The position numbers were made by a program, and so were the translations under genes. The notes under the pieces are model-generated. The model had not been told where the DNA came from. It did not search any database and saw only the letters and a program-made list of their open reading frames with translations. Source: a virus. Taken from it: a stretch of DNA of 49,086 nucleotides. Location of the stretch: positions 1 through 49,086 of the IMG/VR virus record IMGVR_UViG_3300034072_001440; one strand, written 5' to 3'. Positions 1 to 49,086 of this stretch are shown piece by piece. Within the stretch, counting starts at the first letter, position 1, and every line of letters begins with the position of its first letter.

Positions 1-120
1 CCAGCTACTGGAACACCAGCTACTGGAACACCAGCTACTGGAACACCAGCTACTGGAACACCAGCTACTGGAACACCAGCTACTGGAACACCAGCTACTG
101 GAACACCAGCTACTGGAACA
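1..120 (+). repeat. 15-bp tandem repeat, 8 perfect copies, in-frame
   Basis: The unit CCAGCTACTGGAACA is repeated eight times without a mismatch from the first base of the window. It lies in the same reading frame as the gene that follows and encodes the pentapeptide Pro-Ala-Thr-Gly-Thr each time. The array starts at the window edge, so its true length is unknown. Degenerate relatives (TPTETPPTGTG) occur about 120 residues downstream, suggesting expansion of a Pro/Thr/Gly-rich linker. Confidence 0.97.
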
Positions 121-2394
121 CCTTCTCTTACCCAACTGAGATCGGATACGGCGGTTATTGGAGTAAGCAACTTACTGTCCACCAACGACGCCAGTATTCT
201 TCTAAGTAGCCTAAGGAGAAGAGGAACTTCAACCCCCGGGCTAATGCAGGATCCTACGTCACAAAAAATTTATACAAGCGAAGGTGTTCTTGCGCCAGCA
301 GGTACCCTCGTTGCAGTGGGGGATGGAGGGCAAAGATTTATTGTTGGAACGACAGGAACGATAATAAGGGATCTCGCTGGAAACGATGCACCTATTCCTG
401 CTACAGGGTGGGCCGGCACCCCAGGAACAGTAATAACTAATAATCCACCAAAGGATTCCACACCTACTGAGACACCCCCTACTGGAACAGGATGGTGGAA
501 CACACCATTTATTGAAACAGGGGGTATTGTAGTTTCGCCATCAAGTGGCGCTGACATTAGTTATTATAGGCCCCCCGGAACTACACAAGGGAAAATTACA
601 GGAATCTATGTACTTCCAGGACCACTAACTGCGCCCTCAAACATTGATCAAAACGTTTTTGGTAGCCTAAATACGGATGCAGCAAAAAAAGCATATCAAA
701 ACATATCATTTGATCATGAGAATGGGTCTGTTAGGCCCCAAATGGGAGGATTTGGGAGACTTGTTTTTGAGGACTTTTCTCCTTTAAGTATTCTAGGAAC
801 CGGAAATTCCCCAATACCTGACGGAGACGGGTTTTCAAGATTTATAGATGAAAGGTTACAAAGAGATTTTGTAAACTCAGCTGTCCCCAATACTCCGGGA
901 GCAGGACTTTATGCTGCCGGATTTCATGTATACGATCCAAATGTTTTTCAACGAATTGAAGAATGGGGAGAAATTAACCCGCAGGGCGCAAGACAGGTCG
1001 AGGCGTTTTACACAACTTTTGGGATTGATAAAGATAGATTAACGGAGAACGAAAGAAGAAATTATGCTCTTCAAGCGGTAGATTGGTACTTCCGAACTGG
1101 AGGAAATCTACTTCCCACGAGAGAAGGAACTGCCGAGTATTTTCGACAAGAAATAAACGCGGCCTATCGTGAGACAGGGTACGTCCCGCCGCCCAATGGA
1201 ACCGTTATCAACGGAGTTGCCCTCGGGGGAGGGCTTGGCGCAACTAACGGAGCACCCTACACCCAGACTGCCCCACTAGGGGGATTGATTGGGATGGGTT
1301 TCGACCCATTCGATCCAGCGCTTGTTGCAAGACTCAACTTGACGTTGCTGGAAGATGATTTCATCGGCGGAGAGATAAGAAGAAAACTCCAAGGATTTGG
1401 AGACATAAGCACGCCCGAAAGATTGGTCGAAGGAATGAACTGGTACTACGCTGACTTGGGTCGGCGTATGGATATCGATAATTCTTTCTTTAGTTCGGTT
1501 ATTGGGCAGATTATCAAATTTGGAATAACAACCATTGCTTCTACCTTTAACCCCTGGGTAGGAGCTGCAGTAGGGGGAGTCATTGGGGGAATCGAAGGCG
1601 GTCCTCTTGGTCTTGTTAAGGGAGCGATTGGGGGGTATGGAATAGGAAACATAATTGGAATTGATCTGAACAAGGTCATAAATATTCCAATTGTTTCAGA
1701 TCTTGGGCTTCTACCTTCCCCCTCTACGGATTTTGGCTGGGACGCTGTTGTTCGTTTGTTCAAGGATCCAGTTGCCTTGGGCAAAAAAATTGGGGCAGAA
1801 CTTGCTGGAAAGGCGTGGGATAAACTTACTGAAGAAGAGAGAAGGCAGTTCTCTGATTTTGCGATTGCAACAGGAATCCCAATCGTATATCTCAAAAATG
1901 CAATGCAGGGAGGAGCAGATGCTCCTCCTTCGACTAACGTTACAAGAGACCCTAATAGGAACAGGCCGTACTATGCTTCTTTTGAAAGTTACTTTCAAAA
2001 CCCCACTGGACTCCCTCAAAAAGTATCCTGGGGTAGCATTCTAAATTCAGTTAAAGGTTCTTCTCCCGGATCCTTGGATTTTATATCTAAGGCGTTGGAT
2101 GCCGCTGGAATTGGGGCCAAGTCAGGACCTAAAAAATACCTTTTTGCAGACGGCGGCGAGGTCCGTAGTCCATGGGCCACGGACCTTGAACAGTTGACCA
2201 AGGGCTGGGACCAGATGAGCGGCCAGTTTGATGACAAGATGAGCCAAGGGGATAACAATTACTTCATTTCCAAGGCAGATCAGTCGATGGCCCCTGAGGG
2301 AGAAGCCAAAAAGGATTACACTAGCCTGATTGGAGCGACGCCCAACGCAATTGCTGCGAGTGGCATGAACTCCTTTATCAAACAGTATGGATAA
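1..2394 (+). CDS. Large repeat and glycine-zipper protein, 5' truncated, probable virion protein
   Basis: The frame is open from base 1 to the stop at 2392-2394. The ATG at 244 is internal, because the PATGT repeats (1-120) and the bases between are in frame without a stop. At least 797 residues are present and the true N-terminus is missing. A Pro/Thr/Gly-rich stalk is followed by a long domain I do not recognise. A glycine-zipper hydrophobic stretch lies at about 1540-1660 (NPWVGAAVGGVIGG and onward), consistent with membrane insertion. Near the C-terminus the motif FADGGEV recurs in other proteins of this phage. The gene sits directly before portal, where a terminase is often found. It is visibly more AT-rich than portal. 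A virion or ejected protein is my inference from the glycine zipper and shared motif; a fibre-like role is also possible. Confidence 0.85.
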   Translation, partial: PATGTPATGTPATGTPATGTPATGTPATGTPATGTPATGTPSLTQLRSDTAVIGVSNLLSTNDASILLSSLRRRGTSTPGLMQDPTSQKIYTSEGVLAPAGTLVAVGDGGQRFIVGTTGTIIRDLAGNDAPIPATGWAGTPGTVITNNPPKDSTPTETPPTGTGWWNTPFIETGGIVVSPSSGADISYYRPPGTTQGKITGIYVLPGPLTAPSNIDQNVFGSLNTDAAKKAYQNISFDHENGSVRPQMGGFGRLVFEDFSPLSILGTGNSPIPDGDGFSRFIDERLQRDFVNSAVPNTPGAGLYAAGFHVYDPNVFQRIEEWGEINPQGARQVEAFYTTFGIDKDRLTENERRNYALQAVDWYFRTGGNLLPTREGTAEYFRQEINAAYRETGYVPPPNGTVINGVALGGGLGATNGAPYTQTAPLGGLIGMGFDPFDPALVARLNLTLLEDDFIGGEIRRKLQGFGDISTPERLVEGMNWYYADLGRRMDIDNSFFSSVIGQIIKFGITTIASTFNPWVGAAVGGVIGGIEGGPLGLVKGAIGGYGIGNIIGIDLNKVINIPIVSDLGLLPSPSTDFGWDAVVRLFKDPVALGKKIGAELAGKAWDKLTEEERRQFSDFAIATGIPIVYLKNAMQGGADAPPSTNVTRDPNRNRPYYASFESYFQNPTGLPQKVSWGSILNSVKGSSPGSLDFISKALDAAGIGAKSGPKKYLFADGGEVRSPWATDLEQLTKGWDQMSGQFDDKMSQGDNNYFISKADQSMAPEGEAKKDYTSLIGATPNAIAASGMNSFIKQYG

Positions 2395-2399
2395 CCTAG

Positions 2400-4778
2400 A
2401 TGCCTATAGATAAAGCACTGAATCCGGCACCGTCCTTTGGAATGGTTGCCATCACAGACGAGATGCCGGAAATCGAGATCGTTATCGAGCCCGATGGAAG
2501 TGCAACGATTGAAATAGGCGAGGACGAGGGGCCTCAAAAAGGGTTCTACGAGAACCTTGCAGAGGTTATCGACCCCTCTGTCCTGTCCAAGATTGCCTTG
2601 GATCTACTGGATCTGTACGAGGCTGACAAGGCAAGTCGTGGAGACTGGGAGACCCAGTACACCAAGGGCCTTGAGTTGCTGGGCTTGAAGATGGAAGAAC
2701 GCACCAAGCCCTTCCGCGGGGCGTCCGGTGCGGCGCATCCCATGCTGACCGAGGCGATTGTTCAGTTCCAGGCGCAGGCGTTTAAGGAACTGATGCCCTC
2801 TGGTGGTCCTGTAAGGACGCAGATTGTAGGCAAGGAGACCTTGGACAAGGTCCAGCAGGCCGCGCGCGTGCAGGATTTCATGAACTACCAAATCACCACG
2901 GTGATGTCTGAGTACACGCCGGAGATGGATCAGGCGTTGTTCTATCTTGGATACGGTGGATCGGTGTTCAAGAAGGTGTATTTTGACGCCACGCGTGGCC
3001 GCATGGTCAGCAAACTGGTCTTGGCGGACGATTTGTACATTCCGTATAACGGATCAAGCGTGATGAGCGAGTGCCCACGGATCACTCATCGCATTGCAAT
3101 GTACGAAAATGACTTCAAGAAGCTGGCGTGGGCGGGAGAATACATTGATCACACGTTTTTCACGTCACCTGGCCCAGAATCTCCGTCTGAAATTCAGTCC
3201 GGAATTGACCGTTTGGTCGGTTTTTCTCCTACCAGCCGCACTGATGAGCTATTTCTGCTTGAATTTCATGTTGATCTAGACATCGAGGGCTTTGAAGACA
3301 CGGACGAAGATGGAAATCTGACCGAAATCAAGCGCCCGTACGTTGTCACGATTGAGGAAAACAGCGGAAAGATTGTTGGCGTCCGCCGGAATTGGGAAGA
3401 AGGGGACGAATACAAGAGACGGATCGAATATTTCGTTCATTATCCGTTGGTCGAGGGCCCCGGCGCGTATGGCTTGGGCTTCGTGCACCTCATTGGAGGG
3501 CTTTCAAAGGCAGCGACTGCTGCGCTGCGTCAACTTCTTGACGCGGGAACGCTTGCGAACCTTCCCGCGGGCTTCAAAGCCAAGGGCGCGCGGATCGCGG
3601 ACGACGATAATCCGATCCAGCCTGGCGAATGGCGAGACATTGACGCCGGAGGCGCGGAACTTACGGCGTCTCTCATGCCGCTTCCGTACAAGGAACCCAG
3701 TCAGACGCTGTTCCAGCTGCTTGGATTCACGGTGGAGGCCGGACAGCGCCTCGCCAGCATCGCCGACATGCAGGTTGGCGACGGGAATCAGCAGGCTGCG
3801 GTGGGAACAACGCTTGCACTGCTTGAACGCGGGTCGATGGTCATGTCGGCCATCCACAAGCGGCTGCATTATTCGCAAGGCCTTGAGTTCAAGATGCTGG
3901 CAAGGGGCTTTTCCCGCTGCTTGCCGAACTCCTACCCGTATGACGTGCCCGGCGCTAGCCGTACCATCAAGCGGTACGACTTCAACGAGATGGTTGCGGT
4001 CCTGCCTGTATCGGATCCGAACATTTTCTCAAGTGCACAGCGTCTTACGCTTGCACAAATGCAGCTGGAAATGGCGCAAAGCGCGCCGCAGATGCACAAC
4101 CTGTACGAAGCGTATTATCGCGTGTACTCCGCGATGAACGTGCGGGATATTGACGGGATACTGAAGCCGCAAAATACCCAAATGCCCAAGGACCCCGCGT
4201 CAGAAAATGCGGCGGTTATGGATTTGATGGAACTGAAAGCGTTTGCCGGACAACAGCATGATGCCCACATCACTGCTCACCTCATCATGGGCATGTCGCC
4301 TTTGATTCAGAGTGTTCCCCAAGCCGCGATTACGCTGCAAAAACATGTTTTTGACCACATTCGGTTAAAGGCCGAGGAAGATGCTGAGGCAGAACTGTTC
4401 AAGCAGTATGGAAAGGACCCCGGGAACATGGTGTCCGATATTCAGCGCGAAGGTTTGATTGCCACGCTGATTGCGAAGTACATGCAGGAACTGAAGGCGC
4501 TGCAGGAACAGCTTGCCGGCGGTGGTCAAGAAGCGGGGCCGGATCCTGTGGTCGCGCTCAAGGAAAAGGAACTTGAACTTCGCGCGCAGCAGGATCAAGC
4601 GAAGCTACAGCTGGAGCAGGCGAAGCTGCAACAGGCGGCGCAGATACAGCAGCAGCGTATTCAGTCGCAGGAAAAGATTGCCCAAGACCGGGTAGAGGTG
4701 GCCCGCGAGCGGGCCGTCATGATGAACGAACAAATCCAGGGAGCACAGCGCAATGCCGCTCAAGAAAGGCCGCAGTAA
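2400..4778 (+). CDS. Portal protein
   Basis: This 792-residue protein has the size and look of podovirus (P22/T7-type) portals. It would form the dodecameric ring at the capsid vertex through which DNA is packaged and ejected. Recognisable stretches include the N-terminal region with KPFRGASGAAHPML and a central FYLGYGGSVFKKVYFD block typical of phage portals. The C-terminal roughly 100 residues are a Gln/Glu/Arg-rich coiled coil, like the barrel/crown helix of large portals. The start is 5 bases after the previous stop, with no clear ribosome binding site, so translational coupling is likely. A second Met at residue 15 is possible. The last 26 bases overlap the next gene. Followed within 4 kb by scaffold and capsid genes, which supports the call. 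Confidence 0.9.
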   Translation: MPIDKALNPAPSFGMVAITDEMPEIEIVIEPDGSATIEIGEDEGPQKGFYENLAEVIDPSVLSKIALDLLDLYEADKASRGDWETQYTKGLELLGLKMEERTKPFRGASGAAHPMLTEAIVQFQAQAFKELMPSGGPVRTQIVGKETLDKVQQAARVQDFMNYQITTVMSEYTPEMDQALFYLGYGGSVFKKVYFDATRGRMVSKLVLADDLYIPYNGSSVMSECPRITHRIAMYENDFKKLAWAGEYIDHTFFTSPGPESPSEIQSGIDRLVGFSPTSRTDELFLLEFHVDLDIEGFEDTDEDGNLTEIKRPYVVTIEENSGKIVGVRRNWEEGDEYKRRIEYFVHYPLVEGPGAYGLGFVHLIGGLSKAATAALRQLLDAGTLANLPAGFKAKGARIADDDNPIQPGEWRDIDAGGAELTASLMPLPYKEPSQTLFQLLGFTVEAGQRLASIADMQVGDGNQQAAVGTTLALLERGSMVMSAIHKRLHYSQGLEFKMLARGFSRCLPNSYPYDVPGASRTIKRYDFNEMVAVLPVSDPNIFSSAQRLTLAQMQLEMAQSAPQMHNLYEAYYRVYSAMNVRDIDGILKPQNTQMPKDPASENAAVMDLMELKAFAGQQHDAHITAHLIMGMSPLIQSVPQAAITLQKHVFDHIRLKAEEDAEAELFKQYGKDPGNMVSDIQREGLIATLIAKYMQELKALQEQLAGGGQEAGPDPVVALKEKELELRAQQDQAKLQLEQAKLQQAAQIQQQRIQSQEKIAQDRVEVARERAVMMNEQIQGAQRNAAQERPQ

Positions 4779-4989
4779 AAAGGTCATTGGTTCCAACATT
4801 GCCGAAATGGTCAGGTCCTTTAAGAAGACAGGGAAGATTGGAACCAGCAAGCCGAAAAGCGTAGGCAAGGCCACAAAACAAGCTGTGGCTATTGCGTACT
4901 CAAAAGCGGGTAAGGCGCGCAAAAGCATGGGCGGCCCTGTTCGCTCTGTTGTACGCAGGGACGGCAGGACCCCCACGAAAATTTATTGA
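4753..4989 (+). CDS. Small basic protein, DUF6496-like
   Basis: This 78-residue Lys/Arg-rich protein overlaps the end of the portal gene in another frame and has AGGGAG ten bases before its ATG. The order KKVIGSNIAEM ... KATKQAVAIAYSKAGKAR matches the small phage and bacterial proteins of the DUF6496 type, as far as I can judge by eye. It ends with a GGPV motif (KSMGGPVRSVVRR) similar to that in other proteins of this phage. A nucleic-acid-binding or internal capsid role is plausible from its charge but not shown. Confidence 0.75.
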   Translation: MPLKKGRSKKVIGSNIAEMVRSFKKTGKIGTSKPKSVGKATKQAVAIAYSKAGKARKSMGGPVRSVVRRDGRTPTKIY

Positions 4990-5003
4990 AAATAATTCTT
5001 GCC

Positions 5004-5027
5004 ATGGTGCAGTGTTCACTGCACCAT
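5004..5027. promoter_or_regulatory. Perfect inverted repeat after the portal/basic-protein genes
   Basis: ATGGTGCAGTG is followed by TT and its exact reverse complement CACTGCACCAT. As RNA this gives a 10-bp stem with a GTTC loop. No U-tract follows, so it is not a classical intrinsic terminator. It lies in the roughly 90-base gap between the small basic protein and the next gene. It could be an mRNA-stabilising or processing hairpin, a Rho-assisted terminator, or a binding site for a dimeric protein. Confidence 0.6.
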
Positions 5028-5079
5028 TGCCTCGCCTTCAGACGTGGCGTAATGCGTCTGCATTATCTTGAGAATACTC

Positions 5080-5271
5080 ATGATTGAATTTGCAGAAAGC
5101 GTGCTTAGAGAGATCCGTATCCTCCGGGAGGACAGCGAGTCTTTCATTCTCAGCGGGAATATTTCCGACATGGAACGGTATCGTTTCATGATGGGGCGTC
5201 TGGAGGGATTGAAAATGGTCGACTCCTTGGTCAGGGAACTCCTGTCCAAGCGGACAAATGACGATTTTTGA
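5080..5271 (+). CDS. Small helical protein of unknown function
   Basis: From the ATG at 5080 this is a 63-residue protein; a TTG at 5068 would add four residues. It is predicted by eye to be mostly helical (IEFAESVLREIRILRED, then YRFMMGRLEGLKMVDSLVREL), with charged and hydrophobic residues in coiled-coil spacing. It lies between portal and the co-chaperonin in the head gene cluster, so an assembly role is possible. I do not recognise a named family. Confidence 0.65.
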   Translation: MIEFAESVLREIRILREDSESFILSGNISDMERYRFMMGRLEGLKMVDSLVRELLSKRTNDDF

Positions 5272-5286
5272 ACCCTGGGAGGAGTG

Positions 5287-5754
5287 ATGATAGAAGCCGC
5301 ACGTGAAAAAACCGCACTTGAGAAAAAATGGGAAGAAGCGCAACAGTCTCGCGCCCCTGCCTTTGAAGATGCCTACGATGCTGATGGTAAATTTCGCCCA
5401 GAGAACATGGGCGAAACCTTAAAAGACCTTGTCCCCACGCCGACTGGTTGGAGGATTGCCATTCTTCCTTACCGCGGCCCGGAAAAAACCAAGGGTGGCA
5501 TTGTTTTGGCGGACGAAACCCAGCGCCGCACCCAGCTCGCGACCACGTGTGGATACGTCCTCAAGGTCGGAGATCTTGCATACAGAGATGAGTCCAAATT
5601 TCCCACCGGCCCTTGGTGCAAGGAGGGAGATTGGATCATTTTTGGCCGCTATGCCGGCTCTCGAATCATGATTGATGGCGGAGAAATCCGCATCCTTAAT
5701 GACGATGAGATTATCGGCGTGGTCAACGATCCAGAAGATATTCTACACATGTGA
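5287..5754 (+). CDS. GroES-like co-chaperonin
   Basis: This 155-residue protein contains a GroES-type beta-barrel from about residue 50. A mobile-loop sequence KTKGGIVLADE lies at 68-78, matching the GGIVL segment with which GroES grips GroEL, and the end (GGEIRILNDDEIIGVV) matches the GroES C-terminal strand. The N-terminal roughly 48 residues are a charged extension not found in bacterial GroES. By analogy with T4 gp31 it would replace host GroES and fold phage capsid protein with host GroEL. It stands just before scaffold and capsid genes, consistent with that job. The ATG at 5287 is preferred, with GGGAGG just upstream; GTG at 5284 is the alternative. Confidence 0.88.
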   Translation: MIEAAREKTALEKKWEEAQQSRAPAFEDAYDADGKFRPENMGETLKDLVPTPTGWRIAILPYRGPEKTKGGIVLADETQRRTQLATTCGYVLKVGDLAYRDESKFPTGPWCKEGDWIIFGRYAGSRIMIDGGEIRILNDDEIIGVVNDPEDILHM

Positions 5755-5765
5755 GGAGCATGCAT

Positions 5766-6638
5766 ATGGCAGACGAAGATTTGGAATTTAACGTCGGCGA
5801 AAATGAGTCGCCGGCAACTGTTACATTGAGCGCTTCTGAAAACGGATCTAAGGTTGAATCCGTTGTCGAAGAGGGCGAACTCGACCAGTACAGCGACCGG
5901 GTAAAGCGCCGAATTGACAAGCTGACCGCCCGCCTCCGGGAAACCGAGCGTCGCGAACAAGCGGCCCTTGAGTATGCCCGCGGCGCGCAACAGAAAGCCC
6001 AAGAACTGGAGCACCGCTACCAGAAGACCGACTATGAACGCCTCAACGAGGCCAGCACTCGCCTGGACAGTCAGGCCCTGGCGCTCAAGCAGATCATCCG
6101 CAAGGCCCGTGAAGAAGGGGACGTGGATACCGAGACGGAAGCGCAGCAGCGCCTCACGTCAATCATGTTTGAGAAACAACAGGTTACAAATGTTGCCGCG
6201 CAGCGCGAAGCATACCTGAAACAGCCCGTCGCACAGCAACCGATCCAAGCCCCCGCCCCCGCCCCCACTCGTCGCGAGCCCGACCCCAAGGCTGAGGACT
6301 GGGCGGAACGAAACCAGTGGTTTGGTCGTGACACTGTCATGACCCACGCTGCGTGGGGCGTCCATAAGGAACTGATCTCAAAGGAAGGATTTGATCCTCA
6401 GTCCGATGAGTACTATGATGAACTTGACAAACGTATGCGAGATCTATTTCCGCAAAATCTCGGAGGTTCGTCACAGGTTTCCAGGGGTTCCCGGCCCGTG
6501 CAAACGGTTGCCCCTGCTGCCCGTTCAATGGGCTCAAATTATGCACGCCGCACTGTCCGGTTGACCCCGAGCCAGGTTGCGATTGCCAAAAAGTTGGGTG
6601 TTCCGCTTGAGGAATACGCCAAGTACGTGAAGGAGTAG
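5766..6638 (+). CDS. Capsid scaffolding protein
   Basis: This 290-residue protein has an acidic N-terminus and a long Arg/Glu/Gln-rich coiled coil (about residues 45-165). A Pro/Ala linker (about 170-190) and a basic C-terminus (YARRTVRLTPSQVAIAKKLG) follow. That architecture and the position between portal and capsid fit a podovirus scaffold, whose basic C-terminal helix-turn-helix contacts the capsid protein and which leaves after assembly. GAGGAG lies 7 bases before the ATG at 5766, making it a better start than the ATG at 5760 or the GTG at 5751, which overlaps the previous stop. Confidence 0.85.
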   Translation: MADEDLEFNVGENESPATVTLSASENGSKVESVVEEGELDQYSDRVKRRIDKLTARLRETERREQAALEYARGAQQKAQELEHRYQKTDYERLNEASTRLDSQALALKQIIRKAREEGDVDTETEAQQRLTSIMFEKQQVTNVAAQREAYLKQPVAQQPIQAPAPAPTRREPDPKAEDWAERNQWFGRDTVMTHAAWGVHKELISKEGFDPQSDEYYDELDKRMRDLFPQNLGGSSQVSRGSRPVQTVAPAARSMGSNYARRTVRLTPSQVAIAKKLGVPLEEYAKYVKE

Positions 6639-6641
6639 GAA

Positions 6642-7124
6642 ATGTCTGACGCTTTTGATGTGCCGAAATTGACTCGTGGCCCTCGCGAAACTCGCGAAGC
6701 GGCTGCGCGCCGCAAGCCTTGGGCTCCCCCTTCCCGTCTTGATGCGCCTCCGGCCCCCGCTGGTTACAAGCATCGATGGATTCGTGCAGAAGCCGGTGGT
6801 CAGGAAGATCGGATTAACATTGCCGGGAAACTCCGTGAGGGGTACGAACTGGTGCGTTCCGATGAGTATCCTGATTTCACTGCTCCGTCAGTTGAAGACG
6901 GTCGCCATGCTGGCGTTATCAGCGTTGGCGGACTCCTTCTCGCGCGCATCCCCGAGGAATCAGTGGACGAACGTCGGTCCTATTATTCTTCCCGCACCCA
7001 CGACCAGCTTAAGGCTGTCGATAACGACCTCTTGAAGTCAAATTCGCATTCTTCTATGCGGATTGACCGACCGTCGCGGCAGACCAAGGTATCTTTTGGC
7101 GGACCCAAAGGGTCCGGTAACTAA
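6642..7124 (+). CDS. Conserved head-module protein, function unknown
   Basis: This 160-residue basic protein begins 4 bases after the scaffold stop. The N-terminal 35 residues are Arg/Pro-rich and probably disordered. They are followed by a compact domain containing GYKHRWIRAE, EGYELVRSDEYPDF and GGLLLARIPEE. The same arrangement, between scaffold and capsid genes, is familiar from related podoviruses. I know no assigned function; a minor capsid or assembly factor is likely from position. Confidence 0.75.
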   Translation: MSDAFDVPKLTRGPRETREAAARRKPWAPPSRLDAPPAPAGYKHRWIRAEAGGQEDRINIAGKLREGYELVRSDEYPDFTAPSVEDGRHAGVISVGGLLLARIPEESVDERRSYYSSRTHDQLKAVDNDLLKSNSHSSMRIDRPSRQTKVSFGGPKGSGN

Positions 7125-7144
7125 CTATTTTTGAGGATTAGACA

Positions 7145-7723
7145 ATGGCAAATGTTGATAAGGCATTTGGTCTGCGTCCGCTGGGTAATCTTTCTGCTAC
7201 TGGTGCCCAGAAGCAGTATGGTTATGAAATTGCGGACAATCAGTCCGGCGCTATCTACCAGGGTGACCTTGTCACCATCGTAGACGGCTACGTCGTGAAG
7301 TTCGTTCCTGCCACCCATTCGGCTGCGCTGGGCGTTTTCAACGGCTGTAACTACATTGACCCGTCGTCGGGCAAGCCGACTTGGAAGAACTACTATCCGG
7401 GCAGCGTCAACATCACGTCGGGCAAGATTACCGCCGACGTTATGGACGATCCGAATCAGCTCTTCATCATTCAGGCTGACGAAGACATTGTTCAGGGTGA
7501 CATCGGCAAGAATGCGGATGTTGTGGGCACTGGTGGGAGCACCGTTACGGGTGTTTCGACGATGGAACTGGATTCCTCGACCATTGCTGATACGGCGGCG
7601 CTCAATCTGAAGATTGTGGGCCTTTGGAATGTCCCCGGCAATGAGCTTGGTAACTATGCAGTAGTCGTTGTGAAGATCAACGAGCATCTGTACGGTTCCA
7701 CCGGCGTCAAGGCTGTGACCTAA
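7145..7723 (+). CDS. Conserved structural protein, possible capsid decoration protein
   Basis: This 192-residue protein starts MANVDKAFGLRPLGNLSATG, a beginning I associate with abundant but uncharacterised structural proteins of podoviruses. It is rich in predicted beta strands with many Gly, Val and Asp turns and has no transmembrane segment. Its place immediately before the capsid gene, separated by only 12 bases, suggests high expression and a head decoration or cement role. That role is inferred from context. Confidence 0.75.
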   Translation: MANVDKAFGLRPLGNLSATGAQKQYGYEIADNQSGAIYQGDLVTIVDGYVVKFVPATHSAALGVFNGCNYIDPSSGKPTWKNYYPGSVNITSGKITADVMDDPNQLFIIQADEDIVQGDIGKNADVVGTGGSTVTGVSTMELDSSTIADTAALNLKIVGLWNVPGNELGNYAVVVVKINEHLYGSTGVKAVT

Positions 7724-7735
7724 GAGGTATAAAAC

Positions 7736-8644
7736 ATGGCAATTTCACGTGCACAGCTTGTCAAGGAACTTGAGCCGGGCCTCAATGCCCTGTTCGGTCT
7801 TGAGTACAAGAACTATGAGAACGAACACACGGAAATCTACGACATCGAGTCGTCTGACCGTGCGTTTGAAGAAGAGGTGATGGAAGCCGGCTTCGGCGAA
7901 GCCCCGGTTAAGAACGAAGGCGCTGGCGTCGCTTACGACCAGGCGCAGGAAGTCTACACCGCGCGGTACACGCACGAAACCATCGCTCTGGCGTTCAGCC
8001 TGACCGAAGAAGCGGTTGAGGACAACCTCTACGACCGCCTTTCGGCTCGCTACACCAAGGCGCTGGCCCGTTCCATGGCCACCACCAAGCAGATCAAGGC
8101 CGCTTCCGTTCTGAACGGCGCGTTTGATACCTCGCTGGGCGGTGACGGCAAGCCTCTCTGCGCGACCGACCACCCGACGCTGTCGGGCCCGGATCTTCGC
8201 AATGAGCTGGAAACCTCAGCCGACCTTTCGGAAACTTCGCTGGAACAGGCACTGATTGATATCGCGGCGTTTACTGACGAACGCGGTCTCAAGATTGCTG
8301 TTCAGGGCCTCAAGCTTCTGATTCCGAAGGAACTGCAGTTCACTGCCGACCGCATCCTGAAGTCGACCCTTCGGGTGGGTACTGCGGATAACGACATCAA
8401 CGCTATCCGTAACATGGGCATGATTCCGCAGGGCTATACGGTCAATCATTACCTGACTGACCCCGATGCGTGGTTCATCAAGACTGATGCCCCCAACGGC
8501 ATGAAGATGTTCCAGCGCGTGGCGATCAAGACCGGCTTTGAAGGCGACTTCGACACCGGCAATGTTCGTTACAAGGCCCGTGAACGCTACAGCTTCGGCT
8601 TCAGCGATCCGCGAGGCATCTTCGGTTCTCCCGGCGGGGCCTAA
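7736..8644 (+). CDS. Major capsid protein
   Basis: This 302-residue protein resembles the HK97-fold capsid proteins of the Mu gpT-like group. Seen features are a helical N-arm (MAISRAQLVKELEPGLNALF), a long helix region with EEAVEDNLYDRLSARYTKAL, a P-domain-like segment with LKLLIPKELQFTADRILKST, and a C-terminal GNVRYKARERYSFGFSDPRG. The gene comes after scaffold, has GAGGTATAAAAC before its ATG, and is followed directly by a strong terminator. GC-rich, favoured codons fit a highly expressed product. It would form the icosahedral shell. Confidence 0.9.
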   Translation: MAISRAQLVKELEPGLNALFGLEYKNYENEHTEIYDIESSDRAFEEEVMEAGFGEAPVKNEGAGVAYDQAQEVYTARYTHETIALAFSLTEEAVEDNLYDRLSARYTKALARSMATTKQIKAASVLNGAFDTSLGGDGKPLCATDHPTLSGPDLRNELETSADLSETSLEQALIDIAAFTDERGLKIAVQGLKLLIPKELQFTADRILKSTLRVGTADNDINAIRNMGMIPQGYTVNHYLTDPDAWFIKTDAPNGMKMFQRVAIKTGFEGDFDTGNVRYKARERYSFGFSDPRGIFGSPGGA

Positions 8645-8664
8645 TCCACGTCTTGGAACCTACG

Positions 8665-8694
8665 AAAAAGGGGGCTTCAACAGCCCCCTTTTTT
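8665..8694 (+). terminator. Strong intrinsic terminator after the capsid gene
   Basis: AAAAAGGGGGCT (8665-8676) pairs perfectly with AGCCCCCTTTTT (8682-8693) around a TCAAC loop, and the last T tract supplies the uridine run. The 5' A-run makes it partly bidirectional. It lies 21 bases after the capsid stop and should end or attenuate head-module transcription. Confidence 0.9.
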
Positions 8695-8728
8695 CGTCTA
8701 TGCTCCCGTACATCTAGGGTTTTTACTG

Positions 8729-8757
8729 TTGCCGACTGACCTAGCAGACTTTGTAGA
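8729..8757 (+). promoter_or_regulatory. Weak sigma-70-like promoter candidate behind the capsid terminator
   Basis: TTGCCG (8729-8734) and TGTAGA (8752-8757) are spaced by 17 bases in the 149-base gap between the capsid gene and the next gene. Both boxes match the consensus only partly. The argument for a promoter is mostly that the strong terminator just upstream would otherwise silence the genes that follow. Confidence 0.25.
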
Positions 8758-8793
8758 GACGGCATCGGAAGTGCTACAACACGAGGAATTACC

Positions 8794-9294
8794 ATGGCTT
8801 CGACTACTTTTTCCGGTCCAGTTACTTCCACCAACGGTTTTGTTGGCAATGTGACCGGAGCAGTCACTGCAACTACACCGGTAAACGCGACCGCTTCTAC
8901 GCTTACCGTGACCCAGGCCACGCATGGCGGGCGTGCAACCACTTTGAACCGCGCTGCAGGTATCGCTGTTACGCTGCCCGCCGCGAGCGGAAGTGGAACC
9001 GTTTATGAATTTGTGATTGGTACCACCATCACCAGCAACACGACGACCATCAAGGTCGCTAATTCCAGCGACACCATGACTGGCTCGGCTTATGTGATCT
9101 CGGACAACTCTGCTGCGGTTCTTGGGTACAAGACCGGCGCTTCGGATGACACCGTGACCCTCAACGGAGGCACCCTTGGCGGCTTGAAAGGGGACACCGT
9201 TCGTCTGGTTGACGTTGCGGCCAATCTGTACGCCGTGCAGGTCTTCTCCCAGGCTACTGGAACTGAAGCCACGCCGTTTAGCGCGACCGTTTAA
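8794..9294 (+). CDS. Probable virion structural protein, beta-rich
   Basis: This 166-residue Thr/Ser/Ala/Val-rich protein begins with a fibre-like stretch (STTFSGPVTSTNGFVG and NVTGAVTATTPV). The rest looks like a beta-sandwich domain in which LNRAAGIAVTLPAASGSG is a recognisable block seen in many phage head-fibre or coat-associated proteins. It is the first gene after the capsid terminator, with GAGGAATTACC before the ATG. A head decoration or head-fibre role is inferred. Confidence 0.7.
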   Translation: MASTTFSGPVTSTNGFVGNVTGAVTATTPVNATASTLTVTQATHGGRATTLNRAAGIAVTLPAASGSGTVYEFVIGTTITSNTTTIKVANSSDTMTGSAYVISDNSAAVLGYKTGASDDTVTLNGGTLGGLKGDTVRLVDVAANLYAVQVFSQATGTEATPFSATV

Positions 9295-9305
9295 GGAGGC
9301 TCACT

Positions 9306-9608
9306 ATGAGCTTCGCTAGCGACATCCAGGCCGTTCGCAAAACGGCCACTGGAGATGCTGTAAACGGGCGAACACGCTTGGCCGGCGTCTACTTCACCCA
9401 CACCGCAACCCCCGCGACCATTACGCTCAGGAGCGGAGGGTCTGGCGGAACCACAAAATTTGCCATCACCAGCCCGGCTGCAGCCGGGTCTCAGGATATG
9501 ATCATTCCTGACAACGGCATTTTGTTTGAAGACGGGATCCACATCACACTCAGCAGTGCCGAGATCACTACGGTTACCCTGTTGTTTGTGGGTGGCGCAG
9601 CGGCATAG
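9306..9608 (+). CDS. Small beta-rich structural protein, unknown function
   Basis: This 100-residue protein has a strong ribosome binding site (AAGGAGG) just before the ATG. It is Thr/Ala/Gly-rich with alternating strands (ATITLRSGGSGGTTKFAI ... ITTVTLLFVGG) and no membrane helix. Similar small proteins accompany head-tail genes in other podoviruses. I cannot give a function. Confidence 0.68.
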   Translation: MSFASDIQAVRKTATGDAVNGRTRLAGVYFTHTATPATITLRSGGSGGTTKFAITSPAAAGSQDMIIPDNGILFEDGIHITLSSAEITTVTLLFVGGAAA

Positions 9609-9616
9609 GGGGTTTC

Positions 9617-9904
9617 ATGGCTCGTTCTCGGGGCATGGGAATCAAAACCTCAGTGAAGTCAGGCAATTTCAGGGCCACAAAGTCCGGAGCAGGCATGACA
9701 AAAAAAGGCGTTGCAGCCTATCGTCGTGCAAATCCTGGCAGCAAACTCCAGACCGCCGTCACGGAAGACAACCCAACCGGAACCCGTGCGAAACGACGCA
9801 AGTCGTTTTGTGCGCGTTCTGCCGGGCAAATGAAACAGTTTCCAGCGGCAGCCAACGACCCTAACAGTCGTCTTCGGCAGGCCAGAAAACGATGGAAATG
9901 TTAA
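9617..9904 (+). CDS. Small basic protein, DUF6321-like
   Basis: This 95-residue, strongly basic protein carries KKGVAAYRRANPGSKLQTAV and RRKSFCARSAGQM, which I recognise as the signature of the DUF6321-type phage proteins. The N-terminus MARSRGMG shares the RGMG motif with the next basic proteins. Two Cys residues remain near the C-terminus. High positive charge suggests DNA or RNA contact, perhaps inside the head; the real function is unknown. Confidence 0.72.
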   Translation: MARSRGMGIKTSVKSGNFRATKSGAGMTKKGVAAYRRANPGSKLQTAVTEDNPTGTRAKRRKSFCARSAGQMKQFPAAANDPNSRLRQARKRWKC

Positions 9905-9907
9905 GCC

Positions 9908-10150
9908 ATGGAACTGATGATCTGGAACGTCGTTTTGACCGCGCTGGTTGCGATGATGGGTTTTATGTTTAAGGAGAAAGTGTCTGAACTGGGGCGCATA
10001 GGGGTCTTGTTAAACAAGACCCGGGAAGAAATGGCCCGAGACCACATTACACGCGCGGAAGTAAAAGCGGACATGGAGCGGTTGGTAGAACATGTCGACA
10101 ATCGCTTCAATCGCCTTGAGGTCAAGTTAGACGAGATAAGGAACAAGTAA
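9908..10150 (+). CDS. Small membrane-anchored coiled-coil protein
   Basis: This 80-residue protein has one hydrophobic segment (IWNVVLTALVAMMGFMF, residues 5-21) followed by a charged helix with coiled-coil spacing to the end. The shape resembles many small phage proteins next to head-tail genes. A lysis-accessory or spanin-like role is conceivable from topology, but no lipobox or partner gene is visible here and true lysis genes are at 46 kb. Its stop overlaps the next ATG by one base (TAATG). Confidence 0.65.
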   Translation: MELMIWNVVLTALVAMMGFMFKEKVSELGRIGVLLNKTREEMARDHITRAEVKADMERLVEHVDNRFNRLEVKLDEIRNK

Positions 10151-10515
10151 TGAAAAAGTCTGCGAAAGGCCAGCGCGGAATGGGCGCAGCCACTCAAGGC
10201 GGCGGATGCTGCATGCCCGCGGTGCGGAAGTATGCGGAAGGAAGCCCCAAGGAAGGCGTTACCAAGGACATGTTGCCTTGGATGAGCAAGGAACTGGGTA
10301 AAAAGCCTAATAGTTCCGCTGAAGGCGTTACCAAGGACATGTTGCCTTGGATGAGCAAGGAAATTATTGGGAAGAAGCCTAATAGTTCCGCTGAAGGCGT
10401 TACCAAGGACATGCTGCCTTGGATGACTAGAGAGATCAAAAACACCAAGGTGAAGACCACGAAGAAAAAACCTCGTCGTCTTCCCTTTGAACCAATGGTT
10501 CCTGGAAGGAGATAA
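10150..10515 (+). CDS. Basic protein with three copies of a 23/24-residue repeat
   Basis: This 121-residue protein has a Gly/Cys-rich N-terminus (GQRGMGAATQGGGCC), three near-identical copies of EGVTKDMLPWMSKE joined by GKKPNSSA linkers, and a Lys/Arg-rich tail. The repeats are almost identical at DNA level too, so the duplication is recent or kept uniform. Each unit is amphipathic with a conserved MLPWM core, which could bind a symmetric or repeated partner such as a ring or capsid. The family is not one I can name. Confidence 0.68.
   Translation: MKKSAKGQRGMGAATQGGGCCMPAVRKYAEGSPKEGVTKDMLPWMSKELGKKPNSSAEGVTKDMLPWMSKEIIGKKPNSSAEGVTKDMLPWMTREIKNTKVKTTKKKPRRLPFEPMVPGRR
10252..10434 (+). repeat. 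In-frame 69/72-bp tandem repeat
   Basis: GAAGGCGTTACCAAGGACAT begins copies at 10252, 10321 and 10393, giving periods of 69 and 72 bases. The one-codon difference is an extra Ile in the second spacer. All three copies remain in frame. The third copy diverges after its MLPWM core (TRE instead of SKE). Confidence 0.95.
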
Positions 10516-10517
10516 AC

Positions 10518-10703
10518 ATGGCACGAGGAATGGGATGCGCCATTCGTGGCGGCGGCAAGGCTAAGATGATCAAGGCGACCAGCAAGAAAACTGGCCCGAT
10601 CATGATGCGAAAAGGCGGCTATGCCTGCAAGGCTGGAGGCGGCATGATGGTCAGCCCTCGTAAACGCATGGCCATGGGCATGAAAAAAGGCGGGATGTGC
10701 TAA
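10518..10703 (+). CDS. Small Gly/Met/Lys/Cys-rich protein
   Basis: This 61-residue protein is about one third Gly and Met with many Lys and three Cys (MARGMGCAIRGGGKAKM at the start, MGMKKGGMC at the end). The RGMG and GGG motifs link it to the two preceding basic proteins. GGAGATAAAC precedes the ATG. The composition suggests an intrinsically disordered nucleic-acid-binding peptide; function is unknown. It is unlikely to be chance: the frame is compact, spaced 2 bases after one gene and touching the next. Confidence 0.65.
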   Translation: MARGMGCAIRGGGKAKMIKATSKKTGPIMMRKGGYACKAGGGMMVSPRKRMAMGMKKGGMC

Positions 10704-11372
10704 ATGGCGACCTCTGGGACGACCGATTTCACGCTTCAGATCGACGACATTGTCGAGGAAGCGTTTGAGCGCTGTGGAATGCGGGTAACCAATGGCTACC
10801 AGCTCAACTCCGCTCGTCGGTCTCTCAACCTCATCTTCCTTGATTGGGCCAATCGAGGCCTCAATTTATGGACCATTGAGCAAGCCACGTATGCCTTGAG
10901 CCAAGGAACTAACGAAATCACCTTGGCAAACGACACGGTAAACGTATTGTCGGCGGTTATTAGGGATTCTTCGACGTCCCCTTCCTCCGATATTACGATT
11001 GACCGTATCGGACGCGAGGAATACCTCAACATTCCGGACAAAACCACCCAAGCAAGGCCCGCGCAGTACTATGTGCAGCGCGCAAACACCTTCAAAGTGT
11101 TCCTGTACCCCGCCTCCAGCGCAAGCACCTACACGTTTGTATACTATAGGATACGCAGGATCCAAGATGCAGGGGTGTATACCAACACTTCTGACGTCAA
11201 TTTCAGGTTTTTGCCGTGCTTGGTGTCCGGATTGTCCTATCAACTTGCCCTCAAGTACGCTCCTGAGCGGGTTGAAGCCCTCAAAGCGTATTACGAAGAG
11301 GACTTCAAACGCGCAGCAGACGAGGATCGAGACACCGCAAGCCTACACTTGGTGCCTGACATGGGGGTCTAG
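10704..11372 (+). CDS. Head-tail connector protein, P22 gp4-like adaptor
   Basis: This 222-residue protein starts immediately after the preceding stop. The N-terminal part (IDDIVEEAFERCGM ... ARRSLNLIFLDWANRGLNLW) is the helical pattern seen in P22 gp4-type tail accessory factors of podoviruses. A beta-rich middle follows, then a helical C-terminal region (LALKYAPERVEALKAYYEEDF). These proteins bind under the portal and stabilise packaged DNA. Position right before two further adaptors supports the role. Confidence 0.75.
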   Translation: MATSGTTDFTLQIDDIVEEAFERCGMRVTNGYQLNSARRSLNLIFLDWANRGLNLWTIEQATYALSQGTNEITLANDTVNVLSAVIRDSSTSPSSDITIDRIGREEYLNIPDKTTQARPAQYYVQRANTFKVFLYPASSASTYTFVYYRIRRIQDAGVYTNTSDVNFRFLPCLVSGLSYQLALKYAPERVEALKAYYEEDFKRAADEDRDTASLHLVPDMGV

Positions 11373-11722
11373 TGGCTTACGCAACCGGAAAATTCTCGTA
11401 TGGCCTGTGTGATTACTGCGGACAACGCTATCCGTACAACGTTTTGCGGAAAAATTGGCGCGGATTCAAGGTTTGTCCGGAAGATTACGAGCCAAAAGAG
11501 CCCCAACTCGAGCCGCTGAAGTATCGAGGGGACGCAATCGCCCTTTACCAGCCGCGTCCAGACCGCATTGAACCGGTCACAGTGTACGTTGGAACGCCCG
11601 GCGACTCGCTTTTCCAGAGTGTCGGGAGCGCGTACAACGGAAACAACATGCAGCCCCTTGCTGAAGCGCAGCCTATCGCGGCCCGAGGGTCTGTTGGAAC
11701 AATCACGGTGGTGATTTCATGA
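11372..11722 (+). CDS. Connector-region protein with a zinc-ribbon-like motif
   Basis: Start is GTG at 11372, sharing one base with the preceding stop. In 116 residues it has CDYCG (C13, C16), then C35-P-E-D, a knuckle that resembles a treble-clef or zinc-ribbon half with an Asp or other residue as fourth ligand. The text LRKNWRGFKVCPEDYEPKEP is characteristic of small proteins coded between connector genes in podoviruses. Metal-stabilised adaptor is an inference. Confidence 0.7.
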   Translation: MAYATGKFSYGLCDYCGQRYPYNVLRKNWRGFKVCPEDYEPKEPQLEPLKYRGDAIALYQPRPDRIEPVTVYVGTPGDSLFQSVGSAYNGNNMQPLAEAQPIAARGSVGTITVVIS

Positions 11723-12375
11723 CCTATGACGAGCTTGTAACCAACGTCAGGAACTACACTGAGGTCGATGCGAACGTTTTCACCAACGCGGTCGTGAATA
11801 CGTTCATCACTTTTTCCGAAAACCGCATCCTGCGGGACATTGATCTGGATGTTTTTAAGGTCGAAGTGACTGGAAACCTGACTTCCGGAAACAAGTTCCT
11901 GTCTACTCCGTCAGATATCCTGACCCATCGCTACCTGATGGTAACGAACGGCAACGATCAAGTATTCCTTGACTATAGAGACACCTCTTTCATGAAGGAA
12001 TACTGGCCGAACGGGGCCAGTACCGGGACTCCTAAGTACTACAGCACCTGGGATCAGAACACTTTTTACGTAGCTCCGACCCCCAACACTGGTTTTACCG
12101 TAGAATTGGGGTACATTTCGCGTCCCGCGCAGCTTTCTTCGACTAATCCGACCACTTGGATTAGCACGAACGCTCCGGAAGCCCTTTTCTACGCTTGTTT
12201 GGTGCAGGCGTACAGTTACACCAAGGGCCCTAGAGAAATGCTGGAGTTTTTTGAGAAGAGTTATACCCAAGCGCTACAGGGCCTTGGCCTTGAGCAGCAG
12301 GGACGTCGTCGACGCGACGAATACAGAGACGGAATGACCCGTCTCTATCTTAAGAGTGATAGTCCAGGACCATAA
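11719..12375 (+). CDS. Phage adaptor protein of the connector
   Basis: This 218-residue protein overlaps the previous gene by 4 bases (ATGA). It opens with MTYDELVTNVRNYTEVD and has helices followed by a beta region (YYSTWDQNTFYVAPTPNTG, VELGYISRPAQLS), then a helical end (EALFYACLVQAYSYTKGPREM). This is the arrangement of phage adaptor proteins that link portal and tail in podoviruses. No enzymatic motif is visible. Confidence 0.72.
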   Translation: MTYDELVTNVRNYTEVDANVFTNAVVNTFITFSENRILRDIDLDVFKVEVTGNLTSGNKFLSTPSDILTHRYLMVTNGNDQVFLDYRDTSFMKEYWPNGASTGTPKYYSTWDQNTFYVAPTPNTGFTVELGYISRPAQLSSTNPTTWISTNAPEALFYACLVQAYSYTKGPREMLEFFEKSYTQALQGLGLEQQGRRRRDEYRDGMTRLYLKSDSPGP

Positions 12376-12390
12376 TCGGAGGGGGAAACC

Positions 12391-12684
12391 GTGATTGGCG
12401 AATCATCTAGCGTTTTGGTAGGAACTGCATCGGTCGTAACGACCAATGGCCGTGATTTGAATGCCGAGGAGCTTGCCAACATGGCGTTGGATCGAATTAT
12501 CAGCATCTCACAAGAGGCTCCAATGCCTTTGCGAGAACAGGCTCTTGCATTCAAGGACAAGTTACGCGCAATCCTCTTGTTTTATATGAAGCGATCTGCC
12601 CATTCGGAGAGAATTGCAGTTTCAAACCTTCTTCGCAAAGAAGGATTTACACAAATTGCCGACAGAATAGTCGACATCGAATAG
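12391..12684 (+). CDS. Conserved small helical phage protein
   Basis: Start is GTG with a very strong ribosome binding site (CGGAGGGGGAAACC). The 97-residue product has a mostly helical core (ELANMALDRIISISQEAP, LREQALAFKDKLRAILLFY, LLRKEGFTQIADRIVDI). It matches a family of small proteins I have seen in many tailed phage head-tail clusters, always unnamed. No DNA-binding or catalytic motif is evident. A structural or chaperone role cannot be separated from an accessory one. Confidence 0.7.
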   Translation: MIGESSSVLVGTASVVTTNGRDLNAEELANMALDRIISISQEAPMPLREQALAFKDKLRAILLFYMKRSAHSERIAVSNLLRKEGFTQIADRIVDIE

Positions 12685-12694
12685 GAGAACCCAG

Positions 12695-13147
12695 ATGGGA
12701 TCAGTCGCAAACGCAATGTGCACGTCCTTCAAGGTCGAGTTAATGACCGCGACGCACAATTTCACAGCCTCTACCGGAAATGCCTTCAAGATCGCACTTA
12801 TCAAGGCCTCCCCGACGGGGGACTATGGGGCGGGAACCACAAACTACTCTGACTTGACCGGTGCCTCTGACGAAACATCTGGCACGGGGTACACTGCAGG
12901 GGGTGTTGCGCTTACGAATGTCACCCCAACCTCATCTAGCACTACCGCTTACACGGATTTTAGTAACGATCCTACGTGGACATCGGCTACTTTTAGTGCA
13001 GACGGAGCTTTGATCTATAACACTTCGTCGAGTAATCGAGCGGTATGCGTTCTCACGTTTAGTGGGACAAAAACCGTGACCTCTGGAAGCTTTGTTATCC
13101 AGTTTCCAAGCCCCAACGCCACTGATGCCCTTATTCGGATTGCTTGA
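12695..13147 (+). CDS. Virion structural protein, beta-sandwich
   Basis: This 150-residue protein contains blocks (ANAMCTSFKVELMTATHNFT, FKIALIKASPTGDYGA, GTGYTAGGVALTNVTP, GALIYNTSSSNRAVCVL) conserved in a widespread group of phage structural proteins found near tail and fibre genes. It is all-beta in appearance and has AGGAG before the ATG. A tail-tip or fibre-attachment function is likely from neighbours. Confidence 0.73.
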   Translation: MGSVANAMCTSFKVELMTATHNFTASTGNAFKIALIKASPTGDYGAGTTNYSDLTGASDETSGTGYTAGGVALTNVTPTSSSTTAYTDFSNDPTWTSATFSADGALIYNTSSSNRAVCVLTFSGTKTVTSGSFVIQFPSPNATDALIRIA

Positions 13148-13201
13148 ACCCCTACGAATAGCTCATAGGGGGCATTGACCACGTAATAGAGGGTAACCGT
13201 A

Positions 13202-14683
13202 ATGGCGACAATTGTAACAAGGGCTGGAAAAGGTTCCCCTCTTACTCACAACGAGGTTGACAGTAACTTTACCAACCTCAACACAGACAAAGTTGAGCTT
13301 GTAGGCACGTCTCCCGTGTCGATAAGCGTTAACACCGCATCAACTCCCGCCCTGACAATTACACAGACCGGCACTGGTCATGCCCTTTTAATAGAGGACG
13401 ATACCAGCCCTGATTCAACTCCGGTTGTTTTCAGTAATGAAGGCTCTCTTGTTATTGGGGCAACTACAGCTCCGACTGGCCAGACACTGACTGTCACAAA
13501 AAACCTGACTGGCGCAACTACTGCGTTCTCAATCAGAGCCAGAGGGCAAATTCAAAGTGACGTAACTTCGCAATCTGTTATGGTTGGCACGTTTCCGTCA
13601 ACGGAAGCGGCCTCGTTTACTCTTGCAAATCTTTATCATTTTTTAGCCGGTCAAAACACTATCGGTGCTTCTTCCACTGTGACGAACCAGTGGGGCATTT
13701 CTATTGCAAACAGTTTGACGGGGGCCACTAATAACTACGGAATCAATTCGGCTATTGCGAGCGGCACAAATCGCTGGAACTTGTGGATTTCTGGAACTGC
13801 ACCAAATTACATGGCTGGTCCTCTTGGAATTGGAGCCACTACAACAGGCGACTCGTTCCGAATTGCGGGGACCATAGATCACGCAGCTTTTTCCAATGCT
13901 CAAATTATCGACGCGACTATCGGAAGCTCAGTAACGAGCAGTTTTCGCGGGGTGATGAGTCGCCCGATTACACAAAACGCGGCGTTCACGCTTGGAAACC
14001 TTATTCATTTTTATGTGAATCCCCAGGCTAAAGGCGCAAGTTCCACAATCACGAATCAATACGGGTTCTTTGCGGAATCTACAATTACTGACGCAACAAA
14101 CAATTTTGGGTTTTATTCCAATATTGCTTCAGCCTCTGGGCGATGGAATTTTTACGCAGCCGGAACCGCGCAAAATTATTTTGCCGGCAACACTTTTGTA
14201 GGAGCGACGACTGGCGATCAAGCGCTTAATGTAAATGGCGCGGTAAGAGTCGCCAATATCACGACTGCCAACCAAACATCTGCTGGAACGATGGACTTCT
14301 CCGGCGGAAACATGAGGTTTCTTGTTTGGGGCTCGTCTGGTGTTCAGGGCGCTTTTAGTTGGTGGACTGGCCCAGGAGCATCTGGTGCATCCCAACGAAT
14401 GGCGCTTTCAGGGACTACCTTAACGCTAGGGGTGGCTGGTTCTACCACCGGAGCGCTAGCCTGCACAGGCTCCACCTCTGGAACTGTCACGGTTACCGCC
14501 GCTGCCGCTGCTGGCACTTGGACTCTTACGTTGCCTACATCTGCCGGAACCAATGGATATGTTCTCTCAACCAACGGATCTGGAGTCACATCTTGGGTCG
14601 CTCAAAGCGGAGGAGGCGGTGGCGGGGGCGGATCTTCCGTAGGGAGTGATATTTTCCTTGCAAACAGTTTTGGAGGCTTTTAA
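13202..14683 (+). CDS. Tail fibre protein 1
   Basis: This 493-residue protein begins with the fibre N-terminal motif LTHNEVDSNFTNLN (residues 14-27), common to phage fibre and spike attachment domains. A block at about 60-88 (ALLIEDDTSPDSTPVVF) is followed by two copies of a repeat domain (about 138-212 and 260-335) with TNQYGFF/NNFGFY and GTAxNYFAGN motifs. The end is a poly-Gly run and SDIFLANSFGGF. The same domains recur in the fibre gene at 19273. No S74 chaperone is visible. It probably attaches to the tail and contributes to receptor binding. Confidence 0.8.
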   Translation: MATIVTRAGKGSPLTHNEVDSNFTNLNTDKVELVGTSPVSISVNTASTPALTITQTGTGHALLIEDDTSPDSTPVVFSNEGSLVIGATTAPTGQTLTVTKNLTGATTAFSIRARGQIQSDVTSQSVMVGTFPSTEAASFTLANLYHFLAGQNTIGASSTVTNQWGISIANSLTGATNNYGINSAIASGTNRWNLWISGTAPNYMAGPLGIGATTTGDSFRIAGTIDHAAFSNAQIIDATIGSSVTSSFRGVMSRPITQNAAFTLGNLIHFYVNPQAKGASSTITNQYGFFAESTITDATNNFGFYSNIASASGRWNFYAAGTAQNYFAGNTFVGATTGDQALNVNGAVRVANITTANQTSAGTMDFSGGNMRFLVWGSSGVQGAFSWWTGPGASGASQRMALSGTTLTLGVAGSTTGALACTGSTSGTVTVTAAAAAGTWTLTLPTSAGTNGYVLSTNGSGVTSWVAQSGGGGGGGGSSVGSDIFLANSFGGF

Positions 14684-15166
14684 GTGGCAGTAACAGCAAC
14701 CCCAATTTTTACGCAGACCCCTAACGTAGGCGAGCTTAATGCTAAACTCTCGACCGCTATGACGAATACGTCAGCGTTCGATGGAACGCAGGCAACGGGC
14801 ACTGCCATGGCGCTTATTTTTACAGCAGGAGCAAATGGGTCTCGTGTAGATCAAATTACTTGTCGATATGCGTCAACTGATGGCGCTGCGGCATCTGGAA
14901 CTTCTGCTGTTTCCGTCATTCGATTTTGGATGAACAACGGATCGGCAAACACCACTGCCGGGAATAACACTTTCCTTGGAGAAGTAGCGATGGGCGCGGT
15001 GACCGTAACAGCACTAGGCACCACTGCTCTTACTGTGAATACATTGTCACTCCCAGTTGGGGGCTTGAATCTTCCTGCTGGGTACAGAATCTATGCCGGA
15101 ACTACAGTGGCTGCTGGCGGAACAAACATTGCGTTTGCTGTAAACGCCATTGGTGGCGATTACTAA
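14684..15166 (+). CDS. Fibre-module beta-structural protein
   Basis: GTG start directly at the previous stop, with TGGAGG upstream. The 160-residue product is Thr/Ala/Gly-rich and looks all-beta (ITCRYASTDGAAASG, VIRFWMNNGSANTTAG, LNLPAGYRIYAGTTVAAGG). No enzyme motif is seen. Located between two fibre-type genes, it is probably a capsid or tail fibre-associated protein. The family occurs in phages but I know no function. Confidence 0.7.
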   Translation: MAVTATPIFTQTPNVGELNAKLSTAMTNTSAFDGTQATGTAMALIFTAGANGSRVDQITCRYASTDGAAASGTSAVSVIRFWMNNGSANTTAGNNTFLGEVAMGAVTVTALGTTALTVNTLSLPVGGLNLPAGYRIYAGTTVAAGGTNIAFAVNAIGGDY

Positions 15167-15167
15167 A

Positions 15168-16253
15168 ATGCCACGTCCTCTATTTTCTGCGGCGTTTTCG
15201 TACTTATTGCCGCAGTTTATCCGTTCCAGAATTAGCCCATTAGCTAAGTCCGGATACTCGCTTGATTTTCCTAACGGACAAATTTCAGGCGGCAATAACC
15301 GTGGTCAGAATGCGGTGGACTTGCAAACGCAACGCACGACGAATAGCTCGCGGGTTGCATCCGGTACAAATTCTTTTTTGGCGGGGATCAATAACACCGC
15401 CAGCAGTACAAATATAGCGGTTATGGGGTTTAATAACGCAGGAACAGGAAATCAATCTTTTCGAGCTGGAGTTAGTAACACTGGCAGCGGGGCAAATGCG
15501 TTTACATCCGGGAGTGGGAATAATACAGTCGCGCTGATTGGTTTCTCAACCGGGACATCAAATACAAGATCAGGCACTGCATCATTCATAGCAGGTAGCG
15601 GTTGTTCTGTATCCCAGAATTCACTGAGCATAGGACTTGCCACATCTGTTTCAGGTACATCATCCGTTGGACTTGGGCGTACCCCTAATGTTTCAGCCTC
15701 CAATTCAATAGCAATGGGATATGTACACTCTACCGGAAGTGGCTCATATCTTACAATTTTGGGAGCATATAGGGGAGTTGGATTAGGTATTCAAGGTATT
15801 ACAGTATTCTCCGCAAGCGTAGAGCCTTTTGGAACTGTTTCAGGTAAAAATCAGAATTATAAACTAGTTTTAGGTCGTACTACCACTAACGCGACCACCG
15901 CAGTTTTAACATCTAACAGCACTACAACAGCGGCGGCTTCTAATTCACTAACTCTCGCAAACAACTCCGCCGTGTTTTTCTGCGGTGAAATAATTGCGAA
16001 TGTCACTGGAGGCGGAGATACCAAGCAGTGGATTATTGAGGGGGCCATTAAGCGCGGATCGAATGCTGCATCAACCGCGTTAGTTGGAACGCCCACCGTA
16101 ACCTCAAATTATGCCGATGCTGGCGCGTCTACATGGACTGTAGCAATCTCCGCAAACACGACACTTGGTTGTTTAACAATTAACGTAACCGGACAAGCCT
16201 CAACAACTATCCGCTGGGTCTGCTCTTTGAACGTGACACAGGTAGCTTTCTAA
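15168..16253 (+). CDS. YadA-head-like repeat adhesin 1
   Basis: The 361-residue product has degenerate repeats of about 14 residues with a GxxNxAxG/SxSxGxxS pattern (for example FLAGINNTASSTNIAVMGF) between residues about 60 and 200. This is the left-handed beta-roll pattern of trimeric autotransporter (YadA) head domains. A C-terminal domain with IEGAIKRGSNAAST and VTSNYADAGAS caps it and is shared with the next gene. Likely a trimeric receptor-binding fibre. ATG at 15168 is preferred; GTG (15153) or TTG (15150) in frame would overlap the previous gene. Confidence 0.78.
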   Translation: MPRPLFSAAFSYLLPQFIRSRISPLAKSGYSLDFPNGQISGGNNRGQNAVDLQTQRTTNSSRVASGTNSFLAGINNTASSTNIAVMGFNNAGTGNQSFRAGVSNTGSGANAFTSGSGNNTVALIGFSTGTSNTRSGTASFIAGSGCSVSQNSLSIGLATSVSGTSSVGLGRTPNVSASNSIAMGYVHSTGSGSYLTILGAYRGVGLGIQGITVFSASVEPFGTVSGKNQNYKLVLGRTTTNATTAVLTSNSTTTAAASNSLTLANNSAVFFCGEIIANVTGGGDTKQWIIEGAIKRGSNAASTALVGTPTVTSNYADAGASTWTVAISANTTLGCLTINVTGQASTTIRWVCSLNVTQVAF

Positions 16254-16254
16254 A

Positions 16255-17316
16255 ATGACTAGGCCGCTAAATCAGACCGCATTTGATTACTCTCAAAATT
16301 TTCTAGTCAAAAACAATGGCGGGTATTCGATTCAAATTCCCGACAACTCAGCCACTGGGGGCGACCCAAGGGGCCGAGGCGCAGTAGATCTTCAGAGTTC
16401 TAGAACTAGTAGTGACCGAGTGGCGAGCGGTGCGGGTTCTTTTGCTGCTAATTCCAACAACAAAGCGTCTGGAGCTTATTCTTCGGCTTTTGGAACCGGA
16501 TCTACCGCAAGCGGAGAGGGGAGTTTTGTAGCCGGCAACGCATGTACTGCGTCTGGATTGTACTCGTTTAGTTGTGGGAGCACTTCAACAGCGTCCGGCA
16601 CAGCATCGTTCAGCGCTGGGGATAGTGCCATTGCATCAGCAAGTTACACATTTGCGGCGGGTTTCGGTTCCGAGGCCTCCAATTCTTATTCCATAAGTGC
16701 CGGCGGTTCTTCTTTAGCTAGTGGATATGCGGCAGTCGCATTGGGCAGTTCTGCGACAGCGAGCGGTTCTAATTCAGTTTGTATTAGTAACAATAGCACG
16801 GCTGATGCAACGGGATCTTCTGTTCTTGGGGGCAGGTATGGAACTACCCGAGGCATTCAGGGATACACTGTTTTTCCCGCCTCCGTAAATCCGATTGCCT
16901 CTGCTGCTGGTGTATCTCAATCCGCGTTACTTGTTCTTGCGGTTCAAACAACTGACGCAACGGCCACGGCCCTTCGTTCTAATGCCTCCGCAGCGGGAAC
17001 AGACAACCAAGTTATTCTCCCAAATAACTCCGCGTATTCTTTCCGTGGAAACATCATCGCAAACGTGACGGGAGCGGGGGACACAAAGGGCTGGGTGATT
17101 GAAGGGGCTATCAAGCGTGGCGCTAATGCAGCGTCAACGACTATGGTAGGCACCCCGACAGTCACGTCGAATTACGCAGATGCAGGCGCATCAGCATGGA
17201 CAGTGGCTGTTACGGCAGACACCACGAATGGCGGAATCAAAATTGAAGTAACAGGCCAGGCCGCAACAACCATCCGATGGTGCTGCGCAGTCGAAACAAG
17301 CGAGGTGACTTTCTAA
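16255..17316 (+). CDS. YadA-head-like repeat adhesin 2, paralogue of the preceding gene
   Basis: This 353-residue protein repeats the plan of its neighbour. An N-terminal ATGGDPRGRGAVDLQSSR matches the neighbour's NNRGQNAVDLQTQR. Many clear 14-residue beta-roll repeats follow (SGEGSFVAGNACTASGLYSF and others), then the same C-terminal cap (IEGAIKRGANAAST, VTSNYADAGASAW). The repeats are more regular here than in copy 1. Two adjacent diverged copies indicate an old tandem duplication, perhaps giving two receptor specificities or a heteromeric fibre. Confidence 0.8.
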   Translation: MTRPLNQTAFDYSQNFLVKNNGGYSIQIPDNSATGGDPRGRGAVDLQSSRTSSDRVASGAGSFAANSNNKASGAYSSAFGTGSTASGEGSFVAGNACTASGLYSFSCGSTSTASGTASFSAGDSAIASASYTFAAGFGSEASNSYSISAGGSSLASGYAAVALGSSATASGSNSVCISNNSTADATGSSVLGGRYGTTRGIQGYTVFPASVNPIASAAGVSQSALLVLAVQTTDATATALRSNASAAGTDNQVILPNNSAYSFRGNIIANVTGAGDTKGWVIEGAIKRGANAASTTMVGTPTVTSNYADAGASAWTVAVTADTTNGGIKIEVTGQAATTIRWCCAVETSEVTF

Positions 17317-17609
17317 TGGCTATTCAACTGGATATTGAATCCTCCTATGTAGGCATTCCGTTTACGGGCGCTTATTTTCGCATTGCAAGGCTAATGATTA
17401 TCAGACAAGACAACCCAAAATTTACGGTAATTATGGACGTGCTCGGGTATGCCACGCATCCGGCAGACGAAAATGTCCGAGAGGTTGATTCGCGTCGGTA
17501 CACGGTTGATCTTGATGTTATCGAAGCCGAGACCGGAGACGCGTTTTTGCAGAAATGCTATGTTTGGGTAATGGCTCAACCCGACATGGCCGGAGCTATT
17601 GCTGTTTAA
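17316..17609 (+). CDS. Small structural protein in the fibre module
   Basis: The ATG at 17316 shares one base with the previous stop and has GAGGTGAC upstream; an upstream GTG at 17277 in frame is less likely because it lies inside the adhesin gene. The 97-residue product has a beta-rich sequence (IESSYVGIPFTGAYFRIARL, RYTVDLDVIEAETGD). It resembles small proteins that accompany fibre genes in other phages. Function unknown. Confidence 0.7.
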   Translation: MAIQLDIESSYVGIPFTGAYFRIARLMIIRQDNPKFTVIMDVLGYATHPADENVREVDSRRYTVDLDVIEAETGDAFLQKCYVWVMAQPDMAGAIAV

Positions 17610-17618
17610 GGAGGAGAA

Positions 17619-17771
17619 ATGGAAATTAAACTCACACTTTCTGTAGATGAAGTTAACGCTATTTTGCAGACCCTTGGGCAGTTGCCCACGTCTTCTGGTG
17701 CGTGGCCCCTGGTGATCAAGATCAAATCGCAGGCCGAAGCACAGGTTCCAAAGAACTCGGAAGGAGAGTGA
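17619..17771 (+). CDS. 50-residue conserved small protein
   Basis: The ribosome binding site is excellent (AAGGAGGAGAA) and the ATG leads to a 50-residue product: it begins MEIKLTLSVDEVNAILQTLG and ends with a Lys/Ser/Glu-rich tail. The opening TLSVDEVNxILQxLGQLP is familiar from small phage proteins in the same genomic setting. It ends 2 bases before the next ATG. It is short but almost certainly translated. Role unknown, probably structural. Confidence 0.75.
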   Translation: MEIKLTLSVDEVNAILQTLGQLPTSSGAWPLVIKIKSQAEAQVPKNSEGE

Positions 17772-17773
17772 TA

Positions 17774-18106
17774 ATGATTGCATATACGTGGACGGTAACT
17801 GCGATGGAATCAGTTACTGAGGGCAGCCTAGATAACGTGATAGTAATTAGCTACTTTACGTGCTCGGGAGAGGAAAACGGCCTTAAGGGAAGTGCTTCCA
17901 GTGATTGCAGGCTCCTTCCCCCTGACCCAAGTAATTTTATACCTCTGGATCAAATCACGGAACAGGAGGCAGTGACCTGGACGTTGGAAGCTCTCGGCAC
18001 TTCTGGAGTCCAAAAGTATGAAGAAATGGTGGCGGCCCAGATCGAAGGCCAGAAAACTCCTCCCCCTCAGTTCGTAGACCTGCCTTGGCTTCCGCCACCA
18101 AACTGA
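17774..18106 (+). CDS. Small fibre-module protein, DUF7936-like
   Basis: From ATG at 17774 (GGAAGGAGAG upstream) this gives 110 residues. The start YTWTVTAMESVTEGSLDNVI and the later PLDQITEQEAVTWTLEAL match, by eye, a family found in phage tail regions (DUF7936-type). The C-terminus is Pro-rich. An in-frame extension to 17702 would overlap the 50-residue gene and lacks support. Virion role inferred from location. Confidence 0.68.
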   Translation: MIAYTWTVTAMESVTEGSLDNVIVISYFTCSGEENGLKGSASSDCRLLPPDPSNFIPLDQITEQEAVTWTLEALGTSGVQKYEEMVAAQIEGQKTPPPQFVDLPWLPPPN

Positions 18107-18117
18107 AGAGATATTAG

Positions 18118-19260
18118 GTGAGCGCCTACTCTGACCAATATGTCGAATATGGATACTGGATATCAGGGTATGCGGTAGGGGACATTACGTATGCAGATGC
18201 AGTAGGAACTCAAGCCACTGCATCTGTAGGAACCGTTTCCGGTTCTTCTGATGGATGGGGCACAGGGCCGTGGGGAGAGGGCCCTTGGGGCATAACCGCC
18301 CAAAACATTGACTACACCGTATCGGGAGTCCAAGGAACTGCCAGCGCTGGAACGGTAACAAGTTCTCAAAACGTCTCGATCACCCTTTCCGGGACAGCTG
18401 GAACTGCCAGCGCTGGAACGGTAACAAGTTCTCAAAACGTCTCGATCACCCTTTCCGGGACAGCTGGAACTGCCAGCGCTGGAACGGTAACAAGTTCTCA
18501 AAACTTCTTGGCGGTTGTTTCTGGAGTTGCCGGTGCCGCCGGAACTGGAAGTGTCTCTATATCTTCCAGCCCTACGTTTGCTGTTTCAGGTACTCAAGCG
18601 GAAGGAAGTTCTGGGACAGTTTCCGTAGCAGGAAACGTCAGCATATCCGTTTCTGGCACCTCTGGAAGTGCTTTTGCAGGCATTGCCACCGCACGGGGGG
18701 ATTTTGTTGATGTTCCGACCGGGGTTTCTGCAACGGGTCAAATTGGAAACATTTCCTCTTCCCAAAGCGTTTTATACCTTGTTCAGGGAGTACAAGCCTC
18801 CGGCACTGCAGGAAATGTGTCTCTTATCACGGGTGCGCTGGTAAGTCCAACAGGAGTTGTGGGAACAGGCTTCCCGGGCAGCGTTATAGTTAACGGAACT
18901 ACTTCCGCTACCGTTACCGGGGTATCTGGAGCGGCAAGTGCAGGAACTGTTCTGGCTTTCCCAACAACAATTGGGAGCGTTACTGGGGTAAGCGCTTCCG
19001 GCCTTGTTGGGCAGATACAGAAAATAGACCTGGTGACAGGGGTCCAAGCCACTGCACAAATAGGATCTGTCCTTGTTTGGGCTACAATATCGGATAATCA
19101 AACCCCGGACTGGGCTGTAATCGAGGATTCTCAAAACCCGGGATGGTCGCAGGTTTTACCTGCGTCAGTTTCTTCATGGGAATCGGTAAACGACGAATCA
19201 ACTGTTAACTGGACCGTGGTCAACGATTCTCAGGCCGCGACATGGTCACGAGTAGCATAG
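18118..19260 (+). CDS. Repeat-rich tail/fibre-associated protein
   Basis: GTG start; no in-frame ATG exists nearby. The 380 residues contain a long series of 22-residue-like beta repeats around SGTAGTASAGTVTSSQN, of which about 2.6 copies are identical at DNA level. A short Gly/Trp patch lies near residue 45 (GWGTGPWGEGPWG). The C-terminal 60 residues form Trp repeats of the kind WxxIxDxQxxxW (PDWAVIEDSQNPGWSQV), which are common at the ends of phage tail proteins. A long beta-structured filament or spike is likely. Confidence 0.74.
   Translation: MSAYSDQYVEYGYWISGYAVGDITYADAVGTQATASVGTVSGSSDGWGTGPWGEGPWGITAQNIDYTVSGVQGTASAGTVTSSQNVSITLSGTAGTASAGTVTSSQNVSITLSGTAGTASAGTVTSSQNFLAVVSGVAGAAGTGSVSISSSPTFAVSGTQAEGSSGTVSVAGNVSISVSGTSGSAFAGIATARGDFVDVPTGVSATGQIGNISSSQSVLYLVQGVQASGTAGNVSLITGALVSPTGVVGTGFPGSVIVNGTTSATVTGVSGAASAGTVLAFPTTIGSVTGVSASGLVGQIQKIDLVTGVQATAQIGSVLVWATISDNQTPDWAVIEDSQNPGWSQVLPASVSSWESVNDESTVNWTVVNDSQAATWSRVA
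18334..18504 (+). repeat. 66-bp perfect tandem repeat
   Basis: GGAACTGCCAGCGCTGGAAC starts copies at 18334, 18400 and 18466, exactly 66 bases apart. The first two copies are complete and appear identical; the third matches until about 18504 and then diverges. The unit is 22 codons and stays in frame, so copy number can change without breaking the gene. Confidence 0.95.
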
Positions 19261-19272
19261 GAGCGAACAACA

Positions 19273-21621
19273 ATGGCTACGTACACGAATCTTGGTATAA
19301 AGCAGATCACCACGGGGGACGAATCCGGCACGTGGGGCGATTCCACTAACACCAATTTTGACTACTTTGACACGGCCATTGTTGGATATGTCAGCGTCAC
19401 CCTGGCCTCTGCAGGTAGTTCCGGCTCTCCGAATACGCTCAATGTTGCTGATTTTGCAGCGTCTAATGGACGCAACAGGATTGTTGAGTTCGTCGACGCC
19501 GGAGATCTTGGCGGAACCGTTTACGTCCAGGTTACCCCCAATGATTTTGAGGGGTATTACTTTATCCGGAATGGACTCTCTGGAAGTCGCAGCATTCTGC
19601 TTTTCCAAGGGACGTATGACGCGGCGCGCGATTATGAGATCCCGAATGGGAAGAATATTGTCGTGCGTTGTTCTGGTAGCGGCGGCACCTCCTACATCTA
19701 CAACATCCTTGAGAATCTGCAGGTAGGGAACCTTTCCGTATCCTCGCTGACCGCTAGCACGGCACTGGCACTTGATGCGAACAAAAACGTGGCCAGTGTT
19801 ACCAATACAGGCACTGGCAACAATGTCTTGGCCACCAGCCCGACTCTTGTCACACCCGTCCTCGGCACGCCCACTTCCGGAACGCTGACGAACTGTACTG
19901 GACTTCCTGTTTCAACGGGTATCTCTGGACTTGGAGCGAATGTTGGAACGTTTTTGGCTACTCCCACCTCAGCAAACCTCGCTGCGGCTGTTACTAATGA
20001 GACGGGTAGCGGGGCACTTGTATTTGCAACCGCTCCGAGTCTTACCGGGCAAGTTAGCGTAAGCATCCCAGCGAGCAACAATGCTGGGATCAATGTAAAT
20101 TCTGATACGGGGAACGTGGGAACTATTCGTAAGGCTTTTCAAGATTCAGTTACCGTTCCTTCTGCTGCTGCTTCTCAGACATCGTTTCTATCCTCTCCTT
20201 CTACAGCTGACGCTGTTTTTACGCTTCCAGCGTTTTATGGATTTAAGGCGGATGGAATATTTAAGATTGTGGACACCACCGCCGGGGCCACAATAACTAA
20301 CCAGTATGCAGTATTTGTGGATTCCGCAAATACCTCCGGTACAACTAACTACGGTTTTTATTCAGCAATAGCGGCTTCCGGAACCTCTCGCTACAACTTT
20401 TACGCCGCAGGCACCGCACCGAATTATTTTGGCGGAAACACAATCGTATCGGTTACAGACAACACCAACGCAGCACTTCGCGTCACGCAGACAGGCACTG
20501 CAAATGCTCTTGAAGTTGAAGACTCCACGAACCCTGACTCAACGCCTTTTATCGTTAACAACGCAGGGCAGTTAATCCAAGGCTATACAACAACTGTTGA
20601 AAGCAAGGTTGTAGCATCAGCCGTAACGCCGGTAATGCAGATTCAAGGCGCAAACGTCGGCAACAGTTCTGTGGGCGTGTACAACTGGGCAAACGGCGCT
20701 TTATTTTCTGGCTCGCTGATATTCAACAAGAGCAAGAGCGGGACTATTGGAACTCTCAGCGCTGTAACCGATGGTGATAACCTCGGCATCATTCAGTTCA
20801 ATGGCGCGGACAGTGGTGGCTCCCCGACTTTCAATCCAGGCGCGCTAATTTCCGCTCAAGTCGCGGGGACTGTTGCTTCTACTTCAATTCCTTCGCGATT
20901 GAATTTTTCAGTGACAGCCGCTGGCGACACAAGCTCAACCTTGCGAATGTCTTTGTCTCCAGAGGGGTATCTTGCTTTAGGGAGCAACTTTACAACCCCG
21001 CAACAGATGCTCGATATCCGAGCAAACAACACAGGCCTGACCGGAGATGCTCCGCTCAACGTCATTAGGTTCACAGACCAAGACACCGCTACGGCCGCTA
21101 ATCAGCCCCTCGGTAAAATCGAGTTCTACAACTCAGACACCACGAACTCGGCGGTTGGCGCTTACATTCTTTCGTCCTCGGCGGGCGTAGATGGGGGCGG
21201 TACGATTCGGTTTGGCGCTGCGGCTAACGCGGCTGCTGTCGCCGAAATCTGTCGAGTTGCCGATACCGGATTCACTATGACCAAGGATACTGCGGGCCTT
21301 GGCTACGGAACGGGGACTGGCGGGGCTGTCACGCAGCTCACCAACAGAACGACCGGCGTCACGCTGAACAAGACCAATGGCGCGATTACGCTGGTGTCTG
21401 CTGCGGGCTCTGCAACATGGCAAAGCTTTACAGTGACCAATAGCACCGTTGCTGCCACGGACACGGTGATTGTGAACCAGAAGTCCGGCACTGACCTGTA
21501 CATGATTCACGTCACGGCAGTGGCTGCTGGTTCTTTCCGTATTTCCTTCGCCACTACCGGAGGAACGACAACGGAACAGCCAGTGTTTAACTTCGCGGTC
21601 ATTAAGGCTGTCGCTGCTTAA
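19273..21621 (+). CDS. Tail fibre protein 2
   Basis: This 782-residue fibre starts with MATYTNLGIKQITTGDESGT and GTWGDSTNTNFDYFD, the well-known N-terminal attachment motif of phage fibres. A middle region has collagen-free Thr/Ser/Gly-rich repeats (VLGTPTSGTLTNCTGLPV). A block near residues 340-400 (ITNQYAVFVDSANTSG, NYGFYSAIAASGTSRYN) and ALEVEDSTNPDSTPFIV are shared with the fibre at 13202. The C-terminus (SGTDLYMIHVTAVAAGSF) looks like a separate tip domain. Receptor binding is the likely role. GGAG lies upstream of the ATG. Confidence 0.82.
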   Translation: MATYTNLGIKQITTGDESGTWGDSTNTNFDYFDTAIVGYVSVTLASAGSSGSPNTLNVADFAASNGRNRIVEFVDAGDLGGTVYVQVTPNDFEGYYFIRNGLSGSRSILLFQGTYDAARDYEIPNGKNIVVRCSGSGGTSYIYNILENLQVGNLSVSSLTASTALALDANKNVASVTNTGTGNNVLATSPTLVTPVLGTPTSGTLTNCTGLPVSTGISGLGANVGTFLATPTSANLAAAVTNETGSGALVFATAPSLTGQVSVSIPASNNAGINVNSDTGNVGTIRKAFQDSVTVPSAAASQTSFLSSPSTADAVFTLPAFYGFKADGIFKIVDTTAGATITNQYAVFVDSANTSGTTNYGFYSAIAASGTSRYNFYAAGTAPNYFGGNTIVSVTDNTNAALRVTQTGTANALEVEDSTNPDSTPFIVNNAGQLIQGYTTTVESKVVASAVTPVMQIQGANVGNSSVGVYNWANGALFSGSLIFNKSKSGTIGTLSAVTDGDNLGIIQFNGADSGGSPTFNPGALISAQVAGTVASTSIPSRLNFSVTAAGDTSSTLRMSLSPEGYLALGSNFTTPQQMLDIRANNTGLTGDAPLNVIRFTDQDTATAANQPLGKIEFYNSDTTNSAVGAYILSSSAGVDGGGTIRFGAAANAAAVAEICRVADTGFTMTKDTAGLGYGTGTGGAVTQLTNRTTGVTLNKTNGAITLVSAAGSATWQSFTVTNSTVAATDTVIVNQKSGTDLYMIHVTAVAAGSFRISFATTGGTTTEQPVFNFAVIKAVAA

Positions 21622-21633
21622 TGGAGACCTGAA

Positions 21634-23493
21634 ATGCCTCTCCTTCGCTTGGCGTTAAAACCTGGGATTGATAAACAGAACACCGAGTACGGTGCGGAGG
21701 GCGGCTGGACCGATTGCGATTACGTGCGTTTTCGCTACGGCCTTCCCGAAAAGGTAGGCGGATGGATATGGTTCGAGCAGTTTGAAAATTATCTCGTTGG
21801 GATCGTAAGCCATTCGAGGTCTTGGACTTCTCTGGCTGGGGTTCCCTATATGATTGTAGGGACCACAAAAAAGCTATACGTGTACTCTGGCGGAACTTGG
21901 ACGGACATTACCCCCCTGCGGACAACCACGGCTGCCGGGGATGTCACGTTTGCCGCGACAAATGGATCTCCAACCATCACGGTTACGGACACGTCTCATG
22001 GCGCTTTGGCCGGGGATTTCGTTACTTTCAGTGGATCTGCTTCCCTCGGGGGAAACATCACCGCGGCTATTCTGAACTCAGAATACCAAATCACCGAAGT
22101 CCTGACCGCAAACACCTACACTATAACGGCCCCAGTTTCTGCGACGTCCTCCGACAGCGGAAACGGGGGAGCCTCTGTTGTAGGGGCATATCAGATTTCT
22201 ATCGGCCTTGACATCAACTATTTTGACTTTGGATGGGGCGTTGGAGTGTGGGGCGGGGGAACGTGGGGAACTCCCCGCGCTGCCGGGCTGGGCCTGTTTG
22301 CTCGGATCTGGCAGTTCGATAACTACGGCGAAGACATGGTCTGCCAGTTGTACAATGGAGGCACCTATTACTGGGACACCAGCGCGGGTCCCAGCACACG
22401 CGCGGCGCAGATATCGGGGGCCCCAACGAAGAGCACCTATGCGCTGGTTTCTACCCCGGACAGGCATCTGGTGTGCTTTGGCACGGAAAGCACGATAGGA
22501 ACCCCCTCGACCCAGGATCCCATGTTCGTGCGGTTTTCTTCGCAGGAAGACATCGCGAACTTTGCTGAGACCGCGACTAATACGGCGGGCGGTCAACGCC
22601 TTACGGACGGCAATCAAATCGTGACCGCTGTCCGGTCAAGAGGCCAGATCCTCATCTTTACGGACACGTCACTGCACGGCATGCAGTATATCGGGCCGCC
22701 CTACACTTTTGGGTTCCAACAGCTAGGAGCTAATTGTGGATGTGTTGGAGCGCATGCGGCGGCAGACGTGAACGGCCTTGCCCTTTGGATGGGCCAAGAG
22801 GCGTTCTACGTGTTCGACGGTACGGTCAAGAAGCTGCCTTGTACGGTGCAGGACTATGTCTTCGATAACATAAACCTGACCCAAGGTTCACGGTTCTTTG
22901 TTGGGATCAACTCTGATTTCAACGAAGTGACGTGGTGGTACTGCTCGGAAAACTCGGATTACATCGACCGTTGTGTGACCTTTAACTATCTGGAACAGGT
23001 CTGGAGCATCGGCACCATGTCTAGAACCTGGTGGGAGGATTCTTCGGTGTTTAAGTACCCGACAGCGTTCTCTTATCTGCCGAGTAGCACTGAAAGCACC
23101 ATTTCGACGATCTACGGTCTGTCGGCAGGAAGATCTCCGGCTTACGCCCAGGAGTACGGCAAGAACGCTGTTGATGAAGCCATCACGTCATATATCCGTT
23201 CCGGTTACTTTGACATCGGTGACGGTGACGAAATGCTTTTCATGCGCCGGTTCATCCCCGACTTCAAAGAACAGGAGGGTGACCTCACCGTCCACCTGTT
23301 GTTGCGTCCGTACCCCCAAGGAGCGGCCACCCCGAGTTCTCTTGATCCGTACATTATTTCTCCGACCACTACAAAGGTGGACACGCGGGCGCGCGGGAGA
23401 CAGATCTCACTCCGAATCGAGAGTGATGAAATTGATACCAAGTGGCGGTATGGCACGTTGCGCGTGGACCTGCAGCCGGACGGGCTTAGATGA
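21634..23493 (+). CDS. Tail hub / DNA-stabilisation protein, P22 gp10-like
   Basis: This 619-residue protein opens with PLLRLALKPGIDKQNTEYG and DYVRFRYGLPEKVGGW, a signature of podovirus tail-hub proteins related to P22 gp10. The central part, with WQFDNYGEDMVCQLYNGG, RHLVCFGTE and ILIFTDTSLHGMQYIG, has the strand-rich, repeated pattern of a beta-propeller. Such proteins form the short tail tube under the connector and hold packaged DNA. Its last codons overlap the next gene by 4 bases. Confidence 0.85.
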   Translation: MPLLRLALKPGIDKQNTEYGAEGGWTDCDYVRFRYGLPEKVGGWIWFEQFENYLVGIVSHSRSWTSLAGVPYMIVGTTKKLYVYSGGTWTDITPLRTTTAAGDVTFAATNGSPTITVTDTSHGALAGDFVTFSGSASLGGNITAAILNSEYQITEVLTANTYTITAPVSATSSDSGNGGASVVGAYQISIGLDINYFDFGWGVGVWGGGTWGTPRAAGLGLFARIWQFDNYGEDMVCQLYNGGTYYWDTSAGPSTRAAQISGAPTKSTYALVSTPDRHLVCFGTESTIGTPSTQDPMFVRFSSQEDIANFAETATNTAGGQRLTDGNQIVTAVRSRGQILIFTDTSLHGMQYIGPPYTFGFQQLGANCGCVGAHAAADVNGLALWMGQEAFYVFDGTVKKLPCTVQDYVFDNINLTQGSRFFVGINSDFNEVTWWYCSENSDYIDRCVTFNYLEQVWSIGTMSRTWWEDSSVFKYPTAFSYLPSSTESTISTIYGLSAGRSPAYAQEYGKNAVDEAITSYIRSGYFDIGDGDEMLFMRRFIPDFKEQEGDLTVHLLLRPYPQGAATPSSLDPYIISPTTTKVDTRARGRQISLRIESDEIDTKWRYGTLRVDLQPDGLR

Positions 23494-24182
23494 GTAAGAT
23501 CCTCAACGTCCGGCTACCTAACGCTACCCCACGCGAATACAGTCCTGAGCAGTTCAACCAGCTTGTCCGCTCTCTCGAACAGGTTATCCTGCAGCTCAAT
23601 ACCACCTACACCCCGACGGCCACTGAAAATACGGCGGCCCAGGGGCAGTGGTTCGGAGGCGCGGCAGGAGCTTCTGGGATTGCGGGGCCTCAGGGTGCTC
23701 AGCAACTTCTCCTCCCCCACGGGTCGTTCAGGAGTGACCAAGACCAGACGGCGGCATCCACAACCGTTGGCTATGCAGTCACGTATAACGTGACGGATCT
23801 GTCAGAAGGAGTATATGTCACCAACTCCTCGCGGGTGAACGTGGATTATGCGGGGGTCTATAACGTCCAGTTTAGCTTTCAGCTGATCAACACCGACAGT
23901 CAGATCCACGACGTTGACATCTGGTTCTCAAAAAACGGCACCAACATCGATGACAGCAACAGTCGGTACAGCATTACCTCCTCTCACGGGGGCGTGGACG
24001 GAGGGGTGATTGCTGCCCTTAACTTCTATTTGGACCTAAATCCGGGGGATTACTTCGAAATCTACTGGAGCACGACAAATACGGCAGTTTCTCTCCAGCA
24101 TTTGCCCACGGCGACTTCCCCGACCCGTCCAGCAACGCCTTCTGTCATCCTGACGGTGGGCTATATCTCATCTTTGAGCTAA
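23490..24182 (+). CDS. Tail-associated protein with C1q/jelly-roll-like domain
   Basis: This 230-residue protein overlaps the hub gene (ATGA). The N-terminal helix (SPEQFNQLVRSLEQVILQLN) precedes a short collagen-like GASGIAGPQG stretch. The C-terminal about 130 residues contain VDYAGVYNVQFSFQL, VDIWFSKNGTNIDD and LDLNPGDYFEIYWS, a pattern I associate with C1q/TNF-like jelly rolls. A trimeric tail-tip or head-fibre knob is likely. Confidence 0.75.
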   Translation: MSKILNVRLPNATPREYSPEQFNQLVRSLEQVILQLNTTYTPTATENTAAQGQWFGGAAGASGIAGPQGAQQLLLPHGSFRSDQDQTAASTTVGYAVTYNVTDLSEGVYVTNSSRVNVDYAGVYNVQFSFQLINTDSQIHDVDIWFSKNGTNIDDSNSRYSITSSHGGVDGGVIAALNFYLDLNPGDYFEIYWSTTNTAVSLQHLPTATSPTRPATPSVILTVGYISSLS

Positions 24183-24185
24183 AAA

Positions 24186-24518
24186 ATGGCAAATAAGTAC
24201 TTTAGGCAGCGAATTTCCCCTAGTGCGGCTACAGAAACTGACCTTTACACGGTTCCCACCGCCAACACGGCGATTCTAAACTCACTCCGGGTGACCAATG
24301 CCAATGCTTCTCGGGCCGCGATCACCGTTTCGCAGTACGTCAGCGGGTCCGCCACGGAATATTACCTCCTGAGGTCCTATAACCTGGCTCCCAACAGCAC
24401 AATGGACGTTTTTAACGGGGTTCCGTGCGTTTTGGAGGCCGGGGACAAGATTTCAGTGGAATCCTCAGTTTCCACGGTGTATTTCTACCTGTCCTATCTT
24501 GAAGTGGACAGAAACTAG
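24186..24518 (+). CDS. Small beta-structural tail protein
   Basis: This 110-residue protein is beta-rich (TETDLYTVPTANTAILNSL, ATEYYLLRSYNLAPNSTM, LEAGDKISVESSVSTVYFYL). The pattern of a receptor- or glycan-facing jelly roll is familiar in phage structural modules. The ribosome binding site is weak and it starts 4 bases after the preceding stop, so coupling is probable. The 88-base gap after it holds a GGTCC/GGACC inverted repeat (24569-24580) but no clear promoter. Confidence 0.68.
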   Translation: MANKYFRQRISPSAATETDLYTVPTANTAILNSLRVTNANASRAAITVSQYVSGSATEYYLLRSYNLAPNSTMDVFNGVPCVLEAGDKISVESSVSTVYFYLSYLEVDRN

Positions 24519-24606
24519 GGTTTTGGAGCATTATTAGTGCCACTTTCGCGTCCTTTCTTGGCGCGCGGTCCACGGACCATGGCACAACACAGGAAAGGTA
24601 TTAAAC

Positions 24607-26469
24607 ATGGCTGAAGGTATCATGTCTCTGCCGGAATCAACGGAAGCTCCAACGGAGCCGTCCATGCCTCCAGTGCCTCCGGAAGAGATTAAAAAATTTG
24701 AATCCGCATTACGAGAATATGCAACCCAAGATCCACAGAGATTTGGGCAAGATCTGCTGGACAGCATTGGTCAGTCTGAGCCCCAACTTATTGCTCAGTT
24801 AGAAACCGCTTTGGCCAATGCCAGTCTTCCGGATGACGCCATAGATGCGCTGGGTCAGTTAATGGACATCTTGTCCAGTGACCCTGAAAACTACGAAGAA
24901 AACCGTCAAGATGCTATTTATGAGGGAATTCCCTCGGAACTAATGCCAGAGACGTATGATCCGGCATTTTTTACTGCGATGAACATAGCTCTGGATAAGC
25001 TCTCTCAAAAAAACTCAGAGCGTCCAGAAATTCCTCCAATGGAATTTTCTGATGGAGGAATAGCGACCCTTAAGCCTTTGGCCGCAGCCATTGCTGCACA
25101 AGGCCGTGGTACAGATACCATGCTTGCCCATATAACCCCGTCTGAAGCACGAATGCTTCGAAGAAACGGGGGCAGTGGCACGATTAACCCTAATACAGGG
25201 CTTCCAGAATTTGGTTTCTTTAGCGATATGTTTAAGGGAATTAAGAAAGCCGTAAAAGCCGTGGTAGGGGTAGTTAAAAAAGTTGTTACGGGGGTTGTAA
25301 AAGTTGTAAAGAAGGTCGCTTCTAACCCCATCGGAAAGGCAGTTCTTACTATCGGAGCAACCATGCTCCTTGGTCCTGGAAGCGCGTTATTTGGGGGCGC
25401 TGGGCTTGCCGGAAGCATTGGCTTGGCTGCCATGCCTAATGCGGCGCTGGCCTTTAACACCTTTGCTGCAAGCACCTTGGTGAATCTGGCAAGCGGACAG
25501 AAATTCGGGGATGCGCTTAAGGGAGGGCTGTTGACGGGTGCCACGGTAGGCATTGGTTCCAAGGTACTTAACCTGACCCCCGAAGCGTATACCAAGGCTG
25601 CAGAGGCTGCGAAAGGATCTGCAGCGGTAAAAACCGCCGGACTGGGGGAAAGTTACGCGGGGGACATGCCATCAGCTTCCCCGTTGTCAGAGGAAGGGGC
25701 CAATCAGGCAATTACATCCGCAAAAGCTTCGGTTCCTGAAGCCGCCACTAGAGCAACAGATATCGCCGCAAAAGTTGGTTCCCCCACTACGGCGACCAAA
25801 GTCGCCGAGCAATCTTGGCTTGGAAAAACTTTTGGAAAGCCTGGTGAGTGGATTAACGAGAACATCATGCCAAGTGGGATTAAACAGCAAGGCGAAATTG
25901 CGGCTAGCGAGGCCGCCACCAGCGCTTATGGAAATGCCATTGCAAATAACATGGGGAGCGACGTGGCCGCTTCTCTTGCTAAAAAAGCCTACGATGCAGC
26001 TACTCCAGGGTTTCTCCGGACTTACGGCCCACTCGCCGCCGTTGGAATAGGGGGCGCATATCTGGCGGGTGCTTTTGACCAAAATCCAGAAGATACCCAG
26101 CCCCCTCCGGGCTATGAAGGAATGATCGACAAGGATTATGTAGGAAAGACCGGGTACGAACTGCTGGAAGAAAATCCCGAAAAATGGGGGCTTAATGCAG
26201 GGGAATTTTCAACTTCCTACTCCAATATAGACCCCTATGCGTCTAACTATCTCGCACAGGGGGGTCAACCTAAGCATTTTCCGCGTAAAACGGGACCTAT
26301 TAACGGTCCTGGAAGTGGCACTTCGGACTCTATCCCGGCCATGCTTTCAGACGGTGAATTTGTTTTTACCGCCAAGGCCGTTCGAGGAGCTGGGGACGGA
26401 TCTAGACGGATCGGAGCAGCACGTATGTACGCAATGATGAAAGCGCTGGAGAAAAACCATGGCGGTTAG
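24607..26469 (+). CDS. Probable ejected/internal virion protein with membrane-active segment
   Basis: This 620-residue protein starts with an acidic helical region (about 1-140) and a first GG motif (EFSDGGIATLK). At 209-238 a lysine/valine amphipathic helix (VVGVVKKVVTGVVKVVKK) occurs, followed by a hydrophobic Gly-rich stretch (IGATMLLGPGSALFGGAGL). The C-terminus contains SDSIPAMLSDGEFVFTAKAV, a conserved ending I know from many phage tape-measure and internal proteins. GAAAGG lies before the ATG. It is the first of four large genes in a row, which together look like a P22/T7-type ejection set. Function inferred. Confidence 0.75.
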   Translation: MAEGIMSLPESTEAPTEPSMPPVPPEEIKKFESALREYATQDPQRFGQDLLDSIGQSEPQLIAQLETALANASLPDDAIDALGQLMDILSSDPENYEENRQDAIYEGIPSELMPETYDPAFFTAMNIALDKLSQKNSERPEIPPMEFSDGGIATLKPLAAAIAAQGRGTDTMLAHITPSEARMLRRNGGSGTINPNTGLPEFGFFSDMFKGIKKAVKAVVGVVKKVVTGVVKVVKKVASNPIGKAVLTIGATMLLGPGSALFGGAGLAGSIGLAAMPNAALAFNTFAASTLVNLASGQKFGDALKGGLLTGATVGIGSKVLNLTPEAYTKAAEAAKGSAAVKTAGLGESYAGDMPSASPLSEEGANQAITSAKASVPEAATRATDIAAKVGSPTTATKVAEQSWLGKTFGKPGEWINENIMPSGIKQQGEIAASEAATSAYGNAIANNMGSDVAASLAKKAYDAATPGFLRTYGPLAAVGIGGAYLAGAFDQNPEDTQPPPGYEGMIDKDYVGKTGYELLEENPEKWGLNAGEFSTSYSNIDPYASNYLAQGGQPKHFPRKTGPINGPGSGTSDSIPAMLSDGEFVFTAKAVRGAGDGSRRIGAARMYAMMKALEKNHGG

Positions 26470-29440
26470 TTACACCGGCCAGATTGTCCGAGAGGCCCCC
26501 GAAGTTGAGGCCCAAAAAGCTGCCGTCATTAAGGCGGCAACAACGGAGTATAATAAAAAATACACCATGCCGGCGTATGTCGCGGCAGGACTTTCTCCAA
26601 CACAGCTTCAGGCAATGTCCCTTGCTCAGCAGGGAATTGGAGTTTACGAACCGTACCTCACTGCAGCCAGTAACGCCATTACCCAAGGCCAAGACTTGGC
26701 GATGCTTGGGGCCCAAGACATTTATGGCCTCAACCTGGACCCTCAATACCAGGCGGCGATGAATGCTTATGACCGAGGCCTTATTTCGGCAAACCAACTC
26801 AATCAGTACCAGCAAAATATTGCCGCTGGAAATCAGTACATCCAAAGAGGTGCAGGAGTTGTCGGACAAGCCGCTAATATGGCGGATAACTTCCTCCAAG
26901 CAAATCTATCCAACGCTAGAAATTACATAGGGCAAGGGGCCGGAAGAGTCCTTGGCGCAACTCCTAATTTTGCCGCCGCAGAGCAAGCTACCGGTAAACT
27001 AGGTACCTATGCCCAGCAGGCTGGTCGCGGGGCTGGAGATGTCGCTGGCGGCATCGCAGGAATCAACCAAGCCCAGCAGATGATCCGTGGGCAGCAGGAA
27101 GCCGACCTTGGCGCAAGTCAGGCCGCTATTCGTCAGGGAATTTCTGCAACACTTCAATCCGATGCAGATTTCACTGATGCAGAACGCGCCGCGCAAGGCA
27201 TCGGAAGGTATACTGCTGCGGCTAATTCCGGCTTAGGAGCGGTGTCCCAGGGAACGCGTGGACTCGGCCAAGCAGCACAGGCTGCTGGTCAGTATACGGA
27301 AGCCGATCTAGGGGCCAGTGAAGCGGCGCTTCGTCAAGGACTTTCAGCCGCACGTCAGGTAGACGCCGACTTTAGTGCGGCAGAGCGCGTTGCAAACCAG
27401 CTTGGAGGATATGCCAACGCTGCCGATCAAGGGTTAGGCACGATTCAGAGAGGGGTTCGCGGAATGACATCTGCTGCCCAAGACATAGGGGACTATGCCC
27501 AAGCTGATCTAGGCCGCTCACAGGCTTTGATCAACCAAGCCGCTCGCCAGACCCAAGAGGCGGACGTCAACATGGGACTGGCAAACCGCGCCGTCCGGTC
27601 CGGCATTCAAACAGCGGAGAACGTTGCAGAGGCGGCCATGCCCGCCCAGCGTCAGGCCGCGCGGACCATTAACCTTGGCATTGAAGGACTTTTGCAAGGG
27701 GCTGAAGAATACTCCCCAGACGCTGCCCAAGAGTTCATGAATCCCTATCAGCGCGCTGTGACCCAACAGGCCATGCAGGAGATGCGCCGGCAAGGCAACA
27801 TTGCGCGCCAAGAAATGGCAGCACAAGCTGTTCGTGCCGGAGCTTTTGGTGGTACCCGCGAAGGCGTCCAACGCGCTGAGTTTGAGCGAAACCTTCAAGA
27901 TCAAATGCAGCAGAAAATTCTGCAGGACTATTTCCAAAACTATACCCAAGCACAGCAGGCTGCGATGACAGGGTTTGAGCAGCAACAGCAACGGCAATTG
28001 AGTCAGGGGAGTGCATTGGGCCAGCTGGGGCTCTCGCAAAGCGAGATTGGTCAGCGCAGTGCAGAAGCACTGGCAAAGGAAGCCGCGCTTCAAGGGACTC
28101 TTGGAACCCAGGCTGGAGCCTTGCAGACGGCAGAAGCCCAGAACGAGCTGGCGCAGGCAGCTCAGTTGGCGCAAACTGGCCAAGCCCTTGGGCAGCAGGA
28201 ACTTCAGCAGGCCCAGTTGGGGCAACAGGCCGAGACATCAGAGGGGGCAATCTACCAGAACCTTGTTCAGGCTGGACTTGCTCCTGCCCAGATTGCTCAA
28301 GTCCAGAGCCAGATTCAAGCGCAGCGCGCTGGGCTGCTTACCGACGCTCAGAGCAGAGAACTACAGGCAGAACTGCAGCGCGCACAACAGATTACCCAGT
28401 CTGGTCAAGCTATGGGCCAGCAGGCCATTCAACAGGCGCAGCTGGGACAGGCTGGGACGGGCCTGCAAGCCAATATCTACCAGAACTTGGTGCAGGCTGG
28501 ATACACCCCGGCCCAGATTGCTCAGGTACAGGGTCAAATGCAGGCGCAGCAGGCTGGACTTCTTACGGATGTTCAGTCCCGAGAACTTCAGGCCGAACTC
28601 AGCAGGGCGCAGCAGCTTGTTCAGTCGGGCCAGATTCTCGGGCAGCAGGAAATCCAGCAGACTCAGCTGGGCCAATCCGCTGCTCAAGCACTTGCCGGGA
28701 TGTCCGCGCAAGAGGCACAAGCTGGAACGCTTTATGGCCAGATTGCTGGACAGCAGGCCAACATCACCAATCAGCAGGCTCAGAATCTTGCCAATATGCA
28801 AACCCAAAAATCCCAACTGGGACTTCAACAGGGGCAGCAGTTGGCAAATATTGGGCAGCAGCTTGGTGCCCAAGAGATACAGCAGATGCAGCTCGGCCAG
28901 CAGGGCATCCAAAACATGGCGGCAGCGGGCCAAGCCCTCGGTCAGATGGGGCTGCAGCAGGGGCAGTTGGGAACTGCACAGGGGCAGCTGGCAACACAAC
29001 AGGCACAGTTGTATGGGCAGCTGGGCCAAGGCATCGGAAGTCTTGCTGGCCAACAGGCACAAACTGCGTTGGCTCAGGGCCAAGCATTGGGGCAGGCTGG
29101 GCAGCAAATTGCCTCCATGGGCATCCAGCAAGGCGCTGTCGGTCAACAAGCACAGGCCGCCGCGCAAGCCGACGTTGGGCTTCTGTACAATCTTGGGGTT
29201 GGAGAACAGCAAAACGCGCAGGCGCAGCTTGACGCAATCAGAGCCACCGCGGCACAAAAAGCGCTCCAAGCAAAACAAAACATATCTTGGCTTTCGGACA
29301 TTACTAGAGGGGCCCCGTCAACACAGATGTCGCTGTCTTCCCAAACTGTTCCCGCGGGAAGTGTTTTACAAACAATGGCGGGGATTGGTTCTGGGTTGCT
29401 AGCGGGTGGCGCTGCAGCGAAATCTGCAGGTCTTATTTAA
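26459..29440 (+). CDS. Gln/Ala-rich internal virion protein
   Basis: This 993-residue protein overlaps the preceding gene by 11 bases. The N-terminal third has a 67-residue repeat (EADLGASQAAIRQG ...). The middle has the conserved block MNPYQRAVTQQAMQEMRRQG and AVRAGAFGGTREGVQRAEFE, shared with phage internal proteins. The C-terminal part has a 75-residue repeat (GQALGQQELQQAQLG ...) and a very high Gln content. It is predicted to be almost entirely helical, suiting a long trans-envelope tube or a tape-like element. No lytic transglycosylase motif is seen. Long open frames in other frames here result from the Gln/Ala codons. Confidence 0.78.
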   Translation: MAVSYTGQIVREAPEVEAQKAAVIKAATTEYNKKYTMPAYVAAGLSPTQLQAMSLAQQGIGVYEPYLTAASNAITQGQDLAMLGAQDIYGLNLDPQYQAAMNAYDRGLISANQLNQYQQNIAAGNQYIQRGAGVVGQAANMADNFLQANLSNARNYIGQGAGRVLGATPNFAAAEQATGKLGTYAQQAGRGAGDVAGGIAGINQAQQMIRGQQEADLGASQAAIRQGISATLQSDADFTDAERAAQGIGRYTAAANSGLGAVSQGTRGLGQAAQAAGQYTEADLGASEAALRQGLSAARQVDADFSAAERVANQLGGYANAADQGLGTIQRGVRGMTSAAQDIGDYAQADLGRSQALINQAARQTQEADVNMGLANRAVRSGIQTAENVAEAAMPAQRQAARTINLGIEGLLQGAEEYSPDAAQEFMNPYQRAVTQQAMQEMRRQGNIARQEMAAQAVRAGAFGGTREGVQRAEFERNLQDQMQQKILQDYFQNYTQAQQAAMTGFEQQQQRQLSQGSALGQLGLSQSEIGQRSAEALAKEAALQGTLGTQAGALQTAEAQNELAQAAQLAQTGQALGQQELQQAQLGQQAETSEGAIYQNLVQAGLAPAQIAQVQSQIQAQRAGLLTDAQSRELQAELQRAQQITQSGQAMGQQAIQQAQLGQAGTGLQANIYQNLVQAGYTPAQIAQVQGQMQAQQAGLLTDVQSRELQAELSRAQQLVQSGQILGQQEIQQTQLGQSAAQALAGMSAQEAQAGTLYGQIAGQQANITNQQAQNLANMQTQKSQLGLQQGQQLANIGQQLGAQEIQQMQLGQQGIQNMAAAGQALGQMGLQQGQLGTAQGQLATQQAQLYGQLGQGIGSLAGQQAQTALAQGQALGQAGQQIASMGIQQGAVGQQAQAAAQADVGLLYNLGVGEQQNAQAQLDAIRATAAQKALQAKQNISWLSDITRGAPSTQMSLSSQTVPAGSVLQTMAGIGSGLLAGGAAAKSAGLI
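27098..27544 (+). repeat. 201-bp repeat coding a 67-residue unit
   Basis: Copies begin at 27098 and 27299 and a third, partial copy begins at 27500, exactly 201 bases apart. Each unit starts with (E/Q)ADLG(A/R)SQ. The copies differ at many sites, so this is an older duplication than the 66-bp array at 18334. Confidence 0.85.
28178..28675 (+). repeat. 225-bp repeat coding a 75-residue unit
   Basis: Copies begin at 28178, 28403 and 28628 (the last partial), with a period of exactly 225 bases. Each unit contains GQxxGQQ, IYQNLVQAG, PAQIAQVQ and LLTDxQSRELQAEL. The copies are about 75-80 percent identical in protein by eye, and longer shorter-period Gln patterns continue to 29150. Confidence 0.87.
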
Positions 29441-29449
29441 GGAACAACT

Positions 29450-31498
29450 ATGAAGTCAAAAGTACTCAATCGTTCAATGTTCCGTAAAGCCATGGATCCA
29501 GAGAACGTGGGGATTATGGATGGATTCAAGGACGCAATGGGAGAGAACCTAAAAAAGGCACTTATTGAGGGAGAAATGCCCGAGGAAGACGATGATGCTC
29601 TGGAACGTGAAGACGACGACGAGGAAGGCGAATCCGGCAAGATGATTGGCCGGACCCCTCGGTCTCCTGAGATCCTGATGAACACGCTTCGTGGGGACAT
29701 GCGGTCAATTCCATCCCGTCGCGAAGAACTGGCAGAACTCGTTGGGGAAAAGGCCGCGATGAATACCCCTGAAGAAGTGCTTACGCTTCTTCAGTCCAAA
29801 CTCGGCCAAGGGATCGCTAGCGTCCCCGGCCAACCGTCTGCGGGCCCAGCGCCCGGTGGGGCTACTCCTCCCCCCCTCCCGCCATCGGGCGCTGGTGCAC
29901 CGCTCCAACCCGGAGCATCTCCAATGGCCGGACTCGCAGGTCTTGGAGAACAACTCCAGGCGGCTGGGGTAAGTGGAGCGGCTCCCGCTGCGCCCCAAGC
30001 CCCCGCGCCGATGCCCGGACCTAGCGCCGCGGCCCCCGGACCACTGAACATGGCCGATGGCGGTGAGGTGAGCTATGAGCGGTACTATGCCGAAGGCGGA
30101 GACGTTCAAAAAAAAAGTAATCCGCAAGATATAACCTCTATTTTTGGAAGACCCGACACGGCGGACATTAAGAAACGTATGGGGGAATATGCATCCCTGT
30201 ACGGCGATGTCCTTGGGGATTCCAAACAACAGAAAGACATGGACAAGGCGATCATGCTGGCGCAGATCGCCCAGCGTGGGTTCAACTTCGCAGCAAACGT
30301 TAGTCCTACCGGAACTCCTTTGACGGGCTCGTTCGCGGCCCGCGCTGCAGGGGCTTTTGGGGATGTCCCCGGGATTCTTGTTGAAGGAACCAAGAATCAG
30401 CGCGAGCGAGATCAAAAAATCAAACTAGCGGCACTTGAAGCTGCTCGCGGAGACGAATCTGAATCTCGCAAACTCTTGAGTCAGTTATATATTGCGGGGA
30501 TGAAGAATAAAGGGTCGTCTAAAACCCTTGTTAAAGAGTTTGTGGACGAAAACGGCCAGTACGTGCAAAGAAACGTCGTTTACGACAGTGATGGAAATTC
30601 AAAAACGACTTTCACCGACATCTCTGGGAATGAGATCGTTCCAGGAAAGCTGTATGAACTTGGGGAGAAAGAAGACGGCGCGGGGGGCACCGGAATATCT
30701 GGCCTCTCTTCAAAAGCAAATGAAAAAACTGCTTTCCTGGCCGAAAATGCAGAGGGCTACTTAAATGGCACCCTTTCCCCCGAGAAGAGACGTGTATTTA
30801 GATCTGTTATAGCGGGTGAATTTAGACCAGCAACAGACGCTGAGGGCAACGTTTCTTATATTCCAAGTCCTCTTGCAAGGGATTTGATTGAGAGAGACCC
30901 CTCATTGGCTTTTGTAGTTCCGTCTAGCATTTCTCCCGCAGAAGGACCCGCATCTGGTGGAGTTCCCGGAGAAGATACTGCTGAAGTCCAGCCCCAGCGA
31001 GAGCCGACTCTCTACGAAAACAGCAGGGGCATAGGAGGGCTCGGAGCGCTTAGTGCGGAGGCATCAAGAATTCCTTTAGTGTCAGAGATTGTTGGATCTC
31101 CGGAACTTCTTGCAAGAAGAAATTCGTTTTCGCTTCAAATCAGGCAGCTTATAAGCGATCTTAATGATAATAAGGCTAAGTCCTTTAGTTCCGCCAAGGA
31201 CCTGTACCAAGCGCTTGGAAATGCTCAAGATCCCGGCATACTAACCACACAATCATCTATTGACGCAGCTGTCTTTGCCATTGACAGCGCATATGCTCGG
31301 TTAATTAAAGAAGCCCAACTTGTAATGGAAAATCCAACGACCAGTAAGAATAAAAGAGAAGCAGCGGAAGAGGCCTATATTCTTGCAACAGAGGCCAGGG
31401 CCCAGATTGGCTACCAAGCCGGGACAGAGGAAGAAAAAGCCATCAGGGACAGGGCTGAACTTTCTCGTTTGAGGAATCAGATGGGAGGAGGACTGTAA
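29450..31498 (+). CDS. Large internal virion protein with acidic and Pro-rich N-terminus
   Basis: The 682-residue product has an Asp/Glu-rich region (EEDDDALEREDDDEEGE, about 45-62) and a Pro/Ala/Gly linker (about 120-200). Two GG motifs follow (NMADGGEVSYE and YYAEGGDVQKK, about 203-225), then a helical domain including FNFAANVSPTGTPLTGSFA, a stretch I have seen in phage internal proteins. The C-terminal third is helical and charged. The stop overlaps the next ATG by one base (TAATG), so expression is coupled. Ejection-associated role inferred from the cluster. Confidence 0.73.
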   Translation: MKSKVLNRSMFRKAMDPENVGIMDGFKDAMGENLKKALIEGEMPEEDDDALEREDDDEEGESGKMIGRTPRSPEILMNTLRGDMRSIPSRREELAELVGEKAAMNTPEEVLTLLQSKLGQGIASVPGQPSAGPAPGGATPPPLPPSGAGAPLQPGASPMAGLAGLGEQLQAAGVSGAAPAAPQAPAPMPGPSAAAPGPLNMADGGEVSYERYYAEGGDVQKKSNPQDITSIFGRPDTADIKKRMGEYASLYGDVLGDSKQQKDMDKAIMLAQIAQRGFNFAANVSPTGTPLTGSFAARAAGAFGDVPGILVEGTKNQRERDQKIKLAALEAARGDESESRKLLSQLYIAGMKNKGSSKTLVKEFVDENGQYVQRNVVYDSDGNSKTTFTDISGNEIVPGKLYELGEKEDGAGGTGISGLSSKANEKTAFLAENAEGYLNGTLSPEKRRVFRSVIAGEFRPATDAEGNVSYIPSPLARDLIERDPSLAFVVPSSISPAEGPASGGVPGEDTAEVQPQREPTLYENSRGIGGLGALSAEASRIPLVSEIVGSPELLARRNSFSLQIRQLISDLNDNKAKSFSSAKDLYQALGNAQDPGILTTQSSIDAAVFAIDSAYARLIKEAQLVMENPTTSKNKREAAEEAYILATEARAQIGYQAGTEEEKAIRDRAELSRLRNQMGGGL

Positions 31499-34400
31499 TG
31501 GCCGCCATTCCTTTGAACGAAGAAGAAAAAAAAGAACTTGAGTACCTGAGAAAACTTGAAGAACTCAAGATACGCGAAGCCTCAACTCTTGATCGTGCGA
31601 AAGCTTCAGGAACGGGGGCGTTGGCGGGACTCGGCTCAGGATCCGCGGTTCTTTCTGGCGCTCTCGCGGGCGGAAGACTTGGGGCCGCAGTAGGCGCTCC
31701 TTTTGGGGCGGCGGGAGCGGTTCCAGGGGCACTTATTGGAACAGGCCTTGGCATGGCTGCGGGATATGGTGCCGGGAAATCCTTTGAATCTCTTTTGCCA
31801 GAAGTTCCCTCTGAACTGAGTTCGTGGTACGAGGGAGGTAAAACGACCGGTGAAGCGCTTGGAGGAGCTGGCGCGCTTAGGGCGGCAGCGAAAATACCGA
31901 CGGCGCTTCCAAAATTTCTCCAAGGAATGGGCCTTGAAAAAGGGACTTCCTCCTCATTTTTTGGAAAAGAAGCGGTTCCCGCCGTGGCTTCAGGAATCGC
32001 AGGCGGAGCGGCTTATGACAAAAATCCAGAATCCCATTTGAATCGATTTATTGCCGAAACGGCGGCTGGACTGGCCTCTCCTTCGTCAATCTCAGCCAGT
32101 GTTGCCCCGCGCATGAAGGACATGGCGCTAAAAGTTGCTTCTGCTGCGGGATTTGGTGGCCCTGCTGCAGATCAGCGGGCAGTAAATATTTTGTCTGAGA
32201 TTCTGTACCAGAACGAACAGATTCCGCTGGACGCTGCTGATATAGAAATGCTTATCAAAAAGCTTGAAGCCAATACAGCGCTTCCGCCGGGGTTTTCGCC
32301 TACCGCCGCCCAAAAAGTATCTACATCCACACTAAAGGGCGGCTCTCGGCCCTCTGACGTTCTGGTGGCGTTGGAAAAAACCCTTTCCAAGGATAATTCC
32401 GAATATGCGTCTGATGTAAAAGCCCAAGCCGAAAAATCTGCAAATGCTTACCAAGCGCTTATAAATGCGCTTAAGGACAGTGGAGATCCGACGGTCCTTG
32501 AGACTGTCGCAAATGCTCGAAAGTACAGGTTTGAGGCCCTTTTAGACGCCCAGAGAATGCGTGCGGAAGATCGCGCAGCGCGTGCTGTTTCTAGGATTGG
32601 AACGGTGGGATCCGCGGATGAGGCCAGGAAGATCGCTGGCACCGTGGTACAACAGAATATTGAGTCTGCTTTGGCAAATGCTCGTGAATACGAAAGGATG
32701 CTTTGGACTCGCGCCGAAAGGGGAAGCCCAAGAACCGGAATGGTTCAGCGAGAACCTGGTCTTGGTACAGGTGTGGGGCCCGTAAAGCCCCAAAAAGGCT
32801 CCGGAGGAGTGCAGAGAACCTTTGTGTCTGTTCCCAACCTTCGTAGAAAAGCCCTTGAGATAGCATCCTCTGTTGGCCCTCTTCGTAAAGGGACAGATCT
32901 TTCTGCTGGGGGAAAGATCATGTCTATTCTTGGCATATCGCCGAAGGATCTTGATCTTTACAACCAAGGAAAGCTCACGGATGAATACCTCAACACGGGG
33001 GTTGTTCCCAGTAAGTACATTAGGGGCGGAAAAGAATTTTCTGTTAATGATCTGGTGTTGATTAGGTCGGATCTTCTTGCCCTCGGCAGGGATGCAGCCT
33101 CTCCCAATGACGCCAGAATGTTTGGGTCTTTATCCAATGCGGCATTGGATGATCTTTCAAAGATCAATCTTCCCGGGTATGACGAAGCTCGCGCCTTTTC
33201 AAAGGCGCTGAATGATTCCTACACTCGAACATATGCCAATGAAATAGTGGAAGATGCAGTACCGGAGTATCTGGTACAAAAATCGTTTGCGACGGCAAAT
33301 GACAGGACTGCATCCCGTCTTTCTGAGATTGAGGACGCGGTGGGACTCATGTCCCGTATGTATGATGACGCAGTTAAGAATAACCTTCCTTCTGCCCAAG
33401 AGCTTGCCCCGTATGCTCAAATGTCTCGAGAAGGCATTGATTCCATACAAGAAGCCGAAAGAAATATCTATAGACTTGCGGCAAACAAAGCCTTAGGTCC
33501 AGACGGGAGAGTCAACCCCACAAAACTGTCTGAGTTTGTGAACCAGAACAAGATGATTCTGGACAGGTTGGGCCTTACTGCGGACATGGAAAATGCAGTT
33601 TCCGCCGAAAATGCATTGAGGGCGGCAGTTGATCAACAGAGTGCAATCAATAAGCAGATTGCCTCCCAGTCTTACCTGTCCCCTCTCCTTGGAGGGAAAA
33701 GTCCCGTAAAAGCGCTCTCAGAAGCGGTCGCAAAGGGGTCTACGAAGGGCATAAATGATCTCTTGAAAGTCGCCAAAAGAGGCGGTGCGGATCGACAGCG
33801 GGCAATCGATGGGCTTAGGTCCGCTGTTTACGAATATGCCTATACAGCTGCTGGCGGGGATAAGGGGTTTAGTCCAGAAGCATTTGAAAAAGCCCTTTTT
33901 TCGCCTATTGGAAGACGTCAGCCTTCCCTCGTGCAGCTTCTTAGAAACGAGGGGGTATTCCGGCCTTCGGACATTAAGAATGTCCTTTCGCTGACGAGAT
34001 CAATGCGCCGAATTGAGAATTCGATTAACAACAATATTCGCCTTGACCAACTTGACCCGCAGAATCTTATGGAAGAGCTTCTTGTCAGCCAGTACGCGTT
34101 GAAGCTTGCCTCGGCAACGAGTCCAGGAGGCGCTGGGTCCTTGAGCTGGGCTTCTAAGTTCAAGGATGTTGCATCCAGGTATCTGGATAAAATGCCTGCT
34201 AGAAAAATGAGAATTATCCTTGAAGAGGCCAATAAAGACCCTCGTCTGATGGCTAATCTTTTGCGTAGAACAGCCCCCATGTCCCCTAAGCAGAAAATGC
34301 AAAACCTTAGGGCCCTGAATTCGTATATGTACGCTGCTGGGCTAAATTATTTTCCGGAGGAGCTTGAATCCCAGCTTCAGGGCATTGAGCCTACGGAACA

Positions 34401-34710
34401 GGACGAAATAGAGGCCAATCTTCCAAAAGACGGGACTGCCCGAGGGTTCCTTGAAAGACTCTTTCAGGGATCTCCCGCTGTTCCCTCCTCCAGAGGGGTC
34501 CCGGGACAGGAAGCGGCACCCGCTGCTCCTGCTCCGGGGCCCGCGGCCCAAGGATCACCTGCCCCCGGCCCTGTAAATACACAGAGCCGGGCAATGTTGG
34601 AGTCGTTGTTTCCTGAAGACAGGCTCTTGAAAGGCCTTATTCCTCCCCAACAGCCTCCCGCGCCAGAGGCTCCCGCGCCAGAGGCTCCGACGGAGGAAGA
34701 GGCCGCATAG
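31498..34710 (+). CDS. Large internal/ejection-type virion protein with glycine zipper
   Basis: At 1070 residues this is the largest gene here. After a charged N-terminal helix there is a glycine-zipper segment (about 38-93; GALAGGRLGAAVGAPFGAAG), typical of membrane-inserting ejection proteins. A long helical body follows (about 180-950). The tail is Pro/Ala-rich and ends in repeated APEAP and EEEAA. No lysozyme or peptidase motif is visible. Size and order match the last, largest ejected protein in T7-like and P22-like sets. The last 74 bases are also coded on the opposite strand as the end of the nuclease gene. Confidence 0.75.
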   Translation: MAAIPLNEEEKKELEYLRKLEELKIREASTLDRAKASGTGALAGLGSGSAVLSGALAGGRLGAAVGAPFGAAGAVPGALIGTGLGMAAGYGAGKSFESLLPEVPSELSSWYEGGKTTGEALGGAGALRAAAKIPTALPKFLQGMGLEKGTSSSFFGKEAVPAVASGIAGGAAYDKNPESHLNRFIAETAAGLASPSSISASVAPRMKDMALKVASAAGFGGPAADQRAVNILSEILYQNEQIPLDAADIEMLIKKLEANTALPPGFSPTAAQKVSTSTLKGGSRPSDVLVALEKTLSKDNSEYASDVKAQAEKSANAYQALINALKDSGDPTVLETVANARKYRFEALLDAQRMRAEDRAARAVSRIGTVGSADEARKIAGTVVQQNIESALANAREYERMLWTRAERGSPRTGMVQREPGLGTGVGPVKPQKGSGGVQRTFVSVPNLRRKALEIASSVGPLRKGTDLSAGGKIMSILGISPKDLDLYNQGKLTDEYLNTGVVPSKYIRGGKEFSVNDLVLIRSDLLALGRDAASPNDARMFGSLSNAALDDLSKINLPGYDEARAFSKALNDSYTRTYANEIVEDAVPEYLVQKSFATANDRTASRLSEIEDAVGLMSRMYDDAVKNNLPSAQELAPYAQMSREGIDSIQEAERNIYRLAANKALGPDGRVNPTKLSEFVNQNKMILDRLGLTADMENAVSAENALRAAVDQQSAINKQIASQSYLSPLLGGKSPVKALSEAVAKGSTKGINDLLKVAKRGGADRQRAIDGLRSAVYEYAYTAAGGDKGFSPEAFEKALFSPIGRRQPSLVQLLRNEGVFRPSDIKNVLSLTRSMRRIENSINNNIRLDQLDPQNLMEELLVSQYALKLASATSPGGAGSLSWASKFKDVASRYLDKMPARKMRIILEEANKDPRLMANLLRRTAPMSPKQKMQNLRALNSYMYAAGLNYFPEELESQLQGIEPTEQDEIEANLPKDGTARGFLERLFQGSPAVPSSRGVPGQEAAPAAPAPGPAAQGSPAPGPVNTQSRAMLESLFPEDRLLKGLIPPQQPPAPEAPAPEAPTEEEAA

Positions 34711-35389
34711 CGTCATGGTACTGGCTGACCCTTCTCAGCCAGTTCTCCCCGTGCTGGTTCCAATCCCTGCCGGTGGTCGTAAATTCAAGCATGGTCTGCT
34801 GCTCATCGCGGCAGGCCATCAACACTACTCCCATCTCGATCCGCGTTCCATGGACCATGTCGTGTGCTAAGGCATACGCCGACAACTGCTGAAAGTAGTC
34901 GTCAATCCATTTGCGCTGTTTGGGCTTGTTTGACTGCTTGAAATCAATGATGGCCAAGTGACCACGGTACACGGCCACCATGTCAGCGGTCCCAGCGTAC
35001 TTTTCCGGGTAGTACAGAGGCACTTCCGAGCCGTAGATCACGTCGATGTTCTTGAAGAAGGTATTGATGAGCCGATAGCCCATCTCATACCCCTTCAACA
35101 TCCACCAGTTCGTGGGCCTTGGCAGGTCTCTGGCTGCCACCATGCGTTCAATGACGGAGTGCATGTAGGTTCCAATGCTGGAGGCCTCGTTCTTGATGCG
35201 ATCAGCCTCTTCTTCCCCGACATCCCGCTTCCACTTGGCTAACGCGTCCTTCCTGCCTGTCGCGGACAGGATGGTTGTGACGCTGGGGAGCCGGGTATTG
35301 CCGTATACGTAACGACGTCCATCTGGCCCATCCTCACGCGTCAGTTCCTCGTACTTGTAATCCTTTCGGATCGGTATCAAATCAACCAT
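34637..35389 (-). CDS. PD-(D/E)XK exonuclease, RecB/Cas4-like
   Basis: This 250-residue leftward gene has the nuclease motifs in order: GTYMHSVIE (H77), SEVPLYY (E122), YAGTADMV (D136), IIDFKQS (D149, K151) and a QxxxY-type QLSAY (Q168, Y172). These fit the RecB-family exonucleases used by phages for DNA end processing and recombination. It shares 13 bases with the helicase gene upstream of it on the same strand. Its C-terminus (EPLAREPLAREAVGEE) is produced by the antisense reading of the repeat that ends the 1070-residue gene. That tail is unlikely to be part of the catalytic fold. Confidence 0.85.
   Translation of the reverse strand: MVDLIPIRKDYKYEELTREDGPDGRRYVYGNTRLPSVTTILSATGRKDALAKWKRDVGEEEADRIKNEASSIGTYMHSVIERMVAARDLPRPTNWWMLKGYEMGYRLINTFFKNIDVIYGSEVPLYYPEKYAGTADMVAVYRGHLAIIDFKQSNKPKQRKWIDDYFQQLSAYALAHDMVHGTRIEMGVVLMACRDEQQTMLEFTTTGRDWNQHGENWLRRVSQYHDAMRPLPPSEPLAREPLAREAVGEE
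34655..34684. repeat. 15-bp direct repeat coding on both strands
   Basis: CTCCCGCGCCAGAGG occurs twice in tandem, followed by CTCC. On the plus strand it yields the APEAP repeat ending the large virion protein; on the minus strand it yields EPLAR twice in the nuclease C-terminus. Because the unit is five codons long it keeps both frames. Confidence 0.92.
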
Positions 35390-36828
35390 GCCTTGATGTC
35401 CTCCCCCAGCACTTGGTTTGCAATGTCGATTTTGTCCCGCAGGGCGTGAACGATTTTTTCGTCAACCGTGCGAGGCGATATCAGGTCTACATAGGTCACG
35501 TTCTTGCGCTGACCTATGCGATGAGCGCGGTCCTCGGACTGTAGTCTGATTTCAAGGTCAAAACTATTGCTGTAGTAGACCACCAGACTGGCCGCAGTCA
35601 GGGTAATCCCGTACCCACCCGTTCTGGGGTTTCCAACGAAGAACCGCAGGGGACTGTCGGGATCTTGGAACTCCCGAACCACGCGCTGCCGCTCTTCGGT
35701 GTCCGTGTCTCCGTAATAGGTGCCTACGCTTTCCATGCCGTACACCTTTTGGAGTTCAAGCTTGATACTTTCGATGTCGTGGCGATAGGTGGCCCAGATG
35801 ATGACCTTTCCGTCCGACTCCTCCAAAACATTCATGAGTTCGGTGATACGGTTGTGGGGAAGGGTGACCACCTCCCCGGAATCAAGCTTTAGATGCCCGC
35901 ATACGATTTGATGCAGTCGCATCAGCTGCGTCAGCGCGTTAACGGTGCTTGCCATGTCGTTTTCCATGCTGGCCATGGCCAAGTGCTTCATTTCCATGTA
36001 TACGCGGCCCTGCTCCTCGGTCAGGTCTACTTCACGCTTGGTGTAAAGCTTATCTGGCAGGTCTAGACACTCTTCTTTGGTCACTCGGAAACTGAAGCGG
36101 TCAAGCTTTTCCTGTAGTTCATCAAGCTTGCGGTATCCGACAACCTTCTTGAATGCATGACTGCCCATAGACTTTTCAATAGTGACCGCGTACCGCGCCT
36201 GGAAGGTGTAGTAGCTCGAGAAGCCTAGACATTCCTCGTCCAGAAACGCGCACTGCTGGTATAGGTCCATTGGAGACTTGGTGACGGGAGACCCCGTCAT
36301 GATTCTTCTGAACTTCGCAGAAGAGCCTATTTTTACGGCGTTTTTGGCTCTTTTTGCCGTGTGACTTTTGATTGTCGTGCTCTCATCGACGGCCATGAAC
36401 ACGCGGTACATGTTCAAAAAGAACTTTGCAAAGCTCGTTCCTTTGGTGGTGGACAGTGCCTCGATGTTCATGACGAGGATCCTGAGATCGTCGCTGAACT
36501 CTAACAAATCGTCCAAGGCCTTTTTCTCCGCCTTGCGCGGAGAGGGCGACCAGAGTGCCAGCCGGTACACGACATGCGCCGGCATGTGTTTTGGTATCTC
36601 TGTGTCCACCCAGTTCCTGTAAACGCCCTTTGGCGCGACGATCAAGGCCCCTCCTATCCGGCCCATGTCATACAGCATCGCGATATTGTTGATTACCATG
36701 AAGGACTTGCCTGTCCCCATCTCTGCAAACAAGGCCCCTACGGGCTTGTTCCAGAATCGGGACAAGTAGGCTTCTTGGTGGAGGAAAGGTTTGTTTTTAT
36801 AGGGATAGTTGGCTAAAAACTCTTGCAC
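35377..36828 (-). CDS. SNF2-family DEAD/DEAH-type helicase
   Basis: I place the start at GTG 36828 (GAGAG upstream), giving 483 residues; a longer open frame to 37320 crosses the divergent genes and is not coding. Motifs: FLHQEAYL (Q motif), AEMGTGKS (Walker A, K41), VDESTTIKS (motif II, DEST), MTGSPVTKSP (motif III), GYGITLTAAS and QSEDRAHRIGQ (motifs V-VI), the last diagnostic for SNF2. Phage members remodel DNA or act in replication and recombination. It is followed on the same strand by the nuclease and diverges from the replication genes. Confidence 0.88.
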   Translation of the reverse strand: MQEFLANYPYKNKPFLHQEAYLSRFWNKPVGALFAEMGTGKSFMVINNIAMLYDMGRIGGALIVAPKGVYRNWVDTEIPKHMPAHVVYRLALWSPSPRKAEKKALDDLLEFSDDLRILVMNIEALSTTKGTSFAKFFLNMYRVFMAVDESTTIKSHTAKRAKNAVKIGSSAKFRRIMTGSPVTKSPMDLYQQCAFLDEECLGFSSYYTFQARYAVTIEKSMGSHAFKKVVGYRKLDELQEKLDRFSFRVTKEECLDLPDKLYTKREVDLTEEQGRVYMEMKHLAMASMENDMASTVNALTQLMRLHQIVCGHLKLDSGEVVTLPHNRITELMNVLEESDGKVIIWATYRHDIESIKLELQKVYGMESVGTYYGDTDTEERQRVVREFQDPDSPLRFFVGNPRTGGYGITLTAASLVVYYSNSFDLEIRLQSEDRAHRIGQRKNVTYVDLISPRTVDEKIVHALRDKIDIANQVLGEDIKAWLI

Positions 36829-36851
36829 CGTGGTCTCTCTTTCTAGCGGGC

Positions 36852-36881
36852 TTGTATTTCCCGTGGGGCCGAGTGTACTAT
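36852..36881 (+). promoter_or_regulatory. Candidate rightward promoter in the divergent gap
   Basis: TTGTAT (36852-36857) and TACTAT (36876-36881) are spaced by 18 bases in the 81-base gap between the leftward helicase and the rightward replication operon. Each box matches the sigma-70 consensus at 4 of 6 positions. A start near 36888 would leave a short leader with the GAAAGGAG ribosome binding site before the ATG at 36910. Confidence 0.4.
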
Positions 36882-36909
36882 GGCTTGCGTTTTTGAGAAA
36901 GGAGAAAAA

Positions 36910-37239
36910 ATGCCAACGGTTTACGTCGTGTCCGAAACGGGCAAGCACAACATCACCCCTGCGCTGAACTTCGGGAACATCGTCACGGTGCTTCCGCCTA
37001 ACGCCCAGGTTGCATTCTCTGTAGGTCCCACGGTATCCCGCATTCGCAGGAAGCTTGCAAAGTTCTGTGACGAGGATTACCTTTTGTTTGTGGGCGACCC
37101 CACTGCCATCGGCATCATCAGTGCCATTGCAGCGCAACGGAACAAGGGTCGCTATAAGTGTTTGAAGTGGGATCGCATGGAGAAGCGGTATATCCCCATA
37201 CAGGTAGATATTTTCCATAAAGGAGATGAAGATGAATGA
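36910..37239 (+). CDS. Conserved small phage protein of the replication module
   Basis: The 109-residue product begins with MPTVYVVSETGKHNITPAL and has a well-conserved block (DEDYLLFVGDPTAIGIISAI, YKCLKWDRMEKRYIPIQVD). I have seen this in many podovirus replication regions as a protein of unknown function. GAAAGGAG is positioned well for the ATG at 36910, better than for the ATG at 36880. It is the first gene of the rightward early operon and overlaps the next by 8 bases. Confidence 0.75.
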   Translation: MPTVYVVSETGKHNITPALNFGNIVTVLPPNAQVAFSVGPTVSRIRRKLAKFCDEDYLLFVGDPTAIGIISAIAAQRNKGRYKCLKWDRMEKRYIPIQVDIFHKGDEDE

Positions 37240-37777
37240 CGTCTTTGAAGCAGATGCAGCGGCCTTTAGCGTTGACGACAACTCCATTGAGGGTATCGCC
37301 GCCATGGCCAAGCGGGCCAAGGAGCTTTCTGCTGAGATAAAAGACCTTGAGACTATCTTGAAGGAGCGTCAGGACCAATTCAGGAAACTGACTGAGACGA
37401 CACTGCCCGAGGCCCTTGCGTCTCTTGGCATGAAGTCTTTCAAGATGCATGATGGGTCGAGTATCGAGATCAAGCCGTATTACGGTGCCTCGATTCCCGA
37501 AGGCCGACGGACCGAGGCCCATGACTGGCTTCGCCAACACGGCTTCGACGATATCATCAAGAACATCGTGTCCGTTCGATTTGGACGCGGCGAAGACGAA
37601 CTTTGCGCCAGGCTCATCCGTATGCTGCGTGAGACTGGTTATCCGCTGGAACAGGCGGAAAAGGTGGAGCCCATGACCCTCAAGGCATGGGTTCGGGAAC
37701 AGGTGGAACGGGGCAACACTTTCCCTGTCGACCTGTTCGGCGCATACATCGGCCAGAAGGCCATCATCAAGACATAA
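37232..37777 (+). CDS. Conserved replication-module protein, function unknown
   Basis: ATG at 37232 is preferred over 37226 because AAAGGAG is 7 bases away. The 181-residue product has an N-terminal coiled coil (MAKRAKELSAEIKDLETILK) and a C-terminal domain with HDWLRQHGFDDIIKNIVSV, FGRGEDELCARLI and VEPMTLKAWVREQVERG. This C-terminal block recurs in small phage proteins next to ssDNA-binding genes. I know of no confirmed biochemical activity. Confidence 0.73.
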   Translation: MNDVFEADAAAFSVDDNSIEGIAAMAKRAKELSAEIKDLETILKERQDQFRKLTETTLPEALASLGMKSFKMHDGSSIEIKPYYGASIPEGRRTEAHDWLRQHGFDDIIKNIVSVRFGRGEDELCARLIRMLRETGYPLEQAEKVEPMTLKAWVREQVERGNTFPVDLFGAYIGQKAIIKT

Positions 37778-37794
37778 GACACAGGAGAATCGTT

Positions 37795-38562
37795 ATGGGA
37801 AACGTTGCTAAGGCAGAAGTAAGTTCAAACGCACTGGTTGTGACGTCTTCTTTTGAGGAGGACGCACACCTTGGCTTCGACGGGATGAATCAGGACGACC
37901 TTGCATTGCCGTTCCTGCGCCTGTTGACCGCTACGAGCCCAGAGGTGGGGGAAGTCGACGGGGCGATGCCCGGGATGGTTTACAACACCGTCACCGGACA
38001 GCTGTACGACGGCAAGAAAGGCCTGCTTGTGATTCCTTGCGCCTACGTGCGCCAGTACATCGAGTGGGCTCCCCGCGGGAGCGGCAGTGGTGCTCCGATT
38101 CAGATCTATCCGGCCACGTCGGATATTCTGAGCCGCACGCACCGCGAACCGGGGGACAGTCGGGATTATTTGGATTCCGGCAACTACATCGAGAACACCG
38201 CGAACCACTACGTGATGGTGATTGACGAGAACGGGGCACCGTCTCCGGCACTTATCGTCATGAAGTCCACGCAGCTGAAGAAAAGCCGCAAGTGGAACTC
38301 GATGCAGATGAGCGTGAAGCTGCAGTCCTCCCAGGGAGGCCTGTACACACCGCCGATGTTCAGTCAGATCTATCGTTTGACTACGACTCAGGAATCGAAT
38401 GACAAGGGTAAGTGGTATGGGTGGGAGATTGAGCGCGTCGGGTCCGTTGAGGACATGGGGGTTTACAAAGCCGCGAAGGAATTCGCGAACTCTGTAAAGG
38501 TGGGCGACGTCAAGGTTAAACACCAAGACGAATCCGTCTCACCGGAAGCGGCACCGTTTTGA
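37795..38562 (+). CDS. Putative ssDNA-binding protein
   Basis: The ATG at 37795 (ACAGGAGAATCGTT upstream) gives 255 residues. The body looks like an OB-fold-rich phage protein (GLLVIPCAYVRQYIEW, NHYVMVIDENGAPSPALIVM, WNSMQMSVKLQSSQGG, WYGWEIERVGSVEDM). It ends in an acidic, hydrophobic-tipped tail (DESVSPEAAPF), resembling the C-terminal hook of bacterial SSB and T7 gp2.5. Position between early genes and primase supports the call. The gene is followed by a strong terminator, suggesting it is made in higher amounts than the genes downstream. Confidence 0.68.
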   Translation: MGNVAKAEVSSNALVVTSSFEEDAHLGFDGMNQDDLALPFLRLLTATSPEVGEVDGAMPGMVYNTVTGQLYDGKKGLLVIPCAYVRQYIEWAPRGSGSGAPIQIYPATSDILSRTHREPGDSRDYLDSGNYIENTANHYVMVIDENGAPSPALIVMKSTQLKKSRKWNSMQMSVKLQSSQGGLYTPPMFSQIYRLTTTQESNDKGKWYGWEIERVGSVEDMGVYKAAKEFANSVKVGDVKVKHQDESVSPEAAPF

Positions 38563-38566
38563 CGCC

Positions 38567-38594
38567 ACGGGGGACGAAAGTCCCCCGTCTTTTT
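38567..38594 (+). terminator. Intrinsic terminator with GAAA loop after the ssDNA-binding gene
   Basis: ACGGGGGAC (38567-38575) pairs perfectly with GTCCCCCGT (38580-38588) around a stable GAAA tetraloop and is followed by CTTTTT. It begins 4 bases after the stop codon. The primase start is only 12 bases past its end, so it probably attenuates rather than ends transcription. Confidence 0.88.
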
Positions 38595-38605
38595 GAGAAA
38601 GAAGA

Positions 38606-40138
38606 ATGAGTGACCAGATCTCTCAATTCATGGCCATATTCGAAGGCTTGGAAATAGCTTATGGAACCTACAAAATCGAGGGCGCAAAAGGTAACGGAAA
38701 ACAAGCCGGAAAAGCCGTCGTCGTACGACAACCCCCTGTTCGGGACCTCTGGGAAAAACATCTCAAAGGAGTTGAGCCATCTCTTGGCATTATTCCGATT
38801 CGTAGTGATAACACTTGTAGTTGGGGCTGTATTGATATCGATCAGTATCCTCTTGACCTTGGAATGGTTGTCAACAAGGTTAGGTCCCTTAATCTCCCCC
38901 TAGTTGTATGCCGCTCCAAGTCTGGCGGGGCGCACGTATTCTGTTTTGTGTCTACTCCAGTGCCTGCAGGGTCTATGCAGGAATACCTGCGTGCCTGTGC
39001 TGCATTGATCGGAGAGTCGGGGCGCGAGATATTCCCAAAGCAGGCTGAAATCTTGGTGGAGCGCGGGGACACGGGCAACTTCCTGAACCTCCCTTACCAT
39101 AACGCCGATGAAACGCTGCGCTATGCCATCAAGGACAATGGCGATGCTGCGACCTTGGAAGAGTTTTTCGAACTGTACCAGCAGTTCGTGCAGGCCCCTC
39201 CGCTTGTCATTCCGGAGACCCCAAAATCCGCCGGAACAAAATTCATGTCGGACGGGCCGCCGTGTCTCCAAGCGCTTTGCACCCAGGGGTTCCCGGAGGG
39301 CACGCGAAACAACGGTCTTTTCAGCCTTGGTGTATACCTGAAGCAGGCATTCCCAGAAGCGTGGGAAAACAAGCTCATGGAATACAACATGAACTACTTT
39401 TCGCCCCCTCTCGGGATTGCCGAGTTACAAATTGTCGTCAAACAATTGGCGAAGAAGACTTATCGTTACAAGTGCAAGGACCAGCCGCTGCAGTCGTTCT
39501 GCAACAGCGGGCTTTGCCGCACCAGAAAATTTGGAATTGGATCAGACGGCCCTGATAGCCCGCGGCTGTCCAGCCTCAGCAAGTATGCGAGCGAGCCCCC
39601 GCTTTGGTTTGTGGACGTGAATGGGAAACGCCTTGAACTGGAAACGGAGAGCCTGTTTAACCAAGCGGCCTTCCAGAAGGCCTGCATGGAGCGTATCAAC
39701 ACGCTTCCACCGACACTGAAAAAACAGGACTGGGAATCCGTATTGAACGGGCTGCTGCAGGAGATGGTCGAACTCGAGCGTATTCAGGACGCCAGCGAGG
39801 ACACCACCACGACGGGGCGTTTCAATGACCTGCTCGAGGAATACTGCACCCACTTGCACCAAGCCATGGACCGCGATGAAATCCTCATGGGCCGTCCGTG
39901 GACAGATGAGGAAACGCGTACTGTATACTTCCGCATGAAGGACCTCGAAGCGCACCTCAAGCGCAACAACATGGTCCTGACGAGCCCAAAGGTTGCACAA
40001 CGACTGCGAGATCTCGGAGGAGCGTCTCACGTGCTGTGGATTAAGGCCCGCGCAACACGGGTCTGGAAAATCCCGGCATTCACCAAGCAGGACTCCCCGT
40101 TCTCGACACCGTCGGAAGCGCATGACGCTCCGTTCTAA
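38606..40138 (+). CDS. Archaeo-eukaryotic-type primase (TOTE-like)
   Basis: The 510-residue protein has the AEP catalytic signs GCIDIDQY (D77, D79) and SKSGGAHVF (H110), then GNFLNLPYHN. The middle part has GPPCLQAL (C220), EGTRNNGLFSLGVYLK, and a cysteine cluster C290-x8-C-x4-C304 (YKCKDQPLQSFCNSGLC), which may bind a metal or Fe-S cluster. It would make RNA or DNA primers for phage replication. The C-terminus ends in HDAPF, like the APF end of the ssDNA-binding protein. It shares one base with the following helicase. Confidence 0.82.
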   Translation: MSDQISQFMAIFEGLEIAYGTYKIEGAKGNGKQAGKAVVVRQPPVRDLWEKHLKGVEPSLGIIPIRSDNTCSWGCIDIDQYPLDLGMVVNKVRSLNLPLVVCRSKSGGAHVFCFVSTPVPAGSMQEYLRACAALIGESGREIFPKQAEILVERGDTGNFLNLPYHNADETLRYAIKDNGDAATLEEFFELYQQFVQAPPLVIPETPKSAGTKFMSDGPPCLQALCTQGFPEGTRNNGLFSLGVYLKQAFPEAWENKLMEYNMNYFSPPLGIAELQIVVKQLAKKTYRYKCKDQPLQSFCNSGLCRTRKFGIGSDGPDSPRLSSLSKYASEPPLWFVDVNGKRLELETESLFNQAAFQKACMERINTLPPTLKKQDWESVLNGLLQEMVELERIQDASEDTTTTGRFNDLLEEYCTHLHQAMDRDEILMGRPWTDEETRTVYFRMKDLEAHLKRNNMVLTSPKVAQRLRDLGGASHVLWIKARATRVWKIPAFTKQDSPFSTPSEAHDAPF

Positions 40139-41637
40139 TGCAGGTCCAGAAGATATTCGGGCCCCCTGGGTCGGGTAAGACTACTTACCTGCTGAACCTC
40201 GTCGAGAGGGAACTCGACGAGGGCACTTCTTCCTCTGCCATGGGGTACTTCTCTTTCACGCGTAAAGCCTCCATTGAGGCGCGTGAGCGCGCTATCCAAA
40301 AGTTCCCGTTCCTTGTTCCGGAGGTAGACTTCCCGTGGTTCAGGACGCTACACAGCCTGGCGTACCACTGTTTAGGCGTGGGAACGAAGGACATGATGAA
40401 GCCGGAAAACTACCGGGAGTTTGGCCGTCAGGTCGGCATTGATGTCAGTACCGAGGAAGGTGATGACGAATTTTCAGTCAAGGCTGACAGCCCCATTCTG
40501 AACCAGATGAACCTTGCGCGTCTTCGTGGGGAAGACCTTCGCACGCATTACAACCGCAGTGATCTGAAGATTGAGTGGCTGCACTTCGAGTACGTTGCCC
40601 GAGCCTATCGGCACTATAAGGAAGAAAAAGGATTGTTTGATTTCAACGACCTCCTTGAAAGGATCCTTGAACAGCCCGAGAGACTGCCTTCTCTTGACGT
40701 CCTGATTGTTGACGAAGCACAGGACCTATCCAAGCTGCAGTGGAACATCGTTTCCGCCCTTGCACAGAAGGCCAAGCGTACCTTTTTGGCGGGCGATGAT
40801 GACCAGGCGGTGTACAACTGGGCTGGAGCGGACGTCGGAGAGTTTCTAGGATTCAAGGGCGAGCCTATTGTTCTGCGGCAATCCTATCGCGTCCCGTTAG
40901 TAGTCCACGAACTCGCGAACAAGGTGGTGAACCGTATTCGCGTCCGGCAGAAAAAAATGTGGTACGCCCGCGAGGAGCGTGGAGAAATCCGTTTCTACTC
41001 TGATTTTCAAAAAGTCGATGTCAGCCAAGGCGAGTGGCTTATCCTCGGCGCGACAAACTACCTCCTGAACGGTATGCACTCATGGCTGAAGTCAGAGGGC
41101 GTCCTTTTCGAGCGCCACGGACAACGGAGCATTCCGGAGAACGTCCTTTCAGCGGTCTTGGGATGGGAGGCTCTGCGCCGTGGGGAATCAGTCACACCCC
41201 AAGTTGTAAGGAACATTTACAAGTTCCTCGGTCCATCAGCCGTGGCCCGTGGACAACGGTCCTTGGCGTCTCTTCCCGACGAAGGCATCTTCTCCATGAA
41301 GCGCCTACAGCAGCAGCACGGCCTCGAGACAGACGATATCTGGCACGTAGCACTGTCCAAGATTGACGCGGCAAAACGTGAATACATCATTGCCCTGCTT
41401 CGCCGCAAAACGCGACTGACGGGGGATGTTCGCGTTAAACTGTCCACGATCCACGGGGCAAAAGGCGGAGAGGCCGACAATGTCCTGCTCCTGATGGACC
41501 TGTCCACGCGCTTTTCCGAGGAATACATCAAGAACCCGGATGACATCAACCGCCTGCTTTACGTAGCACTGACTCGCACGAAGCAGTCTCTCCATCTCGT
41601 TCACCCGATCAACGCACAGAAGGCTTTTTTCCTATGA
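40138..41637 (+). CDS. UvrD/PcrA-like SF1 DNA helicase
   Basis: This 499-residue helicase shows all main SF1A motifs: GPPGSGKTT (Walker A, 8-16), IVDEAQDLSKLQ (motif II), AGDDDQAVYNWAG (motif III), QSYRVP (motif IV), STIHGAKGGEADNVL (motif V) and LLYVALTRTKQ (motif VI). It is shorter than bacterial UvrD, lacking much of the 1B/2B insertions. It presumably unwinds DNA ahead of the phage polymerase or in recombination. Starts within TAATG after the primase and overlaps the polymerase gene by 4 bases. Confidence 0.92.
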   Translation: MQVQKIFGPPGSGKTTYLLNLVERELDEGTSSSAMGYFSFTRKASIEARERAIQKFPFLVPEVDFPWFRTLHSLAYHCLGVGTKDMMKPENYREFGRQVGIDVSTEEGDDEFSVKADSPILNQMNLARLRGEDLRTHYNRSDLKIEWLHFEYVARAYRHYKEEKGLFDFNDLLERILEQPERLPSLDVLIVDEAQDLSKLQWNIVSALAQKAKRTFLAGDDDQAVYNWAGADVGEFLGFKGEPIVLRQSYRVPLVVHELANKVVNRIRVRQKKMWYAREERGEIRFYSDFQKVDVSQGEWLILGATNYLLNGMHSWLKSEGVLFERHGQRSIPENVLSAVLGWEALRRGESVTPQVVRNIYKFLGPSAVARGQRSLASLPDEGIFSMKRLQQQHGLETDDIWHVALSKIDAAKREYIIALLRRKTRLTGDVRVKLSTIHGAKGGEADNVLLLMDLSTRFSEEYIKNPDDINRLLYVALTRTKQSLHLVHPINAQKAFFL

Positions 41638-43493
41638 CCATGTCCCTATTCCCTCCGCGCTCGGAATGGATACCGCCAGCGTCATTTCCGGATTTGTCAG
41701 CGGCAGAGGAAATCGCTATCGACTTGGAAACCAACGATCCCAACATGGAGATCCGAGGTCCCGGGTGGCCGCGCAACGATGGCTATGTCGTGGGGTATGC
41801 CGTGGCCGTTGACGGCTGGAAAGGATACTTCCCTGTCGCACATCAAGGCGGCGGGAATCTCGACAAGAAGGTGGTTGAGCGGTGGATGCAGAAGGTGCTG
41901 TCGCTGCCCTGCCCGAAGATCATGCACAACGCAGCCTACGACTTGGGGTGGCTACTGGCCTCCGGGTTCCGGGTCGAGGGTACCATCATCGACACGATGA
42001 TCGCCGCAGGGCTTGTGGACGAGAACCGATACTCCTACGCCTTGAACGCCCTGGGCTTTGACTACCTCAAGGAAATCAAGTCAGAGGCCTCGCTGAAGGA
42101 GGCGGCTGCGGACTTTGGCGTTCACCCGAAGAAGGAATTATGGAAGCTCCCGGCGATGTTCGTAGGTGAGTATGCGGAGCAGGATGCGGCACTAACTCTG
42201 AAGCTTTGGCAGTATCTAAAGACCATGCTGCGTCGCGAAGAGGTGGAGTCCATCTTTGACTTGGAGACCTCTCTGCTGCCTGTGTTTGTCGGGATTACAC
42301 GACAAGGGATCAGGTTCAACGCACCGCGGGCCATAGAACTTACGGAAGAAATGCTGAAGGCCGAGAAGTCGTTGATCGACGACATCTCTAGCATGGGAGG
42401 TTCAAAGATCGATATCTGGGCTGCTGCGTCCGTCGCAATAGCGTTCGACAGGCTCAAGATCAAATACCCGCGGACCGCTACCGGCCTGCCGAGCTTTTCT
42501 CGGTCCTTCTTGCAGGAATGCGACGCACCAATCGCCAAGAAAATCATCGAGGCCCGGGAACTCAACAAGACCTACGGCACGTTCCTGCGCCCCTATCTGG
42601 ACTTCTGCAAGAACGGTCGCATCCACCCCCACGTGAACCAGCTGCGCGGCGAGGATGGGGGAACCGTTACCGGACGCCTGTCGATGAACAGCCCAAACCT
42701 GCAGCAGGTCCCTGCCCGGCACGAAATCATAGGCCCCACCGTCCGAAGCCTGTTCCTGCCGGAAGAAGGGGAGCAGTGGGCGGCGCTGGACTTTTCGTCC
42801 CAGGAGCCTCGGCTGCTGGTTCACTACGCTTCCCTGCTGGGCCTGCCGGGAGCGGCGCAGATGGTGAAATCCTACCGAGATAACCCGGACACCGACTTCC
42901 ACCAGATGGTGGCGGACATGGCCGGCATCAAACGTAAGGCCGCCAAGACAATTGGGCTAGGGCTGATGTACGGGATGGGCAAGGCCAAGCTGGCAGGGGA
43001 ATTGGATATGACGCCTGCCGAGGCCACGGAATTGATCGGCTTGTTCCACGAGAAGGTGCCGTTTCTGAAAAGCACTGTGGATGCGGTCATGAAGCGCATC
43101 GACAACCCGGCAACCGATGGGTCCATCCGGACCCTGCTTGGCAGGAAGTGTCGGTTCCCACTTTGGGAGCCGGTAGCCTTTGGGATCAACAAGGCCCTGC
43201 CCAAGGAGGAGGCCGCGGCGAAGTACGGACCGCGGATCAAGCGTGCGATGACCTATAAGGGCCTGAACCGCCTCATCCAAGGGTCCGCCGCTGACCAGAC
43301 CAAGGCTGCCATGCTGGCGCTACACCGGGCGGGATTCCGCATCCTGCTGCAGGTGCATGATGAAATCGCCATCAGTGTGAAGACCCGGGAAGAAGCGCTC
43401 GAGGCGCTGGACATCATGAAGAACGCGGTAAATCTGGAGGTGCCCTCCAGGATTGACTTGGAAATTGGACCTTCATGGGGCGAAGCCTCTTGA
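41634..43493 (+). CDS. Family A DNA polymerase with 3'-5' exonuclease
   Basis: The 619-residue protein has an intact proofreading domain: IAIDLETND (D30, E32), HNAAYDLGW (N99, D103) and YAEQDAA (Y180, D184). The polymerase motifs follow: LDFSSQEPR (motif A, D386), RKAAKTIGLGLMYG (motif B, R434, K438, Y446) and LLQVHDEI (motif C, H575, D576, E577). No 5' nuclease domain is present, as is usual for phages. The residue at the position of E. coli Pol I Phe762 is Leu442. It is the replicative enzyme of the module, with overlapping genes upstream. Confidence 0.95.
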   Translation: MTMSLFPPRSEWIPPASFPDLSAAEEIAIDLETNDPNMEIRGPGWPRNDGYVVGYAVAVDGWKGYFPVAHQGGGNLDKKVVERWMQKVLSLPCPKIMHNAAYDLGWLLASGFRVEGTIIDTMIAAGLVDENRYSYALNALGFDYLKEIKSEASLKEAAADFGVHPKKELWKLPAMFVGEYAEQDAALTLKLWQYLKTMLRREEVESIFDLETSLLPVFVGITRQGIRFNAPRAIELTEEMLKAEKSLIDDISSMGGSKIDIWAAASVAIAFDRLKIKYPRTATGLPSFSRSFLQECDAPIAKKIIEARELNKTYGTFLRPYLDFCKNGRIHPHVNQLRGEDGGTVTGRLSMNSPNLQQVPARHEIIGPTVRSLFLPEEGEQWAALDFSSQEPRLLVHYASLLGLPGAAQMVKSYRDNPDTDFHQMVADMAGIKRKAAKTIGLGLMYGMGKAKLAGELDMTPAEATELIGLFHEKVPFLKSTVDAVMKRIDNPATDGSIRTLLGRKCRFPLWEPVAFGINKALPKEEAAAKYGPRIKRAMTYKGLNRLIQGSAADQTKAAMLALHRAGFRILLQVHDEIAISVKTREEALEALDIMKNAVNLEVPSRIDLEIGPSWGEAS

Positions 43494-43495
43494 AA

Positions 43496-43517
43496 GGTAT
43501 CGTAGTTTTACGATACC
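43496..43517. promoter_or_regulatory. Perfect palindrome before the small basic protein gene: operator or hairpin
   Basis: GGTATCGTA and its exact complement TACGATACC are separated by GTTT, just after the polymerase stop and about 25 bases before the next ATG. There is no U-tract, so a simple terminator is unlikely. TTGAAA (43490-43495) overlaps its left edge. A candidate binding site for the basic protein coded next; the half-site CGATACC also occurs at 48802-48808. Confidence 0.6.
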
Positions 43518-43542
43518 CTGCGCGGCAGAGGAGGACATAACA

Positions 43543-43833
43543 ATGGTCAAGAAAGTTCAGAAGTTTGGAACCAGCTACGGCAGGAACAAGAAGCGGCGTA
43601 AGCCCGGGGATCCGGTAATCCATGTGTCACCGGCCAGGCGTCGCGAACCATGGACCACGATTACCGTCCGCTCCAGCCATTACGCCATGATGCGGGAGCT
43701 GGCGGAAATGTGGGGGTGCCCGGTGGGAACCGTCTGCATGCAGCTGGTCGAGAAAGAGTTCCAGAAAACCCTGTGGGAACAGCAGCAGGCCGAAAGGCTG
43801 AAGCAGGTGGGTGCACATGCCCCGCGTGCATAA
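43543..43833 (+). CDS. Small basic protein, possible ribbon-helix-helix regulator
   Basis: From the ATG at 43543 (GAGGAGGACATAACA upstream) the product has 96 residues. A Lys/Arg-rich N-terminus (VKKVQKFGTSYGRNKKRRK) precedes a segment WTTITVRSSHYAMMRELAEM and CPVGTVCMQLVEKEFQKT, which looks like a strand-helix-helix of ribbon-helix-helix proteins. The preceding palindrome could be its operator. Alternative readings are a small structural basic protein. Confidence 0.6.
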   Translation: MVKKVQKFGTSYGRNKKRRKPGDPVIHVSPARRREPWTTITVRSSHYAMMRELAEMWGCPVGTVCMQLVEKEFQKTLWEQQQAERLKQVGAHAPRA

Positions 43834-44038
43834 AACCATCCTGCCCTTGGAGGTCGAGGTGGAGTACCAAGAGATGCCGGCAGACGAGGAGTTTGACCTC
43901 CCGCCTCAAATCGAGGTCACCGGGATATTCGCGGTTGCCTCGGAGAACTCATCCCGTCACCGGCGGGCAAACATTCTGTACAGCCTGTCAGAGGCCGAGG
44001 TCATAAACCTTGAAGACGAAATACTGGGAGATTTGTAA
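43817..44038 (+). CDS. Small acidic protein, unknown function
   Basis: The ATG at 43817 overlaps the previous gene by 17 bases and gives 73 residues; AGCAGGTGG precedes it. The product is acidic (LEVEVEYQEMPADEEFDL near the start, SEAEVINLEDEILGDL at the end). Its opposite charge to the preceding basic protein suggests possible pairing, but no family is recognised. Confidence 0.6.
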   Translation: MPRVHKTILPLEVEVEYQEMPADEEFDLPPQIEVTGIFAVASENSSRHRRANILYSLSEAEVINLEDEILGDL

Positions 44039-44130
44039 TGGGCCTGAAATTCACCGAATACTTCATTTTTGCCGCAGGAATGTACTTTTTCTTTCGTATT
44101 TGGGTCTTCGAGTCATGGCTCGCTGGATAA
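44038..44130 (+). CDS. 30-residue membrane peptide
   Basis: ATG within TAATG of the previous gene gives a product that begins MGLKFTEYFIFAAGMYFFFR and ends in SWLAG. It is a single hydrophobic, aromatic-rich segment of about 22 residues with flanking charges, so a transmembrane peptide. It overlaps the next gene by 16 bases. The tight stop/start arrangement supports translation, although the length leaves doubt. Confidence 0.5.
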   Translation: MGLKFTEYFIFAAGMYFFFRIWVFESWLAG

Positions 44131-44246
44131 TCGATCTCTTGCGGGACGTCCAGCGGGCGCTGACAGAAGAGGAAAGAAAGCAAATCGCGGACGAGATTGA
44201 GTCACTGATGCTTCGGCTGGAGGTAGAGCGATGGCTGAAGAAGTAG
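44115..44246 (+). CDS. 43-residue amphipathic helical protein
   Basis: The product runs MARWIIDLLRDVQRALTEEE and then a charged helix ending in EVERWLKK. It is predicted to be helical throughout with coiled-coil-like spacing. It overlaps both neighbours by 16 bases. The function is unknown; the regular overlaps suggest a translationally coupled set. Confidence 0.52.
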   Translation: MARWIIDLLRDVQRALTEEERKQIADEIESLMLRLEVERWLKK

Positions 44247-44428
44247 ATCGTGTATTTTATCAGGGCCCCCAGATCCCTAACGTTCCTTTCAGGATCGCGG
44301 AATTCAGGGGGTTTTTCCCGACGGAAATGGAATTCCGGGAGGCCATGAAAAGGGCCGAATTCTTGGAGCGAAGGAATTGCCCAAGACGCGCGTGGAGGGT
44401 ACGATTAGGGCTTGACAAGCCAAGATAG
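44231..44428 (+). CDS. Small protein, unknown function
   Basis: A 65-residue product with an acidic start (MAEEVDRVFYQGPQIPN) and an Arg-rich C-terminus (ERRNCPRRAWRVRLGLDK). It overlaps the previous gene by 16 bases, with GGAGGTAGAGCG upstream. A short inverted repeat GGCTTGACAAGCC lies at its end (44409-44421). No family is recognised. Confidence 0.58.
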   Translation: MAEEVDRVFYQGPQIPNVPFRIAEFRGFFPTEMEFREAMKRAEFLERRNCPRRAWRVRLGLDKPR

Positions 44429-44437
44429 GGCGTTCAA

Positions 44438-44929
44438 ATGCCTGGACCTCGACGTGTACGTCGCTTCCAAGTCGGAGGAAGCGCGAATGTAGATTCTGGC
44501 GAACGCCGCCAGCCTAACATGAAACTTGTCGAGTCCTTCATGGCTCGACAAGGGATGTCAGAGGAACAGAAGGCGAATTACCGCCGGATGCTGGGCATAG
44601 ATCAGCCAAAGCCCCCTGCCAAGCCCGCCGCAAAAAATCCTCGTTCACCGCTCGCGCAGGCGGTAAGACCCAAGAAAAAGAAGCCCATTGTCCGCAGGGC
44701 CGCTCCTCCGCAACAGGCCGCACCGGCCACTCGCCAAGCCGCTCCTCCGCCCCCTCCGCCCCCTCCGCCTCCAGCGCCTATGCAGGCCCCGGAGCAGGAC
44801 GGAATGCTGGGCGAAACCATGAATGCAATCCAACAGCGTCAGCAGATGCTGCAGGGCCTGAAGCGTGGCGGCCCGGTCAAAAAGAAAGCCGCTCCACGGC
44901 GCGTGGTCCGCGCCAAACGACGCCGATAA
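44438..44929 (+). CDS. Pro/Ala-rich basic protein with GG motifs (copy 1 of a pair)
   Basis: This 163-residue protein starts PGPRRVRRFQVGGSAN, has a short helical domain (LVESFMARQGMSEEQKANY), a Pro/Ala-rich middle with ten Pro in a row, and ends GLKRGGPVKKKAAPRR plus an Arg/Lys tail. Both the opening QVGG and the closing GLKRGGxVKKK recur in the next gene. It is probably disordered and nucleic-acid-binding or virion-internal. Reading frames on the opposite strand are mirrors of the repeats. Confidence 0.68.
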   Translation: MPGPRRVRRFQVGGSANVDSGERRQPNMKLVESFMARQGMSEEQKANYRRMLGIDQPKPPAKPAAKNPRSPLAQAVRPKKKKPIVRRAAPPQQAAPATRQAAPPPPPPPPPPAPMQAPEQDGMLGETMNAIQQRQQMLQGLKRGGPVKKKAAPRRVVRAKRRR

Positions 44930-44947
44930 ATTCCAAAAGGATTTCCA

Positions 44948-45805
44948 ATGAAGCCGACCAAGAAGCCGATGATGGCGAAGCGCACCACCAAAGCCGCTCC
45001 CGCCAAGAAGAAGATGATGGCTAGTGCCAAGAAGCCGATGACGGCTAATGGCAAGAAGGTTCAGAAGTATCAGGTGGGTGGCATGGCCGCTCCAGGCAAA
45101 GGCAGGGTGACTAACCCCGGCGGTCCGTCGGCCACGATGCCTCCGTCCAATCCGCGCGTCGTGCGTCCGAGGATGCCGCAGACTGGCGGTGTTAATCCGC
45201 GTCCGGCAGCGCCGGGTGTTGGCTACGGTGGGATTGGACGACCCGGTGTTCAGGGACGCCCGGGACAGGGGATGATCGCCAACAATGGCGGCGGGATGAT
45301 GTCTCCTCCGTCTCGGCCAAACATTCCGGGGATTACCCCTCCAATGAATCGCCCTGTTCGCACTCCGCCGCAGCCGCAGGGAATGCCGCAGGGGATGAAC
45401 CCAGCAATGCAGCTGTATGCTCAACAGTATGGGCAGATGCCGCAGCCGCAGGGGATGCCGCAGGGTGGTTTGCTGGGCGCAGGACCGATGCAGCAGTTGG
45501 GACAGGGGATGCCGCAGGGTGGTTTGCTGGGCGCAGGACCGATGCAGCAGTTGGGACAGGGGATGCAGGGAATGGACCCAAGAATGCATCCGGATTATCA
45601 GTCGCCGAAGACCATCGACTTGCGGGATCCTGCGATGGCTGCTCGGTATGGGCATCTGGGTCGTGGGCCGCAGCCGTTGACGCAGGAGCAGTTGCAGCAG
45701 CTAGGGCCGATGAGACAGCTGGGCCTCAAGCGAGGCGGTGAAGTCAAGAAGAAAAAAGCCCCGGCGCAGGGTCGCATGGCCAAGCCTGCGCGAAGGAAGA
45801 AGTAA
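44948..45805 (+). CDS. Lys/Pro/Gly/Met-rich protein with 54-bp repeats (copy 2 of the pair)
   Basis: The 285-residue product opens with Lys/Met-rich sequence (MKPTKKPMMAKRTTKAAPAK), carries KVQKYQVGGMAAPGKG, then a Gly/Pro/Met/Gln-rich middle with two identical copies of an 18-residue unit (GMPQGGLLGAGPMQQLGQ). It ends in GLKRGGEVKKKKAP. The shared beginning and end with the preceding gene suggest a common origin. It looks intrinsically disordered. Function unknown; internal virion protein or DNA-condensing factor possible. Confidence 0.68.
   Translation: MKPTKKPMMAKRTTKAAPAKKKMMASAKKPMTANGKKVQKYQVGGMAAPGKGRVTNPGGPSATMPPSNPRVVRPRMPQTGGVNPRPAAPGVGYGGIGRPGVQGRPGQGMIANNGGGMMSPPSRPNIPGITPPMNRPVRTPPQPQGMPQGMNPAMQLYAQQYGQMPQPQGMPQGGLLGAGPMQQLGQGMPQGGLLGAGPMQQLGQGMQGMDPRMHPDYQSPKTIDLRDPAMAARYGHLGRGPQPLTQEQLQQLGPMRQLGLKRGGEVKKKKAPAQGRMAKPARRKK
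45451..45562 (+). repeat. 54-bp perfect tandem repeat
   Basis: GGGGATGCCGCAGGGTGG starts at 45451 and 45505 and the next GGGGATG at 45559, so two complete 54-base units precede a partial third. The unit is 18 codons in frame; no mismatch is visible between the two full copies. Confidence 0.93.
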
Positions 45806-45978
45806 TGCCCGAGCAGCAAGGCCCACGGCAGTCCAGAACCATGGTATCCATGGCGGAGTACCTGTCATTGTTGCAGTCCCTCCGTCAGCGCGGCGCGGAC
45901 ATCCCGGAAATGAAAACCCCGGAAGATGTCCTCGCCTTTGCCCGGGAGAAGGGCTTGATACCGGGAGGTGTAGAATGA
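45805..45978 (+). CDS. 57-residue small protein
   Basis: The ATG shares one base with the previous stop (TAATG). The product starts MPEQQGPRQSRTMVSMAEYL and has a helix LLQSLRQRGADIPEM followed by EDVLAFAREKGLIPGG. It overlaps the next gene by 4 bases (ATGA). The tight packing supports its reality. I do not recognise the family. Confidence 0.6.
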   Translation: MPEQQGPRQSRTMVSMAEYLSLLQSLRQRGADIPEMKTPEDVLAFAREKGLIPGGVE

Positions 45979-46133
45979 GCAAAGGTCTCTACGCCAACAT
46001 CCACGCCAAACGCGCCCGCATTGCTGCGGGATCTGGCGAAAAGATGCGTGCTCCTGGCAGCAAGGGTGCGCCCACTGACAAATCATTCCGCGTGTCCAAG
46101 CGCACTGCTAAAAAGGGAAGGTCGAGAAGCTAG
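45975..46133 (+). CDS. Conserved small basic protein (SKGLYANIHAKR type)
   Basis: This 52-residue protein begins MSKGLYANIHAKRARIAAGS and contains GEKMRAPGSKGAPTDKSF. Very similar small basic proteins occur in many cyanophages and other tailed phages, with no assigned function. GGGAGGTGTAGA precedes the ATG. Nucleic-acid binding is likely from charge. It lies just before the lysis genes. Confidence 0.78.
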   Translation: MSKGLYANIHAKRARIAAGSGEKMRAPGSKGAPTDKSFRVSKRTAKKGRSRS

Positions 46134-46135
46134 GC

Positions 46136-46492
46136 ATGACTGTCGAGACCCTCGGCCAGAAGCAGCGCCGTTTCACGATTTACGTGGCACGGCTCATCGA
46201 GTGGGCGTACCAAAACGGGTACGAACTGACCGTCGGCGACGCCTACCGTTCGCCGGAGATGGCGAAGATCTACGCCGCGCAGGGCAAAGGCAGCGAGTAT
46301 AGCTTGCACTGCGAACGTCTGGCCGTTGACCTCAACCTGTTCATCGACGGCAAGTACCAGCCGAACAGTGAGGCCTACGAACCCCTCGGAAAATTCTGGA
46401 AATCCATCCACCCCGATTGTCGCTGGGGTGGAGACTTCCGGCGTATCAAGGACGGCAACCACTTCTCTCTCGCCCACGGGAACATGGCATGA
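46136..46492 (+). CDS. Endolysin, M15-family L-alanyl-D-glutamate-type peptidase
   Basis: The 118-residue protein has the M15 (VanY-like) zinc peptidase motifs: GDAYRSPEMAK (33-43 region), SLHCERLAVDLNLF with zinc ligands H58 and D65, and DGNHF with H109. It would cut a peptide bond in peptidoglycan at the end of infection. No signal peptide is visible, so the holin coded next, overlapping by 4 bases, would release it. In related enzymes the segment after the last His is often HFE; here it is HFS. Confidence 0.88.
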   Translation: MTVETLGQKQRRFTIYVARLIEWAYQNGYELTVGDAYRSPEMAKIYAAQGKGSEYSLHCERLAVDLNLFIDGKYQPNSEAYEPLGKFWKSIHPDCRWGGDFRRIKDGNHFSLAHGNMA

Positions 46493-46905
46493 TCGCAGAC
46501 GCAATCGCGGGTGTTGTCGGCAAAATCATTGACCGCGCTTGGCCTGACCCTGCACAGAAAGCCGCCGCGCTTCTCGAGCTGGAGAAGATGAAGCAGGCCG
46601 GCGAGTTCAAACAGATGGACGCCGACCTGCAGGCCATGCAGATGCAGGCCGACGTCAACAAAGTTGAAGCCGGAAGCGCAGACCCGTTTACCAGCCGCTG
46701 GCGACCTTTCGTCGGCTGGGTATGTGGGACCGCATTGGCCTGGCACTACATCGGCAGGCCGCTCGCCGGCTGGGTGTTGCTGCTAACGGGAAATGCCACG
46801 CCGATTCCGGCGGTGGATTTGGGGGACCTCATTGTGATTTTGCTGGGCCTTCTCGGGCTCGGAGGCCTCCGCTCGTATGACAAGCTTCATGGTACGTCCC
46901 GATAA
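46489..46905 (+). CDS. Holin, 3TM family
   Basis: The 138-residue protein has an N-terminal helical part with charged residues, the signature DPFTSRWRPFVGWVCG, and three hydrophobic segments (about 73-88, 90-102 and 112-127). This is the pattern of the GTA-type 3TM holins. It forms membrane lesions that let the endolysin reach the wall. The start at ATG 46489 overlaps the endolysin stop (ATGA). Its end overlaps the next gene by 29 bases. Confidence 0.86.
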   Translation: MIADAIAGVVGKIIDRAWPDPAQKAAALLELEKMKQAGEFKQMDADLQAMQMQADVNKVEAGSADPFTSRWRPFVGWVCGTALAWHYIGRPLAGWVLLLTGNATPIPAVDLGDLIVILLGLLGLGGLRSYDKLHGTSR

Positions 46906-47320
46906 AAAATTCTGCACTTTCTGCAAACAACTCAAGTCCCTCTCAGAATTCTACCGCCGAAGTACCGGATACCAGTCTCAGTGCAAGATCTGCCAAACCA
47001 TCCGGCGAAGGCACTTCTCCAACGCACCGCACAACAAGAAAAGCCAGCGGGATCGCAAGCTTAAATCCTTCGGACTTTCTGTTGACGCTGTCGAAGCAAT
47101 CTCCACGGCCCTTGGACATCGGTGCCAGATTTGCGGCTCACGGCCCAAGAAGCTTCACGTCGACCACTGCCACGTCACGAACAAGTTCCGGGGACTCCTG
47201 TGCCGCCTGTGCAATCTTGGTCTGGGCCATTTCGGAGATGACGTGACGCGGTTGAGATGCGCTATCCTATACCTGCTAGAATTCCAGGGGGAAAACGATG
47301 ATCCATCCAGTCGAACCTGA
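46877..47320 (+). CDS. Endonuclease VII-like HNH resolvase
   Basis: This 147-residue protein starts in the holin gene. It has an N-terminal CxxC ... CxxC finger (C13, C16, C36, C39), then CQIC (C83, C86), LHVDHCH (94-99) and LLCRLCNLGLG with C109 and C112, the zinc-bound HNH core of recombination endonuclease VII. It would resolve branched DNA before packaging. The N-terminal extra finger is less usual and may aid DNA binding. ATG 46889 would also keep the domain. Confidence 0.85.
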   Translation: MTSFMVRPDKKFCTFCKQLKSLSEFYRRSTGYQSQCKICQTIRRRHFSNAPHNKKSQRDRKLKSFGLSVDAVEAISTALGHRCQICGSRPKKLHVDHCHVTNKFRGLLCRLCNLGLGHFGDDVTRLRCAILYLLEFQGENDDPSSRT

Positions 47321-47543
47321 CCGCGTTCCTGCCGATCCGGTTAACCACCCACGGCACTACCAGTCGAACAGCATCGAATGCATCGACGCCATCGCTGCTG
47401 CCGTCGAGAACCTCACAGGCATGGAGGCTGTCTGCACGGCCAATGTCCTGAAGTACACCTGGCGATGGAAGCGCAAGGGCGGGGTTGAAGATCTCCGAAA
47501 GGCGCGGTGGTACCTCGATCATTTGATCAAAAAACTCGTTTAA
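47298..47543 (+). CDS. DUF3310 protein, gp1.7-like nucleotide kinase candidate
   Basis: The 81-residue protein shows the DUF3310 pattern: VNHPRHYQSNSIECIDAI, ANVLKYTWRWKRKGGVEDL and KARWYLDHLIKKL. T7 gp1.7, which contains this domain, phosphorylates dGMP and dTMP, so a nucleotide-related role is possible, but many small DUF3310 proteins are untested. AGGGGG precedes the ATG, and it overlaps the endonuclease gene by 23 bases. Confidence 0.85.
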   Translation: MIHPVEPDRVPADPVNHPRHYQSNSIECIDAIAAAVENLTGMEAVCTANVLKYTWRWKRKGGVEDLRKARWYLDHLIKKLV

Positions 47544-47551
47544 GGATCCCC

Positions 47552-48736
47552 ATGAAAAAGGCCCCCCCACAGCAGAAAAACTCAGTTAACGAGTTCATTC
47601 GTTCCGCACTTGGGAGCACGAAGCGTGAACCCGGCTGGGAGTACGGAAACATTCTTCCTGTCCGCATGCGAAAGAACGAGCAGGGCGAGAAGGAAAGGGA
47701 GTGGGGCCTTGGCTATAGCAACACCGCGAAGGGCATGCTTGATGCGTTTACCCTCCCCCGCCGTGCGATGGAAGGAGAGGAGGTAACGCCGGAACAGGCC
47801 ATGGAAATGGCCATGAACGTCAGCGCTCCGGGCGTGGCCACGGCGCGCTATGCCCCCGGCGTCCTCAACATGCCGATAGTTTATCATGGGGGCCCACACA
47901 AATTTCCGCCTACCCCGGACAATCCGCTCGGAGAATTTGACGCTTCCAAAATCGGAAGTGGGGCAGGCGGGCAATCGTACTCGCATGGAGTTTATGTGGC
48001 TCAAAATCCTAAAGTATCTCAGTTTTATAAAGATACGGCAGGAATTGGCTCTCAAGATATGCCCGCTCCAGATGACTCAATTGCAGCGGATCTTGGAAGT
48101 TTAAATTTTCTCCCTGATGACATTGACGAATACTACGACTTAGTGAAGTCTAGCGCAGAAAAAATATATTTTAAAAATGGGAAAATAACTTACGAATTTA
48201 ATGATGGATCGTTTGGGGCTTTTGACGACGATGGACAATTTAAAGCGTTTGCAAAACCCGAAAGTTTCCTCTACACCGCCGACCTTCCCGACGAAATGGT
48301 AGATCGAATGCTGGACTGGGATAAGCCGCTGAGTGAGCAGCCGGAAGCGATAAGAAAAGCATTAGCCAATATCCAACCAAGCTCTGTTGTCGACGGAACA
48401 GAAGTGGTTGGCGGCGGAGTGATTAGAATAAAAAATGACCCTGATTTTGGGCCAAAGTATTTTCTTGAGATGGACGGAGAATCCTTTCGTTTATCACCAG
48501 AAGATGTAGACAGGTTGGCAGGGGAAAATCGCGGAGAATCTTTTTATCGCTCATTGATGGAAAAATTTGGTGGCGGAAAACCCGGAGAAATAAAGGCTAG
48601 CGAGTATCTTCGAGCCTTAGGAATCCCCGGCATCAAATACCTAGACGAGTTCAGTAGGGGCGCGGGGGAAGGAACCCGCAATTTCGTTCTCTTCCCCGGT
48701 GAGGAAAAGAAGGCAAAAATCATAAAAAGGGAGTAA
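47552..48736 (+). CDS. ADP-ribosyltransferase-like protein with phage N-terminal region
   Basis: The ATG at 47552 gives 394 residues. An N-terminal part (about 55-95, KGMLDAFTLPRRAMEGE) resembles regions near the start of phage polyvalent or ejected proteins. From residue about 109 it has VYHGGPHKF (H112), FDASKIGSGAGGQSYSHGVY (Y148) and, at the end, LGIPGIKYLDEFSR and EGTRNFVLF. These are hallmarks of phage ADP-ribosyltransferase-like domains of the H-Y-E kind. A modifier of host proteins is inferred. The region about 48000-48560 is distinctly AT-rich, unlike its flanks, suggesting a separately acquired domain. Confidence 0.72.
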   Translation: MKKAPPQQKNSVNEFIRSALGSTKREPGWEYGNILPVRMRKNEQGEKEREWGLGYSNTAKGMLDAFTLPRRAMEGEEVTPEQAMEMAMNVSAPGVATARYAPGVLNMPIVYHGGPHKFPPTPDNPLGEFDASKIGSGAGGQSYSHGVYVAQNPKVSQFYKDTAGIGSQDMPAPDDSIAADLGSLNFLPDDIDEYYDLVKSSAEKIYFKNGKITYEFNDGSFGAFDDDGQFKAFAKPESFLYTADLPDEMVDRMLDWDKPLSEQPEAIRKALANIQPSSVVDGTEVVGGGVIRIKNDPDFGPKYFLEMDGESFRLSPEDVDRLAGENRGESFYRSLMEKFGGGKPGEIKASEYLRALGIPGIKYLDEFSRGAGEGTRNFVLFPGEEKKAKIIKRE

Positions 48737-48764
48737 GAAACCCCAAAGGACAGGAAACGGGGTG

Positions 48765-48794
48765 TTGACGTGGGGCAGAGTGCGGAGGTAGACT
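48765..48794 (+). promoter_or_regulatory. Sigma-70-like promoter candidate
   Basis: TTGACG (48765-48770) and TAGACT (48789-48794), spaced by 18 bases, match the consensus at 5 of 6 and 4 of 6 positions. It sits in the 91-base gap before the gene at 48828, with a half-palindrome CGATACC (48802-48808) downstream of the -10 box. This is the best-looking promoter in the window. Confidence 0.5.
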
Positions 48795-48827
48795 TACCTT
48801 GCGATACCGATACAGGAGACGACTACG

Positions 48828-49004
48828 ATGCAGGACTTTCAGCACTATCCCTCACTCTTCCTCGAGGCGTGGGGGTTCATGCCGTCAGAGGCTAACGTCC
48901 GATGGTTCAAGGCCCTCGGGCCGTTGAGAAAGCGAAAGCATATCGAGGACATGCTCGACATGGTCGAGCAGCAGCAGCAATACAGAGAGGAGAACCGAGT
49001 ATGA
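48828..49004 (+). CDS. 58-residue small protein, possible early gene
   Basis: The ATG is preceded by ACAGGAGACGACTACG. The product opens MQDFQHYPSLFLEAWGFMPS and ends in a Gln/Glu-rich helix (MLDMVEQQQQYREENRV). Predicted helical; family unknown. Sits directly behind a promoter candidate, so it may open a new early operon. Overlaps the next ATG by 4 bases (ATGA). Confidence 0.65.
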   Translation: MQDFQHYPSLFLEAWGFMPSEANVRWFKALGPLRKRKHIEDMLDMVEQQQQYREENRV

Positions 49005-49086
49005 AATGGGAAATCATTGCGCGCCGCGCACTGGCCGAGGGCCGCGGATCATGGGACAAGCTCCAACGCTCGGAACAGGCCGCCAT
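49001..49086 (+). CDS. Start of a gene cut by the right edge
   Basis: ATG within the overlap with the previous stop opens a frame, starting MKWEIIARRALAEGRGSWDK, that is still open at base 49086. Only about 28 residues are visible. It is basic and helical in appearance. No function can be given. Confidence 0.55.
   Translation, partial: MKWEIIARRALAEGRGSWDKLQRSEQAA

Follow-up and report, generated by a model that had tools for sequence, protein, structure and literature searches.

A phage peptide of the form [FY]AxGGxV recurs in unrelated proteins of a podovirus and may act as a docking motif of virion cargo

Genes of the window and copies of the peptide

The window analysed here is the whole of the linear viral record IMGVR_UViG_3300034072_001440 (49,086 bases). 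The source is a short-tailed phage (podovirus). Its closest annotated relative is Phage DSL-LC04 (portal identity 71.5%), followed by the pelagiphages HTVC023P and HTVC027P and then by the roseophages CRP-901 and CRP-902; further relatives are Planktothrix/Synechococcus phages, Caulobacter phages and one Alcaligenes phage. The genes and peptide copies discussed below are collected in Table 1. By comparison with relatives, the left gene was placed in a variable slot that precedes the gene for the portal protein; its 5' end is missing, and the residues encoded at 244-2394 had no match in Pfam or PHROGs. Relatives in the PDB were sought for the portal, coat, 78-aa and 620-aa proteins, and none was found.

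Table 1. Genes, gene blocks and Gly-Gly peptide copies, in window positions.
Feature	Position	Strand	Remark
Left gene, 797 aa within the window	1-2394	+	5' end cut off by contig end
FADGGEV	2143-2163	+	left gene; first-pass annotation: about 2137-2163
Portal protein, phrog_1216	2400-4778	+
MPSGGPV	2793-2813	+	portal protein
78-aa basic protein, phrog_2423	4753-4989	+
SMGGPV	4924-4941	+	78-aa basic protein
GroES	5284-5754
Coat protein	7736-8644
61-aa basic Gly/Met-rich protein	10518-10703	+	MRKGGYA; C-terminal MKKGGMC
Ejection-type gene block	24607-34710
620-aa ejection/tape-measure-like protein	24607-26469	+
FSDGGIA	25045-25065	+	620-aa protein; FAEGGLA/FAMGGIA in relatives
LAQGGQP	26251-26271	+	620-aa protein
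682-aa protein in ejection-protein block	29450-31498	+
MADGGEV	30050-30070	+	682-aa protein, Pro/Ala-rich stretch
YAEGGDV	30086-30106	+	682-aa protein, Pro/Ala-rich stretch
Replication block	34637-43493
163-aa basic protein	44438-44929	+
FQVGGSA	44465-44485	+	163-aa protein, close to N-terminus
LKRGGPV	44858-44878	+	163-aa protein, directly before basic C-terminal tail
285-aa basic Pro/Gly/Met-rich protein	44948-45805	+
YQVGGMA	45068-45088	+	285-aa protein
LKRGGEV	45725-45745	+	285-aa protein, directly before basic C-terminal tail

The first-pass annotation had proposed that a GG-centred peptide recurs in otherwise unrelated proteins of the window, and all the strings that it named were found in the translated proteins. 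The strict form, [FYLM][AK].GG[EPD]V, occurred 5 times, against 0.026 expected from shuffled proteins and 0.050 when the GG dipeptides were kept, and none of 1000 shuffles reached 5 copies. The recurrence thus exceeds chance, and the comparison with shuffled controls that had been suggested as a check came out well above the shuffles for the strict form. Since this form was derived from the same data, an independent test was performed with a consensus taken from other phages, [FYM]A.GG.V, of which the window holds 3 copies against 0.079 expected (0 of 1000 shuffles). No excess in the window was found for the looser core [FYLM]..GG (27 versus 24 by shuffling) or for GG itself (148 versus 156). 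Because the loose core is at chance level, only the strict form counts as evidence, and SMGGPV, LAQGGQP, FQVGG and YQVGG individually carry no weight; the first three of these, listed as the loosest variants, are each not significant alone. The 61-aa protein is a weak member of the set. The portal peptide MPSGGPV is present in 54 of 80 portal relatives and was not counted as an independent copy, being one homologous position in a folded protein. The window copies are spelled with differing synonymous codons, which indicates that the peptide and not the DNA is kept and discards a DNA element or microhomology as the origin.

The motif in other viruses and in cellular genomes

IMG/VR was scanned for DNA encoding FA[DE]GGEV, and fractions rather than totals were compared among the matches listed. 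Of 119 viral loci, 108 had the pattern in frame in the main gene set; the scrambled peptide EFAG[DE]VG was in frame in 44 of 120 loci in viruses, and FA[DE]GGEV itself in 35 of 120 in GTDB genomes. As the viral in-frame fraction is higher than that in GTDB, the excess of the motif is viral. The 108 proteins from the matches listed fell into 40 clusters with no detectable kinship between them; the clustering was by single linkage and is rough. The presence of the motif in about 40 unrelated families discards common ancestry of the host proteins as the cause. With the seed copy left out and one protein taken per cluster, the other GG sites favoured F or Y at position −3 (3.2-3.3-fold), A at −2 (2.3-fold) and V at +2 (3.4-fold). 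In these seed-masked viral clusters 30 copies of [FY]A.GG.V were counted (0.12 expected), but none of its reverse, V.GG.A[FY]. The residue at +1 is variable (mostly E, P, D or S) and that at +3 is not hydrophobic. Among the matches listed, at least two motifs per protein were present in 63 of 108 viral but only 4 of 35 cellular proteins. Overall, [FY]AxGGxV is a peptide of phages in general, often repeated within one protein. Its range extends beyond this phage and beyond any fixed set of virion proteins.

A chance origin is ruled out by the shuffles, the scrambled-peptide and cellular-genome scans and the reversed-pattern test. A generic Gly-Gly hinge was rejected as the sole cause, as GG is not in excess and the reversed strict pattern is not enriched. 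The motif is not universal among the relatives; in HTVC023P, CRP-901, Caulobacter RW and QDWS535 its count was not above that of shuffles. The pelagiphage HTVC027P, by contrast, has 7 motifs, with 1.6 expected from shuffling. A profile of the motif found among solved structures only FADGGLV of CapV, at an E-value of 1.6, which is chance level.

A hypervariable gene slot and the position of the motif in proteins

The slot was surveyed in 80 viral contigs related via the portal protein, with genes called as greedy longest open reading frames; a search with the 1070-aa neighbour as the query yielded only 3 relatives. In the relatives the slot gene lies directly between the genes for the terminase large subunit and the portal protein, and among the 80 contigs the gene immediately upstream of the portal is extremely variable. 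Its products range from several hundred to 1826 aa and form about 30 groups. Pfam domains in them include DUF6973, PcfJ, LPD23, SLT, CBM_14, ART-PolyVal and zeta toxin, among others (LPD23, ART-PolyVal, PcfJ, zeta toxin and SLT were found among 45 slot members), and several endolysin or lytic families of PHROGs match as well. Disparate effector and enzymatic domains are thus joined in one polypeptide that is encoded among virion or late genes, and the slot proteins of the relatives belong to the polyvalent proteins as defined by Iyer et al. 2017 (PMC5512222). Such proteins have been proposed to be packaged and injected (PMC5512222).

The slot proteins contain 49 copies of [FY]A.GG.V, where 0.17 would be expected, and no reversed copy. 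A looser motif was present in 33 of 43 complete slot proteins (99 copies versus 5.8 expected), and 27 of 74 slot proteins carried a motif within the last 25 residues (4.1 expected), in 6 unrelated C-terminal families. In an unbiased pattern search of non-redundant slot sequence, F...G.V and GG.V ranked just after low-complexity Pro/Thr, heptad-like and helix patterns. Counted by class over the portal-related contigs, the motif occurred 144 times in slot proteins (8.3 expected), 13 times in the 78-aa family (0.4 expected) and 28 times in other small proteins (2.5 expected); none was found in the coat, scaffold, terminase and adaptor families. The small carriers include several families of basic head-module proteins, with a net charge of roughly +11 to +23, in which the motif often precedes a basic tail. 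In the 78-aa family the GG is optional and the tail ending in KIY is better conserved.

Homologous pairs of slot proteins were compared at 25-75% identity. The GG of the motif was kept in 95-97% of the pairs and residue −3 in 73%, against 58-62% for other GGs and about 25-40% for the flanks at +5 to +25. In 240 cases a module end defined by BLAST matches lay no more than 10 residues from a motif, whereas random positions gave 79±13. An example is provided by a relative (L251) whose portal protein is 100% identical to that of the window but whose slot protein shares only about 54% identity over the region that matches. Compared with the left gene of the window, the sequence differs up to the motif and is near-identical after GGEV, with the switch at KYLFADGGEV in the window and LIKRATGGEV in L251; the sequences across the switch are KYLFADGGEVRSPWATDLEQ and LIKRATGGEVRSPWATDLEQ, respectively. 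In the 682-aa protein, PLNMAxGGxV forms an island conserved with Phage DSL-LC04 in a Pro/Ala-rich stretch that otherwise hardly aligns.

The sequence downstream of the motif is slightly more disorder-prone. In an AlphaFold2 model of another slot protein (L289) all 4 motifs lie in segments with a pLDDT below 50 and the C-terminal half is confident; this placement lends modest support to predicted disorder, as 40% of the protein is also below 50. The model of the 682-aa protein is poor (mean pLDDT of 41.9), so that low values at its motifs mean little. Overall, the motif is placed where modules join and where proteins end, in linker-like stretches with predicted disorder. This agrees with the adjacency to disordered or basic tails described in the first-pass annotation, the copies being found in linker-like or basic-tail stretches.

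Possible roles of the motif

In this group of phages the motif is non-random, directional, conserved as a peptide, located at joints and ends, and concentrated in the slot proteins and the small basic proteins. We infer that the carriers enter the virion; many unrelated motif-bearing proteins are probably carried inside phage particles. From these sequence patterns, [FY]AxGGxV may be a phage-specific short linear docking motif of proteins that travel inside the virion, a reading to which we assign a probability of roughly 0.4. The cargo would comprise the polyvalent effectors of the slot, ejection or tape-measure-like proteins, and those proteins of the head module that are small and very basic. 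The aromatic residue, the alanine and the valine would serve as anchors, presented by the Gly-Gly bend in a disordered stretch, and might bind to a groove in a single head component shared by all carriers, i.e., coat, scaffold or portal. The head components that lack the motif and are highly conserved, namely coat, scaffold, portal and adaptor, would be the candidate receptors; neither coat, scaffold nor portal carries the motif as a recurrent tag. New cargo modules would gain one or more copies of the peptide and thereby be loaded into the head. More broadly, a transferable 'cargo code' of tailed phages, by which unrelated, fast-evolving anti-host proteins are packed in the head and leave it together with the DNA, is conceivable but somewhat doubtful. 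Against the docking reading stand the relatives without an excess over shuffles and the motif-free cargo proteins of crAss001 (below), and a common receptor for such different phages is hard to picture.

The position at joints can also be read as that of a favoured linker or turn, which tolerates domain swaps and is spread by recombination with no dedicated partner. The sequence switch between L251 and the window falls at the motif, and this and the slightly disorder-prone downstream sequence point in the same direction. A flexible linker would not, however, need the strong directionality and the fixed F/Y-A-x-G-G-x-V pattern, the motif is also present in small single-module basic proteins and at C-terminal ends, and the differing synonymous codons oppose recent copying of a DNA element; we consider this explanation unlikely, although it deserves some weight. 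Clustering at joints would equally suit a processing site, cut at or beside the Gly-Gly by a phage or host peptidase that separates the polyvalent modules before or after delivery. Processing of polyvalent proteins by embedded zincin peptidases has been proposed (PMC5512222), and slot proteins show an excess of HExxH/HExxxH signatures (11 of 87 versus 0.4 expected), but only 9 of the 61 motif-bearing ones have such a signature. No Peptidase_S78 was found in 8 complete relatives (a search of the relatives for Peptidase_S77 gave no match, and its control was also silent), residue +1 is variable, and at the many C-terminal copies, 8-20 residues from the C-terminus, a cut would free only a short tail. 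We regard processing as unlikely. The idea of a tag for virion proteins, put forward from the window alone, is retained in part: the carriers belong to types of protein for which packaging or ejection is expected, whereas protease recognition is the weaker reading.

A different origin is suggested by the 620-aa protein, in which a module occurs in two related versions, GRGTDTMLAHITPSEARML at about 166-209 and GPGSGTSDSIPAMLSDGEFV at about 563-612; FSDGGIA and LAQGGQP each lie upstream of a D[TS]xxAx[LI][ST]xxE module. Its last 50 residues match several PHROGs families, among them phrog_5448 and phrog_6090, and its C-terminal SDSIPA module matches actinophage and Vibrio tape measure proteins in tblastn searches; the rest of the protein had no match to a tape measure family. 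In some tape measure proteins the SDSIPA module (phrog_5448, phrog_6090, phrog_23013 and others) has [FY]xxGGxV next to it, on one side or on both. The motif might thus be a fixed structural strand of a module of the type '...GGxVxGPGTGTSDSIPAxLSxGE[FY]V...FAxGGxV', inherited with the module or as its remnants, and its flanking position, seen both in the 620-aa protein and in the tape measure proteins of siphophages, would fit. Of the 729 motifs in the collected viral proteins, however, only 66 adjoin such a module, and in slot proteins the figure is 1 of 155, which shows that the motif is not simply part of the SDSIPA module; most copies occur without it, and the SDSIPA/GRGTDT module was rejected as a general source because it accounts for a minority of copies only. 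The L289 model also leans toward an unstructured motif in a module-free protein, and a strand origin seems quite improbable. That some copies do belong to this small module is in itself an observation against docking. Finally, the motif could recruit a chaperone or another host or phage factor, for instance by mimicking the GGIVL mobile loop of GroES, so that the cargo stays unfolded on its way through the tail. All annotated relatives encode GroES, the loop of the phage GroES reads KGGIVL and some motif copies read GGIA[ST]L. Most copies, however, lack the hydrophobic loop contacts, having mainly E, P, D or S at +1 and no hydrophobic residue at +3, and we hold this mimicry to be highly improbable.

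Docking of cargo proteins can be compared with known systems. In the double-glycine leaders of bacteriocins, the GG ends an N-terminal leader that is cut by a C39 peptidase; the likeness is a Gly-Gly within a short recognition peptide, but the copies of the present motif are internal or C-terminal and repeated. The capsid targeting sequence of T4 is N-terminal and is removed by a phage-encoded prohead protease, whereas [FY]AxGGxV is internal, multi-copy or C-terminal, and the Peptidase_S78 search in 8 complete relatives gave no sign of such cleavage. The internal proteins that bear the T4 sequence are diverse in all else and have it as their only conserved part (PMC3012670), and the likeness would be one of role, the encapsidation of the bearer as proposed here, not of sequence. 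With the polyvalent proteins (PMC5512222) the slot proteins share a large size, modularity, a location among virion genes, PcfJ, LPD23, ART-PolyVal, zeta-toxin and lysozyme domains, and HExxH signatures; the difference is that the motif is also present in small basic and tape-measure-like proteins. A word search of PMC5512222 gave no mention of glycine or linkers, and no shared Gly-Gly peptide was found described there. A functional parallel for the proposed motif-bearing cargo is found in crAss001, the cargo proteins of which, verified by mass spectrometry, are stored in the capsid and tail and extruded ahead of the DNA (PMC10172136); these cargo proteins carry no copy of the motif, which is absent from the 50 kb of crAss001 searched, including gp45-gp50.

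If docking holds, the injected effectors of uncultivated phages would be predictable by a pattern search on sequence alone, and ADP-ribosyltransferases, nucleases, kinases and cell-wall enzymes could be listed in this way. Even as a processing site or a joint, the motif would be a recurrent feature for which neither the peptide strings nor a description were found in the open-licence literature. In this podovirus group it also marks the hypervariable cargo slot between terminase and portal.

The gene slot before the portal

The position between the genes for the terminase large subunit and the portal is a hypervariable cargo slot. Phages whose portals are nearly alike differ considerably in the polyvalent proteins that this slot encodes, which include PcfJ, zeta toxin, ADP-ribosyltransferase, lysozyme, DUF6973 and other types. 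PATGTP tandem repeats with an 18-base unit lie within the left gene, at the left end of the contig.

A module common to the 620-residue protein and slot proteins

The 620-residue ejection/tape-measure-like protein and several slot proteins have a GRGTDTxLAHxTPxEAxxL...GGSGTINPxTGLPE module in common. It had no match in Pfam and is similar to the C-terminal SDSIPA module of tape measure proteins.

Coordinates of the features in the window and in the viral loci compared with it (L-numbers)
Feature	Window	Other loci
Cargo slot	1-2394	L251-L329
PATGTP repeats	1-180	
Small basic proteins	4753-4989	small ORFs downstream of portal, L251-L329
GroES	5284-5754	
121-residue protein	10150-10515	
380-residue protein	18118-19260	
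Proteins with the GRGTDT...GLPE module	24607-26469	L003 12638-14917; L306, L318, L291, L295, L277

Small basic proteins, GroES and internal repeats

Besides the [FY]AxGGxV motif, several small, basic and mutually unrelated proteins have short tails in common at the C-terminus, with K[IV][YC] or RIC as the last residues. The phage encodes a GroES (mobile-loop sequence KGGIVL). Its gene lies upstream of those for the coat protein and the putative scaffold, an arrangement shared by every annotated relative examined. The segment around EGVTKDMLPWMSKE is present in three near-identical copies in the 121-residue protein, and near-identical GTAGTASAGTVTSSQNVSITLS repeats occur in the 380-residue protein.

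What the first reader, a model, noticed from the sequence alone, without database searches (positions are those of the whole stretch)
47552..48736. ADP-ribosyltransferase-like protein with an AT-rich core near the lysis genes
The YHGG, GVYVA and EGTRNFV blocks fit phage ADP-ribosyltransferase-like domains, and the N-terminal region resembles ejected polyvalent proteins. The AT-rich stretch about 48000-48560 suggests a recently exchanged effector core. It may be a host-takeover or anti-defence enzyme delivered with the DNA.
Basis: partly seen in the sequence, partly recalled or inferred. Interest (0 to 1): 0.65.

Follow-up and report, generated by a model that had tools for sequence, protein, structure and literature searches.

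The report
Phage ADP-ribosyltransferase with swappable cores
A phage gene near the lysis genes encodes a predicted ADP-ribosyltransferase of the virion-linked 'ART-PolyVal' kind, and comparing relatives shows a conserved catalytic frame in which two AT-rich blocks are exchanged independently between phages, as expected if the enzyme is repeatedly re-targeted against host proteins.

Summary
ORF 47552-48736 (394 aa) has the three motifs: H112 in strand 1, Y148 in strand 2, and D365 with N377 near the C-terminus. It belongs to a large phage family around Pfam ART-PolyVal (30 of 59 relatives match; this protein itself does not). A model of a close relative is ART-like but matches solved ART structures only weakly. 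The AT-rich 'core' is real but is two blocks: 47987-48256 and 48344-48610, split by a GC-rich conserved island.

Relatives show real exchange. L005 is a recombinant with L004-type ends and the window's core. In 54 pairs with similar N-terminal regions, the frame is about 88-92% identical but the two cassettes only about 20%. Even phages with terminases at least 95% identical mostly carry unrelated cassettes. Nineteen pairs share one cassette and not the other.

Related genes lie within 5 kb of the terminase in 57 of 77 loci, often next to the portal, which fits virion delivery. In L006-L008 the same leader carries an AcrIF11-like (anti-CRISPR ART) domain instead.

Best reading: a probably virion-delivered host-takeover or anti-defence ART whose target-recognition cassettes are shuffled. 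Activity, delivery and targets are untested.

The parts
47552..48736 (+). ART-PolyVal-type protein, 394 aa
47552..47875 (+). N-terminal leader (aa 1-108), conserved 88% mean column identity in 5 relatives; shared with proteins carrying other C-terminal domains (L006-8 AcrIF11-like; weakly L013)
47882..48001 (+). frame block 1 (aa 111-150): strand 1 with H112 (YHGG) to strand 2 with Y148 (GVYVA)
48002..48265 (+). cassette V1 (aa 151-238), AT-rich from about 47987 to 48256, found in no other held locus except the near-identical L001; mostly absent from L005
48266..48343 (+). frame block 2 (aa 239-264, FLYTADLPDEMVDRMLDWDKPLSEQ), GC-rich island, L254-D257 and P259 invariant
48344..48619 (+). cassette V2 (aa 265-356), AT-rich, shared at 93% only with L005
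48620..48736 (+). frame block 3 (aa 357-394): strand with invariant D365 (GIPGIKYLD) and TRNFVLFPGEEKKAKIIKRE
46136..46492 (+). neighbour: endolysin
   Evidence: phrog_1768, 3.8e-13
46417..46905 (+). neighbour: holin
   Evidence: phrog_3427, 8.2e-35
2400..4778 (+). portal protein; in L004 and L005 the ART gene lies directly upstream of this gene

Best explanation
The gene encodes a mono-domain NAD+-dependent ADP-ribosyltransferase of the ART-PolyVal (H-Y-D) kind. A conserved N-terminal leader probably takes it into the virion so that it enters the cell with the DNA. Its conserved beta-frame carries the catalytic residues H112, Y148 and D365. Two AT-rich blocks inserted in the frame (V1 between strands 2 and 3, V2 just before the catalytic-D strand; both helical in the model of relative L004) probably contact the host target. 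Homologous recombination between the GC-rich conserved blocks swaps V1, V2 or the whole core between phages, re-targeting the enzyme quickly against changing host factors or defences. Shown here: family membership by sequence, the conserved residues, the exchange, its two-cassette pattern, and the packaging-gene context of relatives. Supported but weakly: the ART fold against solved structures. Inferred: enzyme activity, virion delivery, and that cassettes set target choice.
For: H112/Y148/D365 conservation matches the H-Y-D site described for polyvalent-protein ARTs (PMC5512222). Pfam ART-PolyVal hits 30 of 59 members, best 1.6e-8. The BFVD fold match to ART-PolyVal proteins is E 3.9e-17. The model of the L004 domain (pLDDT 85.8) finds RES, cholix, exotoxin A and diphtheria-type ART chains at PDB ranks 2-14. 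Exchange: L005 is a mosaic of L004-like ends and window-like core. For 54 pairs with N>=70% identity, medians are b1 92, V1 22, B2 88, V2 20, C 88%. TerL>=95% pairs have unrelated V1 and unrelated V2 each in 93%. Single-cassette swaps such as L058/L085, where V1 falls to 36-53% DNA identity in a 4.6 kb stretch otherwise about 87%. 7 of 9 multi-member V1 clusters occur with more than one V2. Cassette GC3 is 0.417 against 0.658 in neighbouring genes, lower in 55 of 55 loci. Context: TerL within 5 kb in 57 of 77 loci, TerL-ART-portal in several. 29 loci found in 84,980 bacterial/archaeal genomes, against at least 585 stretches in viral contigs. In AcrIF11 the variable helical region before the catalytic D is proposed to set target specificity (PMC12421852), which is the topological place of V2.
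Against: The protein itself scores no Pfam, NCBIfam or PADLOC family. PDB fold matches to ARTs are weak (E 0.17-1.2, TM about 0.2-0.5), and the full-length model gave none. The window copy is not beside packaging genes. Seven relatives have Q instead of H112, so not all members may be active in the same way. No data link the cassettes to target choice; they could vary for other reasons.
Confidence: 0.6

Rival explanations
1. It is an ART made inside the cell late in infection (lysis-time effector) and not packaged; its place behind the lysis genes reflects real late intracellular use.
For: Window, L002 and L006-8 carry it after endolysin, holin, HNH endonuclease and a DUF3310-like gene.
Against: The same leader and frame sit directly upstream of the portal in L004/L005 and near TerL in most relatives; late transcription also fits packaging.
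Confidence: 0.2
2. The protein is an inactive or structural relic of an ART used as a virion or head component; the core varies because it is under little constraint.
For: 7 of 59 relatives have Q at the H112 position; L005 lacks most of V1; no cut-off-level Pfam match for the window protein.
Against: Y148 and D365 are invariant in 59 of 59 and frame blocks stay at 85-97% while cassettes are replaced. Whole-cassette swaps with sharp edges are not the pattern of drift. The cassettes of L004 are mostly predicted with good confidence.
Confidence: 0.12
3. It is an anti-CRISPR of the AcrIF11 type or acts on CRISPR surveillance complexes.
For: At the same locus with the same leader, L006-8 carry an AcrIF11 homologue (6KYF E 1.5e-11), so the slot can hold an anti-CRISPR ART.
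Against: The window ART shows no sequence match to AcrIF11; the very diverse cassettes suggest many targets.
Confidence: 0.08

Closest known systems
ART-PolyVal, PF18760 (Tox-ART-HYD2 clade; Iyer et al. 2017, PMC5512222)
   Same: H in strand 1, Y in strand 2, D in a late strand; phage origin; packaging-gene neighbourhood in relatives
   Different: Here a solo enzymatic domain with a leader, not a large multidomain polyvalent protein; two exchangeable cassettes inside the domain, not described in the papers I searched; below Pfam cut-off
AcrIF11 (anti-CRISPR ART, PDB 6KYF and 8DWQ; PMC12421852)
   Same: ART with a conserved catalytic D/E loop, and a poorly conserved helical region before it proposed to choose the target; an AcrIF11 homologue replaces this domain on the same leader in L006-8
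   Different: No detectable sequence similarity of the window protein to AcrIF11; different size and inserts; target unknown
Bacteriophage T4 Alt
   Same: Phage ART that acts on host proteins; Alt is packaged and injected with the DNA (per PMC5512222)
   Different: Alt has an R-S-E active site; this family has H-Y-D
Polymorphic toxin C-terminal cassettes and type I restriction HsdS target-recognition domains (own knowledge)
   Same: Conserved frame with recombinationally exchanged specificity parts
   Different: Here two cassettes lie inside one catalytic ART domain of a phage protein, and their role in specificity is unproven

Membership tests
ART-PolyVal / Tox-ART-HYD2 | H in strand 1, Y in strand 2, D in strand 5 | tested here: met
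   H112 in E109-114, Y148 in E147-150, D365 right after E360-364; conserved 52/59, 59/59, 59/59; criterion from PMC5512222
ART-PolyVal / Tox-ART-HYD2 | Pfam PF18760 match above the gathering score | tested here: not met
   No match for this protein; the relatives scored are below cut-off (phiGT1 30.0 vs 31.2); 30 of 59 match at E<=0.01
ART-PolyVal / Tox-ART-HYD2 | ART fold | tested here: inconclusive
   BFVD ART-PolyVal E 3.9e-17 and ART chains at PDB ranks 2-14 but E>0.1
ART-PolyVal / Tox-ART-HYD2 | NAD+ binding and ADP-ribose transfer | not testable with these tools
   needs a bench assay
Polyvalent proteins | two or more effector domains in one polypeptide | tested here: not met
   one ART domain plus a leader of about 108 aa, no second family found
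Polyvalent proteins | packaged in the virion and injected | not testable with these tools
   only genomic context
AcrIF11 | sequence homology to AcrIF11 | tested here: not met
   window protein: no AcrIF11 hit in PDB; the L006 C-terminal domain does match, E 1.5e-11
T4 Alt (R-S-E ARTs) | R-S-E active site | tested here: not met
   the conserved residues are H-Y-D

The most novel reading that the evidence does not exclude
A widespread phage ART family works as a reprogrammable injected modifier: one catalytic frame with two independently exchangeable target-recognition cassettes, shuffled between phages by recombination at conserved blocks. The same delivery leader can also be re-armed with a different ART, including an AcrIF11-type anti-CRISPR, which would then be delivered before CRISPR interference starts.
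Probability: 0.4. Interest if true: 0.8.

Novelty: new variant of a known kind. Interest (0 to 1): 0.6.

Why it matters
ART domains are described as the commonest protein-modifying domains of polyvalent phage effectors (PMC5512222), yet I found no known target for this family. The cassette pattern says where to look for specificity and offers natural single-cassette pairs (for example L058/L085) as ready tests. The AcrIF11 homologue on the same leader suggests that phages may deliver anti-CRISPR enzymes with their DNA, which would bear on how an infecting phage survives before it can express an Acr.

Tried and rejected
Direct Pfam, NCBIfam and PADLOC scans of the window protein gave nothing useful; PHROG only a weak hit. 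Plasmid search: no match. PDB sequence searches with the protein and with profiles A3, A5 and A6 gave only chance matches. The full-length model (pLDDT 70) gave no ART in the PDB, so a trimmed close relative was folded instead. The top PDB hit of that model, a cyanophage A4 pre-ejectosome chain (E 0.047, rmsd 13), is too weak to use, had no sequence support, and no paper on that structure was found in the library. A single AT-rich core was rejected: it is two blocks. V1 and V2 of the window have no relatives in the phage records, so they gave no clue to the target. Literature searches for this cassette pattern found no description, but most subscription papers and preprints are not held.

Full report
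What is there. The ORF at 47552-48736 (+) encodes 394 aa. The record is a 49,086-base virus contig with one copy of the gene; its genes include portal, major head protein, endolysin and holin. The named motifs are present. In an alignment of 59 sequences Y148 and D365 are invariant, H112 is kept in 52 (Q in 7) and N377 in 57; D255, W256, D257 and P259 in the middle block are also invariant.

Family. The window protein alone has no curated family match. Its relatives match PF18760 ART-PolyVal: phiGT1 gp5 at 1e-6, and 30 of 59 aligned members with best 1.6e-8. Iyer et al. 2017 (PMC5512222) describe the polyvalent-protein ARTs as H in strand 1, Y in strand 2 and D in strand 5; the window model puts H112, Y148 and D365 in or beside such strands. 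The window model's best viral-library matches are ART-PolyVal-like proteins (E 3.9e-17). A better model (pLDDT 85.8, pTM 0.79) of the ART domain of the close relative L004 matched a RES toxin, cholix, exotoxin A and diphtheria toxin chains at PDB ranks 2-14, but all at E above 0.1. I take the family as well supported and the fold match to solved structures as weak.

AT-rich core. GC is 0.584 in the N block, about 0.37 in V1, 0.575 in the middle island, 0.434 in V2 and 0.520 in the C block; the genome is 0.535. Similar low-GC stretches occur elsewhere in the window, so composition alone is not proof. Across relatives the same pattern recurs: frame GC3 exceeds cassette GC3 in 63 of 64 genes, and cassette GC3 is below that of neighbouring genes in 55 of 55 loci (0.417 vs 0.658).

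Exchange. Close relatives show the process. L005 matches L004 at 96-100% DNA identity up to about 47806, then matches the window at 89-100% to about 48650 apart from a missing V1, then matches L004 again. L002 and L004 share V1 at 94-100% but not V2. In the wider family, 54 pairs with similar N-terminal regions have medians of 92/88/88% for the three frame blocks but 22% and 20% for V1 and V2. Fourteen pairs with TerL at least 95% identical (two further pairs with identical ARTs left out) have unrelated V1 and unrelated V2 each in 93% of pairs, while frame blocks stay at 92-97%. Nineteen pairs share one cassette and not the other. In L058/L085 V1 drops to 36-53% in a 4.6 kb stretch otherwise about 87% identical. 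There are 47 V1 and 45 V2 types among 63-64 genes, in 59 combinations with N-terminal types. Sampling caveat: relatives were found through patterns in the B2 and C blocks and ranked by similarity to the window protein, which favours conserved frames; N and the cassettes were not selected that way.

Position and context. In L004 and L005 the gene lies directly upstream of the portal gene; in L003 before the endolysin region; in the window, L002 and L006-8 behind a DUF3310-like gene. In the wider family TerL lies within 5 kb in 57 of 77 loci and the order TerL-ART-portal occurs several times. Only 29 loci were found in 84,980 bacterial and archaeal genomes. This fits the published argument that ARTs encoded beside packaging genes are packaged (PMC9503650), but packaging was not tested.

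A second effector on the same leader. L006-8 share residues 10-141 at 91%, then carry a different C-terminal domain that matches AcrIF11 (6KYF, E 1.5e-11; 8DWQ, 0.0019), keeping the D-E pair of the catalytic loop. The same domain, 92% identical, occurs on an unrelated leader in L123-126, with TerL detected downstream in L125 and L126. So leaders and ART domains are exchanged as well as cassettes.

Mechanism. In AcrIF11 the helical region before the catalytic D is poorly conserved and proposed to set the target (PMC12421852). V2 lies in the matching place and V1 is a second, helical insert after strand 2 in the L004 model. The simplest account is a fixed catalytic frame with changeable target recognition. 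That the cassettes choose the target is inference.

Verdict. The enzyme kind is known; the independent exchange of two intradomain cassettes across the family was not described in the papers I could search.

Noticed in passing
L006:5959-6918 (also L007, L008): The chimera keeps the first strand and glycine-rich loop of the ART (to GTGEGAQ) before the AcrIF11-like domain, so a piece of the old domain remains.
   Followed up: partly
L026, L028, L030, L037, L043, L069, L077: Seven ART relatives have Q in place of the catalytic H (YQGSPHKF); five of them (L026, L028, L030, L037, L077) also have H just before the strand-2 Y.
   Followed up: partly
L013:1371-2759: A leader-like motif (PRRAGQGEEITPQEA) precedes a different, unidentified C-terminal region upstream of TerL.
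   Followed up: no
window 44438-45805: Two adjacent lysine-rich, low-complexity proteins both end in a similar LKRGG-VKKK motif; possibly internal virion or DNA-binding proteins.
   Followed up: no
window 1-130: The contig opens inside an ORF with PATGT tandem repeats; no match to the L004 TerL was found in the window.
   Followed up: partly
window 5284-5754: A GroES-like co-chaperonin gene lies between portal and major head protein.
   Followed up: no
L003:10703-11199 and L006:10227-10475: Small genes made of glycine/tyrosine/aspartate repeats (GYGDGYGDGY).
   Followed up: no
PDB 9k3a_B against the L004 ART model: Weak top fold match (E 0.047) to a cyanophage A4 pre-ejectosome chain; would be interesting if that chain holds an ART domain.
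   Followed up: partly
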